In this document: positions 1-64,000 of the stretch, piece by piece
How the letters are laid out: every line of letters begins with the position of its first letter
How positions within the stretch are numbered: position 1 is the first letter of the stretch
Source of the DNA: an uncultured Gammaproteobacteria bacterium
Lineage (GTDB): Bacteria > Pseudomonadota > Gammaproteobacteria > Eutrophobiales > Eutrophobiaceae
DNA length: 64,000 bases
Direction of reading: 5' to 3'
Assembly: GCA_951812995.1 (NCBI GenBank)
Contig: CATOTD010000006.1
Span: 124,001 to 188,000, forward strand
The notes under the pieces: model-generated
Databases searched by the model: none
Told to the model about the DNA's origin: nothing
The model's input: the letters and a program-made list of their open reading frames with translations, nothing else
Translations under genes and position numbers: made by a program

Positions 1-2
1 TA

Positions 3-95
3 GTCTTGAAGATTAAACAGGGAACCGAAAATGTCATTGCTCATGGAAGTTTCTTTGGCAGTTTGGAAACTTCAACATTGTACCAAATAGCGTAA
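3..95 (+). CDS. C-terminal tail of an unidentified protein entering from the left edge
   Basis: A plus-strand frame is open from base 3 and ends at TAA 93-95, giving about 30 residues that end in ...STLYQIA. The start lies outside the window and I do not recognise the family. Support for a real gene end comes from what follows: an 11-bp perfect inverted repeat (110-120 and 150-160) and a long T-tract, the layout of an intrinsic terminator. It converges with phaR. The call rests on a short open frame plus that terminator, so confidence is limited. Confidence 0.42.
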   Translation, partial: VLKIKQGTENVIAHGSFFGSLETSTLYQIA

Positions 96-109
96 TTAAT
101 AGAGATAGC

Positions 110-182
110 GTGTATTTAATAATAAAAATTAAAATATAGACAAGTCGTGATTAAATACACTTTATTTTTTTTTATTTTTTTT
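110..182 (+). terminator. Rho-independent-like terminator between convergent genes
   Basis: GTGTATTTAAT (110-120) pairs perfectly with ATTAAATACAC (150-160) across a 29-nt loop. It is followed on the plus strand by TTTATTTTTTTTTATTTTTTTT-like sequence at 161-182. The AT-rich stem and large loop make it weaker than a textbook terminator. The T-tract lies inside the last codons of phaR, where on the opposite strand it encodes lysines. Confidence 0.5.
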
Positions 183-653
183 ATCTTTTTTACGTTTAGA
201 AGAGGGAGAGGTCATAGTCGCTTTGAAGAAATTTTCTTGCATGGATTGCCACATTTCAAGATTCTTTTCAGTCAATTCGGCCATTGCTGATAACGGGTTG
301 GTAGTCATTGTAGTTTGCAGTTGTTCCTGTAATTTCTTTTGCTGTGTAACAAAAAGGTGAATGCTTTTTTGTAAATAATCGCCCGCCACTGATTGCGCTG
401 AATCACCATAAAAACGAATTATGTGCGACAGGGCTTGCGTTGTGAAAAGCGGTTCGCCATCCTCCTCTTGTTCGGTGATAATTTGCAGCAGGATAGTTTT
501 GGTCAGATCCTCTTCCGATTTGACATCCTTCACAATAAATTCTTTATTAGCCAGCACCAATTTTTTTATATCTTCCAAAGTTATGTACTTGCTTTCTTCC
601 GTGTCGTAAAGGCGGCGATTGGGATATTTTTTGATAATACGTATGTTTTCCAT
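162..653 (-). CDS. phaR: PhaR-type polyhydroxyalkanoate synthesis regulator
   Basis: A transcriptional repressor of PHA/PHB granule genes that in known members binds both DNA and polymer granules. The N-terminal PHB/PHA accumulation regulator DNA-binding domain is clear: IRIIKKYPNRRLYDT, then YITLEDIKKLV and a V..DVKS.EDLT..ILLQII.E core. A second helical region (ALSHIIRFYGDS..., residues about 70-145) matches the accumulation-regulator repeat. The C-terminus is a lysine-rich tail (KRKKDKKNKKK). I chose ATG 653 because AGGA lies about 7 nt upstream and the family begins just before RIIKKYPNRRLYDT. An upstream in-frame ATG at 677 (adding MMIYQDKK) lacks a ribosome site. No phaC, phaB or phasin gene is visible beside it, so its targets lie elsewhere. 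Confidence 0.93.
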   Translation of the reverse strand: MENIRIIKKYPNRRLYDTEESKYITLEDIKKLVLANKEFIVKDVKSEEDLTKTILLQIITEQEEDGEPLFTTQALSHIIRFYGDSAQSVAGDYLQKSIHLFVTQQKKLQEQLQTTMTTNPLSAMAELTEKNLEMWQSMQENFFKATMTSPSSKRKKDKKNKKK

Positions 654-1392
654 CTTTTTATCCTGATAAATCATCAATAATTCAGATTGATGCTAAATGT
701 AAAACCAACTGATTACAAACAATTACCCAAGTGCAAGGGCTGTGCGATCAGGCGGCCTATATGCGTTTTTAATACTGCGTCATTGGCACTTCTAGTTACA
801 GACAGGCGGCGAGAGCCTAGACTCTTTGCCGCAACCAAAATGGTCAAGTGTGTTCGTCTTCGGACGCGGTTTGGCGTGGGTTGAGTCGGGTCGAGCGTGG
901 TGGGGCTGGGTGCGACGTGGGTTGAGTCGGGCGTGGTGGGGTCTCGGGTTGAGTCGGGCGTGGTGGGGTCTCGGGTTGGGCAAGCATCTCTTTAGTGCAA
1001 AGGTCTCAGGTGGCGAGCGGTGGGGTGACTTCAGTGCCAGCCGCGGAATTTTGTTTGCAACTTGAGCACAGGCGGAAAAGACTGCCATTATGGGTGATGT
1101 CATCGGTAAAATCAGCGGCAGCTTTGCGGCACTGTACAGGTTTGAATGTGGTTTGAGTCGCGGTACAATCTGTTGCGGCAAGTGTTTTCTGGCATGTCTA
1201 AACAATTACAATTTCACTGTGCATTATTCTTGTGTAATTAAAGGGACTTATCTTAGTGATGCAATAATTGGATATGGCAAATACTAATACAGATACAGGG
1301 TACCCAGCGATAATCAGGCCAATATATTGATGACACCATTATTTGCATTGCGACAGGGTCCAAATGTTGGACTTTGGAGACAGCCCCAAAAA
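654..1392. other. Gene-poor interval with no supported gene
   Basis: About 740 bases with no convincing coding sequence. Short open frames on both strands are explained by the G-rich tandem repeat inside it (876-980) and resemble no family. It contains one copy (988-1009) of a 22-bp sequence that recurs at 9109-9130. The stretch 1010-1392 shows no features I can name. Confidence 0.6.
876..980 (+). repeat. G-rich minisatellite, 27-bp units
   Basis: Two perfect adjacent 27-bp units (919-945 and 946-972) begin GGGTTGAGTCGGGCGTGG. Degenerate copies precede them (about 876-918) and a partial unit follows (973-980). The plus strand carries runs of three or four G at short spacing, which fits a G-quadruplex-type motif. 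Open frames through it are repeat artefacts. Confidence 0.8.
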
Positions 1393-2102
1393 CTGTGTAA
1401 CTGCTTATCATTGATTATTGCCCTGAAGGGGCTGAGGATAAGCACATGCAACCCGAAGCAATCAAGTCACTGGCACGTGAAACTGCCAGGGGCATCAAAA
1501 CCGAAGAAGACCTGTATACGTTCCGTCAGGCATTGACCAGGGTAACCATTGAGGCAGCACTGAATGCCGAGCCCGATGAACACCTTGGCTATGCCAGACA
1601 TGAGTAGGCAGGAAAATCCAATAGCCGCAATGGTCGCAGTCATAAAATGCTACGCACTGAAGAGGGCGCATTCGAGCTGGAAACACCCCGCGACAGAAAG
1701 GGTAGCTTGGTGCCAGCAATGGTCAAAAAGCACCCATCTCGCTACACCGGTATGGATGACAAGATTCTCAGTCTCTATGCCAAAGGCAATACCACCTGTG
1801 ACATTGTCGCGCTGTTTCAGGAAATGTAGGGCGTGGCGGTCTCAACCAGTCTGCTCTCGCGCGTGACAGCAAAGGTGATTGCGTGGCAATCGGCCACTGG
1901 TGCTGATATACCCCAGCGCATACCTTGACTGCATAGTCGTTAAAATCCGCCAGGACAAGAAAGTCATCAACAAGGCTGTCTTATTTGGCACTGGGCGTGA
2001 ACCTGGACGGGCACAAAGTGCTTTTAGGGCTGTGGCTGTCAGAGCACGAAGGTGCCAAGTTCTGGCTCAATGTCGAGCCTTTCCCGAATTCTGTGTAACT
2101 GC
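1393..2102 (+). pseudogene. IS256-family transposase remnant, heavily decayed
   Basis: A transposase start is visible at ATG 1446 (MQPEAIKSLARET...). Recognisable IS256-family blocks follow in shifting frames: FRQALTRVTIEAALNAE, DEHLGYARHE, FELETPRDRKGS, MDDKILSLYAKG, then [19 protein letters not shown] and [17 protein letters not shown] near 1925-2075. In-frame stops follow ARHE and FQEM, and at least two frameshifts are needed. The catalytic C-terminal half is missing after about 2080. The 12-mer CTGTGTAACTGC occurs at 1393-1404 and again at 2091-2102 in the same orientation. If these are element ends, direct orientation implies rearrangement. This copy is more eroded than the other elements here. 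Confidence 0.85.
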
Positions 2103-2230
2103 CGTTGGTTAAACGAAGTCCTTTAGTCGGTTTCCGAATTTGATCATAAAGCGATTCATCGCTGGTTTCCAATATTTAATCGGCATAGTCCACTGCTTTG
2201 ATGCATCTTAAATGGCCAGATAGCTCACCT

Positions 2231-2257
2231 TTCAGACACCAGATTCAGTTATAACTC
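2231..2257 (-). mobile_element. Solo terminal repeat of the IS256-family element found at 4697 and 7740
   Basis: These bases match the outer end of the element ending at 9111 (TCAGACACCAGATTCGGTTA...) with one visible difference (CAGTTA for CGGTTA). The similarity stops at the terminal repeat. No transposase sequence adjoins it, so it is a solo end or the end of a related, deleted element. It supplies the stop codon of the minus-strand fragment at 2245-2519. Confidence 0.7.
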
Positions 2258-2519
2258 TCATCTTTCTCAAGGTCGGGGTAGTGCCTTAGTAAATCGTTTA
2301 GGGCTTGGTAATCAGACGCATTGGGAAAGAAAGATTGATACTTTTCATCGGTTCTGAAGATTCGCAAAAAATCTTTGTTGGTGCGGTAGGATGCTTGAAC
2401 CATCACCACCATAATGCAAAGATGGAGACCTCGAACAACGCTGATTCTGGATGGATTTTGACGCGAGCACCAGTCGTTGTCACCCGCATAGTGGGTGTGA
2501 AGGTCAAGATCGGTGGTAT
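2245..2519 (-). pseudogene. Fragment of an unidentified gene between two IS elements
   Basis: A minus-strand frame stays open from the IS5-family boundary (about 2520) to a TGA at 2245-2247 inside the IS end, giving about 90 residues. It reads LDLHTHYAGDNDWCSRQ early, then VVVQASYRTNKDFLRIFRTD and ALNDLLRHYPDLEKDESYN. The composition looks like genuine coding sequence, with charged and aromatic residues and no low complexity, but I do not recognise the family. It has no start of its own. The helicase-like fragment beyond the IS5 element (3674-3957) lies on the same strand, so both could come from one interrupted locus. That link is inference. Confidence 0.45.
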
Positions 2520-3673
2520 TTGAGGCTGTGTTGCGCTGTTTGGGACTGCCAGGGCGGGTATTTCCGGAATTTGGACAGAGTCAGGCTGTGGCCTGTCGTC
2601 GCTCGTGGAAGATGAGACGGCGGAAGTTGTAGCTCAGGTTGGCCATGGTCATGCGGGCCTTCGCACGGGTTTGGCCGATTGAGCGGATGGTCAGAGCCAT
2701 GGGCACTTTCTCGTAGCCGAACACATGCGCGGATGGCGGAGCGTGTCGCGTTGCCCCGACGAATATGCCTGGCCATGGGTTTGCCGCGTGGCTTCTTGCG
2801 ATGGATATGTGAGCGGTACCCTTGCGCCTTCAGCCAAGCCTCATTCCTGGCCGAGCGGTACCCGGTATCGGCCCAAACCGCCTTCGAGCTGTTTGTCTCG
2901 TCCAGAACCGAGGACAGTTCATGCCCGTCGTAGCGAGCCGCATTCGTGCCAGTCTCACCCCGGATGAAGTGCCATTTGCGGTCAATGGACACGTGGTTCT
3001 TGTACCCAAAGTGTGGGACCGAGATATCGACAAGGCCAGTATCCTCCTCACCCTCCTTGGTCGTCTTGGCCTTTGAATACTTGACCGTCCAACGCGCATC
3101 GGTGTCTTTCTGCGCTGCCTTGGACAGATCATCGGGCCAGATGTCAGACGCGGCCTCACCTGCCTTGGCGCGCGCTTTCTCTTCTTTCGTCATCCGCTGG
3201 CGCGGGGCAAAGACCAACGTGGCATCCATAATCTGACCGCCGGTGGGTTTGTATCCCCGCGCGCACAGCTGAGCTTCAAACAGGGCCTTGAAGACACCCG
3301 CCTAGGTCAGCTTCTCTCTGAAAAGCCAGATCGTCTTCTGATCAGGTGTCGGCTCCCCGATTTGAAATCCCAGGAAACGCAACCAACTGAAACGGTCACG
3401 AATGAGAAACTCCATCCGCTCATCACTCAGATTGTGCATCGAGGCCAACACCAGCACCTTGAACATCACAACGGCATCATAGGGCGGACGACCACCTTCG
3501 GGACGTTCCCCATAATCAAGCGCTTCCACCAAAACGGGACGGAGCACTTCGAAATTCACATGACAGTCCAGAGCTTCAAGCGGATCTCCCATCGCCGAAA
3601 GCCGCGCCAAATGATCCGTCAAATCAAACAATCCAGGTGCGTGCATAAACAAAATCCTCCCACATCAAGTGAA
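2520..3673 (-). mobile_element. IS5-family insertion sequence, inactivated
   Basis: The element is bounded roughly by GAGGCTGTGTTGCGCTG at about 2521 and the point before 3674 where helicase-like coding resumes. Exact ends and target duplication could not be fixed, because I saw no clear matching inverted repeat at the two sides. It holds one minus-strand transposase with a stop and a frameshift. It separates two minus-strand gene fragments. Confidence 0.75.
2581..3652 (-). pseudogene. IS5-family transposase with a nonsense codon and a frameshift
   Basis: A DDE transposase of the IS5 group, about 357 codons if repaired. The N-terminal part (MFMHAPGLFDLTDHLARL, GGRPPYDAVVMFKVLVLAS, DRFSWLRFLGF, PDQKTIWLFREKLT) ends at an in-frame TAG (3302-3304). 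The same frame continues as AGVFKALF...GGQIMDATLVFAPRQR, QKDTDARWTVKYSK, HFGYKNHVSID and AVWADTGYRS. Near 2715-2725, after RSAIRACV, sequence is lost and the frame shifts. The family C-terminus (FGYEKVPMALTIRSIGQTR ... FHERRQATA) continues in another frame to TGA 2581-2583. The family is certain; activity is very unlikely. Confidence 0.9.
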
Positions 3674-3957
3674 TCAGATCGTACCACAAAATGCACGGTT
3701 TTTAGAGGCTTCCAGTTTATCTTGAATATCTAAACGGGTTATGCGGTCGCTTTTACGAAATACCTGAACCTTGTTATTAAAGTCTTGGTCTATGGCTTGG
3801 CGATAAGGGTGGTTGCGGTTTCTAAGGGCATCGTAGGTTTGGCTAAAAATGGCATTGGTGGGGGTGAGCCACAAAAACAAGCCATTCATTTGCCCCGCCA
3901 AGTCGCGCTGAATAGGTAATAAACACTTAGCCACTAGTAAAGTCTTACCACAAAGAT
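3674..3957 (-). pseudogene. Fragment of a helicase / type III restriction-like ATPase
   Basis: A minus-strand frame of about 95 residues contains a phosphate-binding-loop remnant (CGKTLLVAK) followed by LFLWLTPTNAIFSQTYDALR and HPYRQAIDQDF. That pattern is motif I then Ia of DEAD/DEAH helicase subunits, such as type III restriction Res proteins. The residues before CGKT are supplied by the left end of the IS3-family element, which has removed the normal start of the P-loop. The other end is cut at the IS5-family boundary. It is therefore a relic truncated on both sides. Assignment to restriction rather than another helicase is tentative. Confidence 0.6.
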
Positions 3958-4029
3958 GGACCCCAGATTCTGGATAATCAAGGATGACATAGATTCTTTC
4001 CTCCATTAAGTTAAAGAGGCAATTTATTC

Positions 4030-4338
4030 ATGAGAAGGAAAAGAAGCTTGCATAAACCAGAGTTCAAAGCAAAGGTCGCGTTGACGACCATCAAAGGCGA
4101 AATGACGATGGCTGATATGGTCGAAAAACTTGACGTTCAACCTGGCCAAATAACACAGTGGAAAAAACAACTTTTGTTCAGCACTGGTGCGGCGTTTGAT
4201 AAGGTAGACAAAGTAGCGGATGATCATCGGCAAGAGGTGCTTGAGTTGCGCGCTAGAATTGGCCAATTGACCATGGAGAATGATTTTTTAGAACGCGGGT
4301 TAGAAAGAATACACGGCCTAAGAGGAAAGAGATGGTGA
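4030..4338 (+). CDS. IS3-family transposase OrfA (helix-turn-helix subunit)
   Basis: Intact small protein of 102 residues. It opens MRRKRSLHKPEFKAKVAL, a typical IS3 OrfA start, followed by the helix-turn-helix region (MTMADMVEKLDVQPGQITQW) and the leucine-zipper-like segment (VLELRARIGQLTMENDFLERGL). It normally binds the element ends and is joined to OrfB by programmed -1 frameshifting. The 7-nt overlap with the orfB ATG at 4332 preserves that layout. As OrfB is broken and truncated, this protein can no longer mobilise its element. Confidence 0.85.
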   Translation: MRRKRSLHKPEFKAKVALTTIKGEMTMADMVEKLDVQPGQITQWKKQLLFSTGAAFDKVDKVADDHRQEVLELRARIGQLTMENDFLERGLERIHGLRGKRW

Positions 4339-4696
4339 GCAAGGAAGAAGCGCTACCGATTTCACGTCAATGCCAGCTACTGGATGTAGGGCGGTCAACT
4401 TACTACTACGTCCCCGAGCCTGTCAGCGACGAAGAACTGGCGTTGATGAAGCTACTAGGATGGTACACGGCGTATCAAGGACTGGTTATTTGATAACCAT
4501 GGTCGCGTGGTCAACCGGAAGCGTATACAGTGCCTGAGAATGCTTCTGGTGATAGAAACCCTGTATCCGAAGCGCAATCTCAGTGTGGTCAATCAGCGGC
4601 ATAAAATTTATCCGTATTTGTTGCGTGGGCTTGAGATTGGTCGTCCCAATCAAGTCTGGTTAACTGACATCACATATATTCCAATGTCGAAAGGAT
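4332..4696 (+). pseudogene. IS3-family transposase OrfB, frameshifted and truncated
   Basis: It starts at ATG 4332, overlapping orfA, and reads ALPISRQCQLLDVGRSTYYY, then stops soon after LLGWYTAYQGLVI (about 4490). The frame then changes and homology resumes as FDNHGRVVNRKRIQCLRMLL and HKIYPYLLRGLEIGRPNQVW, then LTDITYIPMSKG, which includes the first catalytic Asp of the DDE integrase core. The rest, including the second Asp and the Glu, is missing. Non-functional. Confidence 0.85.
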
Positions 4697-5397
4697 GAGT
4701 TATAACCGAATCTGGTGTCTGAATAAATTTGAAGTATGCGGCGTGCCTTGCTGAAATCGGTTTTGTCTAGCAATCGAAAGTAACAAGAGGAGCACGCCAC
4801 ACATGACAAACAATACTGTGATTAATCTGGGTACACCAGAGGGCATTGATCCACTGACAGAGTTACTCAGATCTGGTGCGAAGCAGTTAATCACCGAAGC
4901 TGTCCAGGTAGAGCCAGATGAGTTGATGACGCATTATGATGATCAAAAAACGGCTGACGTACGCCAGCACGTTGTCCGTAGCGGTCATCATCCAGAACGA
5001 GAGATCATCATCGGGGTTGGCAAGGTCAGCGTCGAGGTGCCCAATATCCGTAGCCGAGAAGGCGAGCCTGAGAGCTTCCAATCGTTAATAGCGCCTCCTT
5101 ACATCCGGCGTACAGCGACCCTGGACGCGGCGATTCCCTGGCTTTATTTGAAAGGTGTTTCGAGTGGTCAGATGCAAAGTGCACTGGAAGCGATTGTCGG
5201 ACTGGAGGCCAAAGGGCTGTCGGCCAATGTCGTGGGTCGTTTGAAACGGCAATGGGAAGCTACATACAAGCAATGGTGTACACGTTCCGTGTCTGATGAA
5301 TGGGTCTATATCTAGGCTGATGGCATCTACAGTGGTCTTCGAGGTGACGATGGTCGATTGTGTTGCCTGGTCATCATCGGCGTGAACAGTCGCGATA
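4697..5397 (+). mobile_element. IS256-family element (type A), 5' half only
   Basis: It begins with the terminal repeat GAGTTATAACCGAATCTGG and has the same leader and transposase start as the fuller inverted copy at 7740-9111. Similarity stops after AACAGTCGCG (about 5397), where the end of a second IS256-type element (type B) begins. The 3' half is absent. Confidence 0.85.
4803..5397 (+). pseudogene. IS256-family transposase (type A), truncated, with a nonsense codon
   Basis: It starts MTNNTVINLGTPEGIDPLTE after a reasonable ribosome site (AAGAGGAG) and runs 170 codons to a TAG at 5313-5315. In the sister copy the same codon is Trp (DEWVYIWTDGIYSGL). The frame continues as ADGIYSGLRGDDGRLCC, including the first catalytic Asp region (TDG altered to ADG), and is lost at the junction with the next element. 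Its last ~290 bases are nearly identical to the inverted copy, while its first ~300 bases differ at many codons, so the pair is mosaic. Confidence 0.88.
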
Positions 5398-5523
5398 ACG
5401 TAAATTATCTTTCGCAAATTTGAAAAGGCGGTTCCCCTTTATCTAGTTAAACAAGAAAGTGACATAACCATTTATTTGACTAGGAGAAGAACCGCCATGA
5501 GCGATGATACAAGCAAGCACTTG
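5398..5523 (+). mobile_element. Solo 5' end of IS256-family element type B
   Basis: About 126 bases match the outer end, leader and first codons (ATGAGCGATGATACAA...) of the fuller element at 5526-6888, in the opposite orientation. It begins ATAACGTAAATTATCTTTCG and breaks off after AAGCACTTG. The opposite end of the adjacent copy starts immediately afterwards. The two copies are therefore arranged right end to truncated left end, probably after deletion between neighbouring insertions. Confidence 0.8.
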
Positions 5524-5525
5524 GT

Positions 5526-6888
5526 AGTGTCAATAATCTTTCGCACTTTCTGATTTGGCTTTCCCTTAAATCTGGTTGTTACGCGATCTGAAAGTCCTTT
5601 TCTTTATCCATCTCTTGGAGCAAATCCATGTTCAGATATGTCCGCGTTCCCCACTAGCTCCCCGCGATGTGTCTAAGCCTTGCCGCACAAAGCATCAACG
5701 CCGAGTTGCCATCCGGGAATGCTCCCACTACTCGTGTTCGCCGCCTGATTTCTCGAATGATTCGTTCCAAAGGATTGTTAGTCCGAATGCGAATCCAGTG
5801 CTCTGCCAGAAACCGATAATACGTCAGGGTCTCTTCCATGCACTACCCAGCCAATCCGCTACACTCGATAACTTCATGTCCCTGAGTTTCTTCTCGACCT
5901 CCGTGGCCTTATGCCTGGCAGATTCCAGATATTCAGATGCATGGATAGCCTGCAACATGCGAGAGACTTCTTTGACACGACCACGAGGCACATGACTGAA
6001 GACGTTGCGGTAGAAGTGCACAATACAACACTGCCAGCCAGCTTCAGGGTAGAAGTCACCGATCGACTCCTGGCGCCCAAGACAAGCATCACTGAGCACC
6101 AACCTGATGCCCTTGAGACCGCGTGCCTGCAAATGACGCAGGCATCCTGACCATCCCGCCTTATCCTTCTTAGTACCTTCAACAATCCCTGGAATGCGGC
6201 GGTAGCCATCGTCCCCAACACCTATGGCGACTAGAACAGAAACGTTCTTCACTGCACCGCCCCAACTGCGTTTGAGCACAACACCGTCCAGGTATACATA
6301 AGGGAAATCACCCTCTATGGGGCGATTACGCCACTCTTCAATCTGCCCATAGATACGCTGGTTGAGCTTTGAAATAGTCCCTAAGCTGACACGGGTACCC
6401 CACAATGCTGCGGTAATGTCTTCTACACGTTGTACTGAAACACCTGCCAGATACATCTCAATCAGTGCCTCTTCGACAGACGCTACACGGTGTCGGTATC
6501 GCTCTATGATCGCCATCTCAAAGGTCTGTTTGCGTAGCTTCGGCATCTTTAACTCAAGCTCTCCAGCCCTTGTGTGGCACTTCCTGGTGTAGCTACCAGA
6601 CCGGTCGTCTTTGCGCGTCTCAGTGCGTTCGTATCGATCAGCACCCACCAGCGCATCAGCCTCAGCATCAAGCATCTGGTTAAGGGTGTCTTCCACAGTC
6701 TTCAGTACCACTTTGTTGAGATGGCCCTGCAGTTCCTGTTCATCAATAGGGACTACATTGTTCAAGTGCTTGTTTGTATCATCGCTCATGGCGACTCTTC
6801 TCCTGGTCAAATAAATGGTTATGTCACTTTTTATTTAACCAGATAAAGGGCACCTCTTCAAATTTGCGAAAGATAATTTATGTTATCA
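5526..6888 (-). mobile_element. IS256-family element type B, near full length
   Basis: About 1.36 kb. The ends share an inverted core, ATCTTTCGCA, preceded by AATA or AATT (right end near 5527-5550; left end near 6855-6888, reading ATAACATAAATTATC on the minus strand). Each end is imperfect. It carries one damaged transposase. Its 6888 side abuts the cut 5' part of an IS5-family transposase, so no target duplication can be verified. Confidence 0.82.
5579..6789 (-). pseudogene. IS256-family transposase (type B), frameshifted
   Basis: Starts at ATG 6789 (MSDDTNKHLNNVV), preceded by AGGAGAAG. Family landmarks include LVGADRYERTETRKDDRSGSY, FPYVYLDGVVLKRSWG (first Asp), GWQCCIVHFYRNVFSHVP and EHWIRIRTNNPLERIIREIRRR, which has the Glu motif. 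Near 5830 one base is missing: ...DWLGSAW should run directly into EETLTYYRFLAEHW, but the frame shifts. After RHIAGS an in-frame TAG interrupts the final ~25 codons (WGTRTYLNMDLLQEMDK...FQIA, stop 5579-5581). All three catalytic regions are still readable, so the damage may be recent. The single-base loss could even be a sequencing error. Confidence 0.9.
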
Positions 6889-7510
6889 GATGCTTATATC
6901 GATCGCAAGGGTCAGATAGTTGATGTCTCGATCATTCCGGCACTGGTGCAGCGTAACCGTTGGGAAGAAAATGCACGGATTAAGGCAGGCACTGTCCTGG
7001 TGCGATAACAAAGGATGTCAGAAAAATACCGATGCCCGCTGGACGAAGAAACATAGCCGTAGCCATTTTGCTTACAAGAACCACATACAGATAGACCATG
7101 ACAACAAGTTGATTCGTGACTATCAGGTCACTGATGCCAGCGTCCATGATGCGCAGGTTTTTGCCGACCTGCCAGATGACAGCAATACCAGTAAAGATGT
7201 CTGGGCTGACAGTGCCTATCGGTCAGAGGAAAAAGCAACGTTTCTCAAGGGCAAGGCTACCGCAGTCGGATGCAAGGCAAACGCAATAAGCCGCTCGGCA
7301 AATCAGAGCGGCAAGGTAAGCGCACGCGCTCCAAAGTTCGCAGTCGGGTCGAACCTGTGTTTGGAGCACAGCGCAATTTACGCCGCAAAGCGGTTCCTTG
7401 CATTGGCATTACGCGCACAAGCATGAATATCGGCTTGATGAATCTAAGGTACAACATGAGGCGTTTATGCTTTCTGGCACGGGTCAGTGCGTCTTGAAAA
7501 CGAAGTAAAG
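6889..7510 (+). pseudogene. IS5-family transposase, 5' truncated, with two frameshifts
   Basis: Homology starts at the element boundary (AYIDRKGQIVDVSIIPALVQRN, about 6893-6960). It shifts frame after EENARIKAGTVLVR and resumes as QKNTDARWTKKHSRSHFAYK, NHIQIDHDNKLIRDYQVTDA and DVWADSAYRSEEKA. It shifts again near 7250 (LKGK) and ends with RTRSKVRSRVEPVFGAQRNL, then NIGLMNLRYNMRRL, at TGA 7495-7497. The N-terminal third is missing. It differs in sequence from the IS5-family element at 2520-3673, so these are two elements, not duplicates. Confidence 0.88.
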
Positions 7511-7739
7511 CCGAGACAAGGGCTGTACGGAGACTACCGGCTTTTTGGATCAAATTGGTTTTTTTAACCTCTCTGAGCCAATAAACTGGAAAGTGATTGC
7601 ATTAATAGAGGTTCCCGTTAAGCTATGTCATGATATACGCAATCGCATTGTATTTCCTACTGAAGTATAACAACCATAAGGCCATACTGCTAAATCATAA
7701 CGCCATATTGCATATCGACTTTGGTTGCGCCCCGGCTCT
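7511..7739. other. Short IS-flanking interval with no supported gene
   Basis: About 230 AT-rich bases. A plus-strand run reading EPINWKVIALIEVPV (about 7574-7620) resembles the EPI.W motif of IS4-type transposases, but it is too short to call. Nothing else is recognisable. Confidence 0.4.
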
Positions 7740-9111
7740 GAGTTATCGTCAAAAATAGTGTCTGACAATTTGATCATGCGGCTACCTTGTCGTCCTCAGT
7801 TACCTCGATTCCATCTTTAAGCTTCACGCCTTTAATCACCTTTGCCAGGTGTCTGAAGCCTCTCAATTTGCGCCAGGAATCTTCTGCGCATAATCCCATC
7901 TTGTAGACCATAGTCAGCATCGTAATCGGCGTGACACAACCTTTGGCCTGGCGTGTTCTATGCCGGATTGTCGCAAAGCTCGACGGGGTGACATTCGTTG
8001 TCCTGATGTGGCTCCAGTGCTCTGCTGGAAAGTCATAAAATGCCAGCAACGCATCACGGTCTTTCGATAAGCATGCCACTGCCTTGGGACACTTTGCGCC
8101 GAAACGTTCCTCAAAGTCATCGAACACCTGCTCTGCGTCAACGCGGCCCTCTGCCATCCAGACCCTGCTTTGCTTTCTCCTGAACAGACTTCGGCAGATA
8201 GTTCAGCACATTGCCGGTCTTGTGCATCCAGCAACGTTGCACATCAGTCTCTGGATACACTGCCTCAAGGGCTGCCCAGAAACCCAAAGCACCATCGCCA
8301 ATGGCCAGCTTTGGGGCTACCCCAAGCCTCTTTGTTGCAACGACAACAACACTGCTCGCCAGCGCTGTTTCGATTCCCTGACACCCTCTTCAATCGACAT
8401 AAAATGCTTCTGACCGCGACTGTTCACACCGATGATGACCAGGCAACACAATCGACCATCGTCACCTCGAAGACCACTGTAGATGCCATCAGTCCAGATA
8501 TAGACCCATTCATCAGACACGGAACGTGTACACCATTGCTTGTATGTAGCTTCCCATTGCCGTTTCAAACGACCCACGACATTGGCCGACAGCCCTTTAG
8601 CCTCCAATCCGACAATCGCTTCCAGTGCACTTTGCATCTGACCACTCGAAACACCTTTCAAATAAAGCCAGGGAATCGCCGCATCCAGGGTCGCTGTGCG
8701 CAGGATGTAGGGCGGTACAAGCAAAGATTGAAAGCTCTCTGGCGTACCTTCACGGCGACAAATCTTCGGCACCTCAACGCTGACCTTGCCAACCCCTGTA
8801 ATCACCTCTCGTTCGGGATGATGGCCACTGCGGACAACGCGCTGGCATCTGTCAGTCGTTTTTTGACCATCATACTTTGTCATCAACTCATCTGGCTCTG
8901 CCTGGACCGCTTCGGTGATTAACTGCCTCGCACCCGATTTGATTAGTTCTGTCAGTGGATCAATGCCCTCTGGTGTACCCAGATCAATCACAGTATTGTT
9001 TGTCATGTGTGGCGTACTCCTCTTGCTACTTTCGATTGCTAGACAAAACCGATTTCAGCAAGGCACGCCGCATACTTCAACCTCTTCAGACACCAGATTC
9101 GGTTATAACTC
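7740..9111 (-). mobile_element. IS256-family element type A, full-length but inactivated
   Basis: Both ends are visible. GAGTTATCG...GTGTCTGA (7740 onward) and the inverse of GAGTTATAACC...GTGTCTGA (ending 9111) share GAGTTAT and GTGTCTGA with a divergent 11-bp centre. Length is about 1.37 kb. The flanking bases (CCGGCTCT on the left, TTTAGTGC on the right) do not form a target duplication, which suggests rearrangement or age. Confidence 0.88.
7774..9006 (-). pseudogene. IS256-family transposase (type A), two frameshifts
   Basis: Starts at ATG 9006 (MTNNTVIDLGTPEGIDPLTE), about 410 codons if repaired. Residues 1-229 are intact through VYIWTDGIYSGLRGDDGRLC (catalytic Asp) and end at LSLQQRGLG, where one G is missing (TTGGGGTAG for LGVAPK, about 8317). 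The middle segment (LAIGDGALGFWAALEAVYPE, then WMHKTGNVLNYLPKS) reads in another frame. A second shift near 8160 restores the first frame for MAEGRVDAEQVFDDFEERFG, EHWSHIRTTN and FATIRHRTRQAKGC. After TTN the usual N-P-I-E-S with the catalytic Glu reads N-V-T-P-S-S, so even a repaired protein would probably lack its third acidic residue. Confidence 0.9.
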
Positions 9112-9130
9112 TTTAGTGCAAAGGTCTCAG
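9109..9130 (+). repeat. 22-bp direct repeat (partner at 988-1009)
   Basis: The bases from CTCTTTAGTGCAAAGG to the following TCTCAG are identical at 988-1009 and 9109-9130, in the same orientation. The copies bracket the IS-rich block. The first three bases of the right copy are the end of the type A element. The reverse complement begins CTGAGACCTTTGCAC, which looks like an IS terminal repeat, so both may be solo ends of a deleted element. Confidence 0.7.
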
Positions 9131-9252
9131 CGTACCACTATCGATACTGATCCGCACTTTTTTGTGTAACATTGTTTGTAGATAGTCGTGTAAATATGCC
9201 ATTTTTGGCTGGCTTACCCCCGTATTTGCATCGTGAATTGTTTTTATAACAG

Positions 9253-9633
9253 CTAATACGAATTAGGGGGTTCTGGATAGAAAAGAATGACGGCAATAAT
9301 CAGCGATACAACAAAAATAATACTAGCTATCGTGAATACTAAAGTTGGTTTTTTAATAAGTAGCGATTTTATCAGGTTAGTCGTATTTCTGCTTTCAGAA
9401 GCGTGTTTCTTATCGCTTACATTCAATCCTGCTCTGTCTTTTTTGACATTCTCAGTAGTTTCATCTTCATCAGAGGGTGCTACTAGCGGTGGCGGGTAAT
9501 CAGCATCGACAGTAACAATTTCGCCCGCTATTATTGCGTTTATAAGTTCGGCACGTAATCTGCGATAATTGTCTTTATCGATAATACCTTTAGCATATTC
9601 CCTTGCCAGCTCACGCAATGTTTGATGACTCAT
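9253..9633 (-). CDS. Small tail-anchored-type membrane protein, last gene of the signalling operon
   Basis: 126 residues. The N-terminal ~35 residues (LRELAREYAKGIIDKDNYRR LRAELI) form a short helical, SHOCT-like motif (G-I-I-D-K-x-x-Y-x-x-L). A charged, Pro/Asp-rich linker follows, then one C-terminal transmembrane helix (about residues 98-118, TLVFTIASIIFVVSLIIAVI) and a short tail, PEPPNSY. No signal peptide is seen, so the N-terminal domain should face the cytoplasm. The N-terminus of the large kinase just upstream has a similar motif (QKNLGDKQYAQLKRQI), hinting that the two proteins use the same interaction module. The gap to the kinase stop is only 26 nt. Function is unknown; a partner or adaptor of the kinase is an inference. 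Confidence 0.75.
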   Translation of the reverse strand: MSHQTLRELAREYAKGIIDKDNYRRLRAELINAIIAGEIVTVDADYPPPLVAPSDEDETTENVKKDRAGLNVSDKKHASESRNTTNLIKSLLIKKPTLVFTIASIIFVVSLIIAVILFYPEPPNSY

Positions 9634-9659
9634 ATCATATTAGCCGCTTATTTTAATCA

Positions 9660-12600
9660 TCAACCAACATCATCCCGGATCAGGCGAAACCCGGTCGTGT
9701 CATCAGCATTACCATCATGAGTGCGTTCGAGTGTGATTTCACATTTAGCATGTGCATCGGTATATGCGCCACCGCGCACGATTGTGGCGTTTCCATCAAT
9801 CACCCATTCCTGCACGTTACCAACATAGTTTTTTAAGCCCCAGCCATTAGAGTTACCCGATTTAACGCTGACGGTTCCCGTGCCCTTAATCAGTTTTCCA
9901 CTCACTGATACACGGCAGTTAAAATCTTTTTTAGGTTGCTGTCCATTTGCGCTGGCGGCATATTCCCATTCATTCTTGGTTGGGATTCGATATGTTTTTC
10001 CTGTTCGTTCAGATAACCACGCTGCGTAATCTTGTGCTTGCTGCAAGGTAATGCCTGTCATGGGTTCATTCCTTCTTGCCTTATCCGTAATCGGTTTACA
10101 TGTGCGGCTGATGATGCAGTACTTACTCCAGTCGCTAACTGAAATTTCATATTTGGCAATCGCAAAAGGTTTTTCAATACCTTCACCATTGGGCACAACG
10201 ACCATTAACGGACCGCGTGTAGATGGATGGATCATATCAAAACAAATCGCCTTTGAGCGCCTACCATAGCTGGCAAGACGACGAGTGCATTCAGATTCAC
10301 TTGCAATCGGTTTCCATGGCGCAACTTCAGCGACTGTACCCCCCCCCGTATTTGTTCTGGCAAAGCTTTCTGCGGTCAGCTCTTTTTCAGCACGCCTGAT
10401 TCTTGGTTTAGTAACCGGTTTGTATTTTGCTATTAATTGATCCAACTCGGTTTCTGCCGCACTGTAATCAGGGTTATCTGTCCAGAGGCTTTGTGCGCGT
10501 GCCAAGAGATTTTTTGTCGATCTTAATTTTTGATAATCCTCGCCCGCTGCTGTTTTGTCAGAAAGATAAAGTTCATAAACACTATTGGCTTCTTTGATTT
10601 TTTCTTCAAGTGTTTTTGAGAAAGCGATGAAATCAGGATGGACTTTAAATTGATTCGAGGCCGCCTGCTGTAATTGTTGTGCCTGCGTGAGCCTGCCCGC
10701 CAGGATAGATGCATTGGCCGCAGCCACGCCATCCCATGGTTTTAGTTGTAACTGATTCTTCAAATTGGCTAACACGGCATTGGCAGGGAACAATCCGGCG
10801 GCACTTTGCGCAAGTGCGGCCGCGGCATCTTCATTGGATGTGCGTAACGCTTCAATGCGTTTAGCTAATATGTCCGCTGATGCTTTGCTAAACTCGGCAT
10901 AACGAGTCGAATCTGCGTTTTCAATCTGGCTTACCTTCAACCGGACATCAATCGGGAAGGAGCTTGCCGTTTTAAATAATGCCATCAGTTCTATAATATT
11001 TGCTTCAGATTGGTATTCAGTTTTTAATTTTTCCAATAAATCATCATTCCTTTTAACTTCGAGTCCTTTTGTTACAAGTGCATAAGCGGCAGCATAGTCT
11101 TTGGTGTCAGCAGTTTTTTGTGCAAGTCTGGCATAGCTGTTTGCTAGCATCTGTGTTGCTTCAAACATAATATAGTTGTCAGTTTCAGGTATATCAGCCT
11201 GTAACTGCTCAAACAGTTTTTCTGCTTCAGTAATATTGTTTGCATCGGTAAATGTTTTGAAGTCACTCTTGTTAGCAGCAACGCGTGCCTTACGATCAGA
11301 TTCTTTGCGGGCATTGATGACTGTGTTTCGTGCCTCGATCAATGCTTGTAAGCCAGGTGCAAATTGATCAGCAGTATCGATATAAGCATCAGCAGCATCA
11401 AAACGTTCGGCCTGTAAGGTTTCATTAACCTTTGTGATATAAAGTTCAGCGAGCTGATTTCGAAATTGCTGTAGATTGTTGCTAATACTAGTATCTTCTT
11501 TTACTAAACTCGCTAATTCCTGAGTAGCTCTTAACACATTTTTTTCCCACTGCGGGTCACCCACTTGTGCATCGGCCAATTCAGTTTTAATCGTATTGGT
11601 ATCGGTGTTTGCCAGATTGGTAATCGCTTGTTGCCTCGCATCACCCTGAAGGTGCGCGAGCTTAACTTGAGTTAACTGCTGGTTTAGTTGTAGTCCATTC
11701 ATCAGATCGCTAAAGTCAGCGGCAAGTTTCTCTGCATCTGCACGGGTGCCACTTTTTAAGATGGCCTCCAATTCAGTTTGAATAATAGGCTTAAATGCTT
11801 CTGCCAAAGTAGCAATGATAGTACTGTTAGGTTTCAAATTCGCCAGTTCAACAATCGTAGTTTGTTGCTGTTCAAAACGGGTGAGCGACGTTAATTGTTC
11901 TTGTACAGTGCTTAATTCAGATTCTAATTGAGCCACTTTCTGTGCCCGCTCAATTCTGGTTTTCAAATCCACTAATCTAGGATCATCCTTTGCGATTGCC
12001 AAACCTGATGTGATCAGTGATAAGGCCGTTTCAAACTCTTTTGCTTCAAACTTGCTGAGGGCAAGTAAGCGATAAGCGTTACTTGGTCTTGGGTCTGCAA
12101 GCAAGGAATGTTTAGGGTCAATTCTTCTAATGGTGTCCAGAATATTTTTGGTGTTATCAATCAATTCAGGTTCTTTTAACGCGGCAATGTATTGCGTATT
12201 TAGATCGCTGATAATTTGCTTTTTGTTATCCGAGAACAGTGTGGTTTGTTTCTGTAAATAGATTGAGCCAGGATAAAAGCGGCTAATTTCTTTTAATGTT
12301 GCTTCGGCGGCAGGGAAGTCATACATGTTTCCACTGATGTCAGTTAAGTGCGCGACTTGGGCACTAAAATAATTTTGAATAGCGTCTTTTGCTCTTTTAT
12401 CGCCAGTCACAATTGCTTGGTCTGCTTTCTCCAGCAGTAAAACCTCATCAAGACTGGTCACGATATCTTGCGTACTGATATTCTCTGTCGATATTTCAAC
12501 AATCATACCTTCGAGTTTTTTCTGGTGCAGATAATCGCGCGCCGGGACAATAAGCATCATACCAATCACAAGCAAGATGCCAGCTGCAATAACAAATGGG

Positions 12601-14177
12601 TTCTTATGCCAGGTGGCCTTGCCTTCTAGCTCATCGAGAAAATGCGCAACAGTTGGACTACGATCCTCACGCCTAAAGGCCACCGCACGCCTTAAGGCAC
12701 GGTTTTGTTTCTTGTTTAGCTTCTTTATATAGGGCGGCACAAGATTGTTTTCTTTGGCCTTGTTAGCAGGTAGTTTATTGAATGGGTGTTTTGTAGTTAA
12801 TAATTCATAGCACGTACAACCCAATGCGTAGGTGTCGTCGCGTGTATCGGGTTCTTCGCCTTCTAACATTTCAAGGCTGGCATAGGCTGGTGTTAAAGCA
12901 CCTAGTTTGCCTGGATCAAAGAGTGTTTTCTCTGCTTCACCTGTAACTGGATTTTTAACGGCCCGCGCGATACCAAAATCCAGTGTTTTAACAATGCCAT
13001 CATTACATACGAAAGCATTGCCTGGCTTAAAATCAGAATGCACCAATCGACGTTCATGGGCATAAATTAAACCCGCACCAAGCTGCTTTATGATGGCATA
13101 GGCATCATTAAATTCCAGCCCGCCCAAGGGACGCACTTTCTTTTTTAGATAGTCCTTTAACTCCATGCCTTCCATCAATTCCATCGTGATGTAGACGGGT
13201 GTGTTAGAGCCGCCAACACGATCAAAATCGTAAATAGTTGCGATATTCGGATGGGCTAGTTTTTGTTGCCGACTGGACTCTCGTTGCAGTGAAATGAATG
13301 CCTCTGGATGATCCTTAAAGTCATCATTTAACAGCTTGATAGCGACATAAGGTTTTTTGTCTTTTGCTTCAAATTTAAGCAGATCAAGTGCCTTGTAGAC
13401 TTTACCCATGCCACCGATGCCCAGTACTTTTTCAAGCTTAAAGCGTTGTTTAATGATAGAGCCTTCACCATAGCCACCTGATAAATCGCCAACTGGGATA
13501 GACGGATCATTCCATTCTGTGCCAGTCGGACCGGTAGCAGCAGTGATTGATGGTGTTGCTGTATCGGTATTGGTTATCGGCGCACTGATATCAATGAAAT
13601 CGGAGCTATCACTTGTCTTATCTGCTGGTTTTTCACCTTCACGCATGACGATGGTTGAGTCTGATGAAGTCGGATCCGATGGAGCGGGTCCAGCTACGTT
13701 GCTTACAATAGTTGAATCGTTTGCCTCATCTGCTGGTTTTTCACCTTCACGCATGACGATGGTTGAGTCTGATGAAGTCGGATCCGATGAGGCGGGTCCA
13801 GCTACGTTGCTTACAATAGTTGAATCGGAGGCAAGGACGGTAGCGTCGTCAGGCTTAGTTGAATCGGAGGCAAGGACGGTAGCGTCGTCAGGCTTAGTTG
13901 AATCGGAGGCAAAGACGGTAGCGTCAGGTTTATCAGGGTCGGTAACATCTTCAGTTGCAGATGCGTGGCTACGTCTGAATTCATTAATTTGACGTTTTAA
14001 TTGTGCGTATTGTTTATCGCCGAGATTTTTCTGATCATACATCTCATCAAGCTGAGTGAGCATCCTAGTGGCTAACTTGGGCGACTTCTCAAGCAATGCC
14101 GTCAATTGACTAGATAGCACTTCAATTTCCAATTCGCCTTTAGCCAGTGCTCCAAGCGCGGTTTTAAAATTGGCCAA
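9660..14177 (-). CDS. Giant transmembrane Ser/Thr protein kinase with C-terminal FGE/sulfatase-modifying-like domain
   Basis: About 1,505 residues. In order: a helical N-terminus; tandem repeats at about 82-185; a Hanks-type kinase at about 240-500 with glycine loop GIGGMGKVY, VAIKLL lysine, catalytic loop VHSDFKPGN, DFGIA and the D-D-x-Y-A-L-G-C region; one transmembrane helix (about 522-545, NPFVIAAGILLVIGMMLIV); a long helical, TPR/coiled-coil-like region to about 1320; and an FGE-sulfatase domain (about 1321-1505: IAKYEISVSDW, YRIPTKNEWEYAASA, NVQEWV, VRGGAY, GFRLIRD). The kinase should be cytoplasmic and the helical and FGE parts periplasmic. I prefer TTG 14177 because GAGGGG lies 7 nt upstream; TTG 14192 is the longer alternative. 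The catalytic loop reads HSD rather than HRD, so activation-loop control may differ. The FGE fold in kinases is usually a binding module, not a proven sulfatase activator. Confidence 0.93.
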   Translation of the reverse strand: MANFKTALGALAKGELEIEVLSSQLTALLEKSPKLATRMLTQLDEMYDQKNLGDKQYAQLKRQINEFRRSHASATEDVTDPDKPDATVFASDSTKPDDATVLASDSTKPDDATVLASDSTIVSNVAGPASSDPTSSDSTIVMREGEKPADEANDSTIVSNVAGPAPSDPTSSDSTIVMREGEKPADKTSDSSDFIDISAPITNTDTATPSITAATGPTGTEWNDPSIPVGDLSGGYGEGSIIKQRFKLEKVLGIGGMGKVYKALDLLKFEAKDKKPYVAIKLLNDDFKDHPEAFISLQRESSRQQKLAHPNIATIYDFDRVGGSNTPVYITMELMEGMELKDYLKKKVRPLGGLEFNDAYAIIKQLGAGLIYAHERRLVHSDFKPGNAFVCNDGIVKTLDFGIARAVKNPVTGEAEKTLFDPGKLGALTPAYASLEMLEGEEPDTRDDTYALGCTCYELLTTKHPFNKLPANKAKENNLVPPYIKKLNKKQNRALRRAVAFRREDRSPTVAHFLDELEGKATWHKNPFVIAAGILLVIGMMLIVPARDYLHQKKLEGMIVEISTENISTQDIVTSLDEVLLLEKADQAIVTGDKRAKDAIQNYFSAQVAHLTDISGNMYDFPAAEATLKEISRFYPGSIYLQKQTTLFSDNKKQIISDLNTQYIAALKEPELIDNTKNILDTIRRIDPKHSLLADPRPSNAYRLLALSKFEAKEFETALSLITSGLAIAKDDPRLVDLKTRIERAQKVAQLESELSTVQEQLTSLTRFEQQQTTIVELANLKPNSTIIATLAEAFKPIIQTELEAILKSGTRADAEKLAADFSDLMNGLQLNQQLTQVKLAHLQGDARQQAITNLANTDTNTIKTELADAQVGDPQWEKNVLRATQELASLVKEDTSISNNLQQFRNQLAELYITKVNETLQAERFDAADAYIDTADQFAPGLQALIEARNTVINARKESDRKARVAANKSDFKTFTDANNITEAEKLFEQLQADIPETDNYIMFEATQMLANSYARLAQKTADTKDYAAAYALVTKGLEVKRNDDLLEKLKTEYQSEANIIELMALFKTASSFPIDVRLKVSQIENADSTRYAEFSKASADILAKRIEALRTSNEDAAAALAQSAAGLFPANAVLANLKNQLQLKPWDGVAAANASILAGRLTQAQQLQQAASNQFKVHPDFIAFSKTLEEKIKEANSVYELYLSDKTAAGEDYQKLRSTKNLLARAQSLWTDNPDYSAAETELDQLIAKYKPVTKPRIRRAEKELTAESFARTNTGGGTVAEVAPWKPIASESECTRRLASYGRRSKAICFDMIHPSTRGPLMVVVPNGEGIEKPFAIAKYEISVSDWSKYCIISRTCKPITDKARRNEPMTGITLQQAQDYAAWLSERTGKTYRIPTKNEWEYAASANGQQPKKDFNCRVSVSGKLIKGTGTVSVKSGNSNGWGLKNYVGNVQEWVIDGNATIVRGGAYTDAHAKCEITLERTHDGNADDTTGFRLIRDDVG
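13621..13935 (-). repeat. Tandem repeats inside the kinase gene (2 x 108 bp and about 3 x 39 bp)
   Basis: Two 108-bp units (13621 and 13729) encode 36-residue repeats containing DSTIVSNVAGPA and SSDSTIVMREGEKPAD. Three 39-bp units (13819, 13858, 13897) encode 13-residue repeats of the type LASDSTKPDDATV. Both periods are multiples of three. They form an acidic, Ser/Thr-rich linker between the helical N-terminus and the kinase domain. T-K-P-D recurs within it. Confidence 0.9.
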
Positions 14178-14213
14178 TCTATTTCCCCTCAAGCATATAC
14201 ACTAATAAAAAAG

Positions 14214-15029
14214 TCAGTCAATATCGATAACGATAGCCGTTACATTATCACCAGCACCGCGCTCCAATGTCAGTGCGATCATCTCTTTACAAACGGTCTC
14301 TGTAGTACCTTTTAGTAACATTTCATGAAATTCAAAATCTTTTATGTGTTTAGTCAGACCATCGCTACAAAGCAGGTAACGATCGCCTTTTTTCATCTCT
14401 TGAATATCCATATCCAGAAAAAAATTCGGGGTAACACCTACCGCACGTGTGATCACATTTCCATGTGGGTGGACGGCCGCTTCTTCTCTGGTCATGAGTC
14501 CCCATGCTACATATTCTTCAACATGTGAATGGTCAGTCGTCATTTGCCGTAATTCATCATCGCGTAAGCGGTATAAGCGACTATCTCCAACCCAAAAATA
14601 GGCACAATATATATCATACGCAAGCATCATGGCAACCGTGCTGCCAATTATTGCGGTACGCTTGGTTTCTCCATTTTCTTTATCTATTAATCTTGCCTTG
14701 TTGATTAATTTATTATTAATGGTGATAAAAATATCTTCTATAGTATCGATATAGTTGCTAAGAGAAAGTCCTGCGCGGATTTTCTTGAAGGTATTCACAA
14801 TCATCTGACTTGCGACATCACCCGCGTCATGACCACCCATACCATCGGCGACTATCCATATTCCAGCTTCAGGCATTTCCAACATGGAGTCTTCATTATA
14901 CTTGCGGGCATTCCCTACGTCGGTAATGCCATAGGAGCTGTATGAAAACGATTTTGTAAGGTTTTTCTCGTCAGGATAGGGCATAACAATACTATTATTC
15001 ACCCCGATTTCAGGCAGGCTCCAATACAA
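14214..15029 (-). CDS. PP2C-family protein serine/threonine phosphatase
   Basis: 271 residues from the longest start. The metal-dependent PP2C fold is marked by the expected acidic motifs: ARKYNEDS, WIVADGMGGHDAGD, FWVGDSRLYRLR, LLCSDGLTKHI and the C-terminal GAGDNVTAIVIDID. This is the bacterial PrpC/Stp type and is soluble. It should dephosphorylate the kinase encoded 36 nt downstream, or that kinase's targets. The longest start is TTG 15029, overlapping the cyclase gene by 20 nt. GTG 15002, just past the upstream stop, and ATG 14984 are alternatives, and the sequence does not decide between them. Overlap or tight spacing with both neighbours supports translational coupling in one operon. 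Confidence 0.93.
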   Translation of the reverse strand: MYWSLPEIGVNNSIVMPYPDEKNLTKSFSYSSYGITDVGNARKYNEDSMLEMPEAGIWIVADGMGGHDAGDVASQMIVNTFKKIRAGLSLSNYIDTIEDIFITINNKLINKARLIDKENGETKRTAIIGSTVAMMLAYDIYCAYFWVGDSRLYRLRDDELRQMTTDHSHVEEYVAWGLMTREEAAVHPHGNVITRAVGVTPNFFLDMDIQEMKKGDRYLLCSDGLTKHIKDFEFHEMLLKGTTETVCKEMIALTLERGAGDNVTAIVIDID

Positions 15030-15918
15030 AAGAAACGATCTCGGTTGGGTTTTCTATAAAAGATCGGCCGAGGCTGAGCGCACCGCTTGCAGAAATATGC
15101 ATTTCTTCACGTCTTAAAAATGCATCTTCAGTATGATCCATTCTAACATGCGTCCCATTCGTACTTTGGTCAATTATGAAAAATTTAGTACGGCGCATTT
15201 CTATCCGCACATGTTGTCTGGAAGCAAGTTTTTCATTAATGGGTAGATCGCAGGCTTGACTGCGACCCATGATCAATCCAGATCGCTTTTGATTGAGCGT
15301 GATGGTCTTGCCGCCGTAACTCACTTGCAGTGAGGTATCTTGTGCTTTAGGCGGATCCTGTATCATGCTAGTCACCATCCGCGTGACATCTTCTGCTTGC
15401 CAGATGATTTCGAATATCTCTATCGCTTTCTCTTTGCCTTTAATAGGTGCACGGTCAACAAACCGAGTACTGGCACGCATAGTTGGTTCCAACAGATCAA
15501 CAGTGGACTTGGTGGTTATGATTTGACCGCCTTTGGCCTGGGCTGCCATTCTGGCGGCAACATTGACGGCATCGCCAAAGACATCACCATCTTCGAGTAA
15601 TGCCGGCCCATAATGCATGCCCACTCTGATCTTGATTTCAGGTGCGTCCGCATCCCTCATTTCATTGGCATCTTCGAGCGTTTCTTGCATTTCAACGGCT
15701 GCATCCGCCGAATCATTTGCGGTGGAGAAAGTACACATTACTTCATCACCAATGGTTTTTATGACGACCCCATTGTAGGCATGGATAACCTTCGTCAATA
15801 AAACCAGCGTTTTGGCAATAGTGATACGGGCCGTAGCATCCCCGAGCACTTCAAATAAACGGGTACTACCACTTATATCAGCAAACATGATAGCAATATT
15901 AGTTTTTTTCGGTGACAT
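15010..15918 (-). CDS. Class III adenylate/guanylate cyclase with C-terminal FHA domain
   Basis: 302 residues, first gene of the minus-strand operon. The N-terminal class III cyclase domain (about 1-170) has the metal-binding Asp motif IMFADISGSTRLFE, the second Asp in VIKTIGDEVMCTF, and VFGDAVNVAARMA near the dimer interface. The C-terminal FHA domain (about 205-300) has the phosphothreonine-binding signature GRSQACDLPI...SRQHVRIE and DQSTNGTHV. No transmembrane helix is present, so it should be a cytoplasmic enzyme making cAMP or cGMP (substrate not decidable by eye), controlled by binding a phosphothreonine protein. The adjacent kinase is the obvious candidate partner. Start ATG 15918 has a purine-rich AAGAAAG just upstream. 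Confidence 0.93.
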   Translation of the reverse strand: MSPKKTNIAIMFADISGSTRLFEVLGDATARITIAKTLVLLTKVIHAYNGVVIKTIGDEVMCTFSTANDSADAAVEMQETLEDANEMRDADAPEIKIRVGMHYGPALLEDGDVFGDAVNVAARMAAQAKGGQIITTKSTVDLLEPTMRASTRFVDRAPIKGKEKAIEIFEIIWQAEDVTRMVTSMIQDPPKAQDTSLQVSYGGKTITLNQKRSGLIMGRSQACDLPINEKLASRQHVRIEMRRTKFFIIDQSTNGTHVRMDHTEDAFLRREEMHISASGALSLGRSFIENPTEIVSFVLEPA

Positions 15919-16289
15919 ATCTTTCTTTAATCGGTTAGCTTAAAACATATTTAAAGAGTAATTAAAGCGTATAAATATAATACAAATTTATATCTATATC
16001 TATGTTATGAACCCCTTGATTTTGCATACCCAACAGCTAAATAGTATTTAACCCATTCAAAATGTAACTTAAAACTTTGCTAGTAAGCCATATTTCATGC
16101 TGATATCAAGATAAAACACTCAAAATAAAATACAGACATCGCATGATAGCTAATAAATAGTTTGAAGTCATTGCGTTATGGAATAAAATTGACAAAGAAA
16201 ATGAAGTATTAGAGCAATTTAAATCAGCATAATTTTAATGATATGATATACAACATTATACATTTCTTAATAGGTTTAAAAATTCAATT
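15919..16289. promoter_or_regulatory. Divergent AT-rich intergenic region between the signalling operon and the secretion locus
   Basis: About 370 bases with no coding potential, very AT-rich. It must carry promoters for both the cyclase operon (leftward) and the isomerase gene (rightward). A TATGAT at 16242-16247 could be a -10 box for the rightward gene and TTGACA occurs at 16189-16194, but the two are too far apart to pair. I cannot define a full promoter or operator. Confidence 0.4.
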
Positions 16290-17321
16290 ATGAAGTTCGT
16301 AAATCTTAAAACATTAATAGTTATTTTGGGTGTGGGTCTGGTTTTTGTAATCGCGCAGACAGATACGGTCTCGGCTATCTCCGTAAAAGAATTATTAGGG
16401 TTGGAAAAACCAGAAGCAGACCAAACAGAAGTCGCCGATGAGTCGTCTGATGCAAGCAATTGGGCTGAAGCGACAGAAAAAAAGGCGGCACTCAATTCTC
16501 AAATAGATCTGGATTATGTCTCGTTATTAATAGACAACATGAATCAGTCAGAGCGAGAGAGGATATTGGCCGATCCAGAACTATTTAAACAAGTTATTGA
16601 AAATGAAGCAAATAGTCTTTCAGCGATAGCGGCCGCGATCGGCAATAACCTGATTGAGGATCGCAACGTTGAATTCTTAATGCGTCGAGGAGCGGAAAGT
16701 ATCTTGCGCGAATCTTATCTTACGCTATTAATCGCGAGTAGATTACCAAAGGATTTTCCGAATGATGAACAGGTCGCTGAATATTATGAATCTAATAAAG
16801 CGCAGTTTATCGTGCCTGAGCGTTTCCATGCCTGGCAAATATTTTTCAATAAAGCAAAAACAAACCAAGAAGATGCCGCCCTAAAGAAAAAAGTTGAAAA
16901 AATTATTGCCGATTTAAAAAGCGGCAAAGAGGAGTTTGCAAATATTGCATTTATTCAGTCTGAACATGAGCAAAGCAGAGCGTTAGGTGGCTATATGGGA
17001 TTATTAAAAACCAACGACCTGATTCCAGAGTTAAAAGATCCCATTTTGAAACTAAAAGCAGGTGCGATTAGTGTAGCTATCGAGTCTCCAGATGGTATAC
17101 ATATCCTGAAAAGAGGAAAAATTCTCGAACCAGAGCCGCTACAATTACCAAAAATTGAGGCGCAAGTACGCCAATTATTGATTAACCAGGCTAATGCGCA
17201 GTTAAGAAATGCCATTTTTACGCAAGCCAGAAAAGAATATCCGCAAGCCATTTCTGAAAACAAACTTGACGAGTGGCGATTGAGATTAAAGACAAAAACA
17301 AATTCAAATCCAAATCCATGA
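16290..17321 (+). CDS. Periplasmic parvulin-type peptidyl-prolyl cis-trans isomerase (SurA/PrsA-like)
   Basis: 343 residues. The hydrophobic N-terminus (TLIVILGVGLVFVIAQT) is a signal peptide or anchor. A helical chaperone region follows, then a rotamase domain at about 180-280: FHAWQIFFNKAK, KSGKEEFANIA, GGYMGLLKTNDLIPELKD and SVAIESPDGIHILKRGK. The C-terminal helices (PKIEAQVRQLLINQ) match the family. It probably folds or holds outer-membrane or secreted proteins in the periplasm. It lies 354 bp upstream of tpsB on the same strand, which suggests a dedicated chaperone for the TPS pair. The gap means co-transcription is not proven. ATG 16290 starts just before the signal; there is no strong ribosome site. 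Confidence 0.87.
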   Translation: MKFVNLKTLIVILGVGLVFVIAQTDTVSAISVKELLGLEKPEADQTEVADESSDASNWAEATEKKAALNSQIDLDYVSLLIDNMNQSERERILADPELFKQVIENEANSLSAIAAAIGNNLIEDRNVEFLMRRGAESILRESYLTLLIASRLPKDFPNDEQVAEYYESNKAQFIVPERFHAWQIFFNKAKTNQEDAALKKKVEKIIADLKSGKEEFANIAFIQSEHEQSRALGGYMGLLKTNDLIPELKDPILKLKAGAISVAIESPDGIHILKRGKILEPEPLQLPKIEAQVRQLLINQANAQLRNAIFTQARKEYPQAISENKLDEWRLRLKTKTNSNPNP

Positions 17322-17675
17322 TTGTAGTCTTTCTGGCTACAATTCCCTGCGGTTTATTACGCTATGGAAAAATAATACATGCGTAATACGTCCCGGTTCA
17401 CTTATGTCAGCGGAAGTGTTTTTTACTGGCCAATTTACGTTATCGTTTGAGTAGTTTTGTTGTTTTAAAGCAACATTACTATCAATATATTGCAATCTAT
17501 AATTTTTATGACTATCAACATGTTAAAAGATTTATTTATACTAAATTATGAATAATATTCTTTAGTCTTTGAATAAATATTTATGTTATAGTCCGTTGTT
17601 GATAAAGGGCGCATTCATGAATTCATTTAAATTTTTTATCACGGCGCGAAAAATTTTATAAGTAATTGAATTGCA
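17322..17675. other. Intergenic region upstream of tpsB with an AT-rich hairpin
   Basis: No gene is seen in these 354 bases. AAATTTTT (17629-17636) and AAAAATTT (17649-17656) form a perfect 8-bp inverted repeat around a 12-base loop, ending 19 nt before the tpsB ATG. It could shape the 5' leader or bind a protein; AT-rich palindromes also arise by chance. A weak stem (ATTGTAG/CTACAAT, about 17321-17343) follows the isomerase stop but lacks a T-tract. Confidence 0.4.
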
Positions 17676-19640
17676 ATGATAATTGTGGAAAATTATATAA
17701 TAAGCCACAGCAGATGTTATGGGTACTTGATTGCATGTTTGTTATTGTTTTTTAGCGATCTGATACTAGCTAACCCACTTGTTTTACCCGATTCAGCACG
17801 ACCAGGGGCTGTACGTCCTGAAATTGAAATTGCTCCTGCACAAATCGCTGTTCCAAATTCAGCACGACCAGGGGCTGTACGTCCTGAAATTGAAATTGCT
17901 CCCGCACAAATCGCTGTTCCAGATGATAGCGTTGTAGTAGCTGAGCCTATCGATATCCCTGCAGTGATTGACCGACCGTTCGATATTGAAGAAGGCCCCT
18001 ATGTTGCTGTCAAGGCATTCAGGTTATTAGATGCTGAGGATCTGCCTAAATACGCTATCAGTACTGATGAAATCAAAACTTCAATTCTTGACAGGATGCA
18101 AAAAGAGCAGCCTGCAAGAGGTTTTAGTATTGGTGAGTTACAAAAGGTCGCAGAAGAGGTAACAAGCTACTATCGCGCCAGGGGTCTTATCCTTTCCACC
18201 GCAATTATTCCAGTACAAACTGTCGAGGATGGGATTGTCGATATTGATATCCGTATTGGGCGGCTAGGGCGTGTCATTGCGGAGAGTAATGAACAGTTTA
18301 GTGAAAAAGTATTAAGTAAACCCTTTTTAGGTCTTGTGGGCGAGCCAATAACACAAGCGGCCATTGAGGCCGCATTGCTCACCTTAACCGATTATCCTGG
18401 TTTGAGTGTGTTTGGCGTATTTCAGCCCGGCTTGCGGGTAGGTGAGGCAGATATTGTCCTCAAAGTACAAGAAGAAAAATGGTACGATGTTGCCTACCGA
18501 GCAGATAATCATGGCCTACAGGAAACAGGTCGCAATCGCTTCAGAACGGTGATCGAGTGGCATAATCCAACTGGTTTTGCAGATAAAATTACGGGGACAA
18601 TCCAACAAACATACAATCCGAAGAATAATAAATTTTGGGCAGTGGACTATGAAGTTTTTCTTGGCCGGGGCTTTACGCTAGGCGGCAGTCTGTTTAAAAA
18701 TAGTTTCAATATAGGGGGCACATTCAAAGCCAGTCAAATATCTGCAGAATCTGAAAATCGTGCTATTTATATCAATAAATCTTTCATCCGTAGCCGCCAA
18801 CAAAACTTGTCTTCAAAATTTTCTTTTACCTCTAAAAAATCCGTAACCAAAAGTGCGGAGCAGCAAAGAAGCAACGAAAGATTGAGTGTGTTTTCATTGG
18901 AAATGAACTTTGATTCGGTAGATACCTTCCATCCTTTCCGGCCATTAATCAATTTAATCAGTAAAACGACCGCTGAAGACTTTGGGGGCGGTTTGAATTT
19001 TGCCAATGTAAAGATTGTTCAAGGGTTTAATAATATTTTTGGCGCGCTCGGCTCTAGTAAGTCTCAATTAGCAGGTCCCTTAGGCAGTCGCTCCAGCCGC
19101 CGCGGCAATCAGTTGACTGAATTGGGAGAGGGTCAATTCACTAAAGTCACAGCCTCCTATCAGCGGTTGCAGTTGATGACTAAAAATCAATCATTCTTAT
19201 TTAGAACTGAATTCCAGTGGAGCAAAGATATCTTGTCGCCGCTGGAGCAATACTCTGTTGGCGGACCTGACAATGTAAGGGGGTTTCCGGATGGAGAAGG
19301 TTTGTTTGATCGGGCTTATTTCTTTACGCTGGAATATATTTTCAATGCACCGTTCATAGAAGATGTGATGGCTTTTGAAAATCGGACTTGGGGTGAATTG
19401 CTTCAATTTTCAGTATTTTATGATTTTGTCACCGCACAACAAAACGACGCGCTTGATACCACTACCGATAGAAATACGTCTGGCAGTTGGGTAACGTTCA
19501 AGAGTGTCGGCATGGGGCTTAGGTTTAATTTACCCGGGTCTATCGACAGCCGGTTAATGTATGCCACTGAATTAGGCGCGGAGATACCCAATGACGGTCG
19601 TTTTGGACATATATGGGGCGATTTTACCTATCATTTTTAA
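17676..19640 (+). CDS. TpsB two-partner secretion outer-membrane transporter (ShlB/FhaC/HecB family)
   Basis: 654 residues. A signal peptide (GYLIACLLLFFSDLILA) is followed by a proline-rich linker with a duplicated 22-residue unit (residues about 39-82). A POTRA region with the family's ShlB-type start follows (FDIEEGPYVAVKAFRLL ... ARGLILSTAIIPVQ ... VDIDIRIGRLGRV), then a 16-strand-type barrel to the end. The conserved loop motif is present as VRGFPDGE (about residue 533), and the protein ends FGHIWGDFTYHF, with the terminal aromatic residue needed by the BAM machinery. It exports a cognate TpsA, which is encoded 230 bp downstream. Start ATG 17676 gives the complete signal; its ribosome site is poor. 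Confidence 0.95.
   Translation: MIIVENYIISHSRCYGYLIACLLLFFSDLILANPLVLPDSARPGAVRPEIEIAPAQIAVPNSARPGAVRPEIEIAPAQIAVPDDSVVVAEPIDIPAVIDRPFDIEEGPYVAVKAFRLLDAEDLPKYAISTDEIKTSILDRMQKEQPARGFSIGELQKVAEEVTSYYRARGLILSTAIIPVQTVEDGIVDIDIRIGRLGRVIAESNEQFSEKVLSKPFLGLVGEPITQAAIEAALLTLTDYPGLSVFGVFQPGLRVGEADIVLKVQEEKWYDVAYRADNHGLQETGRNRFRTVIEWHNPTGFADKITGTIQQTYNPKNNKFWAVDYEVFLGRGFTLGGSLFKNSFNIGGTFKASQISAESENRAIYINKSFIRSRQQNLSSKFSFTSKKSVTKSAEQQRSNERLSVFSLEMNFDSVDTFHPFRPLINLISKTTAEDFGGGLNFANVKIVQGFNNIFGALGSSKSQLAGPLGSRSSRRGNQLTELGEGQFTKVTASYQRLQLMTKNQSFLFRTEFQWSKDILSPLEQYSVGGPDNVRGFPDGEGLFDRAYFFTLEYIFNAPFIEDVMAFENRTWGELLQFSVFYDFVTAQQNDALDTTTDRNTSGSWVTFKSVGMGLRFNLPGSIDSRLMYATELGAEIPNDGRFGHIWGDFTYHF
17791..17922 (+). 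repeat. 66-bp tandem duplication in the tpsB linker
   Basis: Copies at 17791-17856 and 17857-17922 differ by only a base or two. They encode repeated SARPGAVRPEIEIAPAQIAV units in the segment between the signal peptide and the POTRA domain. Confidence 0.95.
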
Positions 19641-19676
19641 TTTGCTGCATAAAACATTAAGAATAACGTTGATTAC

Positions 19677-19702
19677 CAGGCTTTATTTGCCTGTTTCGTT
19701 TG
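19677..19702 (+). terminator. Possible weak terminator after tpsB
   Basis: CAGGC (19677-19681) pairs with GCCTG (19689-19693) around a 7-base loop, followed by TTTCGTTTG. The stem is short and the T-tract interrupted, so it may only attenuate transcription into tpsA. Confidence 0.3.
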
Positions 19703-19870
19703 TATGTTTCATTTGTGACGGAGTTACTTAAAAATGCTGTTATTTATCGGTACTATAGACCAGAAATTCAGCGTATGTTGAATTGGAGCATGTTATCATC
19801 TTGAACGTAAATCTGGTATTGAATGCGATATATTTCGATACTGACAATGTTGGCATAATGTGAAGCAAAC

Positions 19871-22800
19871 GTGAGTAGAAAAAGAAAAATGGGTATGCAG
19901 GCGCAAAGCGTTTATGCACCGTTTAGGTTGAATCCAGTTGCGGCCTTCATACGTACCTCATTGCCTGCGAGTTTATTCTTGAGTTTGTATAGTGCGAATG
20001 TTGTTGCACAGACAACGCCACTACTGCCTAATTTTCAATCTACCAATTCAGTGTTTACGCAAACCGGTGGGCATGGCCTTATCAACTCGCCCACAGTGGC
20101 AGGACATGGCGTAGCGGATTCGATCGCCATTCCTGAACGCCAATCGCTCACAATTAAGCAAGCTACAAATGCACACTATGCCCTAGATAGCAGGAGCAGT
20201 GGTCTCTTGCCAGAGCAGATATTAGGTGATCTTAATTCGCCAGGTAGCGTTACGCTTTTTGCCGCCAATGGCATCCTGATTGGCTCCAAGTCTACCATTA
20301 ACGTTAATTCATTATTGGCCACGAGCCTGCGCTCATCGGATGCTGGCGATTTCCGGCAAGGCAAGCATCTGTATTTCAATCCGGATGGTAGCGAAGGTGC
20401 CCCGGTCGTAAACCAGGGCACCATCAACGCGGCCGCCGGTGGTTCCGTCACCTTGCTCGGTGGTGCTGTCAGCAATGCAGGCACGATTTTGGCGACTGCC
20501 GGCCAGGTCAATCTGGTCGCTGGCAAAAAAATCGCTATGGATTTCGATGGCGATGGCTTGATGCGTTTCACTGTCAATGAAGCCGTATTGAAAAATGCCG
20601 AGGGTCTTGCTGAGGCCGTATCAAACACTGGCACGATACAGAGTAGCAGTGTCTTATTGGAAGGCAAGGTCGCAAAAGATGTTTTCACCCATGTAGTGAA
20701 TAACCAGGGCGTGATAACGGCCGGCCGCATTGACAAACATGGCGGCAGCATACGGTTGGTTGCTGGCGGTGCTGGCAATTCACTGATCAATACTGGCACC
20801 TTAAATGCCGCCGGGGTCGGCGGTGATGGTGGTAGCGTTCATATTTACGCAGACGACACCGCTATTATCAGCGGTGATAGCGTTATCACGGCGGCATCGA
20901 CAACCGCAAAGGGCGGCACGGTGCAGGTGCTAGGCGACAAAGTAGGCCTGTTTGACAACACGTCGATCGATATCTCGGGCAAGATGGGCGGGGGTGTTGT
21001 GTTAGTGGGCGGCGATTATCAGGGGCAGAACGACGACATCAAAAACGCGTCTTATACCGCCGTCGGTCGTGATACGACGATCAACGTCGATGCAACGGCC
21101 AACGGTGATGGCGGCAAGGCCATTATCTGGGCTGATAAAACCACTCGTTTTTATGGCGACATCAGCGCGCAGGGTGGCGTGCAAGGCGGCGATGGCGGGT
21201 TTGTCGAGGTCTCGGGCAAAGAGAGCCTGGTCTTTCGTGGCGCGGTCAATACCCGTGCGACCAAGGGCGACACTGGCCAGTTATTACTGGACCCGACTGA
21301 TATTGTTATTGCTAACGGGACGGCTGCTACAGATGATACCGAAATCAGTGATAGCACGATTGCCTTTGCCGATGCGGGTGCTACCTTTACCATCAGCGAG
21401 GACGCACTGGAAAAACTTACGACCAATATTACCCTGCAAGCCACCAATTCCATCGCGATGAGTGATCTCACAGATGACGAATTGACTCTCAGTACCAATG
21501 GCGACGTAAGTTTCAGGGCCGGTGCGGGTGGCTTTACGATGGTGGATGCGAACGACACGATTCGTATCACTGGTACCGGTACTTTATCGATTAATACAAT
21601 CAATTCAGCCGATTTTAACACCGGATTACCCCGTGGCGGCGGCACGGGTGATGGCGAGATCACTGTCGGCTCGTTGGTGACGGGCGTGGGTGGAAACATC
21701 ACGCTGACCGGCACTGTCATCACTGTTAATGGCAACATTACTACGGGCGCGGTTGATGCGGTTAATGCCAGTTCGGGCAAGATCACGCTGACGGCCGAAA
21801 CAGGCGCAGTGACGCTGAACGGAAATCTCGCAACGGGCGATGCTAAAAGCAAGGGTAGCGGCGGGGGTAATGATGAGGCCGCCGAGAGTGGTGAAATCAG
21901 CATAAGCGCATTCACAACGCTAACCGGCACCGGCACCATCACCACTGGCGATGCGACCGTTAATGCGGCCGGCGGGGGTAATGATACGGCGACGACCGGC
22001 GACATCGGTATTCAAGTGTACGGCGTGGGTATTGCAGCGGGTGTTAGTGCTATTCAGGTCGGCAAGATGACCATTGGTAATGCGATAGTCGAAAACGCTG
22101 GTGACACGAACGACACGGCAACATCTGGAGATATCGTGTTAGTTGCTGCCTATAACGGCAATATCGGCACCGATGCGGCGATTCGTCAGGCGGTTCATAT
22201 TGGTTCTGCTACCGGCACTGGCACCACAACAAGGGGTGCCGCAGAATTTTACGGACTCAATAATATATACCTGTCAACAGATACCACGCTGACTATCTCT
22301 GGTCTGCAAACGGCGGCGAGTGCCAATACGATCGATATTCTGGCGAATGTCGGTGCCAATGTCATTTTGACCGGCGTGGATGGCTCGCCCACCTTGAATG
22401 GCTATACCAATCTCAACACTGACAACTTTACGGTCAACGGCCCCGGCACAGTCTCTTTCACAAATACGCCGTTTTCCGTTGGCAGTGTCGAGATCTGGGG
22501 CAGTGCCACGCTGGGCGTGGATATCACAACCACGGGCAACCAGATATACAGGGGCGCGGTCACCTTGAGCGGGTCCGACCGCACGCTTATCGCTGGCACC
22601 AACACGGTGACCTTCAGCGGCGGCATCACTGGTGATAGCAAAACCCTGACGATAGGTGAGACTGGTGCCGGGAAAGCCAGCAAGCTGAGGTTGACTACAA
22701 AGGCCGCGACCGGCCTTGCCAGCCTGTTGGTCTATGGCATCAGCACGCTCGGCGCGAATGTCACAACCACGGGTGCACAGGAATATACGGGTGCGGTAAC

Positions 22801-25800
22801 GCTAAGTAGTGGGGTGACCTTAGCGGGTACCAAGGGCACCTTTGCGGCGGCGGGTGTGATTGGTGCTGGCAATGATTTAACCCTGAACTACAGCGGCCCG
22901 ACGATCATCGACAGCAGTTTCTCCGGCATTGGGGCACTGAGCACGGGTGGCGGTGGTACGACGGAGTTGACCGGCATGATTACAACCTCGGGCGCGCAGA
23001 CCTATGGCGATGTGGTGGTGCTGGATGGCGATACCACATTATTGGCTGGCACCAACACGGTGACCTTTAGCGGCGGCATCACGGGCGGTGGCAACGCTCT
23101 GACGGTGGGTGCGGCTGGTACTGGGAATGACAGCAAGCTGATTTTAAAGCAACCGCCATCCGCGAACCCACCTCCCGTGATGCCACCACCACCGGTCACC
23201 GCCACCGGCCTTACCAGCTTGCGTGTCTATGGCACGACCACGCTCGGCGCGGATGTGGAGACCACGGGCAATCAGCTCTATAGGCGCGCGGTGACGTTGA
23301 GTGGTGGCACCCGCACGCTTATCGCTGGCACCAACGCGGTGATCTTCAGAGGCGGCATCACGGGTGGTGGCAACGCCCTGACGATTGGTGCGGCTGGTGT
23401 TGGGGATGAGAGCAAGCTGACGTTGCGTAACACGGCCACCACCGGCCTTGCCAGCTTGCGTGTTCATGGCACCAGCACGCTCGGCGCAAATGTCACGACC
23501 ACGGGCAACCAGACCTACACGGGTGAAGTAACGCTAAGTGGTGATGTCATCTTGACCGGTACCACGGGCACCTTTAGCACTGTGGCTGGCGGCAACAATG
23601 ATTTAACGTTGAACTACAGCGGCACGACCCTCATCAACAGCAATTTCTCCGGCATTGGTAAGCTGGCCACGGGTGGCACTGGCACGACAAGACTGACTGG
23701 CTCGATTACAACCTCGGGTGCGCAGACATACAACGATGCGGTGGAGTTGACGGCTGATACTATCTTATTGGCTGGCAGCAACAAGGTGACCTTTAAAGGC
23801 GGCATCACGGGCGGTAGCAAAACCCTGACGATAGGCGACAATACCACAAACACAAGCAATCTGACGTTGACTACAACGGCCGCGACTGGCCTTACCAGCT
23901 TGCGTGTTCATGGCACCAGCACGCTCGGCGCTAACATCACGACCACGGGCTTGCAGGAGTATAAGGGTGCTGTGACCTTGAGTGCCGATGCAACGCTGAC
24001 GGCAAGGAATGGCGCTACGTTGCAAACGGTGAAGTTTGAGAAGACCGGCAGTGCTGTTGATGGCGCGCAGGCCTTGAAAATTATCGGCAATCTGGACCTG
24101 TACGGCGCAGTCGGTGCGGGCACGCCATTGACCAGCCTTGAGGTAACGGGTATCAGCTACTTGCAGAATGTCACAACCACGACCACGCAGACCTACAAGG
24201 GTAATGTGGAGATGGTGGGTGACGCTACCCTGACCGGCACGACCATACAACTGGCCGCGGTCGATACCTACGGGTTCTTGAACACTCCCCCATCGACCTT
24301 GACCATTAACGGCAATCTGAACTTAGACGGCGCAGTCGGTGCTAACGCGCCAATCAAAATTCTTAAGGTATCGGGCACCAGTGACCTCGGCGCAGATGTG
24401 AAGACCCTAGACGACCAGACCTACGCGGGTGCAGTAACGCTAAGTAGTGACGTGACCTTGACGAGTCGTGATACCACGGGTACCTTTGCGGCGGGTGTGA
24501 TTGGTGCTGGCAATGATTTAACCCTGAACTATAGCGGCACGACCCTCATCGACAGCAATTTCTCCGGCATTGGTAAGCTGACCACAGGTAACCTTGGTAC
24601 AACGCGACTGACGAGCACGATTACGACCTTAGGCGACCAGACTTACCACGATGTGGTGGTGCTGGATAGCAATACCACATTATTGGCTGGCGCCAACACG
24701 GTGACCTTCAACAACACGGTCGATTCCGCGACTGGTAACAACCATGGTTTAACGATAGGCAGTGTTGGGAGTCAAAGCAACCTGGTCGTCAATGCTACCG
24801 CTACCATCGGTGCGACCCAGGCACTCGGCAGTCTTGCGGTATCGGGCACCAGTAACCTGGGTGCGAATGTCACAACCACGGGCAACCAGACCTACGCGGG
24901 TAAAGTGACCTTGAGCAACAGTGCCCGCATACTGACGGCAAGGAATGGTGTGGGTGTGTTGCAAACAGCGCGGTTTGGGACGACGGTTGATGGTGGCACA
25001 CAGGCCTTGACCATTACCGGCAATCTGGACTTAGACGGTGCCGCCACCGACCTTGCCAGCTTGCGTGTTCATGGCACCAGTAATCTCGGCGCAAATGTCA
25101 CGACCACGGGCAACCAGACCTACACGGGTGCGGTAACGCTGAGTGATGATGTCATCTTGACCGGTACCACGGGCACCTTTAGCACTGTGGTTGGCGGCAA
25201 CAATGATTTAACCTTGAACTACAGCGGCACGACCCTCATCAATAGCAATTTCTCCGGCATTGGGGAGCTGACCACGGGTGGCGGTGGCACGACAAGACTG
25301 ACTGGCTCGATTACAACCTCGGGTGCGCAGACCTACAACGATGCGGTGGAGTTGACGGCTGATACTATCTTATTGGCTGGCAGCAACAAGGTGACCTTTA
25401 AAGGCGGCATCACGGGCGGTAGCAAAACCCTGACGATAGGCGACAATAACACAAACACAAGCAATCTGACGTTGACTACAACCGCCGCCACCGGCCTTGC
25501 CAGCTTGCGTGTTCATGGCACCAGTAATCTCGGCGCAAATGTCACGACCTCGGGCGCGCAGACCTATACGGGTGCGGTAACGCTAAGTAGTAACGTGACC
25601 TTAGCGGGTAGCACGGGCACCTTCACGACGGGTGTGATTGGTGCTGGCAAGAATTTAACGTTGAACTACAGCGGCACGACCCTCATTGACAGCAGTTTCT
25701 CCGGCATTGGGGAGCTGGCCACGGGTAATGGTGGCACGACCAACCTGACCGGTTCGATTACAACCTCGGGTACACAGACCTACAACGATGCGGTGGTGTT

Positions 25801-28800
25801 GACGAATGCCACTACCTTATTGGCTGGTGCCAACACGGTGACCTTTAACGGCGGCATCACCGGCAGTAGCAATACCCTGACGATAGGCGACAATACCACA
25901 AACACAAGCAATCTGACGTTGACTACAACGGCCGCCACCGACCTTGCCAGCTTGCGTGTTCATGGCACCAGTAATCTCGGCGCAAATGTCACGACCACGG
26001 GCAACCAGACCTACACGGGTGCGGTAACGCTGAGTGATGATGTCATCTTGACCGGTACCACGGGCACCTTTAGCACTGTGGCTGGCGGCAACAATGATTT
26101 AACGTTGAACTACAGCGGCACGACCCTCATCAACAGCAATTTCTCCGGCATTGGTAAGCTGGCCACGGGTGGCACTGGCACGACAAGACTGACTGGCTCG
26201 ATTACAACCTCGGGTGCGCAGACATACAACGATGCGGTGGAGTTGACGGCTGATACTATCTTATTGGCTGGCAGCAACAAGGTGACCTTTAAAGGCGGCA
26301 TCACGGGCGGTAGCAAAACCCTGACGATAGGCGACAATACCACAAACACAAGCAATCTGACGTTGACTACAACGGCCGCGACTGGCCTTACCAGCTTGCG
26401 TGTTCATGGCACCAGCACGCTCGGCGCAAATGTCACGACCACGGGCAACCAGACCTACACGGGTGAAGTAACGCTGAGTGATGATGTCATCTTGACCGGT
26501 ACCACGGGCACCTTTAGCACTGTGGTTGGCGGCAACAATGATTTAACCTTGAACTACAGCGGCACGACCCTCATCAATAGCAATTTCTCCGGCATTGGGG
26601 AGCTGGTCACGGGTGGCGGTGGCACGACTAACCTGACCGGTTCTATCACAACCTCGGGTGCGCAGACCTACAACGATGCGGTGGAGTTGACGGCTGATAC
26701 TATCTTATTGGCTGGCAGCAACAAGGTGACCTTTAAAGGCGGCATCACGGGCGGTAGCAAAACCCTGACGATAGGCGACAATAACACAAACACAAGCAAT
26801 CTGACGTTGACTACAACGGCCGCCACCGGCCTTACCAGCTTGCGTGTCTATGGCACCAGCACGCTCGGCGCAAATGTCACGACCACGGGCAACCAGACCT
26901 ACACGGGTGAAGTAACGCTGAGTGATGATGTCATCTTGACCGGCACCAAGGGCACCTTTAGCGCGGGTGTGGATGGCACTAACACCAACCCCGGCGGCAC
27001 CAACTATAATTTAACCTTGAACTACAGCGGTCTTACGACGATTAACGGTAACACTGTCTTTGACAACATCAATAACCTGGAAACGGGTGGCGGTGGTACG
27101 ACTAACCTGACCGGCTCGATTACAACCTCGGGCACGCAGACATACAACGATGCGGTGGAGTTGACGGCTGATACTATCTTATTGGCTGGCACCAACACGG
27201 TGACCTTTAGCAATGGCATTACCGGCAACAACAACGCCCTGGTGATTGGTGCGGTGGGTGCTGGGAATGACAGCAAGCTGATTTTGAATCAACCGCCGCC
27301 CGCGAATCCACCGCCCATGAATCCACCTCCACCGGTCACAGCCACCGGCCTTACCAGCTTGCGTGTCTATGGCATCAGCACGCTCGGCGCGAATGTCACC
27401 AGCACGGGTACACAGACCTACACGGGTGCAGTAACGCTAAGTAGTAACGTGACCTTAGCGGGTACCACGGGCACCTTCACGGCGGGGGTGGATGGCACCA
27501 ACGTCGGCGGCACCAACTATAATTTAACCTTGAACTACAGCGGTCTTACGACGATAGACGGTAACACTGTCTTTCAGAACATCAATAACCTGGAAACGGG
27601 TGGCGGTGGTACGACCAACCTGACCGGCTCAATTACAACCACGGGCAACCAGACATACAACGATGCGGTGGTGTTGACGAATGCCACTACCTTATTGGCT
27701 GGTGCCAACACGGTGACCTTTAACGGCGGCATCGCCGGCGGTGGTAATGCCCTGACGATAGGCGACAATAGCACAAACACAAGCAAGCTGACGTTGACTA
27801 CAACGGCCGCCACTGGCCTTGCCAGCTTGCGTGTTCATGGCACGACCACGCTGGGCACTAACATCACAACCACGGGCAACCAGACCTATACGGGTGCGGT
27901 AACGCTAAGTGGTAACGTGACCTTAGCGGGTACCACGGGCACCTTCACGGCGGGGGTGGATGGCACCAACGTCGGCGGCACCAACTATAATTTAACCTTG
28001 AACTACAGCGGTCTTACGACGATAGACGGTAACACTGTCTTTCAGAACATCAATAACCTGGAAACGGGTGGCGGTGGTACGACCAACCTGACCGGCTCAA
28101 TTACAACCACGGGCAACCAGACATACAACGATGCGGTGGTGTTGACGAATGCCACTACCTTATTGGCTGGTGCCAACACGGTGACCTTTAACGGCGGCAT
28201 CGCCGGCGGTGGTAATGCCCTGACGATAGGCGACAATAGCACAAACACAAGCAAGCTGACGTTGACTACAACGGCCGCCACTGGCCTTGCCAGCTTGCGT
28301 GTTCATGGCACGACCACGCTGGGCACTAACATCACAACCACGGGCAACCAGACCTATACGGGTGCGGTAACGCTAAGTGGTAACGTGACCTTAGCGGGTA
28401 CCACGGGCACCTTCACGGCGGGGGTGATTGGTGCTGGCAATGATTTAACCCTGAACTACAGCGGCACGACCCTCATCGACAGCAATTTCTCCGGCATTGG
28501 TAAGCTGGCCACGGGTGGCGGTGGTACGACCAACCTGACCGGCTCGATTACAACCACGGGCAACCAGACATACAACGATGCGGTGGTGTTGACGAATGCC
28601 ACTACCTTATTGGCTGGTGCCAACACGGTGACCTTTAACGGCGGCATCACCGGCGGTGGCAATGCCCTGACGATAGGCGACAATACCACAAACACAAGCA
28701 AGCTGACGTTGACTACAACGGCCGCGACTGGCCTTGCCAGCTTGCGTGTTTATGGCATCAGCACGCTCGGCGCGAATGTCACCAGCACGGGTACACAGAC

Positions 28801-31800
28801 CTACACTGGATCTGTGACCTTGAGTGGTGGTGCTGGGACTACCCGCACGCTTATCGCTGGCAGCAACACGGTGACCTTTAGCGGTGGTATCACGGGCGGT
28901 GGTAACGCCCTGGTGATAGGCGACAGTGCCAACGCCAGCAAGCTGACGTTGACTACAACGGCTGCCACCGGTCTTACCAGCTTGCGTGTTCATGGCACGA
29001 CCACGCTCGGCGCAAATGTCACGACCACGGGGGTTGACGGACAGACCTACACTGGTGCTGTGACCTTGAGTGGTGGTAACCGCACGCTTATCGCTGGCAC
29101 CAACACGGTGACCTTCAGTAGTACGGTTGATTCCGCGGCTAGTACCAACCATGGCTTAACGATAGGCAATAATAGCACTGCAAGCAAACTGGTCATCAAG
29201 GGCGCAGTCGGTGCAGGCCAGGCACTCGGTATCCTGCGGGTAAGGGGAGGGGGCACGACCACGCTCGGTGAGAATGTCACGACCACGGGGGCGCAGACCT
29301 ACACCGGGGCTGTGACCTTGAGTGGTGGTAACCGCACGCTTATCGCTGGCAGCAACACGGTGATCTTCAGAGGCGGTATCACTGGTGGTAACCTTGCCCT
29401 GACGATAGGCGACAGTACACGCGCCAGCAAGCTGACCTTGCGTAACACGGCCGCGACCGGCCTTGTCAGCTTGCATGTCTATGGTACCAGCGACCTCGGC
29501 GCGAATGTCACGACTACGGGCGACCAGACCTATACTGGTGCGGTGACGCTGAGTGGTAGCGGTGACCGCACGCTGACGGCAAAGACGACACAGCTTGGCG
29601 CGGATGTGTTGCAAACGGTGCAGTTTGGGGCGACGGTTGATGGCAACGCACGGCCGTTGATCATAGACGGTAATCTGGAATTGGGCGGGGCGGCCACCAA
29701 CCTTACCACTCTGATGGTATCGGGCGAGAGTACACTCGGCGCGAATGTCACGACCACGGGCGACCAGACCTATACGGGTGCGGTGACCTTGGGTGGCGAT
29801 GTCACATTATTGGCCGGCACCAATACGGTGACCTTCAACAGTACGGTTGATGTTGATCCCGCAGCTAGTACCAACCATGGCTTAACAATAGGCCGTGCCG
29901 CGATGGGGAGCAATGCCGCGATTAGCAGTAATCTGGTCATCAAGGGCGTAGTCGGTGCGACTAGAGAACTCGGCAGTCTTACGGTCTATGGCACCAGTAA
30001 CCTCGCCGCAAACATCACGACCACGGGCGCGCAAACCTACACCGGGGCTGTGACCTTGAGTGGCGGTGCCCGCACGTTGATCGGCACGGACATACAACTG
30101 GTAGCTGGTGTTAATGGCGCACAGGCCTTGACCATTACTGGCAATCTAAACTTAGACGGTGCGGCCACCAACCTTACCACTCTGACAGTATCGGGCGAGA
30201 GCAATCTCGGCGCAAATGTCACAACCACGGGCGACCAGACCTACCACGATGCGGTGACGTTGAGTAGCAATATCTTATTATCAGCCGGCACCAATACGGT
30301 TACCAGTACGGTGACCTTCAACAGCACGGTCGATTCCGCGGCAGGCAACAACCATACCTTACAGATTGGCAATAATAGCACTGCAAGCAAACTGGTTATC
30401 AACGGTGCGGTCGGTGCGACTCCAGCACTCGAGGCACTCGGTAGTCTGACGGCCAGGGGCACGACCACGCTCGGCGCAAATGTCACGACCACAGGCGACC
30501 AGGCCTATAGGGGCGCGGTGACGCTGAGTAGCAATACCATATTATCGGCTGGCACCAACAATATTATTTTCAGTGGCACGGTCGATTCCGCTACGAATAC
30601 CAACCATATCCTACAGATTGGCAATAGTGGGAATCAAAGCAACTTGCTCCTCAAGGGTGCGGTTGGTACGACCCGGGCACTCGGTGGCCTGACGGCCAGG
30701 GGCACGAGCGAGCTCAGCGCAAATGTCACGACCACGGGCGACCAGACCTATACGGGTGAAGTGACGCTGATCGGGGATGTAAATACTGCACGCACGCTCA
30801 TCGCTGGCACCAACACGGTGACCTTTAGCGGGGGTATCAAAGGGGGAGGTCGCATGCTCACGATAGGTGCGACTAGTGCCGGGAATGCCAGCAAGCTGAC
30901 TTTGAATACGACAGCCGCCGCTGGTCTTGCCAGCTTGCTTGTCTATGGTACCAGCACGCTTGGCACGGATGTCACAACATCAGGCGACCAGACCTATACG
31001 GGTGAAGTGACGCTGATCGGGGATGTAAATACTGCACGCACGCTCATCGCCGACACCAACACGGTGACCTTTAGCGGGGGTATCAAAGGGGGAGGTCGCA
31101 TGCTCACGATAGGTGCGACTGGTGCCGGGAATGCCAGCAAGCTGACTTTGAATACGACAGCCGCCGCTGGTCTTGCCAGCTTGCTTGTCTATGGTACCAG
31201 TAATCTCGGCGCGGATGTCACGACCACGACCACGCAGACCTACACGGGCGCGGTGACCTTGAGTGGTGATGCCACATTATTGGCCGGCACCAATACGGTG
31301 CCTAGTACGGTGACCTTCAGTAGTACGGTTGATTCCGCTACGAATACCAACCATAACTTAACAATAGGCCGTGCCGCGACACCGGGCATTACCGCGATTA
31401 GCAGTAACCTGGTCATCAATGGCAAAGTCGGTGATACCAGGGCACTCGGTAGCCTGACTGTCTATGGCACGAGCACGCTCGGCGAGGATGTCACAACCAC
31501 GGGCGCACAGACCTACACAGGTACGGTGACGCTGAGTGGCGGTGCCCGCACGCTGACGGCAAAGACGACGACGATACAGAATGGCGTGAATGTGTTGCTG
31601 TTGCAAACGGTGCAGTTTAAGTCGGCGGTTACTGGCAACACCCGGGCGCTGAAAATAGACGGCAATCTGGACCTGGATGCTACGATAACCAACCTTACTA
31701 GCCTTGAGGTAACAGGCACCAGCGACCTCGGCGAGGATGTCACAACCACGGGCGACCAGACCTACACCGGCATGGTGACCTTGAGTGGCAGCGACCGCAC

Positions 31801-34800
31801 GCTCATCGCTGGCTCTGGTACGGTGCTCTTCAGCGACGGTATCACCGGTGGTGGCTTTGCCCTGACGATAGGCGACAGTACGCGCGCCAGCAAGCTGACA
31901 CTGCGTAATACAGCCGCCACTGGCCTTGACAGCTTGTTTGTCTATGGCCGGACCACGCTCGCCGCGGATGTGATGACCACGAACGCACAGACCTATACGG
32001 GTGAAGTGAGGCTGGATAGTGGCGTGACCTTGACCGGCACCACGGGCACCTTTACGGCGGGCGTGAAAGGTGTCAACAATGATCTCACCCTGAACTACAG
32101 CGCGGACACGACGATAGACGGCGACACTGTCTTTCAGAACATCAAGAACCTGACTACCGGTGGCGGTGGCACGACACAACTGACCGGCACGATTGAGACC
32201 TCAGGCACGCAGACCTACAACGATGTGGTAGTGCTGAGTGGCGATACCAAATTATTTGCTGACACCAACAACATTACTTTCAACAACACGGTTGATTCCA
32301 CGGCGGGCAACCATGACTTACAGATTGGCCGTGCCGCGACATCGAGCAGTACCGCGATTCTCAGTAACCTGGTCATCAATCGTGCTGTCGGTGCGGCTGG
32401 TGCTGCTAATAGCCCACCAACCAACACGACACTCGGCGACCTGACTGTCTATGGCACGAGCACGCTGGGCGCAAACATCACGACCACAGGCAACCAGACC
32501 TATAACGATGCGGTGACGCTGACGGGTGGTACTGTCTTATTGGCTGGTAGCAACACAGTGACCTTTAACGGCGGTATCACCGGTGGTGGTTTTGCCCTGA
32601 CGATTGGTGCGGTAGGTGTTGGGAATGACAGCAAGCTGATTTTGAATCAACCGCCGCCCGCGAACCCACCTCCCGTGAATCCACCGCCACCGGTCACCGC
32701 CACCGGCCTTGCCAGCTTGCGTGTCTATGGCGAGAGCACGCTCGGCGCGAATGTCACCAGCACGGGTACACAGACCTACACCGGGGCTGTGACCTTGAGT
32801 GGTGCGGCACGGACATTGACGGCAAGGAATGGCGCGGGTGTATTGCAAACAGTGTGGTTTGGGTCCACGGTTGATGGTGGCACCCAGGCCTTGAGCATTA
32901 CCGGCAATCTGGACTTAGACGGTACGGCCACCAACCTTGCCACTCTGACGGTATCGGGCGAGAGCAATCTCGGCGCAAATGTCACAACCACGGGCAACCA
33001 GACCTACCACGATGCGGTGACCTTGAGTAGTGCCGTGACTTTGGCGGGCACGGACATACAACTGGTAGCTGGTGTTAATGGCGGACAGACCTTGTCCATT
33101 ACCGGAAATTTAGACTTAGACGGTGCCGCCGGTGCTACCACGTCATTGACCAGTCTTGCGGTATCGGGCACCAGTAACCTGGGTGCGAATGTCACGACCA
33201 CGGGCACACAGACCTATAGGGATTTAGTCACCTTTAGTGCCGGTGCAACGCTGACGGCAAAGAATAGCGCGGATGTGTTGCAAACGGTACGGTTTGCGAA
33301 GACCGGCCGTGCGGTTGATGGCGGACAGGCGGTGACCTTGGACGGCAACCTGGACTTGGACGGTGAGATTGGGAGGCTTGCCACATTAAGGGTAACGGGT
33401 ACCAGCAATCTCAACGGGGATGTCATAACCACGGGCGACCAGACCTACACGGGTGCAGTAACGCTGAGTAGCAATACCATCTTATCGGCACGCACCAATA
33501 CGGTGACGTTTAGCGGCGGTATCACGGGTGGTGGTAACACGTTGACGGTGGGTGCTGCCGGTAATGCAAACGCCGCAAGCAAACTGACGTTGACTACGAC
33601 GGCCGCGACGGGTCTTGCCAGCCTGTTTGTCTATGGCACCAGCGACCTCGGCGCAAATGTCGAGACCACGGGCATACAGACCTATAACGATGCGGTGGCG
33701 CTAAGTAGTGATGTCATCTTGACCGGCACCACGGGCACCTTTACCGGGGGTGTGGATGGCACCAACACCGGCGGCACCAACTATAATTTAACCTTGAACT
33801 ACAGCGGTCTTACGACGATTAACGGTAACACTGTCTTTGACAACATCAATAACCTAGAAACGGGTGGCGGTGGTACGACTAACCTGACCGGCGATATTAC
33901 AACCTCGGGCACGCAGACCTATAGGGATACAGTAACACTAACGGGTGCCACTACCCTGGAAGGCACGACCATACAACTGATAGGTAGTGTTGATGGCGGA
34001 CAAACCTTGGCCATTACCGGCATTCTGGACTTAGACGGTATTATCGGTGGGACCACGGCCTTGACCAGTCTTACGGTATCGGGCACCAGCGACCTGGGTG
34101 CAGATGTCACAACCACGGGCGACCAGACCTACACGGGGGCTGTAACCTTGAGTGGTGCGGCACGGACATTGACGGCAAGGAATGGCGCGGGTGTATTGCA
34201 AACGGTGTGGTTTGGGTCAACGGTTGATGGTGGCACCCAGGACTTGACCATTACCGGTAATCTGGACTTAGACGGTACGGCCACCAACCTTACCACTCTG
34301 ACGGTATCGGGCGAGAGTAATCTCGGCGCAAATGTCGAGACCACGGGCATACAGACCTATAACGATGCGGTGGCGCTAAGTAGTGATGTCATCTTGACCG
34401 GCACCACGGGCACCTTTACCGCGGGGGTGGATGGCACCAACGCCGGCGGCACCAACTATAATTTAACCTTGAACTACAGCGGTCTTACGACGATAGACGG
34501 TAACACTGTCTTTGACAACATCAATAACCTGGAAACGGGTGGCGGTGGTACGACTAACCTGACCGGCGATATTACAACCTCGGGCACGCAGACCTATAGG
34601 GATGCGGTAACACTGACGGGTGTCACTACCCTGGTCGGCACGACCATACAACTGATAGGTAGTGTTGATGGCGGACAAACCTTGGCCATTACCGGCATTC
34701 TGGACTTAGACGGTATTATCGGTGGGACCACGGCCTTGACCAGTCTTACGGTATCGGGCACCAGCGACCTGGGTGCAGATGTCACAACCACGGGCGACCA

Positions 34801-37800
34801 GACCTACACGGGGGCTGTAACCTTGAGTGGTGCGGCACGGACATTGACGGCAAGGAATGGCGCGGGTGTATTGCAAACGGTGTGGTTTGGGTCAACGGTT
34901 GATGGTGGCACCCAGGACTTGACCATTACCGGTAATCTGGACTTAGACGGTACGGCCACCAACCTTACCACTCTGACGGTATCGGGCGAGAGTAATCTCG
35001 GCGCAAATGTCACCAGCACGGGTACACAGACCTACACGGGTAAGGTGACGCTAAGTAGTGACGTCACCTTGACCGGCACCACGGGCACCTTTACCGCGGG
35101 GGTGGACGGCACCAACACCGGCGGCACCAACTATAATTTAACCTTGAACTACAGCGGTCTTACGACGATTAACGGTAACACTGTCTTTGACAACATCAAT
35201 AACCTAGAAACGGGTGGCGGTGGTACGACTAACCTGACCGGCGATATTACAACCTCGGGCACGCAGACCTATAGGGATACAGTAACACTAACGGGTGCCA
35301 CTACCCTGGAAGGCACGACCATACAACTGATAGGTAGTGTTGATGGCGGACAAACCTTGGCCATTACCGGCATTCTGGACTTAGACGGTATTATCGGTGG
35401 GACCACGGCCTTGACCAGTCTTACGGTATCGGGCACCAGCGACCTGGGTGCAGATGTCACAACCACGGGCGACCAGACCTACACGGGGGCTGTAACCTTG
35501 AGTGGTGCGGCACGGACATTGACGGCAAGGAATGGCGCGGGTGTATTGCAAACGGTGTGGTTTGGGTCAACGGTTGATGGTGGCACCCAGGACTTGACCA
35601 TTACCGGTAATCTGGACTTAGACGGTACGGCCACCAACCTTGCCACTCTGACGGTATCGGGCACCAGCGACCTCGGCGCAAATGTCGAGACCACGGGCAT
35701 ACAGACCTATAACGATGCGGTGGCGCTAAGTAGTGATGTCATCTTGACCGGCACCACGGGCACCTTTACCGGGGGTGTGGATGGCACCAACACCGGCGGC
35801 ACCAACTATAATTTAACCTTGAACTACAGCGGTCTTACGACGATTAACGGTAACACTGTCTTTGACAACATCAATAACCTAGAAACGGGTGGCGGTGGTA
35901 CGACTAACCTGACCGGCGATATTACAACCTCGGGCACGCAGACCTATAGGGATACAGTAACACTAACGGGTGCCACTACCCTGGAAGGCACGACCATACA
36001 ACTGATAGGTAGTGTTGATGGCGGACAAACCTTGGCCATTACCGGCATTCTGGACTTAGACGGTATTATCGGTGGGACCACGGCCTTGACCAGTCTTACG
36101 GTATCGGGCACCAGCGACCTGGGTGCAGATGTCACAACCACGGGCGACCAGACCTACACGGGGGCTGTAACCTTGAGTGGTGCGGCACGGACATTGACGG
36201 CAAGGAATGGCGCGGGTGTATTGCAAACGGTGTGGTTTGGGTCAACGGTTGATGGTGGCACCCAGGCCTTGAGCATTACCGGTAATCTGGACTTAGACGG
36301 TACGGCCACCAACCTTACCACTCTGACGGTATCGGGCGAGAGTAATCTCGGCGCAAATGTCACCAGCACGGGTACACAGACCTACACGGGTAAGGTGACG
36401 CTAAGTAGTGACGTCACCTTGACCGGCACCACGGGCACCTTTACCGCGGGGGTGGACGGCACCAACACCGGCGGCACCAACTATAATTTAACCTTGAACT
36501 ACAGCGGTCTTACGACGATTAACGGTAACACTGTCTTTGACAACATCAATAACCTAGAAACGGGTGGCGGTGGTACGACTAACCTGACCGGCGATATTAC
36601 AACCTCGGGCACGCAGACCTATAGGGATACAGTAACACTAACGGGTGCCACTACCCTGGAAGGCACGACCATACAACTGATAGGTAGTGTTGATGGCGGA
36701 CAAACCTTGGCCATTACCGGCATTCTGGACTTAGACGGTATTATCGGTGGGACCACGGCCTTGACCAGTCTTACGGTATCGGGCACCAGCGACCTGGGTG
36801 CAGATGTCACAACCACGGGCGACCAGACCTACACGGGGGCTGTAACCTTGAGTGGTGCGGCACGGACATTGACGGCAAGGAATGGCGCGGGTGTATTGCA
36901 AACGGTGTGGTTTGGGTCAACGGTTGATGGTGGCACCCAGGACTTGACCATTACCGGTAATCTGGACTTAGACGGTACGGCCACCAACCTTGCCACTCTG
37001 ACGGTATCGGGCGCCAGCGACCTCGGCGCAAATGTCGAGACCACGGGCATACAGACCTATAACGATGCGGTGGCGCTAAGTAGTGATGTCATCTTGACCG
37101 GCACCACGGGCACCTTTACCGCGGGGGTGGATGGCACCAACGCCGGCGGCACCAACTATAATTTAACCTTGAACTACAGCGGTCTTACGACGATTAACGG
37201 TAACACTGTCTTTGACAACATCAATAACCTGGAAACGGGTGGCGGTGGTACGACTAACCTGACCGGCGATATTACAACCTCGGGCACGCAGACCTATAGG
37301 GATACAGTAACACTAACGGGTGCCACTACCCTGGAAGGCACGACCATACAACTGATAGGTAGTGTTGATGGCGGACAAACCTTGGCCATTACCGGCATTC
37401 TGGACTTAGACGGTATTATCGGTGGGACCACGGCCTTGACCAGTCTTACGGTATCGGGCACCAGCGACCTGGGTGCAGATGTCACAACCACGGGCGACCA
37501 GACCTACACGGGGGCTGTAACCTTGAGTGGTGCGGCACGGACATTGACGGCAAGGAATGGCGCGGGTGTATTGCAAACGGTGTGGTTTGGGTCAACGGTT
37601 GATGGTGGCACCCAGGACTTGACCATTACCGGTAATCTGGACTTAGACGGTACGGCCACCAACCTTGCCACTCTGACGGTATCGGGCGCCAGCGACCTCG
37701 GCGCAAATGTCGAGACCACGGGCATACAGACCTATAACGATGCGGTGGCGCTAAGTAGTGATGTCATCTTGACCGGCACCACGGGCACCTTTACCGCGGG

Positions 37801-40800
37801 GGTGGATGGCACCAACGCCGGCGGCACCAACTATAATTTAACCTTGAACTACAGCGGTCTTACGACGATAGACGGTAACACTGTCTTTGACAACATCAAT
37901 AACCTGGAAACGGGTGGCGGTGGTACGACTAACCTGACCGGTACGATTACAACCTCGGGCACGCAGACCTATAGGGATGCGGTAACACTGACGGGTGTCA
38001 CTACCCTGGTCGGCACGACCATACAACTGATAGGTAGTGTTGATGGCGGACAAACCTTGGCCATTACCGGCATTCTGGACTTAGACGGTATTATCGGTGG
38101 GACCACGGCCTTGACCAGTCTTACGGTATCGGGCACCAGCGACCTGGGTGCAGATGTCACAACCACGGGCGACCAGACCTACACGGGGGCTGTAACCTTG
38201 AGTGGTGCGGCACGGACATTGACGGCAAGGAATGGCGCGGGTGTATTGCAAACGGTGTGGTTTGGGTCAACGGTTGATGGTGGCACCCAGGCCTTGAGCA
38301 TTACCGGTAATCTGGACTTAGACGGTACGGCCACCAACCTTACCACTCTGACGGTATCGGGCGAGAGTAATCTCGGCGCAAATGTCACCAGCACGGGTAC
38401 ACAGACCTACACGGGTAAGGTGACGCTAAGTAGTGACGTCACCTTGACCGGCACCACGGGCACCTTTACCGCGGGGGTGGACGGCACCAACACCGGCGGC
38501 ACCAACTATAATTTAACCTTGAACTACAGCGGTCTTACGACGATTAACGGTAACACTGTCTTTGACAACATCAATAACCTAGAAACGGGTGGCGGTGGTA
38601 CGACTAACCTGACCGGCGATATTACAACCTCGGGCACGCAGACCTATAGGGATACAGTAACACTAACGGGTGCCACTACCCTGGAAGGCACGACCATACA
38701 ACTGATAGGTAGTGTTGATGGCGGACAAACCTTGGCCATTACCGGCATTCTGGACTTAGACGGTATTATCGGTGGGACCACGGCCTTGACCAGTCTTACG
38801 GTATCGGGCACCAGCGACCTGGGTGCAGATGTCACAACCACGGGCGACCAGACCTACACGGGGGCTGTAACCTTGAGTGGTGCGGCACGGACATTGACGG
38901 CAAGGAATGGCGCGGGTGTATTGCAAACGGTGTGGTTTGGGTCAACGGTTGATGGTGGCACCCAGGACTTGACCATTACCGGTAATCTGGACTTAGACGG
39001 TACGGCCACCAACCTTGCCACTCTGACGGTATCGGGCGCCAGCGACCTCGGCGCAAATGTCGAGACCACGGGCATACAGACCTATAACGATGCGGTGGCG
39101 CTAAGTAGTGATGTCATCTTGACCGGCACCACGGGCACCTTTACCGCGGGGGTGGATGGCACCAACGCCGGCGGCACCAACTATAATTTAACCTTGAACT
39201 ACAGCGGTCTTACGACGATTAACGGTAACACTGTCTTTGACAACATCAATAACCTGGAAACGGGTGGCGGTGGTACGACTAACCTGACCGGCGATATTAC
39301 AACCTCGGGCACGCAGACCTATAGGGATGCGGTAACACTGACGGGTGTCACTACCCTGGTCGGCACGACCATACAACTGATAGGTAATGTTGATGGCGGA
39401 CAAACCTTGGCCATTACCGGCATTCTGGACTTAGACGGTATTATCGGTGGGACCACGGCCTTGACCAGTCTTACGGTATCGGGCACCAGCGACCTGGGTG
39501 CAGATGTCACAACCACGGGCGACCAGACCTACACGGGGGCTGTAACCTTGAGTGGTGCGGCACGGACATTGACGGCAAGGAATGGCGCGGGTGTATTGCA
39601 AACGGTGTGGTTTGGGTCAACGGTTGATGGTGGCACCCAGGACTTGACCATTACCGGTAATCTGGACTTAGACGGTACGGCCACCAACCTTACCACTCTG
39701 ACGGTATCGGGCGAGAGTAATCTCGGCGCAAATGTCACCAGCACGGGTACACAGACCTACACGGGTAAGGTGACGCTAAGTAGTGACGTCACCTTGACCG
39801 GCACCACGGGCACCTTTACCGCGGGGGTGGACGGCACCAACACCGGCGGCACCAACTATAATTTAACCTTGAACTACAGCGGTCTTACGACGATTAACGG
39901 TAACACTGTCTTTGACAACATCAATAACCTGGAAACGGGTGGCGGTGGTACGACTAACCTGACCGGTACGATTACAACCTCGGGCACGCAGACCTATAGG
40001 GATGCGGTAACACTGACGGGTGTCACTACCCTGGTCGGCACGACCATACAACTGATAGGTAGTGTTGATGGCGGACAAACCTTGGCCATTACCGGCATTC
40101 TGGACTTAGACGGTATTATCGGTGGGACCACGGCCTTGACCAGTCTTACGGTATCGGGCACCAGCGACCTGGGTGCAGATGTCACAACCACGGGCGACCA
40201 GACCTACACGGGGGCTGTAACCTTGAGTGGTGCGGCACGGACATTGACGGCAAGGAATGGCGCGGGTGTATTGCAAACGGTGTGGTTTGGGTCAACGGTT
40301 GATGGTGGCACCCAGGACTTGACCATTACCGGTAATCTGGACTTAGACGGTACGGCCACCAACCTTACCACTCTGACGGTATCGGGCGAGAGTAATCTCG
40401 GCGCAAATGTCGAGACCACGGGCATACAGACCTATAACGATGCGGTGGCGCTAAGTAGTGATGTCATCTTGACCGGCACCACGGGCACCTTTACCGCGGG
40501 GGTGGATGGCACCAACGCCGGCGGCACCAACTATAATTTAACCTTGAACTACAGCGGTCTTACGACGATAGACGGTAACACTGTCTTTGACAACATCAAT
40601 AACCTGGAAACGGGTGGCGGTGGTACGACTAACCTGACCGGCGATATTACAACCTCGGGCACGCAGACCTATAGGGATGCGGTAACACTGACGGGTGTCA
40701 CTACCCTGGTCGGCACGACCATACAACTGATAGGTAGTGTTGATGGCGGACAAACCTTGGCCATTACCGGCATTCTGGACTTAGACGGTATTATCGGTGG

Positions 40801-43800
40801 GACCACGGCCTTGACCAGTCTTACGGTATCGGGCACCAGCGACCTGGGTGCAGATGTCACAACCACGGGCGACCAGACCTACACGGGGGCTGTAACCTTG
40901 AGTGGTGCGGCACGGACATTGACGGCAAGGAATGGCGCGGGTGTATTGCAAACGGTGTGGTTTGGGTCAACGGTTGATGGTGGCACCCAGGACTTGACCA
41001 TTACCGGTAATCTGGACTTAGACGGTACGGCCACCAACCTTACCACTCTGACGGTATCGGGCGAGAGTAATCTCGGCGCAAATGTCGAGACCACGGGCAT
41101 ACAGACCTATAACGATGCGGTGGCGCTAAGTAGTGATGTCATCTTGACCGGCACCACGGGCACCTTTACCGCGGGGGTGGATGGCACCAACGCCGGCGGC
41201 ACCAACTATAATTTAACCTTGAACTACAGCGGTCTTACGACGATAGACGGTAACACTGTCTTTGACAACATCAATAACCTGGAAACGGGTGGCGGTGGTA
41301 CGACTAACCTGACCGGCGATATTACAACCTCGGGCACGCAGACCTATAGGGATGCGGTAACACTGACGGGTGTCACTACCCTGGTCGGCACGACCATACA
41401 ACTGATAGGTAGTGTTGATGGCGGACAAACCTTGGCCATTACCGGCATTCTGGACTTAGACGGTATTATCGGTGGGACCACGGCCTTGACCAGTCTTACG
41501 GTATCGGGCACCAGCGACCTGGGTGCAGATGTCACAACCACGGGCGACCAGACCTACACGGGGGCTGTAACCTTGAGTGGTGCGGCACGGACATTGACGG
41601 CAAGGAATGGCGCGGGTGTATTGCAAACGGTGTGGTTTGGGTCAACGGTTGATGGTGGCACCCAGGACTTGACCATTACCGGTAATCTGGACTTAGACGG
41701 TACGGCCACCAACCTTGCCACTCTGACGGTATCGGGCGCCAGCGACCTCGGCGCAAATGTCGAGACCACGGGCATACAGACCTATAACGATGCGGTGGCG
41801 CTAAGTAGTGATGTCATCTTGACCGGCACCACGGGCACCTTTACCGCGGGGGTGGATGGCACCAACGCCGGCGGCACCAACTATAATTTAACCTTGAACT
41901 ACAGCGGTCTTACGACGATTAACGGTAACACTGTCTTTGACAACATCAATAACCTAGAAACGGGTGGCGGTGGTACGACTAACCTGACCGGCGATATTAC
42001 AACCTCGGGCACGCAGACCTATAGGGATACAGTAACACTAACGGGTGCCACTACCCTGGAAGGCACGACCATACAACTGATAGGTAGTGTTGATGGCGGA
42101 CAAACCTTGGCCATTACCGGCATTCTGGACTTAGACGGTATTATCGGTGGGACCACGGCCTTGACCAGTCTTACGGTATCGGGCACCAGCGACCTGGGTG
42201 CAGATGTCACAACCACGGGCGACCAGACCTACACGGGGGCTGTAACCTTGAGTGGTGCGGCACGGACATTGACGGCAAGGAATGGCGCGGGTGTATTGCA
42301 AACGGTGTGGTTTGGGTCAACGGTTGATGGTGGCACCCAGGACTTGAGCATTACCGGTAATCTGGACTTAGACGGTACGGCCACCAACCTTGCCACTCTG
42401 ACGGTATCGGGCGCCAGCGACCTCGGCGCAAATGTCGAGACCACGGGCATACAGACCTATAACGATGCGGTGGCGCTAAGTAGTGATGTCATCTTGACCG
42501 GCACCACGGGCACCTTTACCGCGGGGGTGGATGGCACCAACGCCGGCGGCACCAACTATAATTTAACCTTGAACTACAGCGGTCTTACGACGATTAACGG
42601 TAACACTGTCTTTGACAACATCAATAACCTGGAAACGGGTGGCGGTGGTACGACTAACCTGACCGGCGATATTACAACCTCGGGCACGCAGACCTATAGG
42701 GATACAGTAACACTAACGGGTGCCACTACCCTGGAAGGCACGACCATACAACTGATAGGTAGTGTTGATGGCGGACAAACCTTGGCCATTACCGGCATTC
42801 TGGACTTAGACGGTATTATCGGTGGGACCACGGCCTTGACCAGTCTTACGGTATCGGGCACCAGCGACCTGGGTGCAGATGTCACAACCACGGGCGACCA
42901 GACCTACACGGGGGCTGTAACCTTGAGTGGTGCGGCACGGACATTGACGGCAAGGAATGGCGCGGGTGTATTGCAAACGGTGTGGTTTGGGTCAACGGTT
43001 GATGGTGGCACCCAGGACTTGACCATTACCGGTAATCTGGACTTAGACGGTACGGCCACCAACCTTGCCACTCTGACGGTATCGGGCGCCAGCGACCTCG
43101 GCGCAAATGTCGAGACCACGGGCATACAGACCTATAACGATGCGGTGACGCTAAGTAGTGACGTCACCTTGACCGGCACCACGGGCACCTTTACCGCGGG
43201 GGTGGACGGCACCAACACCGGCGGCACCAACTATAATTTAACCTTGAACTACAGCGGTCTTACGACGATTAACGGTAACACTGTCTTTGACAACATCAAT
43301 AACCTGGAAACGGGTGGCGGTGGTACGACTAACCTGACCGGTACGATTACAACCTCGGGCACGCAGACCTATAGGGATGCGGTAACACTGACGGGTGTCA
43401 CTACCCTGGTCGGCACGACCATACAACTGATAGGTAGTGTTGATGGCGGACAAACCTTGGCCATTACCGGCATTCTGGACTTAGACGGTATTATCGGTGG
43501 GACCACGGCCTTGACCAGTCTTACGGTATCGGGCACCAGCGACCTGGGTGCAGATGTCACAACCACGGGCGACCAGACCTACACGGGGGCTGTAACCTTG
43601 AGTGGTGCGGCACGGACATTGACGGCAAGGAATGGCGCGGGTGTATTGCAAACGGTGTGGTTTGGGTCAACGGTTGATGGTGGCACCCAGGCCTTGAGCA
43701 TTACCGGTAATCTGGACTTAGACGGTACGGCCACCAACCTTACCACTCTGACGGTATCGGGCGAGAGTAATCTCGGCGCAAATGTCACCAGCACGGGCAT

Positions 43801-45739
43801 ACAGACCTATAACGATGCGGTGGCGCTAAGTAGTGATGTCATCTTGACCGGCACCACGGGCACCTTTACCGCGGGGGTGGACGGCACCAACACCGGCGGC
43901 ACCAACTATAATTTAACCTTGAACTACAGCGGTCTTACGACGATTAACGGTAACACTGTCTTTGACAACATCAATAACCTAGAAACGGGTGGCGGTGGTA
44001 CGACTAACCTGACCGGCGATATTACAACCTCGGGCACGCAGACCTATAGGGATACAGTAACACTAACGGGTGCCACTACCCTGGAAGGCACGACCATACA
44101 ACTGATAGGTAGTGTTGATGGCGGACAAACCTTGGCCATTACCGGCATTCTGGACTTAGACGGTATTATCGGTGGGACCACGGCCTTGACCAGTCTTACG
44201 GTATCGGGCACCAGCGACCTGGGTGCAGATGTCACAACCACGGGCGACCAGACCTACACGGGGGCTGTAACCTTGAGTGGTGCGGCACGGACATTGACGG
44301 CAAGGAATGGCGCGGGTGTATTGCAAACGGTGTGGTTTGGGTCAACGGTTGATGGTGGCACCCAGGACTTGACCATTACCGGTAATCTGGACTTAGACGG
44401 TACGGCCACCAACCTTGCCACTCTGACGGTATCGGGCGCCAGCGACCTCGGCGCAAATGTCGAGACCACGGGCATACAGACCTATAACGATGCGGTGACG
44501 CTAAGTAGTGACGTCACCTTGACCGGCACCACGGGCACCTTTACCGCGGGGGTGGACGGCACCAACACCGGCGGCACCAACTATAATTTAACCTTGAACT
44601 ACAGCGGTCTTACGACGATAGACGGTAACACTGTCTTTGACAACATCAATAACCTGGAAACGGGTGGCGGTGGTACGACTAACCTGACCGGTACGATTAC
44701 AACCTCGGGCACGCAGACCTATAGGGATGCGGTAACACTGACGGGTGTCACTACCCTGGTCGGCACGACCATACAACTGATAGGTAATGTTGATGGCGGA
44801 CAAACCTTGGCCATTACCGGCATTCTGGACTTAGACGGTATTATCGGTGGGACCACGGCCTTGACCAGTCTTACGGTATCGGGCACCAGCGACCTGGGTG
44901 CAGATGTCACAACCACGGGCGACCAGACCTACACGGGGGCTGTAACCTTGAGTGGTGCGGCACGGACATTGACGGCAAGGAATGGCGCGGGTGTATTGCA
45001 AACGGTGTGGTTTGGGTCAACGGTTGATGGTGGCACCCAGGACTTGACCATTACCGGTAATCTGGACTTAGACGGTACGGCCACCAACCTTACCACTCTG
45101 ACGGTATCGGGCGAGAGTAATCTCGGCGCAAATGTCACCAGCACGGGTACACAGACCTACACGGGTAAGGTGACGCTAAGTAGTGACGTCACCTTGACCG
45201 GCACCACGGGCACCTTTACCGCGGGGGTGGACGGCACCAACACCGGCGGCACCAACTATAATTTAACCTTGAACTACAGCGGTCTTACGACGATTAACGG
45301 TAACACTGTCTTTGACAACATCAATAACCTGGAAACGGGTGGCGGTGGTACGACTAACCTGACCGGTACGATTACAACCTCGGGCACGCAGACCTATAGG
45401 GATGCGGTAACACTGACGGGTGTCACTACCCTGGTCGGCACGACCATACAACTGATAGGTAGTGTTGATGGCGGACAAACCTTGGCCATTACCGGCATTC
45501 TGGACTTAGACGGTATTATCGGTGGGACCACGGCCTTGACCAGTCTTACGGTATCGGGCACCAGCGACCTGGGTGCAGATGTCACAACCACGGGCGACCA
45601 GACCTACACGGGGGCTGTAACCTTGAGTGGTGCGGCACGGACATTGACGGCAAGGAATGGCGCGGGTGTATTGCAAACGGTGTGGTTTGGGTCAACGGTT
45701 GATGGTGGCACCCACCCAGGACTTGACCATTACCGGTAA
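19871..45739 (+). CDS. Giant TpsA exoprotein (filamentous-haemagglutinin-like repeat adhesin), part before the frame break
   Basis: 8,622 residues to the formal stop. The likely start is GTG 19871, with ATG 19889 as alternative. It has an extended signal peptide (ending near SANVVAQ, about residue 47), then the TPS secretion domain (about 50-310: FTQTGGHGLINSPTV, SVTLFAANGILIGSKSTINV NSLLATSL, and beta-helix turns GGSVTLLGGAV). A segment around LLLDPTDIVI (about 470) follows, then from about residue 890 endless beta-strand repeats built on L-G-A-N-V-T-T-T-G-x-Q-T-Y-x-G-A-V-T-L-S. The protein should be exported by the upstream TpsB and form a long surface fibre; an adhesin role is inferred from the family. 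The stop follows a 4-bp duplication at about 45711, and the same repeats continue beyond, so this is probably not the true C-terminus. Confidence 0.9.
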   Translation: MSRKRKMGMQAQSVYAPFRLNPVAAFIRTSLPASLFLSLYSANVVAQTTPLLPNFQSTNSVFTQTGGHGLINSPTVAGHGVADSIAIPERQSLTIKQATNAHYALDSRSSGLLPEQILGDLNSPGSVTLFAANGILIGSKSTINVNSLLATSLRSSDAGDFRQGKHLYFNPDGSEGAPVVNQGTINAAAGGSVTLLGGAVSNAGTILATAGQVNLVAGKKIAMDFDGDGLMRFTVNEAVLKNAEGLAEAVSNTGTIQSSSVLLEGKVAKDVFTHVVNNQGVITAGRIDKHGGSIRLVAGGAGNSLINTGTLNAAGVGGDGGSVHIYADDTAIISGDSVITAASTTAKGGTVQVLGDKVGLFDNTSIDISGKMGGGVVLVGGDYQGQNDDIKNASYTAVGRDTTINVDATANGDGGKAIIWADKTTRFYGDISAQGGVQGGDGGFVEVSGKESLVFRGAVNTRATKGDTGQLLLDPTDIVIANGTAATDDTEISDSTIAFADAGATFTISEDALEKLTTNITLQATNSIAMSDLTDDELTLSTNGDVSFRAGAGGFTMVDANDTIRITGTGTLSINTINSADFNTGLPRGGGTGDGEITVGSLVTGVGGNITLTGTVITVNGNITTGAVDAVNASSGKITLTAETGAVTLNGNLATGDAKSKGSGGGNDEAAESGEISISAFTTLTGTGTITTGDATVNAAGGGNDTATTGDIGIQVYGVGIAAGVSAIQVGKMTIGNAIVENAGDTNDTATSGDIVLVAAYNGNIGTDAAIRQAVHIGSATGTGTTTRGAAEFYGLNNIYLSTDTTLTISGLQTAASANTIDILANVGANVILTGVDGSPTLNGYTNLNTDNFTVNGPGTVSFTNTPFSVGSVEIWGSATLGVDITTTGNQIYRGAVTLSGSDRTLIAGTNTVTFSGGITGDSKTLTIGETGAGKASKLRLTTKAATGLASLLVYGISTLGANVTTTGAQEYTGAVTLSSGVTLAGTKGTFAAAGVIGAGNDLTLNYSGPTIIDSSFSGIGALSTGGGGTTELTGMITTSGAQTYGDVVVLDGDTTLLAGTNTVTFSGGITGGGNALTVGAAGTGNDSKLILKQPPSANPPPVMPPPPVTATGLTSLRVYGTTTLGADVETTGNQLYRRAVTLSGGTRTLIAGTNAVIFRGGITGGGNALTIGAAGVGDESKLTLRNTATTGLASLRVHGTSTLGANVTTTGNQTYTGEVTLSGDVILTGTTGTFSTVAGGNNDLTLNYSGTTLINSNFSGIGKLATGGTGTTRLTGSITTSGAQTYNDAVELTADTILLAGSNKVTFKGGITGGSKTLTIGDNTTNTSNLTLTTTAATGLTSLRVHGTSTLGANITTTGLQEYKGAVTLSADATLTARNGATLQTVKFEKTGSAVDGAQALKIIGNLDLYGAVGAGTPLTSLEVTGISYLQNVTTTTTQTYKGNVEMVGDATLTGTTIQLAAVDTYGFLNTPPSTLTINGNLNLDGAVGANAPIKILKVSGTSDLGADVKTLDDQTYAGAVTLSSDVTLTSRDTTGTFAAGVIGAGNDLTLNYSGTTLIDSNFSGIGKLTTGNLGTTRLTSTITTLGDQTYHDVVVLDSNTTLLAGANTVTFNNTVDSATGNNHGLTIGSVGSQSNLVVNATATIGATQALGSLAVSGTSNLGANVTTTGNQTYAGKVTLSNSARILTARNGVGVLQTARFGTTVDGGTQALTITGNLDLDGAATDLASLRVHGTSNLGANVTTTGNQTYTGAVTLSDDVILTGTTGTFSTVVGGNNDLTLNYSGTTLINSNFSGIGELTTGGGGTTRLTGSITTSGAQTYNDAVELTADTILLAGSNKVTFKGGITGGSKTLTIGDNNTNTSNLTLTTTAATGLASLRVHGTSNLGANVTTSGAQTYTGAVTLSSNVTLAGSTGTFTTGVIGAGKNLTLNYSGTTLIDSSFSGIGELATGNGGTTNLTGSITTSGTQTYNDAVVLTNATTLLAGANTVTFNGGITGSSNTLTIGDNTTNTSNLTLTTTAATDLASLRVHGTSNLGANVTTTGNQTYTGAVTLSDDVILTGTTGTFSTVAGGNNDLTLNYSGTTLINSNFSGIGKLATGGTGTTRLTGSITTSGAQTYNDAVELTADTILLAGSNKVTFKGGITGGSKTLTIGDNTTNTSNLTLTTTAATGLTSLRVHGTSTLGANVTTTGNQTYTGEVTLSDDVILTGTTGTFSTVVGGNNDLTLNYSGTTLINSNFSGIGELVTGGGGTTNLTGSITTSGAQTYNDAVELTADTILLAGSNKVTFKGGITGGSKTLTIGDNNTNTSNLTLTTTAATGLTSLRVYGTSTLGANVTTTGNQTYTGEVTLSDDVILTGTKGTFSAGVDGTNTNPGGTNYNLTLNYSGLTTINGNTVFDNINNLETGGGGTTNLTGSITTSGTQTYNDAVELTADTILLAGTNTVTFSNGITGNNNALVIGAVGAGNDSKLILNQPPPANPPPMNPPPPVTATGLTSLRVYGISTLGANVTSTGTQTYTGAVTLSSNVTLAGTTGTFTAGVDGTNVGGTNYNLTLNYSGLTTIDGNTVFQNINNLETGGGGTTNLTGSITTTGNQTYNDAVVLTNATTLLAGANTVTFNGGIAGGGNALTIGDNSTNTSKLTLTTTAATGLASLRVHGTTTLGTNITTTGNQTYTGAVTLSGNVTLAGTTGTFTAGVDGTNVGGTNYNLTLNYSGLTTIDGNTVFQNINNLETGGGGTTNLTGSITTTGNQTYNDAVVLTNATTLLAGANTVTFNGGIAGGGNALTIGDNSTNTSKLTLTTTAATGLASLRVHGTTTLGTNITTTGNQTYTGAVTLSGNVTLAGTTGTFTAGVIGAGNDLTLNYSGTTLIDSNFSGIGKLATGGGGTTNLTGSITTTGNQTYNDAVVLTNATTLLAGANTVTFNGGITGGGNALTIGDNTTNTSKLTLTTTAATGLASLRVYGISTLGANVTSTGTQTYTGSVTLSGGAGTTRTLIAGSNTVTFSGGITGGGNALVIGDSANASKLTLTTTAATGLTSLRVHGTTTLGANVTTTGVDGQTYTGAVTLSGGNRTLIAGTNTVTFSSTVDSAASTNHGLTIGNNSTASKLVIKGAVGAGQALGILRVRGGGTTTLGENVTTTGAQTYTGAVTLSGGNRTLIAGSNTVIFRGGITGGNLALTIGDSTRASKLTLRNTAATGLVSLHVYGTSDLGANVTTTGDQTYTGAVTLSGSGDRTLTAKTTQLGADVLQTVQFGATVDGNARPLIIDGNLELGGAATNLTTLMVSGESTLGANVTTTGDQTYTGAVTLGGDVTLLAGTNTVTFNSTVDVDPAASTNHGLTIGRAAMGSNAAISSNLVIKGVVGATRELGSLTVYGTSNLAANITTTGAQTYTGAVTLSGGARTLIGTDIQLVAGVNGAQALTITGNLNLDGAATNLTTLTVSGESNLGANVTTTGDQTYHDAVTLSSNILLSAGTNTVTSTVTFNSTVDSAAGNNHTLQIGNNSTASKLVINGAVGATPALEALGSLTARGTTTLGANVTTTGDQAYRGAVTLSSNTILSAGTNNIIFSGTVDSATNTNHILQIGNSGNQSNLLLKGAVGTTRALGGLTARGTSELSANVTTTGDQTYTGEVTLIGDVNTARTLIAGTNTVTFSGGIKGGGRMLTIGATSAGNASKLTLNTTAAAGLASLLVYGTSTLGTDVTTSGDQTYTGEVTLIGDVNTARTLIADTNTVTFSGGIKGGGRMLTIGATGAGNASKLTLNTTAAAGLASLLVYGTSNLGADVTTTTTQTYTGAVTLSGDATLLAGTNTVPSTVTFSSTVDSATNTNHNLTIGRAATPGITAISSNLVINGKVGDTRALGSLTVYGTSTLGEDVTTTGAQTYTGTVTLSGGARTLTAKTTTIQNGVNVLLLQTVQFKSAVTGNTRALKIDGNLDLDATITNLTSLEVTGTSDLGEDVTTTGDQTYTGMVTLSGSDRTLIAGSGTVLFSDGITGGGFALTIGDSTRASKLTLRNTAATGLDSLFVYGRTTLAADVMTTNAQTYTGEVRLDSGVTLTGTTGTFTAGVKGVNNDLTLNYSADTTIDGDTVFQNIKNLTTGGGGTTQLTGTIETSGTQTYNDVVVLSGDTKLFADTNNITFNNTVDSTAGNHDLQIGRAATSSSTAILSNLVINRAVGAAGAANSPPTNTTLGDLTVYGTSTLGANITTTGNQTYNDAVTLTGGTVLLAGSNTVTFNGGITGGGFALTIGAVGVGNDSKLILNQPPPANPPPVNPPPPVTATGLASLRVYGESTLGANVTSTGTQTYTGAVTLSGAARTLTARNGAGVLQTVWFGSTVDGGTQALSITGNLDLDGTATNLATLTVSGESNLGANVTTTGNQTYHDAVTLSSAVTLAGTDIQLVAGVNGGQTLSITGNLDLDGAAGATTSLTSLAVSGTSNLGANVTTTGTQTYRDLVTFSAGATLTAKNSADVLQTVRFAKTGRAVDGGQAVTLDGNLDLDGEIGRLATLRVTGTSNLNGDVITTGDQTYTGAVTLSSNTILSARTNTVTFSGGITGGGNTLTVGAAGNANAASKLTLTTTAATGLASLFVYGTSDLGANVETTGIQTYNDAVALSSDVILTGTTGTFTGGVDGTNTGGTNYNLTLNYSGLTTINGNTVFDNINNLETGGGGTTNLTGDITTSGTQTYRDTVTLTGATTLEGTTIQLIGSVDGGQTLAITGILDLDGIIGGTTALTSLTVSGTSDLGADVTTTGDQTYTGAVTLSGAARTLTARNGAGVLQTVWFGSTVDGGTQDLTITGNLDLDGTATNLTTLTVSGESNLGANVETTGIQTYNDAVALSSDVILTGTTGTFTAGVDGTNAGGTNYNLTLNYSGLTTIDGNTVFDNINNLETGGGGTTNLTGDITTSGTQTYRDAVTLTGVTTLVGTTIQLIGSVDGGQTLAITGILDLDGIIGGTTALTSLTVSGTSDLGADVTTTGDQTYTGAVTLSGAARTLTARNGAGVLQTVWFGSTVDGGTQDLTITGNLDLDGTATNLTTLTVSGESNLGANVTSTGTQTYTGKVTLSSDVTLTGTTGTFTAGVDGTNTGGTNYNLTLNYSGLTTINGNTVFDNINNLETGGGGTTNLTGDITTSGTQTYRDTVTLTGATTLEGTTIQLIGSVDGGQTLAITGILDLDGIIGGTTALTSLTVSGTSDLGADVTTTGDQTYTGAVTLSGAARTLTARNGAGVLQTVWFGSTVDGGTQDLTITGNLDLDGTATNLATLTVSGTSDLGANVETTGIQTYNDAVALSSDVILTGTTGTFTGGVDGTNTGGTNYNLTLNYSGLTTINGNTVFDNINNLETGGGGTTNLTGDITTSGTQTYRDTVTLTGATTLEGTTIQLIGSVDGGQTLAITGILDLDGIIGGTTALTSLTVSGTSDLGADVTTTGDQTYTGAVTLSGAARTLTARNGAGVLQTVWFGSTVDGGTQALSITGNLDLDGTATNLTTLTVSGESNLGANVTSTGTQTYTGKVTLSSDVTLTGTTGTFTAGVDGTNTGGTNYNLTLNYSGLTTINGNTVFDNINNLETGGGGTTNLTGDITTSGTQTYRDTVTLTGATTLEGTTIQLIGSVDGGQTLAITGILDLDGIIGGTTALTSLTVSGTSDLGADVTTTGDQTYTGAVTLSGAARTLTARNGAGVLQTVWFGSTVDGGTQDLTITGNLDLDGTATNLATLTVSGASDLGANVETTGIQTYNDAVALSSDVILTGTTGTFTAGVDGTNAGGTNYNLTLNYSGLTTINGNTVFDNINNLETGGGGTTNLTGDITTSGTQTYRDTVTLTGATTLEGTTIQLIGSVDGGQTLAITGILDLDGIIGGTTALTSLTVSGTSDLGADVTTTGDQTYTGAVTLSGAARTLTARNGAGVLQTVWFGSTVDGGTQDLTITGNLDLDGTATNLATLTVSGASDLGANVETTGIQTYNDAVALSSDVILTGTTGTFTAGVDGTNAGGTNYNLTLNYSGLTTIDGNTVFDNINNLETGGGGTTNLTGTITTSGTQTYRDAVTLTGVTTLVGTTIQLIGSVDGGQTLAITGILDLDGIIGGTTALTSLTVSGTSDLGADVTTTGDQTYTGAVTLSGAARTLTARNGAGVLQTVWFGSTVDGGTQALSITGNLDLDGTATNLTTLTVSGESNLGANVTSTGTQTYTGKVTLSSDVTLTGTTGTFTAGVDGTNTGGTNYNLTLNYSGLTTINGNTVFDNINNLETGGGGTTNLTGDITTSGTQTYRDTVTLTGATTLEGTTIQLIGSVDGGQTLAITGILDLDGIIGGTTALTSLTVSGTSDLGADVTTTGDQTYTGAVTLSGAARTLTARNGAGVLQTVWFGSTVDGGTQDLTITGNLDLDGTATNLATLTVSGASDLGANVETTGIQTYNDAVALSSDVILTGTTGTFTAGVDGTNAGGTNYNLTLNYSGLTTINGNTVFDNINNLETGGGGTTNLTGDITTSGTQTYRDAVTLTGVTTLVGTTIQLIGNVDGGQTLAITGILDLDGIIGGTTALTSLTVSGTSDLGADVTTTGDQTYTGAVTLSGAARTLTARNGAGVLQTVWFGSTVDGGTQDLTITGNLDLDGTATNLTTLTVSGESNLGANVTSTGTQTYTGKVTLSSDVTLTGTTGTFTAGVDGTNTGGTNYNLTLNYSGLTTINGNTVFDNINNLETGGGGTTNLTGTITTSGTQTYRDAVTLTGVTTLVGTTIQLIGSVDGGQTLAITGILDLDGIIGGTTALTSLTVSGTSDLGADVTTTGDQTYTGAVTLSGAARTLTARNGAGVLQTVWFGSTVDGGTQDLTITGNLDLDGTATNLTTLTVSGESNLGANVETTGIQTYNDAVALSSDVILTGTTGTFTAGVDGTNAGGTNYNLTLNYSGLTTIDGNTVFDNINNLETGGGGTTNLTGDITTSGTQTYRDAVTLTGVTTLVGTTIQLIGSVDGGQTLAITGILDLDGIIGGTTALTSLTVSGTSDLGADVTTTGDQTYTGAVTLSGAARTLTARNGAGVLQTVWFGSTVDGGTQDLTITGNLDLDGTATNLTTLTVSGESNLGANVETTGIQTYNDAVALSSDVILTGTTGTFTAGVDGTNAGGTNYNLTLNYSGLTTIDGNTVFDNINNLETGGGGTTNLTGDITTSGTQTYRDAVTLTGVTTLVGTTIQLIGSVDGGQTLAITGILDLDGIIGGTTALTSLTVSGTSDLGADVTTTGDQTYTGAVTLSGAARTLTARNGAGVLQTVWFGSTVDGGTQDLTITGNLDLDGTATNLATLTVSGASDLGANVETTGIQTYNDAVALSSDVILTGTTGTFTAGVDGTNAGGTNYNLTLNYSGLTTINGNTVFDNINNLETGGGGTTNLTGDITTSGTQTYRDTVTLTGATTLEGTTIQLIGSVDGGQTLAITGILDLDGIIGGTTALTSLTVSGTSDLGADVTTTGDQTYTGAVTLSGAARTLTARNGAGVLQTVWFGSTVDGGTQDLSITGNLDLDGTATNLATLTVSGASDLGANVETTGIQTYNDAVALSSDVILTGTTGTFTAGVDGTNAGGTNYNLTLNYSGLTTINGNTVFDNINNLETGGGGTTNLTGDITTSGTQTYRDTVTLTGATTLEGTTIQLIGSVDGGQTLAITGILDLDGIIGGTTALTSLTVSGTSDLGADVTTTGDQTYTGAVTLSGAARTLTARNGAGVLQTVWFGSTVDGGTQDLTITGNLDLDGTATNLATLTVSGASDLGANVETTGIQTYNDAVTLSSDVTLTGTTGTFTAGVDGTNTGGTNYNLTLNYSGLTTINGNTVFDNINNLETGGGGTTNLTGTITTSGTQTYRDAVTLTGVTTLVGTTIQLIGSVDGGQTLAITGILDLDGIIGGTTALTSLTVSGTSDLGADVTTTGDQTYTGAVTLSGAARTLTARNGAGVLQTVWFGSTVDGGTQALSITGNLDLDGTATNLTTLTVSGESNLGANVTSTGIQTYNDAVALSSDVILTGTTGTFTAGVDGTNTGGTNYNLTLNYSGLTTINGNTVFDNINNLETGGGGTTNLTGDITTSGTQTYRDTVTLTGATTLEGTTIQLIGSVDGGQTLAITGILDLDGIIGGTTALTSLTVSGTSDLGADVTTTGDQTYTGAVTLSGAARTLTARNGAGVLQTVWFGSTVDGGTQDLTITGNLDLDGTATNLATLTVSGASDLGANVETTGIQTYNDAVTLSSDVTLTGTTGTFTAGVDGTNTGGTNYNLTLNYSGLTTIDGNTVFDNINNLETGGGGTTNLTGTITTSGTQTYRDAVTLTGVTTLVGTTIQLIGNVDGGQTLAITGILDLDGIIGGTTALTSLTVSGTSDLGADVTTTGDQTYTGAVTLSGAARTLTARNGAGVLQTVWFGSTVDGGTQDLTITGNLDLDGTATNLTTLTVSGESNLGANVTSTGTQTYTGKVTLSSDVTLTGTTGTFTAGVDGTNTGGTNYNLTLNYSGLTTINGNTVFDNINNLETGGGGTTNLTGTITTSGTQTYRDAVTLTGVTTLVGTTIQLIGSVDGGQTLAITGILDLDGIIGGTTALTSLTVSGTSDLGADVTTTGDQTYTGAVTLSGAARTLTARNGAGVLQTVWFGSTVDGGTHPGLDHYR
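22500..33640 (+). repeat. Diverged beta-strand repeat region of tpsA
   Basis: Repeats of roughly 75-80 residues with recurring TTTGNQTYTGAVTLS, LAGTNTVTFSGGITGG and NLTLNYSGTT blocks, all in frame but variable. Recent duplications lie inside: a ~470-bp stretch near 23460-23930 recurs at 25960-26430, and 27465-27930 is repeated in tandem 468 bp later. Proline-rich inserts (QPPxANPPPxxPPPPV) interrupt it near 23150, 27290 and 32650. Confidence 0.9.
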
Positions 45740-48700
45740 TCTGGACTTAGACGGTACGGCCACCAACCTTGCCACTCTGACGGTATCGGGCGCCAGCGAC
45801 CTCGGCGCAAATGTCGAGACCACGGGCATACAGACCTATAACGATGCGGTGACGCTAAGTAGTGATGTCATCTTGACCGCACCACGGGCACCTTTACCGC
45901 GGGGGTGGACGGCACCAACACCGGCGGCACAACTATAATTTAACCTTGAACTACAGCGGTCTTACGACGATTAACGGTAACACTGTCTTTGACAACATCA
46001 ATAACCTAGAAACGGGTGGCGTGGTACGACTAACCTGACCGGCGATATTACAACCTCGGGCACGCAGACCTATAGGGATACAGTAACACTAACGGGTGCC
46101 ACTACCCTGGAAGGCACGACCATACAACTGATAGGTAGTGTTGATGGCGGACAAACCTTGGCCATTACCGGCATTCTGGACTTAGACGGTATTATCGGTG
46201 GGACCACGGCCTTGACCAGTCTTACGGTATCGGGCACCAGCGACCTGGGTGCAGATGTCACAACCACGGGCGACCAGACCTACACGGGGGCTGTAACCTT
46301 GAGTGGTGCGGCACGGACATTGACGGCAAGGAATGGCGCGGGTGTATTGCAAACGGTGTGGTTTGGGTCAACGGTTGATGGTGGCACCCAGGACTTGACC
46401 ATTACCGGTAATCTGGACTTAGACGGTACGGCCACCAACCTGCCACTCTGACGGTATCGGGCGCCAGCGACCTCGGCGCAAATGTCGAGACCACGGGCAT
46501 ACAGACCTATAACGATGCGGTGGCGCTAAGTAGTGATGTCATCTTGACCGGCACCACGGGCACCTTTACCGCGGGGGTGGATGGCACCAACGCCGGCGGC
46601 ACCAACTATAATTTAACCTTGAACTACAGCGGTCTTACGACGATAGACGGTAACACTGTCTTTGACAACATCAATAACCTGGAAACGGGTGGCGGTGGTA
46701 CGACTAACCTGACCGGTACGATTACAACCTCGGGCACGCAGACCTATAGGGATGCGGTAACACTGACGGGTGTCACTACCCTGGTCGGCACGACCATACA
46801 ACTGATAGGTAATGTTGATGGCGGACAAACCTTGGCCATTACCGGCATTCTGGACTTAGACGGTATTATCGGTGGGACCACGGCCTTGACCAGTCTTACG
46901 GTATCGGGCACCAGCGACCTGGGTGCAGATGTCACAACCACGGGCGACCAGACCTACACGGGGGCTGTAACCTTGAGTGGTGCGGCACGGACATTGACGG
47001 CAAGGAATGGCGCGGGTGTATTGCAAACGGTGTGGTTTGGGTCAACGGTTGATGGTGGCACCCAGGACTTGACCATTACCGGTAATCTGGACTTAGACGG
47101 TACGGCCACCAACCTTGCCACTCTGACGGTATCGGGCGCCAGCGACCTCGGCGCAAATGTCGAGACCACGGGCATACAGACCTATAACGATGCGGTGGCG
47201 CTAAGTAGTGATGTCATCTTGACCGGCACCACGGGCACCTTTACCGCGGGGGTGGATGGCACCAACGCCGGCGGCACCAACTATAATTTAACCTTGAACT
47301 ACAGCGGTCTTACGACGATTAACGGTAACACTGTCTTTGACAACATCAATAACCTGGAAACGGGTGGCGGTGGTACGACTAACCTGACCGGTACGATTAC
47401 AACCTCGGGCACGCAGACCTATAGGGATACAGTAACACTAACGGGTGCCACTACCCTGGAAGGCACGACCATACAACTGATAGGTAGTGTTGATGGCGGA
47501 CAAACCTTGGCCATTACCGGCATTCTGGACTTAGACGGTATTATCGGTGGGACCACGGCCTTGACCAGTCTTACGGTATCGGGCACCAGCGACCTGGGTG
47601 CAGATGTCACAACCACGGGCGACCAGACCTACACGGGGGCTGTAACCTTGAGTGGTGCGGCACGGACATTGACGGCAAGGAATGGCGCGGGTGTATTGCA
47701 AACGGTGTGGTTTGGGTCAACGGTTGATGGTGGCACCCAGGACTTGAGCATTACCGGTAATCTGGACTTAGACGGTACGGCCACCAACCTTGCCACTCTG
47801 ACGGTATCGGGCGCCAGCGACCTCGGCGCAAATGTCGAGACCACGGGCATACAGACCTATAACGATGCGGTGGCGCTAAGTAGTGATGTCATCTTGACCG
47901 GCACCACGGGCACCTTTACCGCGGGGGTGGATGGCACCAACGCCGGCGGCACCAACTATAATTTAACCTTGAACTACAGCGGTCTTACGACGATAGACGG
48001 TAACACTGTCTTTGACAACATCAATAACCTGGAAACGGGTGGCGGTGGTACGACTAACCTGACCGGTACGATTACAACCTCGGGCACGCAGACCTATAGG
48101 GATGCGGTAACACTGACGGGTGTCACTACCCTGGTCGGCACGACCATACAACTGATAGGTAATGTTGATGGCGGACAAACCTTGGCCATTACCGGCATTC
48201 TGGACTTAGACGGTATTATCGGTGGGACCACGGCCTTGACCAGTCTTACGGTATCGGGCACCAGCGACCTGGGTGCAGATGTCACAACCACGGGCGACCA
48301 GACCTACACGGGGGCTGTAACCTTGAGTGGTGCGGCACGGACATTGACGGCAAGGAATGGCGCGGGTGTATTGCAAACGGTGTGGTTTGGGTCAACGGTT
48401 GATGGTGGCACCCAGGACTTGACCATTACCGGTAATCTGGACTTAGACGGTACGGCCACCAACCTTGCCACTCTGACGGTATCGGGCGCCAGCGACCTCG
48501 GCGCAAATGTCGAGACCACGGGCATACAGACCTATAACGATGCGGTGGCGCTAAGTAGTGATGTCATCTTGACCGGCACCACGGGCACCTTTACCGCGGG
48601 GGTGGATGGCACCAACGCCGGCGGCACCAACTATAATTTAACCTTGAACTACAGCGGTCTTACGACGATTAACGGTAACACTGTCTTTGACAACATCAAT

Positions 48701-51700
48701 AACCTAGAAACGGGTGGCGGTGGTACGACTAACCTGACCGGCGATATTACAACCTCGGGCACGCAGACCTATAGGGATACAGTAACACTAACGGGTGCCA
48801 CTACCCTGGAAGGCACGACCATACAACTGATAGGTAGTGTTGATGGCGGACAAACCTTGGCCATTACCGGCATTCTGGACTTAGACGGTATTATCGGTGG
48901 GACCACGGCCTTGACCAGTCTTACGGTATCGGGCACCAGCGACCTGGGTGCAGATGTCACAACCACGGGCGACCAGACCTACACGGGGGCTGTAACCTTG
49001 AGTGGTGCGGCACGGACATTGACGGCAAGGAATGGCGCGGGTGTATTGCAAACGGTGTGGTTTGGGTCAACGGTTGATGGTGGCACCCAGGACTTGAGCA
49101 TTACCGGTAATCTGGACTTAGACGGTACGGCCACCAACCTTACCACTCTGACGGTATCGGGCGAGAGTAATCTCGGCGCAAATGTCACCAGCACGGGTAC
49201 ACAGACCTACACGGGTAAGGTGACGCTAAGTAGTGACGTCACCTTGACCGGCACCACGGGCACCTTTACCGCGGGGGTGGACGGCACCAACACCGGCGGC
49301 ACCAACTATAATTTAACCTTGAACTACAGCGGTCTTACGACGATTAACGGTAACACTGTCTTTGACAACATCAATAACCTAGAAACGGGTGGCGGTGGTA
49401 CGACTAACCTGACCGGCGATATTACAACCTCGGGCACGCAGACCTATAGGGATACAGTAACACTAACGGGTGCCACTACCCTGGAAGGCACGACCATACA
49501 ACTGATAGGTAGTGTTGATGGCGGACAAACCTTGGCCATTACCGGCATTCTGGACTTAGACGGTATTATCGGTGGGACCACGGCCTTGACCAGTCTTACG
49601 GTATCGGGCACCAGCGACCTGGGTGCAGATGTCACAACCACGGGCGACCAGACCTACACGGGGGCTGTAACCTTGAGTGGTGCGGCACGGACATTGACGG
49701 CAAGGAATGGCGCGGGTGTATTGCAAACGGTGTGGTTTGGGTCAACGGTTGATGGTGGCACCCAGGACTTGACCATTACCGGTAATCTGGACTTAGACGG
49801 TACGGCCACCAACCTTGCCACTCTGACGGTATCGGGCGCCAGCGACCTCGGCGCAAATGTCGAGACCACGGGCATACAGACCTATAACGATGCGGTGACG
49901 CTAAGTAGTGACGTCACCTTGACCGGCACCACGGGCACCTTTACCGCGGGGGTGGACGGCACCAACACCGGCGGCACCAACTATAATTTAACCTTGAACT
50001 ACAGCGGTCTTACGACGATAGACGGTAACACTGTCTTTGACAACATCAATAACCTAGAAACGGGTGGCGGTGGTACGACTAACCTGACCGGCGATATTAC
50101 AACCTCGGGCACGCAGACCTATAGGGATACAGTAACACTAACGGGTGCCACTACCCTGGAAGGCACGACCATACAACTGATAGGTAGTGTTGATGGCGGA
50201 CAAACCTTGGCCATTACCGGCATTCTGGACTTAGACGGTATTATCGGTGGGACCACGGCCTTGACCAGTCTTACGGTATCGGGCACCAGCGACCTGGGTG
50301 CAGATGTCACAACCACGGGCGACCAGACCTACACGGGGGCTGTAACCTTGAGTGGTGCGGCACGGACATTGACGGCAAGGAATGGCGCGGGTGTATTGCA
50401 AACGGTGTGGTTTGGGTCAACGGTTGATGGTGGCACCCAGGACTTGACCATTACCGGTAATCTGGACTTAGACGGTACGGCCACCAACCTTACCACTCTG
50501 ACGGTATCGGGCGAGAGTAATCTCGGCGCAAATGTCACCAGCACGGGTACACAGACCTACACGGGTAAGGTGACGCTAAGTAGTGACGTCACCTTGACCG
50601 GCACCACGGGCACCTTTACCGCGGGGGTGGACGGCACCAACACCGGCGGCACCAACTATAATTTAACCTTGAACTACAGCGGTCTTACGACGATTAACGG
50701 TAACACTGTCTTTGACAACATCAATAACCTAGAAACGGGTGGCGGTGGTACGACTAACCTGACCGGCGATATTACAACCTCGGGCACGCAGACCTATAGG
50801 GATACAGTAACACTAACGGGTGCCACTACCCTGGAAGGCACGACCATACAACTGATAGGTAGTGTTGATGGCGGACAAACCTTGGCCATTACCGGCATTC
50901 TGGACTTAGACGGTATTATCGGTGGGACCACGGCCTTGACCAGTCTTACGGTATCGGGCACCAGCGACCTGGGTGCAGATGTCACAACCACGGGCGACCA
51001 GACCTACACGGGGGCTGTAACCTTGAGTGGTGCGGCACGGACATTGACGGCAAGGAATGGCGCGGGTGTATTGCAAACGGTGTGGTTTGGGTCAACGGTT
51101 GATGGTGGCACCCAGGACTTGACCATTACCGGTAATCTGGACTTAGACGGTACGGCCACCAACCTTGCCACTCTGACGGTATCGGGCGCCAGCGACCTCG
51201 GCGCAAATGTCGAGACCACGGGCATACAGACCTATAACGATGCGGTGGCGCTAAGTAGTGATGTCATCTTGACCGGCACCACGGGCACCTTTACCGCGGG
51301 GGTGGATGGCACCAACGCCGGCGGCACCAACTATAATTTAACCTTGAACTACAGCGGTCTTACGACGATAGACGGTAACACTGTCTTTGACAACATCAAT
51401 AACCTGGAAACGGGTGGCGGTGGTACGACTAACCTGACCGGTACGATTACAACCTCGGGCACGCAGACCTATAGGGATGCGGTAACACTGACGGGTGTCA
51501 CTACCCTGGTCGGCACGACCATACAACTGATAGGTAATGTTGATGGCGGACAAACCTTGGCCATTACCGGCATTCTGGACTTAGACGGTATTATCGGTGG
51601 GACCACGGCCTTGACCAGTCTTACGGTATCGGGCACCAGCGACCTGGGTGCAGATGTCACAACCACGGGCGACCAGACCTACACGGGGGCTGTAACCTTG

Positions 51701-54700
51701 AGTGGTGCGGCACGGACATTGACGGCAAGGAATGGCGCGGGTGTATTGCAAACGGTGTGGTTTGGGTCAACGGTTGATGGTGGCACCCAGGACTTGACCA
51801 TTACCGGTAATCTGGACTTAGACGGTACGGCCACCAACCTTACCACTCTGACGGTATCGGGCGAGAGTAATCTCGGCGCAAATGTCACCAGCACGGGTAC
51901 ACAGACCTACACGGGTAAGGTGACGCTAAGTAGTGACGTCACCTTGACCGGCACCACGGGCACCTTTACCGCGGGGGTGGACGGCACCAACACCGGCGGC
52001 ACCAACTATAATTTAACCTTGAACTACAGCGGTCTTACGACGATTAACGGTAACACTGTCTTTGACAACATCAATAACCTAGAAACGGGTGGCGGTGGTA
52101 CGACTAACCTGACCGGCGATATTACAACCTCGGGCACGCAGACCTATAGGGATACAGTAACACTAACGGGTGCCACTACCCTGGAAGGCACGACCATACA
52201 ACTGATAGGTAGTGTTGATGGCGGACAAACCTTGGCCATTACCGGCATTCTGGACTTAGACGGTATTATCGGTGGGACCACGGCCTTGACCAGTCTTACG
52301 GTATCGGGCACCAGCGACCTGGGTGCAGATGTCACAACCACGGGCGACCAGACCTACACGGGGGCTGTAACCTTGAGTGGTGCGGCACGGACATTGACGG
52401 CAAGGAATGGCGCGGGTGTATTGCAAACGGTGTGGTTTGGGTCAACGGTTGATGGTGGCACCCAGGACTTGACCATTACCGGTAATCTGGACTTAGACGG
52501 TACGGCCACCAACCTTGCCACTCTGACGGTATCGGGCGCCAGCGACCTCGGCGCAAATGTCGAGACCACGGGCATACAGACCTATAACGATGCGGTGGCG
52601 CTAAGTAGTGATGTCATCTTGACCGGCACCACGGGCACCTTTACCGCGGGGGTGGATGGCACCAACGCCGGCGGCACCAACTATAATTTAACCTTGAACT
52701 ACAGCGGTCTTACGACGATTAACGGTAACACTGTCTTTGACAACATCAATAACCTGGAAACGGGTGGCGGTGGTACGACTAACCTGACCGGCGATATTAC
52801 AACCTCGGGCACGCAGACCTATAGGGATGCGGTAACACTGACGGGTGTCACTACCCTGGTCGGCACGACCATACAACTGATAGGTAATGTTGATGGCGGA
52901 CAAACCTTGGCCATTACCGGCATTCTGGACTTAGACGGTATTATCGGTGGGACCACGGCCTTGACCAGTCTTACGGTATCGGGCACCAGCGACCTGGGTG
53001 CAGATGTCACAACCACGGGCGACCAGACCTACACGGGGGCTGTAACCTTGAGTGGTGCGGCACGGACATTGACGGCAAGGAATGGCGCGGGTGTATTGCA
53101 AACGGTGTGGTTTGGGTCAACGGTTGATGGTGGCACCCAGGACTTGACCATTACCGGTAATCTGGACTTAGACGGTACGGCCACCAACCTTACCACTCTG
53201 ACGGTATCGGGCGAGAGTAATCTCGGCGCAAATGTCACCAGCACGGGTACACAGACCTACACGGGTAAGGTGACGCTAAGTAGTGACGTCACCTTGACCG
53301 GCACCACGGGCACCTTTACCGCGGGGGTGGACGGCACCAACACCGGCGGCACCAACTATAATTTAACCTTGAACTACAGCGGTCTTACGACGATTAACGG
53401 TAACACTGTCTTTGACAACATCAATAACCTGGAAACGGGTGGCGGTGGTACGACTAACCTGACCGGTACGATTACAACCTCGGGCACGCAGACCTATAGG
53501 GATGCGGTAACACTGACGGGTGTCACTACCCTGGTCGGCACGACCATACAACTGATAGGTAGTGTTGATGGCGGACAAACCTTGGCCATTACCGGCATTC
53601 TGGACTTAGACGGTATTATCGGTGGGACCACGGCCTTGACCAGTCTTACGGTATCGGGCACCAGCGACCTGGGTGCAGATGTCACAACCACGGGCGACCA
53701 GACCTACACGGGGGCTGTAACCTTGAGTGGTGCGGCACGGACATTGACGGCAAGGAATGGCGCGGGTGTATTGCAAACGGTGTGGTTTGGGTCAACGGTT
53801 GATGGTGGCACCCAGGACTTGACCATTACCGGTAATCTGGACTTAGACGGTACGGCCACCAACCTTACCACTCTGACGGTATCGGGCGAGAGTAATCTCG
53901 GCGCAAATGTCGAGACCACGGGCATACAGACCTATAACGATGCGGTGGCGCTAAGTAGTGATGTCATCTTGACCGGCACCACGGGCACCTTTACCGCGGG
54001 GGTGGATGGCACCAACGCCGGCGGCACCAACTATAATTTAACCTTGAACTACAGCGGTCTTACGACGATAGACGGTAACACTGTCTTTGACAACATCAAT
54101 AACCTGGAAACGGGTGGCGGTGGTACGACTAACCTGACCGGCGATATTACAACCTCGGGCACGCAGACCTATAGGGATACAGTAACACTAACGGGTGCCA
54201 CTACCCTGGAAGGCACGACCATACAACTGATAGGTAGTGTTGATGGCGGACAAACCTTGGCCATTACCGGCATTCTGGACTTAGACGGTATTATCGGTGG
54301 GACCACGGCCTTGACCAGTCTTACGGTATCGGGCACCAGCGACCTGGGTGCAGATGTCACAACCACGGGCGACCAGACCTACACGGGGGCTGTAACCTTG
54401 AGTGGTGCGGCACGGACATTGACGGCAAGGAATGGCGCGGGTGTATTGCAAACGGTGTGGTTTGGGTCAACGGTTGATGGTGGCACCCAGGACTTGACCA
54501 TTACCGGTAATCTGGACTTAGACGGTACGGCCACCAACCTTACCACTCTGACGGTATCGGGCGAGAGTAATCTCGGCGCAAATGTCACCAGCACGGGTAC
54601 ACAGACCTACACGGGTAAGGTGACGCTAAGTAGTGACGTCACCTTGACCGGCACCACGGGCACCTTTACCGCGGGGGTGGACGGCACCAACACCGGCGGC

Positions 54701-56300
54701 ACCAACTATAATTTAACCTTGAACTACAGCGGTCTTACGACGATTAACGGTAACACTGTCTTTGACAACATCAATAACCTAGAAACGGGTGGCGGTGGTA
54801 CGACTAACCTGACCGGCGATATTACAACCTCGGGCACGCAGACCTATAGGGATACAGTAACACTAACGGGTGCCACTACCCTGGAAGGCACGACCATACA
54901 ACTGATAGGTAGTGTTGATGGCGGACAAACCTTGGCCATTACCGGCATTCTGGACTTAGACGGTATTATCGGTGGGACCACGGCCTTGACCAGTCTTACG
55001 GTATCGGGCACCAGCGACCTGGGTGCAGATGTCACAACCACGGGCGACCAGACCTACACGGGGGCTGTAACCTTGAGTGGTGCGGCACGGACATTGACGG
55101 CAAGGAATGGCGCGGGTGTATTGCAAACGGTGTGGTTTGGGTCAACGGTTGATGGTGGCACCCAGGACTTGACCATTACCGGTAATCTGGACTTAGACGG
55201 TACGGCCACCAACCTTGCCACTCTGACGGTATCGGGCGCCAGCGACCTCGGCGCAAATGTCGAGACCACGGGCATACAGACCTATAACGATGCGGTGGCG
55301 CTAAGTAGTGATGTCATCTTGACCGGCACCACGGGCACCTTTACCGCGGGGGTGGATGGCACCAACGCCGGCGGCACCAACTATAATTTAACCTTGAACT
55401 ACAGCGGTCTTACGACGATAGACGGTAACACTGTCTTTGACAACATCAATAACCTGGAAACGGGTGGCGGTGGTACGACTAACCTGACCGGTACGATTAC
55501 AACCTCGGGCACGCAGACCTATAGGGATGCGGTAACACTGACGGGTGTCACTACCCTGGTCGGCACGACCATACAACTGATAGGTAATGTTGATGGCGGA
55601 CAAACCTTGGCCATTACCGGCATTCTGGACTTAGACGGTATTATCGGTGGGACCACGGCCTTGACCAGTCTTACGGTATCGGGCACCAGCGACCTGGGTG
55701 CAGATGTCACAACCACGGGCGACCAGACCTACACGGGGGCTGTAACCTTGAGTGGTGCGGCACGGACATTGACGGCAAGGAATGGCGCGGGTGTATTGCA
55801 AACGGTGTGGTTTGGGTCAACGGTTGATGGTGGCACCCAGGACTTGACCATTACCGGTAATCTGGACTTAGACGGTACGGCCACCAACCTTACCACTCTG
55901 ACGGTATCGGGCGAGAGTAATCTCGGCGCAAATGTCACCAGCACGGGTACACAGACCTACACGGGTAAGGTGACGCTAAGTAGTGACGTCACCTTGACCG
56001 GCACCACGGGCACCTTTACCGCGGGGGTGGACGGCACCAACACCGGCGGCACCAACTATAATTTAACCTTGAACTACAGCGGTCTTACGACGATTAACGG
56101 TAACACTGTCTTTGACAACATCAATAACCTAGAAACGGGTGGCGGTGGTACGACTAACCTGACCGGCGATATTACAACCTCGGGCACGCAGACCTATAGG
56201 GATACAGTAACACTAACGGGTGCCACTACCCTGGAAGGCACGACCATACAACTGATAGGTAGTGTTGATGGCGGACAAACCTTGGCCATTACCGGCAATC
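33640..56300 (+). repeat. 675-bp (225-aa) near-identical tandem array in tpsA, about 33.6 copies
   Basis: Equivalent points recur at exactly 675 bp from about 33.9 kb to 56.2 kb (33 periods). Each unit has three sub-blocks: a Gly/Thr-rich block with NYNLTLNYSGLTTI and VFDNINNLETGGGGTT; a block with TTIQLIGSVDGGQTLAITG; and a block with GAARTLTARNGAGVLQTVWF. Units differ by a few linked variants. The only length-changing differences are the five indels at 45711-46442. Confidence 0.97.
45707..46442 (+). other. Cluster of five indels with zero net length change in tpsA
   Basis: Compared with neighbouring units: CCCA is duplicated at about 45711-45718 (+4). One base is missing at each of about 45879 (ACCGCACC for ACCGGCACC), 45930 (GGCACAAC for GGCACCAAC), 46020 (GGCGTGG for GGCGGTGG) and 46440 (ACCTGCC for ACCTTGCC). 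The four losses all shorten a two-base homopolymer. The total is zero, so the original frame returns at 46442. Confidence 0.93.
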
Positions 56301-59300
56301 TGGACTTAGACGGTATTATCGGTGGAGGCACGGCCTTGACCAGTCTTACGGTATCGGGCACCAGCGACCTGGGTACAGATGTCACAACCACGGGCGACCA
56401 GACCTACACCGGGGCTGTGACCTTGAGTGGTGGTGACCGCATCCTCATCGCTGGCACCAACGACATTACTTTCAGTAGTACGGTTGATTCTGCAGCTACT
56501 ACCAACCATGGCTTAACAATAGGCCGTGCTGGTAGTCGCAGTAACCTGGTCATTGATGGCGCAGTCGGTGACACCCAGGCACTCGGCAGTCTTAGGGTAT
56601 CGGGCACCAGTAACCTGGGTGCGAATGTCACGACCACGGCAGGCCAGACCTACACTGGGGCTGTAACCTTGAGTAGTGCCGTGACTTTGGCGGGCACAGA
56701 CATACAACTGGTAGCTGGTGTTAATGGCGCACAGGCCTTGACCATTACCGGCAATCTGGACTTAGACGGTGCTGCCACGGGTCTTACCAGTCTTGCGGTA
56801 TCGGGCACCAGCACGCTCGGCGCGGATGTCACGACCACGGCAGGCCAGACCTACACTGGGGCTGTGACCTTGAGTAGTGCCACTACCCTGGAAGGCACGA
56901 CCATACAACTGATAGGTGATGTTGATGGCGGACAAACCTTGGCCATTACCGGCATTCTGGACTTAGACGGTACCGTCGGTGGGACCACGGCCTTGACCAG
57001 TCTTACGGTATCGGGCACCAGCGACCTGGGTGCAAATATCACAACCACGGGCATACAGACCTACACGAGGGCTGTGACCTTGAGTGGTGGTAACCGCATC
57101 CTCATCGCTGGTACCAACAACATCACCTTCAGCAACACGGTTGATTCTGCAGCTACTACCAACCATGGCTTAACCATAGGCAGTACTGGTAGTCGCAGTA
57201 ACCTGGTCATTGATGGCGCAGTCGGTGACACCCAGGCACTCGGCAGTCTTACGGTATGGGGCACCAGCGACCTCGGCGCAAATGTCACAACGCTCACACC
57301 TGCCACACCCCCGCCGGGGATTGCGGATGGCAAACAGACCTACACGGGTGCGGTAACGCTAAGTAGTGATGTCACCTTGACCGGCACCACGGGTAGCTTT
57401 AGCACTGTGGATGGTAACAACCCCGGCGGCACCAACTATAATTTAACCTTGAACTACAGCGGTCTTACGACGATAGACGGTAACACTGTCTTTGACAACA
57501 TCAATAACCTGGAAACGGGTGGCGGTGGTACGACTAACCTGACCGGTACGATTACAACCTCGGGCACGCAGACCTATAGGGATACGGTAACACTGACGGG
57601 TGCCACTACCCTGACCGGCACGACCATACAACTGATAGGTAATGTTGATGGCGGACAAACCTTGGCCATTACCGGCGATTTAGACTTAGACGGTACCGTC
57701 GGTGGAGGCACGGACTTGACCAGTCTTACGGTATCAGGCACCAGTAACCTGGGTGCAGATGTTACGACCACGGGCATACAGACCTACACCGGGGCTGTGA
57801 CCTTGAGTGGTGGTAACCGCATCCTCATCGCTGGCACCAGCAACATCACCTTCAGCAACACGGTTGATTCCGAGGCGGGTAACAACCATGACTTAACCAT
57901 AGGTCGTGCTGCGACAACATCGCCGACCATCATTACCGCGATACGCAGTAAGCTGGTCTTAAACGGTGCGGTCGGTGACACCCAGGCACTCGGCAGTCTT
58001 ACGGTATGGGGCACCAGCGATCTTGCCGCTAACATCACGACCATGGGCGCGCAGACCTACACGGGGGCGGTAACGCTACGTAGTGCGGTGACCTTGACCG
58101 GTAGTGATACGGGTACCTTTGCCGGGGGTGTGACCGGCAACAACCATGATTTAACCTTGAACTACAGCGGCCTTACGACGATTAACGGTGTTGCTGTATT
58201 TAGCGGTGTCAAAGACCTGACCACGGGTAATGGTGGCACGACACAACTGACTGGCACGATTACAACCTTGGGCACGCAGACCTATGGTGATGCTGTAACG
58301 CTAAGTGGTAATACCACCTTATTGGCTGGCACCAACAACATCACCTTCAGCAACACGGTTGATTCCGAGGCGGGTAACAACTATGACTTAACCATAGGCA
58401 GTGCTGTGATACGCAGTAAGCTGGTCTTAAACGGCGCAGTCGGTGCTACCACGGCACTCGGCAGTCTTACGGTATGGGGCACCAGCGATCTTGCCGCTAA
58501 CATCACGACCATGGGCGCGCAGACCTACACGGGGGCGGTAACGCTACGTAGTGCGGTGACCTTGACCGGTAGTGATACGGGTACCTTTGCCGGGGGTGTG
58601 ACCGGCAACAACCATGATTTAACCTTGAACTACAGCGGCCTTACGACGATTAACGGTGTTGCTGTATTTAGCGGTGTCAAAGACCTGACCACGGGTAATG
58701 GTGGCACGACACAACTGACTGGCACGATTACAACCTTGGGCACGCAGACCTATGGTGATGCTGTAACGCTAAGTGGCAATACCACCTTATTGGCTGGCAC
58801 CAACAACATCACCTTTAACAACACGGTTGATTCCGCAGTTACTACCAACCATGACTTAACCATAGGCAGTGCTGTGATACGCAGTAAGCTGGTCTTAAAC
58901 GGTGCGGTCGGTGACACCACGGCACTCGGCAGTCTTACGGTATGGGACACCAGCGACCTCGGCGCAGATGTCACAACCACCGATACGCAGACCTATACGG
59001 GTGCGGTAACGCTAAGTAGTGACGTCACCTTGACCGGTAGTGATACGGGTACCTTTGCCGGGGGTATGACCGGCAACAACCATGATTTAACCTTGAACTA
59101 CAGCGGCCTTACGACGATTAACGGTGTTGCTGTATTTAGCGGTGTCAAAGACCTGACCATGGGTAATGGTGGCACGACACAACTGACTGGTACGATTACA
59201 ACCACCGGCACGCAGACCTATGGTGATGCTGTAACGCTAAGTGGTAATACCACCTTATTGGCTGGCACCAACAACATCACCTTCAACAACACGGTTAATT

Positions 59301-62300
59301 CCGCAACTGGTACCAACCATAACTTAACGATAGGCCGTGCTGCGACAACATCGCCGACCATCATTACCGCGATACGCAGTAAGCTGGTCTTAAACGGTGC
59401 GGTCGGTGACGCCCAGGCACTCGGCAGTCTTACGGTACAAGGCACCAGCGATCTTGCCGCTAACATCACGACCATGGGCGCGCAGACCTACACGGGGGCG
59501 GTAACGCTACGTAGTGCGGTGACCTTGACCGGTAGTGATACGGGTACCTTTGCCGGGGGTGTGACCGGCAACAACCATGATTTAACCTTGAACTACAGCG
59601 GCCTTACGACGATTAACGGTGTTGCTGTATTTAGCGGTGTCAAAGACCTGACCACGGGTAATGGTGGCACGACACAACTGACTGGCACGATTACAACCAC
59701 CGGCACGCAGACCTATGGTGATGCAGTAACGCTAAGTGGCAATACCACCTTATTGGCTGGCACCAACAACATCACCTTCAACAACACGGTTGATTCCGCA
59801 ACTGGTACCAACCATAACTTAACGATAGGCCGTGCTGCGACAACATCGCCGACCATCATTACCGCGATACTCAGTAAGCTGGTCTTAAACGGCGCAGTCG
59901 GTACGACCCGGCCACTCGGCAATCTTACGGTACAAGGCACCAGCGATCTTGCCGCTAACATCACGACCATGGGCGCGCAGACCTACACGGGGGCGGTAAC
60001 GCTACGTAGTGCGGTGACCTTGACCGGTAGTGATACGGGTACCTTTGCCGGGGGTGTGACCGGCAACAACCATGATTTAACCTTGAACTACAGCGGCCTT
60101 ACGACGATTAACGGTGTTGCTGTATTTAGCGGTGTCAAAGACCTGACCACGGGTAATGGTGGCACGACACAACTGACTGGCACGATTACAACCACCGGCA
60201 CGCAGACCTATGGTGATGCAGTAACGCTAAGTGGCAATACCACCTTATTGGCTGGCACCAACAACATCACCTTTAACAACACGGTTGATTCTGCAGTGGG
60301 TAACAACTATGACTTAACCATAGGCCGTGCTGCGACAACATCGCCGACCATCATTACCGCGATACGCAGTAAGCTGGTCTTAAACGGCGCAGTCGGTGCG
60401 ACCCGGCCACTCGGCAATCTTACGGTACAAGGCACCAGCGATCTTGCCGCTAACATCACAACCATGGGCGCGCAGACCTACACGGGTGCGGTAACGCTAC
60501 GTAGTGCGGTGACCTTGACCGGTAGTGATACGGGTACCTTTGCCGGGGGTGTGACCGGCAACAACCATGATTTAACCTTGAACTACAGCGGCCTTACGAC
60601 GATTAACGGTGTTGCTGTATTTAGCGGTGTCAAAGACCTGACCACGGGTAATGGTGGCACGACACAACTGACTGGCACGATTACAACCTTGGGCACGCAG
60701 ACCTATGGTGATGCAGTAACGCTAAGTGGCAATACCACCTTATTGGCTGGCAGCAACAACATCACCTTTAACAACACGGTTGATTCCGAGGCGGGTAACA
60801 ACCATGACTTAACTATAGGCAGTGCTGGTAGTCGCAGTAACCTGTTCATCGATGGCGTAGTCGGTGCGACCCGGCCACTCGGCAATCTTACGGTACAAGG
60901 CACCAGCGATCTTGCCGCTAACATCACAACCACGGGCGCGCAGACCTACACGGGTGCGGTAACGCTACGTAGTGCGGTAACCTTGACCGGTAGTGATACG
61001 GGTACCTTTGCCGGGGGTGTGACCGGCAACAACCATGATTTAACCTTGAACTACAGCGGCCTTACGACGATTAACGGTGTTGCTGTATTTAGCGGTGTCA
61101 AAGACCTGACCACGGGTAATGGTGGCACGACACAACTGACTGGCACGATTACAACCTTGGGCACGCAGACCTATGGTGATGCAGTAACGCTAAGTGGCAA
61201 TACCACCTTATTGGCTGGCACCAACAACATCACCTTCAACAACACGGTTGATTCCGCAACTGGTACCAACCATAACTTAACCATAGGCCGTGCTGCGACA
61301 ACATCGCCGACCATCATTACCGCGATACTCAGTAAGCTGGTCTTAAACGGCGTAGTCGGTGCGACCCGGCCACTCGGCAGTCTTACGGTACAAGGCACCA
61401 GCGACTTCGCCGCTAACATCACAACCATGGGCGCGCAGACCTACACGGGTGCGGTAACGCTACGTAGTGCGGTAACCTTGACCGGTAGTGATACGGGTAC
61501 CTTTGCCGGGGGTGTGACCGGCAACAACCATGATTTAACCTTGAACTACAGCGGCCTTACGACGATTAACGGTGTTGCTGTATTTAGCGGTGTCAAAGAC
61601 CTGACCACGGGTAATGGTGGCACGACACAACTGACTGGCACGATTACAACCTTGGGCACGCAGACCTATGGTGATGCTGTAACGCTAAGTGGCAATACCA
61701 CCTTATTGGCTGGCACCAACAACATCACCTTTAACAACACGGTTGATTCCGCAGTTACTACCAACCATGACTTAACCATAGGCAGTGCTGTGATACGCAG
61801 TAAGCTGGTCTTAAACGGTGCGGTCGGTGACACCACGGCACTCGGCAGTCTTACGGTATGGGACACCAGCGACCTCGGCGCAGATGTCACAACCACCGAT
61901 ACGCAGACCTATACGGGTGCGGTAACGCTAAGTAGTGACGTCACCTTGACCGGTAGTGATACGGGTACCTTTGCCGGGGGTATGACCGGCAACAACCATG
62001 ATTTAACCTTGAACTACAGCGGCCTTACGACGATTAACGGTGTTGCTGTATTTAGCGGTGTCAAAGACCTGACCATGGGTAATGGTGGCACGACACAACT
62101 GACTGGTACGATTACAACCACCGGCACGCAGACCTATGGTGATGCTGTAACGCTAAGTGGTAATACCACCTTATTGGCTGGCACCAACAACATCACCTTC
62201 AACAACACGGTTAATTCCGCAACTGGTACCAACCATAACTTAACGATAGGCCGTGCTGCGACAACATCGCCGACCATCATTACCGCGATACGCAGTAAGC

Positions 62301-64000
62301 TGGTCTTAAACGGTGCGGTCGGTGACGCCCAGGCACTCGGCAGTCTTACGGTACAAGGCACCAGCGATCTTGCCGCTAACATCACGACCATGGGCGCGCA
62401 GACCTACACGGGGGCGGTAACGCTACGTAGTGCGGTGACCTTGACCGGTAGTGATACGGGTACCTTTGCCGGGGGTGTGACCGGCAACAACCATGATTTA
62501 ACCTTGAACTACAGCGGCCTTACGACGATTAACGGTGTTGCTGTATTTAGCGGTGTCAAAGACCTGACCACGGGTAATGGTGGCACGACACAACTGACTG
62601 GCACGATTACAACCACCGGCACGCAGACCTATGGTGATGCAGTAACGCTAAGTGGCAATACCACCTTATTGGCTGGCACCAACAACATCACCTTCAACAA
62701 CACGGTTGATTCCGCAACTGGTACCAACCATAACTTAACGATAGGCCGTGCTGCGACAACATCGCCGACCATCATTACCGCGATACTCAGTAAGCTGGTC
62801 TTAAACGGCGCAGTCGGTACGACCCGGCCACTCGGCAATCTTACGGTACAAGGCACCAGCGATCTTGCCGCTAACATCACGACCATGGGCGCGCAGACCT
62901 ACACGGGGGCGGTAACGCTACGTAGTGCGGTGACCTTGACCGGTAGTGATACGGGTACCTTTGCCGGGGGTGTGACCGGCAACAACCATGATTTAACCTT
63001 GAACTACAGCGGCCTTACGACGATTAACGGTGTTGCTGTATTTAGCGGTGTCAAAGACCTGACCATGGGTAATGGTGGCACGACACAACTGACTGGTACG
63101 ATTACAACCACCGGCACGCAGACCTATGGTGATGCAGTAACGCTAAGTGGCAATACCACCTTATTGGCTGGCACCAACAACATCACCTTCAACAACACGG
63201 TTGATTCCGCAACTGGTACCAACCATAACTTAACGATAGGCCGTGCTGCGACAACATCGCCGACCATCATTACCGCGATACTCAGTAAGCTGGTCTTAAA
63301 CGGCGTAGTCGGTGCGACCCGGCCACTCGGCAATCTTACGGTACAAGGCACCAGCGATCTTGCCGCTAACATCACAACCATGGGCGCGCAGACCTACACG
63401 GGTGCGGTAACGCTACGTAGTGCGGTAACCTTGACCGGTAGTGATACGGGTACCTTTGCCGGGGGTATGACCGGCAACAACCATGATTTAACCTTGAACT
63501 ACAGCGGCCTTACGACGATTAACGGTGTTGCTGTATTTAGCGGTGTCAAAGACCTGACCACGGGTAATGGTGGCACGACACAACTGACTGGTACGATTAC
63601 AACCACCGGCACGCAGACCTATGGTGATGCTGTAACGCTAAGTGGTAATACCACCTTATTGGCTGGCACCAACAACATCACCTTCAACAACACGGTTAAT
63701 TCCGCAACTGGTACCAACCATAACTTAACGATAGGCCGTGCTGCGACAACATCGCCGACCATCATTACCGCGATACTCAGTAAGCTGGTCTTAAACGGCG
63801 CAGTCGGTACGACCCGGCCACTCGGCAATCTTACGGTACAAGGCACCAGCGATCTTGCCGCTAACATCACGACCATGGGCGCGCAGACCTACACGGGGGC
63901 GGTAACGCTACGTAGTGCGGTGACCTTGACCGGTAGTGATACGGGTACCTTTGCCGGGGGTGTGACCGGCAACAACCATGATTTAACCTTGAACTACAGC
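46442..64000 (+). CDS. Continuation of the giant TpsA exoprotein, open at the right edge
   Basis: The frame used from 19871 (codons starting at positions 2 mod 3) is restored at 46442 and, wherever I checked, runs without a stop to base 64000: 5,853 codons. There is no start codon, ribosome site or promoter at its beginning, which is mid-repeat, so it is not an independent gene. Content: 14-15 more 225-residue units (to about 56300), a diverged bridge (56300-58050, with a proline insert TPATPPPGIADG near 57295), then 156/165-residue units (TLRSAVTLTGSDTGTFAGGV, NNHDLTLNYSGLTTINGVAV, TQTYGDAVTLSGNTTLLAG). With the indels corrected the gene has at least 14,710 codons in this window. If the frameshift is real, this part is untranslated pseudogene sequence. 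Confidence 0.82.
58052..64000 (+). repeat. Second tpsA array, 468-bp and 495-bp units
   Basis: Unit starts (CAG of the Q-T-Y motif) fall at 58052, 58520, 58988, 59483, 59978, 60473, 60941, 61436, 61904, 62399, 62894, 63389 and 63884: twelve full units (four of 468 bp, eight of 495 bp) plus a partial one. The extra 27 bp encodes nine residues around ATTSPTIIT. About 1.6 kb from 58560 is nearly identical to 61476 onward, an offset of 2,916 bp. The array continues past the window. Confidence 0.95.

Follow-up and report, generated by a model that had tools for sequence, protein, structure and literature searches.

A Ser/Thr Kinase, PP2C Phosphatase and FHA-Adenylate Cyclase Operon Divergent From a Giant Two-Partner Secretion Locus in an Uncultured Gammaproteobacterium

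Why should a threonine-phosphorylation operon that carries its own nucleotide cyclase lie back to back with the genes for a giant secreted protein? The question is raised by a 64,000-nucleotide stretch of an uncultured gammaproteobacterial genome (the window), in which a first-pass annotation had recognized a four-gene minus-strand operon divergent from a giant two-partner secretion (TPS) locus, and had conjectured a pathway from envelope sensing, via cAMP or cGMP, to surface-fiber production. Open reading frames and Pfam domains confirm the layout: genes for the FHA-adenylate cyclase, PP2C phosphatase, Ser/Thr kinase (bearing an FGE-like domain) and a small membrane protein occupy the minus strand from 15918 to 9253, and those for a PPIase, for TpsB and for the giant TpsA lie on the plus strand (Table 1). 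The reading that we develop here, of a phospho-relay which may tie both cAMP and the making of the giant two-partner-secreted adhesin to the envelope, is one on which our own judgment is evenly divided. If true, it would attach a threonine-phosphorylation pathway to a type Vb system and make a second-messenger enzyme the effector of that pathway, bring cAMP under phosphothreonine control, and suggest how uncultured Gammaproteobacteria might time the building of adhesins whose length runs from thousands to tens of thousands of residues.

Table 1. Features of the operon and the divergent TPS locus (window positions)
Feature	Position	Strand	Basis
FHA-adenylate cyclase (class III cyclase domain and C-terminal FHA)	15010..15918	-	Pfam Guanylate_cyc 1.4e-22, FHA 1.7e-10
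PP2C phosphatase	14214..15029	-	Pfam PP2C_2 1.4e-13
Membrane Ser/Thr kinase, 1510 codons	9660..14192	-	Pfam Pkinase 2.2e-34, FGE-sulfatase 1.1e-17
Kinase: N-terminal Thr-motif array, seven D-[AS]-T-[VI]-[VLF] copies	13644..13925	-	Motif count
Kinase: catalytic domain	12717..13439	-	Pfam, residues 252-492
Kinase: single transmembrane segment	12540..12596	-	Hydropathy
Kinase: predicted periplasmic helical solenoid, ~700 aa	10419..12530	-	AlphaFold2 model, pLDDT ~91
Kinase: FGE-like (C-type-lectin-fold) domain	9675..10172	-	Pfam; fold search
Small SHOCT-like membrane protein, 126 codons, conserved last operon gene	9253..9633	-	No Pfam family
Divergent cyclase/PPIase promoter region, no CRP palindrome	15919..16289	.	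Window best 7/10
Periplasmic parvulin-type PPIase	16290..17321	+	Pfam Rotamase 6.3e-14; conserved beside TpsB
TpsB outer-membrane transporter	17676..19640	+	Pfam ShlB 2.9e-21, POTRA_2 1.5e-08
Degenerate half CRP palindrome, full in relatives before tpsA	19714..19729	+	Read by eye; gap best 6/10
Giant TpsA, continuing past the window	19871..64000	+	ORF; one frameshifted repeat unit ~45.7-46.5 kb

Parts of the operon and of the secretion locus

The cyclase, PP2C, kinase and PPIase genes keep the same order in other species, at 60-84% cyclase identity, which argues that they are real. As the first-pass annotation had claimed, the cyclase is fused to an FHA domain, both being found in a single ORF. 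Its catalytic residues D14, K54, D58, D112, N119 and R123, together with R219, S233, H236 and N254 of the FHA domain, are all ten present in 35/35 TPS-linked cyclases. With roles that we take to be those of class III enzymes generally, the former comprise two metal Asp, a Lys/Asp substrate pair and an Asn/Arg transition-state pair; the latter are the phosphothreonine-binding R, S, H and N (GR / S..H / NG). On these presumed roles the Lys/Asp pair predicts cAMP as the product, and the cGMP that the earlier annotation had offered alongside it is unlikely. A search of the window's genome (99% complete) that covered Guanylate_cyc domains and class I cyclases returned none besides the FHA-cyclase. 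The same genome encodes a Ser/Thr kinase that ends in a cNMP-binding domain (L221:1399-2694), a possible second cAMP reader.

The phosphatase matches the NCBIfam Stp1 model at 8.2e-61, though under the model's cut-off, and its metal Asp residues are kept in all 56 alignment rows, a few gaps apart. Its translation probably begins inside the listed ORF, near 14981, such that the apparent 20-nt overlap with the cyclase may not be real. The kinase start is probably TTG 14177, as the kinases of relatives begin at this position. Catalytic residues K/D/D are intact in 44/44 aligned kinases, all of which bear HSD[FL]KP in place of HRD. In the cytoplasmic linker, D-[AS]-T-[VI] motifs number seven in the window (shuffles: mean 1.18, maximum 5) and 8-12 in loci of the gene order called B below; the array exceeds all 300 shuffles in 12/45 kinases and not in the remainder, for a motif picked after the sequences had been read. 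We propose these motifs as candidate docking sites for the FHA domain.

The periplasmic FGE-like domain attributed to the kinase is borne out by its Pfam match and by the one transmembrane segment. The AlphaFold2 model of the periplasmic part has a pTM of 0.56 overall, the FGE-type domain being less confident than the solenoid. A structure search with this domain returned PvdO (Z 11.1), PorK (Z 9.9) and FGE (Z 9.4) as best folds, and Foldseek with the whole periplasmic part yielded nothing beyond generic helical repeats (TM-scores near 0.1); Z is uninformative for helical matches in this comparison. PvdO, PorK/GldK and ToxD thus share the fold of the C-terminal domain, which here, in contrast, is the terminus of a kinase's predicted ~700-aa periplasmic solenoid. 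This domain has one invariant Cys and, in the place of the first catalytic Cys under what we take to be the FGE cysteine-pair motif, an invariant Asp; the catalytic pair therefore looks incomplete. The small last gene (9633-9253) encodes a SHOCT-like helix and one membrane segment, SHOCT being recognized by Pfam only in a longer homologue. A second FGE-domain protein lies 3' of this gene in L063 (17226-17894), L117 (17230-17934), L118, L119, L120 and L014, and in the window Mutator-family transposase genes (8317-9006 and 5824-6810) flank the low side of the operon. Sigma-70 promoters and terminators near the operon are no more numerous than in shuffles.

Across the divergent promoter, Pfam finds in TpsB both the POTRA domain and the ShlB-type barrel, as for two-partner secretion (type Vb). 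Directly 3' of TpsB runs a giant repeat ORF with a conserved N-terminus, the first 1500 residues of which match no Pfam family. Its repeats are of 675 bp (window 19871-64000, and L111 and L113). The frame is interrupted at 45739 by one frameshifted repeat unit, and then reopens and continues out of the window as far as roughly C6:211,046 on the contig, giving ~22,390 codons over ~67 kb. The frameshifted unit is identical to other copies at 742/746 bases, a few small indels apart, and an assembly error is therefore likely. A separate giant frame, of 24,301 codons around the cyclase in G153, was dropped as masked N.

Linkage to two-partner secretion

Within the family, the order of small gene, kinase/FGE, PP2C, cyclase, divergent PPIase, TpsB and TpsA is kept in L002-L021 and L063, to the contig limits. 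Of 25 strong TpsB matches among 58 relatives (E <= 1e-100; one of the 25 lies outside the family), 23 are on the contig of the cyclase, and the other two are on contigs of 3.6 and 4.35 kb, too short to tell. In a census of 37 family genomes (cyclase orthologue E <= 1e-80, TpsB E <= 1e-20), 23 had both genes, six neither, six the cyclase only and two TpsB only, the last pair on contigs of 3.6 and 4.35 kb; in all six cyclase-only genomes the cyclase contig ends before TpsB could appear. Co-presence is significant with relatedness ignored (Fisher p 0.008). Loci L021, L046 and L058 come from MAG records bearing the title Klebsiella pneumoniae or Bordetella parapertussis; as L021 has the operon and clusters with uncultured members of the family, its title is probably wrong.

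Across a class sample of 369 genomes, 87 cyclase matches (E <= 1e-40) fell in 79 genomes, eight of the matches being left outside the locus count. The 78 loci examined are 76 less one N-masked, plus the window, L009 and L063 (the last two being G016 and G028 by coordinates). A kinase (>200 bits) accompanies the cyclase in 21/78, and of these TPS genes are present in 12, 11 in the stretches first taken and one (G274) only after the locus was extended; six lack TPS and three are cut by contig ends, leaving 12/18 testable. Beside the 57 kinase-less cyclases TpsB was found in 0/57, with one TpsA-like stretch ~8 kb off, in loci mostly unextended such that the comparison is not fully even; the difference is strong with relatedness ignored (Fisher 7e-10), and any TpsB occurs in 124/369 genomes as background. 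A TpsA-like stretch near the cyclase of L163 (G172) was not counted; this locus has no kinase, and its TpsB lies ~20 kb off. Marinicella-type genomes (L052, L054, L055, L060, L061) hold a kinase-less FHA-cyclase in a fixed neighborhood of their own, unrelated to TPS.

The link takes five gene orders across the Gammaproteobacteria: A, as in the window; B, with PP2C divergent from cyclase-kinase-TpsB-TpsA (seven loci, Pseudomonadales-type); and C, D and E in G216, G042 and G274, respectively. TPS-linked cyclases occupy several separate places on the cyclase tree, where the TPS label changes 12 times, at least five of these being forced by well-supported branches. As the labels miss contig-cut loci, a single origin of the link with later losses may still account for this pattern.

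The first-pass annotation had asked whether co-occurrence with TPS loci is conserved or, to the opposite, the operon is widespread without them. Co-occurrence is indeed conserved and survives rearrangement, but it is not universal. Searches that start from the kinase, using an FGE profile (369 genomes; 32 matches >= 149 bits; loci taken earlier plus 16 new ones), show TPS genes adjacent in 14 loci, within ~10 kb in two, absent over that range in nine, and untestable in seven owing to contig ends or a remnant. An FGE kinase seemed always to mean TPS when viewed from the cyclase side (11/11 with FGE, 0/6 without), a rule overturned by these 9/25 testable loci. The opposite pattern is thus half borne out: FHA-cyclases are widespread apart from TPS, 57/78 loci lacking the kinase and having no TpsB, and 9/25 testable FGE-kinase loci lack TPS. 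Six of the nine kinases are short (~840-950 codons where the frame is whole), and those of G218, G078 and G122 are long.

These exceptions lend something to a different account, in which the operon is a general envelope-stress module that neighbors TPS merely by ancestry and has its real targets elsewhere. Beyond the nine loci, modules with the PPIase and without TPS (for example L127-129) are consistent with it, as is similar-type TpsB without the kinase in L197-L199, L201 and L202. The recurrence of the linkage in five gene orders and separate lineages argues against ancestry, however, as do the absence of TpsB beside kinase-less FHA-cyclases and the placement of CRP palindromes described below, before tpsA and at none of the other gaps tested; we hold this account to be unlikely.

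In G076 the kinase, PP2C, small gene and TPS are present with no close cyclase, and the cyclase is accordingly not indispensable. The module is tied to TPS often, not always, and the cyclase is its commonest, not its sole, partner. This bears on a second alternative, post-translational control in the manner of type VI secretion (T6SS), whereby the kinase would act directly on export (on TpsB, the PPIase or TpsA transit) and cAMP would serve as a side branch or would inform the rest of the cell. The kinase-PP2C-SHOCT set beside TPS in G076, and the adjacent kinase, PP2C and TpsB in G200 and G202, where no cyclase is seen in the locus, are consistent with such control; the long solenoid, as modeled, could reach export partners, and Agrobacterium tumefaciens PpkA and Fha act through protein contact (PMC3953482). 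Against this, the cyclase residues are intact in all 35 TPS-linked cyclase loci, and the kinase domain is cytoplasmic whereas TPS export is periplasmic, such that a direct substrate is not obvious. We rate direct control as a tentative and somewhat improbable option.

A cyclic AMP route to tpsA

For the phospho-relay to reach the adhesin gene through cAMP, a receptor and a site would be needed, and on paper both exist, the site in relatives. The window's genome has a CRP orthologue (equivalog 313.9 bits against a cut-off of 266), as do 33/37 family genomes. A perfect TGTGA-N6-TCACA palindrome lies between tpsB and tpsA in 7/27 loci of three families (L002, L003, L005, L008 and L011 in this family; L118 and L120 in two others), and a 9/10 match in L006, L009 and L177. 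Only 20 perfect palindromes occur in all loci scanned (3.29 Mb); in L002 and L120 the one between tpsB and tpsA is the only one in the locus, where 0.04 and 0.01 are expected. The palindrome centers lie ~50-155 bases 5' of the first possible tpsA start. Several intergenic gaps were tested, and those other than tpsB-tpsA were negative: at the cyclase-PPIase promoter 1/31 loci was notable, the window's best match being equaled in 52/60 shuffles, and between PPIase and tpsB there were 0/25.

The cyclic-nucleotide route to a surface fiber envisaged by the first-pass annotation therefore has candidate components in relatives, but the window itself has no palindrome between tpsB and tpsA, only a degenerate half-site. 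The palindrome is likewise absent from gene orders B, C and E and from several family members, and the CRP step is thus not general. CRP/FNR factors share related half-sites, and the palindromes may be unrelated to the FHA-cyclase, being used with another cAMP source or by another factor of this type; further cyclase homologues in the relatives speak for this. That no additional cyclase of class III or class I was found in the window's genome speaks against it, though the palindrome is missing from the window as well, and we find the idea distinctly doubtful.

The proposed relay, its precedents and a natural deletion

Sequence supplies the parts of the phospho-relay, with intact catalytic and phosphothreonine-binding residues, their linkage, CRP, and palindromes in relatives; from these we infer what signal it reads, where the FHA domain docks, in which direction regulation runs and each of the biochemical steps. 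The solenoid and FGE-like domain would sense some condition of the envelope, or of the export of TpsA by TpsB, upon which the kinase would autophosphorylate threonines of its own cytoplasmic N-terminal linker. Docking of the FHA domain on these phosphothreonines would set the activity of the cyclase (we assume activation), and the resulting cAMP would load CRP, which in relatives with the site would bind between tpsB and tpsA and turn tpsA on. PP2C would reset the relay, and the PPIase may keep TpsA export-competent. The relay might even close on itself as a secretion checkpoint, in which the solenoid reads export of the giant adhesin and gates the main, and here apparently only, adenylate cyclase, cAMP being an export report that feeds back through CRP on tpsA; we consider this speculative and on the improbable side.

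The resemblance to the T6SS threonine pathway (PpkA/PppA/Fha1) noted in the first-pass annotation holds for logic and not for kinship. A membrane Ser/Thr kinase of Hanks type with its catalytic residues, a PP2C encoded next to it, and an FHA protein are encoded together beside a secretion system in both; here, by contrast, the FHA domain is fused to a cyclase and the neighbor is type Vb. The T6SS sheath gene VipB/TssC (PF05943) is absent from the window's genome, and the TagH/Fha-type FHA model TIGR03354 scores 29.2 bits, under its cut-off of 120.25. Closer in one respect is DgcB (FHA-GGDEF) of Bdellovibrio, in which an FHA domain also controls a nucleotide-messenger cyclase, by way of a Thr tail (PMC6733907); DgcB makes c-di-GMP and its ligand is its own tail, whereas here a class III adenylate cyclase is linked to a kinase. 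At the output, cAMP-Vfr activates the TPS operon exlBA in Pseudomonas aeruginosa, a CRP-type activation resembling that in the proposed relay, although the relevant parts of PMC9260685 describe neither a kinase/FHA step in this CyaB-cAMP-Vfr pathway nor gene linkage between cyclase and TPS. The PPIase role fits the precedent of Par27, a periplasmic parvulin that binds filamentous hemagglutinin, a TpsA, in Bordetella, and whose loss was reported to leave hemagglutinin secretion unchanged (PMC8151025); here the PPIase gene lies inside the TPS locus. In the open-licence PMC literature we found no description of a kinase-PP2C-FHA-cyclase-TPS module; by term search, a TPS review (PMC5422565) lacks 'cyclase' and 'FHA domain', and a Hanks-kinase review (PMC6213207) lacks 'cyclase' and 'two-partner'.

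A ready natural comparison is offered by a sister species (G006, rated 100% complete), in which a single deletion of ~74 kb at this locus (L225, G006:C22) runs from inside the kinase (window ~12,680) to within the last 250-270 codons of TpsA. It takes with it PP2C, cyclase, PPIase and TpsB, as well as the kinase domain and almost the whole of TpsA. What is left of the kinase contains an in-frame stop, the ends at L225 are decaying, and no TpsB remains in the genome. Loss of the whole unit indicates that it is dispensable as a whole; as one event, it is no proof of joint function. Genes that lie 3' of TpsA encode a small secreted protein with a domain in common with the C-terminus of TpsA (L113:3036-3596; BLAST 1e-09) and then a SapC-family protein (L113:3636-4403; PF07277, 6.6e-68), both of which have counterparts in the sister species.

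What the first reader, a model, noticed from the sequence alone, without database searches (positions are those of the whole stretch)
19871..64000. One TpsA gene of at least 14,710 codons, not a gene ending at 45739
The frame from 19871 ends at 45739 only because of a +4 duplication. Four -1 deletions in the next 730 bp bring the sum to exactly zero, and the same frame is then open to the right edge. Deletions confined to two-base homopolymers, packed into one unit of an otherwise indel-free 22-kb array, look like a low-quality assembly seam. If so, this would be among the larger predicted bacterial proteins, and its C-terminus is not yet seen.
Basis: partly seen in the sequence, partly recalled or inferred. 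Interest (0 to 1): 0.88.

Follow-up and report, generated by a model that had tools for sequence, protein, structure and literature searches.

The report
Giant two-partner adhesin with assembly seam
The apparent gene end at 45,739 is almost certainly a patch of bad sequence inside one 67,000-base gene for a thread-like bacterial surface protein of about 22,400 amino acids; its missing C-terminus lies just outside the window and matches that of shorter, uninterrupted versions in related bacteria.

Summary
The frame from 19871 stops at 45739. One 4-bp duplication and four single-base losses in 732 bp sum to zero, and the same frame then stays open to the window edge. On the parent contig it continues to a stop at window coordinate 87046: 67,176 nt, 22,391 codons if read as one frame.

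Three results favour one gene. (1) The three off-length repeat units carry no substitution of their own; the other 29 of 32 units are exactly 675 bp. (2) The genome holds one TPS domain, one TpsB and one TpsA C-terminal domain, and the two TpsA ends flank the seam. (3) In six relatives the same two ends share one uninterrupted frame (4.5-12.7 k aa).

It is most likely a cell-anchored, beta-solenoid TpsA adhesin of about 2.2 MDa. Its only two cysteines form a conserved C-x5-C near the C-terminus, resembling the HMW1/CdrA anchor. Two recent tandem arrays (about 16,100 aa) make it giant; the rest (about 6,300 aa) is ordinary for this family.

It is not the largest TpsA: a 29,206-aa TPS frame exists in another gammaproteobacterium. 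Raw reads were unavailable, so the error reading is inferred and array copy number is unproven.

The parts
16290..17321 (+). Parvulin-type peptidyl-prolyl isomerase, a possible periplasmic chaperone for the exported chain; conserved upstream of TpsB in the relatives examined
   Evidence: PF00639 E 6.3e-14; the same gene order in related loci
17676..19640 (+). TpsB outer-membrane transporter (654 aa), the only one in the genome
   Evidence: ShlB PF03865 E 2.9e-21, POTRA_2 PF08479 E 1.5e-8; single locus in the genome
19871..45739 (+). First open piece of the tpsA gene (8,622 codons): leader, TPS domain, beta-solenoid repeats, up to the seam
   Evidence: the GTG start aligns with the ATG of orthologs
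20210..20770 (+). TPS (secretion) domain
   Evidence: PF05860 46.3 bits, cut-off 33.5; model matches the EtpA secretion domain 8cpk at E 2.9e-14
34242..55842 (+). Tandem array 1: 32 units of 675 bp (225 aa), 22 distinct; mosaic of two-state variants at 42 columns
45711..46442 (+). Seam: one 4-bp duplication and four single-base losses, net zero; no private substitutions; lies 9-12 kb from either unique flank of the array
46412..64000 (+). Second open piece of the same frame. It continues outside the window to a stop at window coordinate 87046 (contig C6:211046), 13,544 aa in all, and ends in the conserved C-terminal anchor domain
58022..64000 (+). Tandem array 2 (495/468-bp units), continuing outside the window to about 84746; every unit length divisible by three

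Best explanation
One tpsA gene (window 19871 to 87046, 67,176 nt, 22,391 codons as assembled) encodes a cell-anchored filamentous exoprotein of the two-partner secretion type. Five clustered indels at 45.7-46.4 kb are local consensus errors in the middle of a near-identical repeat array. Proposed working: the N-terminal TPS domain docks on the neighbouring TpsB; the almost cysteine-free repeat chain is threaded through the barrel and folds outside as a long beta-solenoid; a C-terminal domain with the only two cysteines (C-x5-C) forms a periplasmic disulfide plug that keeps the fibre attached. A 186-aa secreted paralog of that domain, encoded in overlap with the tpsA stop, probably acts with the plug. 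The giant size comes from recent amplification of two modules (225 aa x 32; 165/156 aa x about 53) in a backbone of about 6,300 aa. Shown: continuity of the frame, single N/C/TpsB set, orthologous single frames, conserved C-x5-C, TPS fold. Inferred: sequencing error as cause, anchoring, adhesion, role of the paralog.
For: Frame open to 87046 in the same phase. Five indels in 732 bp and none detected in the other 66 kb, P about 7e-8. The three affected units have no private substitutions, and two are identical to other units once gaps are ignored. One TPS domain, one TpsB and one C-terminal domain in the genome. The repeat occurs nowhere else in the assembly. Single uninterrupted frames join both ends in six relatives: 12,665, 6,172, 5,722, 5,424, 4,646 and 4,548 aa. 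N-terminus 41-43% identical over about 940 aa and C-terminus 42-45% over about 740 aa to two orthologs, with shared neighbours. TPS fold; solenoid repeat model at pLDDT 91.5. Only 2 cysteines in 22,166 residues, both in the C-x5-C, which is conserved in 19 of 19 loci that cover it. Precedent for disulfide-plug anchoring: PMC5422565, PMC3297439, PMC7616799.
Against: No reads were available, so the indels cannot be called false directly. Unit u45721 carries a variant combination seen in no other unit, so the bridge itself may be chimeric. The NPNG motif, described as crucial for TpsA secretion (PMC5422565), is AANG here. The variants among array units are only mildly enriched for synonymous change in the proposed frame. 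No direct evidence for expression, anchoring or adhesion.
Confidence: 0.87

Rival explanations
1. The indels are real. The gene was recently broken, and the sequenced population makes at most an 8,622-aa protein without an anchor; the downstream 13,544 codons are a decaying remnant.
For: The stop at 45739 is in the assembly. A burst of error-prone repair synthesis in a tandem array could in principle give several short indels close together (inference).
Against: Zero private substitutions in the affected units. No stop or frame loss in 13,544 downstream codons. The C-terminal domain keeps 56-66% identity to same-genus orthologs that cover it nearly whole. The net shift is exactly zero.
Confidence: 0.07
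2. One gene, but the array is mis-sized: the assembler bridged the array with one poor read or an overlap between look-alike units, so units were gained or lost and the true protein is not 22,391 aa. (Compatible with the best explanation except for the exact length.)
For: The seam lies well inside the array. Exact repeats reach 2,380 bp. The bridging unit has a unique variant mosaic.
Against: 22 of 32 units in array 1 and 44 of 51 intervals in array 2 are distinct, so the array is not one unit copied. No repeat sequence is stranded on another contig. The second, longer array shows no seam.
Confidence: 0.3
3. Two separate genes: a TpsA ending near 45739 and a second repeat protein starting near 46520.
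For: ORF callers will list two ORFs.
Against: The second piece has no leader, TPS domain or TpsB of its own; the genome has only one of each. Both pieces share the same 675-bp array in register. Six relatives have one frame.
Confidence: 0.02
4. A CdiA-type contact-dependent inhibition protein that delivers a C-terminal toxin.
For: CdiA proteins are also very large TpsA proteins (180-650 kDa, PMC5422565).
Against: The C-terminal domain is conserved in 20 loci over many genera (about 41-66% identity), not a variable toxin. The following gene is a conserved paralog of the domain itself, not a variable immunity gene.
Confidence: 0.03

Closest known systems
HMW1/HMW1B and HxuA of Haemophilus influenzae (cell-anchored TpsA)
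   Same: TPS domain fold (2odl, 4i84 hits), a TpsB partner, a cysteine pair near the C-terminus that in HMW1 forms a disulfide plug in the transporter (PMC5422565, PMC3297439)
   Different: About 2.2 MDa here; the cysteine pair sits about 210 residues before the end in a charged domain with no Pfam or PDB relative found; NPNG motif degenerate; a paralog of the anchor domain follows in the operon
CdrA/CdrB of Pseudomonas aeruginosa
   Same: TpsA adhesin held at the cell by a C-terminal cysteine hook (PMC7616799)
   Different: 220 kDa and about 70 nm long (PMC7616799); CdrA is released by the periplasmic protease LapG (PMC5422565), and no LapG homolog (PF06035) was found in this genome
EtpA of enterotoxigenic E. 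coli
   Same: Best sequence and fold match of the TPS region (8vba E 3.8e-71 with profile A1; 8cpk); beta-helix repeats
   Different: Far shorter (1,564 residues in 8vba)
Orthologous TpsA genes of the same GTDB family (OFTM147 12,659 aa; PRO17 4,643 aa; others 4.5-6.2 k aa)
   Same: TPS domain and C-x5-C end domain in one frame, downstream paralog; in OFTM147 and PRO17 also the same neighbouring genes
   Different: Little or no near-exact tandem repetition in the four measured (0-3% repeated 24-mers)
Chlorobium chlorochromatii Cag_0614/Cag_0616 and the Velamenicoccus 39,678-aa ORF
   Same: Giant predicted surface proteins (36,805, 20,646 and 39,678 aa; PMC4053972, PMC10066038)
   Different: Described as RTX/hemagglutinin-like or membrane-spanning; not described there as TPS substrates

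Membership tests
TpsA exoproteins (two-partner secretion) | N-terminal TPS domain above the curated cut-off | tested here: met
   PF05860 46.3 bits against 33.5; orthologs OFTM147 and PRO17 110 and 60 bits
TpsA exoproteins (two-partner secretion) | TPS domain fold | tested here: met
   AlphaFold model, mean pLDDT 67.8 with a well-predicted core; 8cpk E 2.9e-14, 2odl E 4.8e-11
TpsA exoproteins (two-partner secretion) | Cognate TpsB gene next to it | tested here: met
   17676-19640, ShlB plus POTRA_2
TpsA exoproteins (two-partner secretion) | Conserved NPNG motif in the TPS domain | tested here: not met
   AANG here and AQNG in PRO17; NPNG in the other five orthologs aligned. Highly conserved but not by itself the family definition
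TpsA exoproteins (two-partner secretion) | Long beta-helical repeat region | tested here: met
   Two-unit model pLDDT 91.5, all beta; Z 15-17 to TPS adhesins among Foldseek candidates. Foldseek alone gave no E below 0.001
TpsA exoproteins (two-partner secretion) | Sec signal peptide | tested here: inconclusive
   A hydrophobic leader shared by all orthologs is visible in the alignment; no predictor was available
Cell-anchored TpsA (HMW1/CdrA type) | C-terminal cysteine pair | tested here: met
   C-x5-C in 19 of 19 loci that cover it; the only cysteines of this protein
Cell-anchored TpsA (HMW1/CdrA type) | Disulfide forms and plugs the TpsB pore | not testable with these tools
   needs biochemistry
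CdrA-type regulated release | LapG periplasmic protease in the genome | tested here: not met
   no PF06035 match in the genome, which is about 99% complete
CdiA toxins | Variable C-terminal toxin followed by a variable immunity gene | tested here: not met
   conserved C-terminal domain and conserved paralog downstream in 20 loci

The most novel reading that the evidence does not exclude
The cell makes an intact 22,391-residue, roughly 2.2-MDa single polypeptide, exported through one TpsB barrel as a fibre of about half a micrometre. It is held by a so far undescribed C-x5-C anchor domain together with a dedicated third partner, a secreted paralog of that domain. Its length changes quickly by gain and loss of 225-aa and 165/156-aa modules.
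Probability: 0.45. Interest if true: 0.7.

Novelty: new variant of a known kind. Interest (0 to 1): 0.55.

Why it matters
It shows that a gene call which looks finished can be cut in two by a few consensus errors in a repeat array, and that relatives can go far towards settling this without raw reads. If the size holds, this TpsA is more than three times the upper mass given for the family (about 650 kDa, PMC5422565), which raises the question of how far one outer-membrane barrel can thread a chain. The conserved C-x5-C end domain and its small secreted paralog are a testable, apparently undescribed anchoring module present across this bacterial family, with its first half also found in TpsA frames of other gammaproteobacteria.

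Tried and rejected
Two family scans failed on a wrong frame and one anchor pattern for array 2 found nothing; both were redone. Pfam and NCBIfam hits on repeat or C-terminal pieces (Peptidase_C47 1.1e-6, DUF3301, enoyl-CoA hydratase, Cob_adeno_trans and others) are short, mostly under cut-off, or compositional, and were rejected. Peptidase_C47 passes its cut-off, but three repeat-sized matches in threonine/glycine-rich beta repeats are not a protease. hmmscan did not report PF05860 on the first 500 aa, although the genome search, a profile search of PDB and the fold search did. Foldseek alone gave no strong match for the repeat unit. The C-terminal domain has no PDB relative by sequence. CdiA toxin, two-gene and pseudogene readings were considered and rejected as argued. 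Paper searches on giant TPS proteins in sponge or Thiotrichaceae symbionts found nothing.

Full report
What was claimed.

The ORF 19871-45739 (8,622 aa) and a frame open to the right edge are present. The window is G000:C6:124001-188000 of a 345,339-bp contig. Reading on, the frame that begins at 19871 reopens after 46411 and stays open to a stop at window coordinate 87046. That is 67,176 nt, or 22,391 codons plus stop as one frame, in two open pieces of 8,622 and 13,544 aa. The other two forward frames carry 23-26 stops per kb over the same stretch.

The seam. Array 1 runs 34242-55842 as 32 units of 675 bp. Units 45042, 45721 and 46393 are 679, 672 and 674 bp, summing to exactly 2,025, so the register before and after is the same. 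The events are one 4-bp tandem duplication and four single-base losses, each in a two-base run. None of the three units has a private substitution, and two of them match other units exactly once gaps are ignored. A real history of mutation would be expected to leave substitutions too; consensus errors of long-read assemblies are mostly indels (own knowledge). Five random indels in a gene of this length would fall within 735 bp with a probability of about 7e-8. The seam lies about 12 kb from the left and 9 kb from the right edge of the array, where poorly anchored reads would be expected.

One gene, shown by relatives. The genome has one TPS domain, one TpsB, and one C-terminal domain plus its small paralog; the 675-bp repeat occurs only inside this gene. 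A genome-contig scan with the TpsB found loci in uncultured gammaproteobacteria (Thiotrichaceae UBA973, OFTM147, PRO17 and others). Two were read in full: OFTM147 (12,659 aa) and PRO17 (4,643 aa) have an uninterrupted tpsA directly after TpsB. Their N-termini are 41-43% identical to ours over about 940 aa, and their C-termini 42-45% over about 740 aa. Both ends also share one frame in four more genomes: 6,172, 5,722, 5,424 and 4,548 aa. The neighbourhood in the two read in full is conserved: kinase, PP2C and cyclase/FHA genes on the other strand, then PPIase, TpsB, TpsA, a small secreted ORF, a SapC-family gene (PF07277) and LeuC. The neighbouring genes of the window are intact at lengths close to those of the relatives, so the assembly is not generally indel-ridden here.

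Why it is giant. Array 1 (7,200 aa) and array 2 (58.0-84.7 kb, 495/468-bp units, about 8,900 aa) account for about 16,100 residues; the remaining 6,283 or so are in the normal range of the family. Four orthologs checked have 0-3% repeated 24-mers. The array-1 units are mosaics of two states at 42 columns, a pattern of unequal exchange or gene conversion (inference). With 22 of 32 and 44 of 51 units distinct, the arrays are not one unit duplicated by the assembler, but exact repeats up to 2,380 bp and the seam leave copy number open.

What it is. The TPS domain passes the curated cut-off (46.3 against 33.5 bits). A profile of seven orthologs finds EtpA, an adhesin entry (2odl, the HMW1 secretion domain) and HxuA in PDB, and the model matches the EtpA secretion domain. 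The NPNG hallmark is AANG here and AQNG in PRO17, NPNG in five others. A two-unit repeat model is confidently all-beta (pLDDT 91.5) and aligns with TPS beta-helices at Z 15-17 among the Foldseek candidates. The two open pieces total about 2.2 MDa and hold only two cysteines, both in a C-x5-C about 210 residues from the end. That motif (AQCE..EGCAP) is conserved, with its two cysteines, in 19 of 19 loci covering it. In HMW1 a disulfide loop near the C-terminus plugs the TpsB pore, HxuA is expected to do the same (PMC5422565, PMC3297439), and CdrA is held by a cysteine hook (PMC7616799). I infer the same mode of anchoring here. The domain has no Pfam or PDB relative by sequence. Its first half recurs in other gammaproteobacteria, twice in a frame that also holds a TPS domain (4,083 and 6,402 aa). 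In 20 of 20 loci a paralog of about 160-260 codons with the same cysteine pair follows at once; in the window genome it overlaps the tpsA stop. A third partner of the anchor is the simplest guess. No LapG homolog was found, so CdrA-like release is not supported.

Length. Scaling from CdrA (220 kDa, 70 nm; PMC7616799) gives about 700 nm; 4.8 Angstrom per coil of about 22 residues gives about 490 nm (own knowledge). Either is an inference.

How new. TpsA proteins are reviewed as about 100-650 kDa (PMC5422565), so 2.2 MDa is outside that range. It is not the record: in a sample of 369 genomes of the class, G105 has a 29,206-aa TPS frame and G158 an 18,106-aa one, each in a single-contig genome and with few exact repeats. 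Giant bacterial proteins of other kinds reach 36,805 and 39,678 aa (PMC4053972, PMC10066038). Signal peptides were reported to be unlikely above 20,000 aa (PMC11573180), which makes a secreted example of this size of some interest.

Limits. No raw reads, no second assembly of this species and no expression data were available. The seam as error is an inference, strong for the reading frame and weaker for the exact number of units.

Noticed in passing
contig G000:C6 about 211036-211596 (L003:5036-5596), outside the window: A 186-aa secreted ORF overlapping the tpsA stop is a paralog of the TpsA C-terminal domain with the same C-x5-C; a homolog follows the domain in 20 of 20 loci examined.
   Followed up: partly
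L053-L057 (G105:C1:290030 onward): A 29,206-aa uninterrupted frame with a TPS domain in a single-contig 1.93-Mb gammaproteobacterial genome, nearly free of exact repeats and without any cysteine; longer than the window's gene.
   Followed up: partly
L058-L060 (G158:C1): An 18,106-aa TPS frame ending in the same type of C-terminus as the G105 protein (LPxWLxFxPxxxxFTGQ), a second kind of giant TpsA end.
   Followed up: no
20261-20272: The NPNG hallmark of the TPS domain is AANG in this protein and AQNG in PRO17, both with the same divergent surroundings (LPEQILG); two TPS domain types seem to alternate at one orthologous locus.
   Followed up: no
34242-55842: The 32 units vary at only 42 columns, nearly all two-state and in linked blocks, as if two unit types had recombined repeatedly with almost no new point mutation.
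   Followed up: partly
2504-9006, minus strand: Several transposase genes or remnants (Mutator family, DDE_Tnp_1) lie upstream of the locus.
   Followed up: no
9660-15918, minus strand: A conserved divergent cluster of a Ser/Thr kinase with an FGE-sulfatase domain, a PP2C phosphatase and an adenylate cyclase/FHA protein stays next to the TPS operon in the related loci; it might regulate it.
   Followed up: partly
13613-13925: In-frame 108-bp and 39-bp tandem repeats inside the kinase gene.
   Followed up: no
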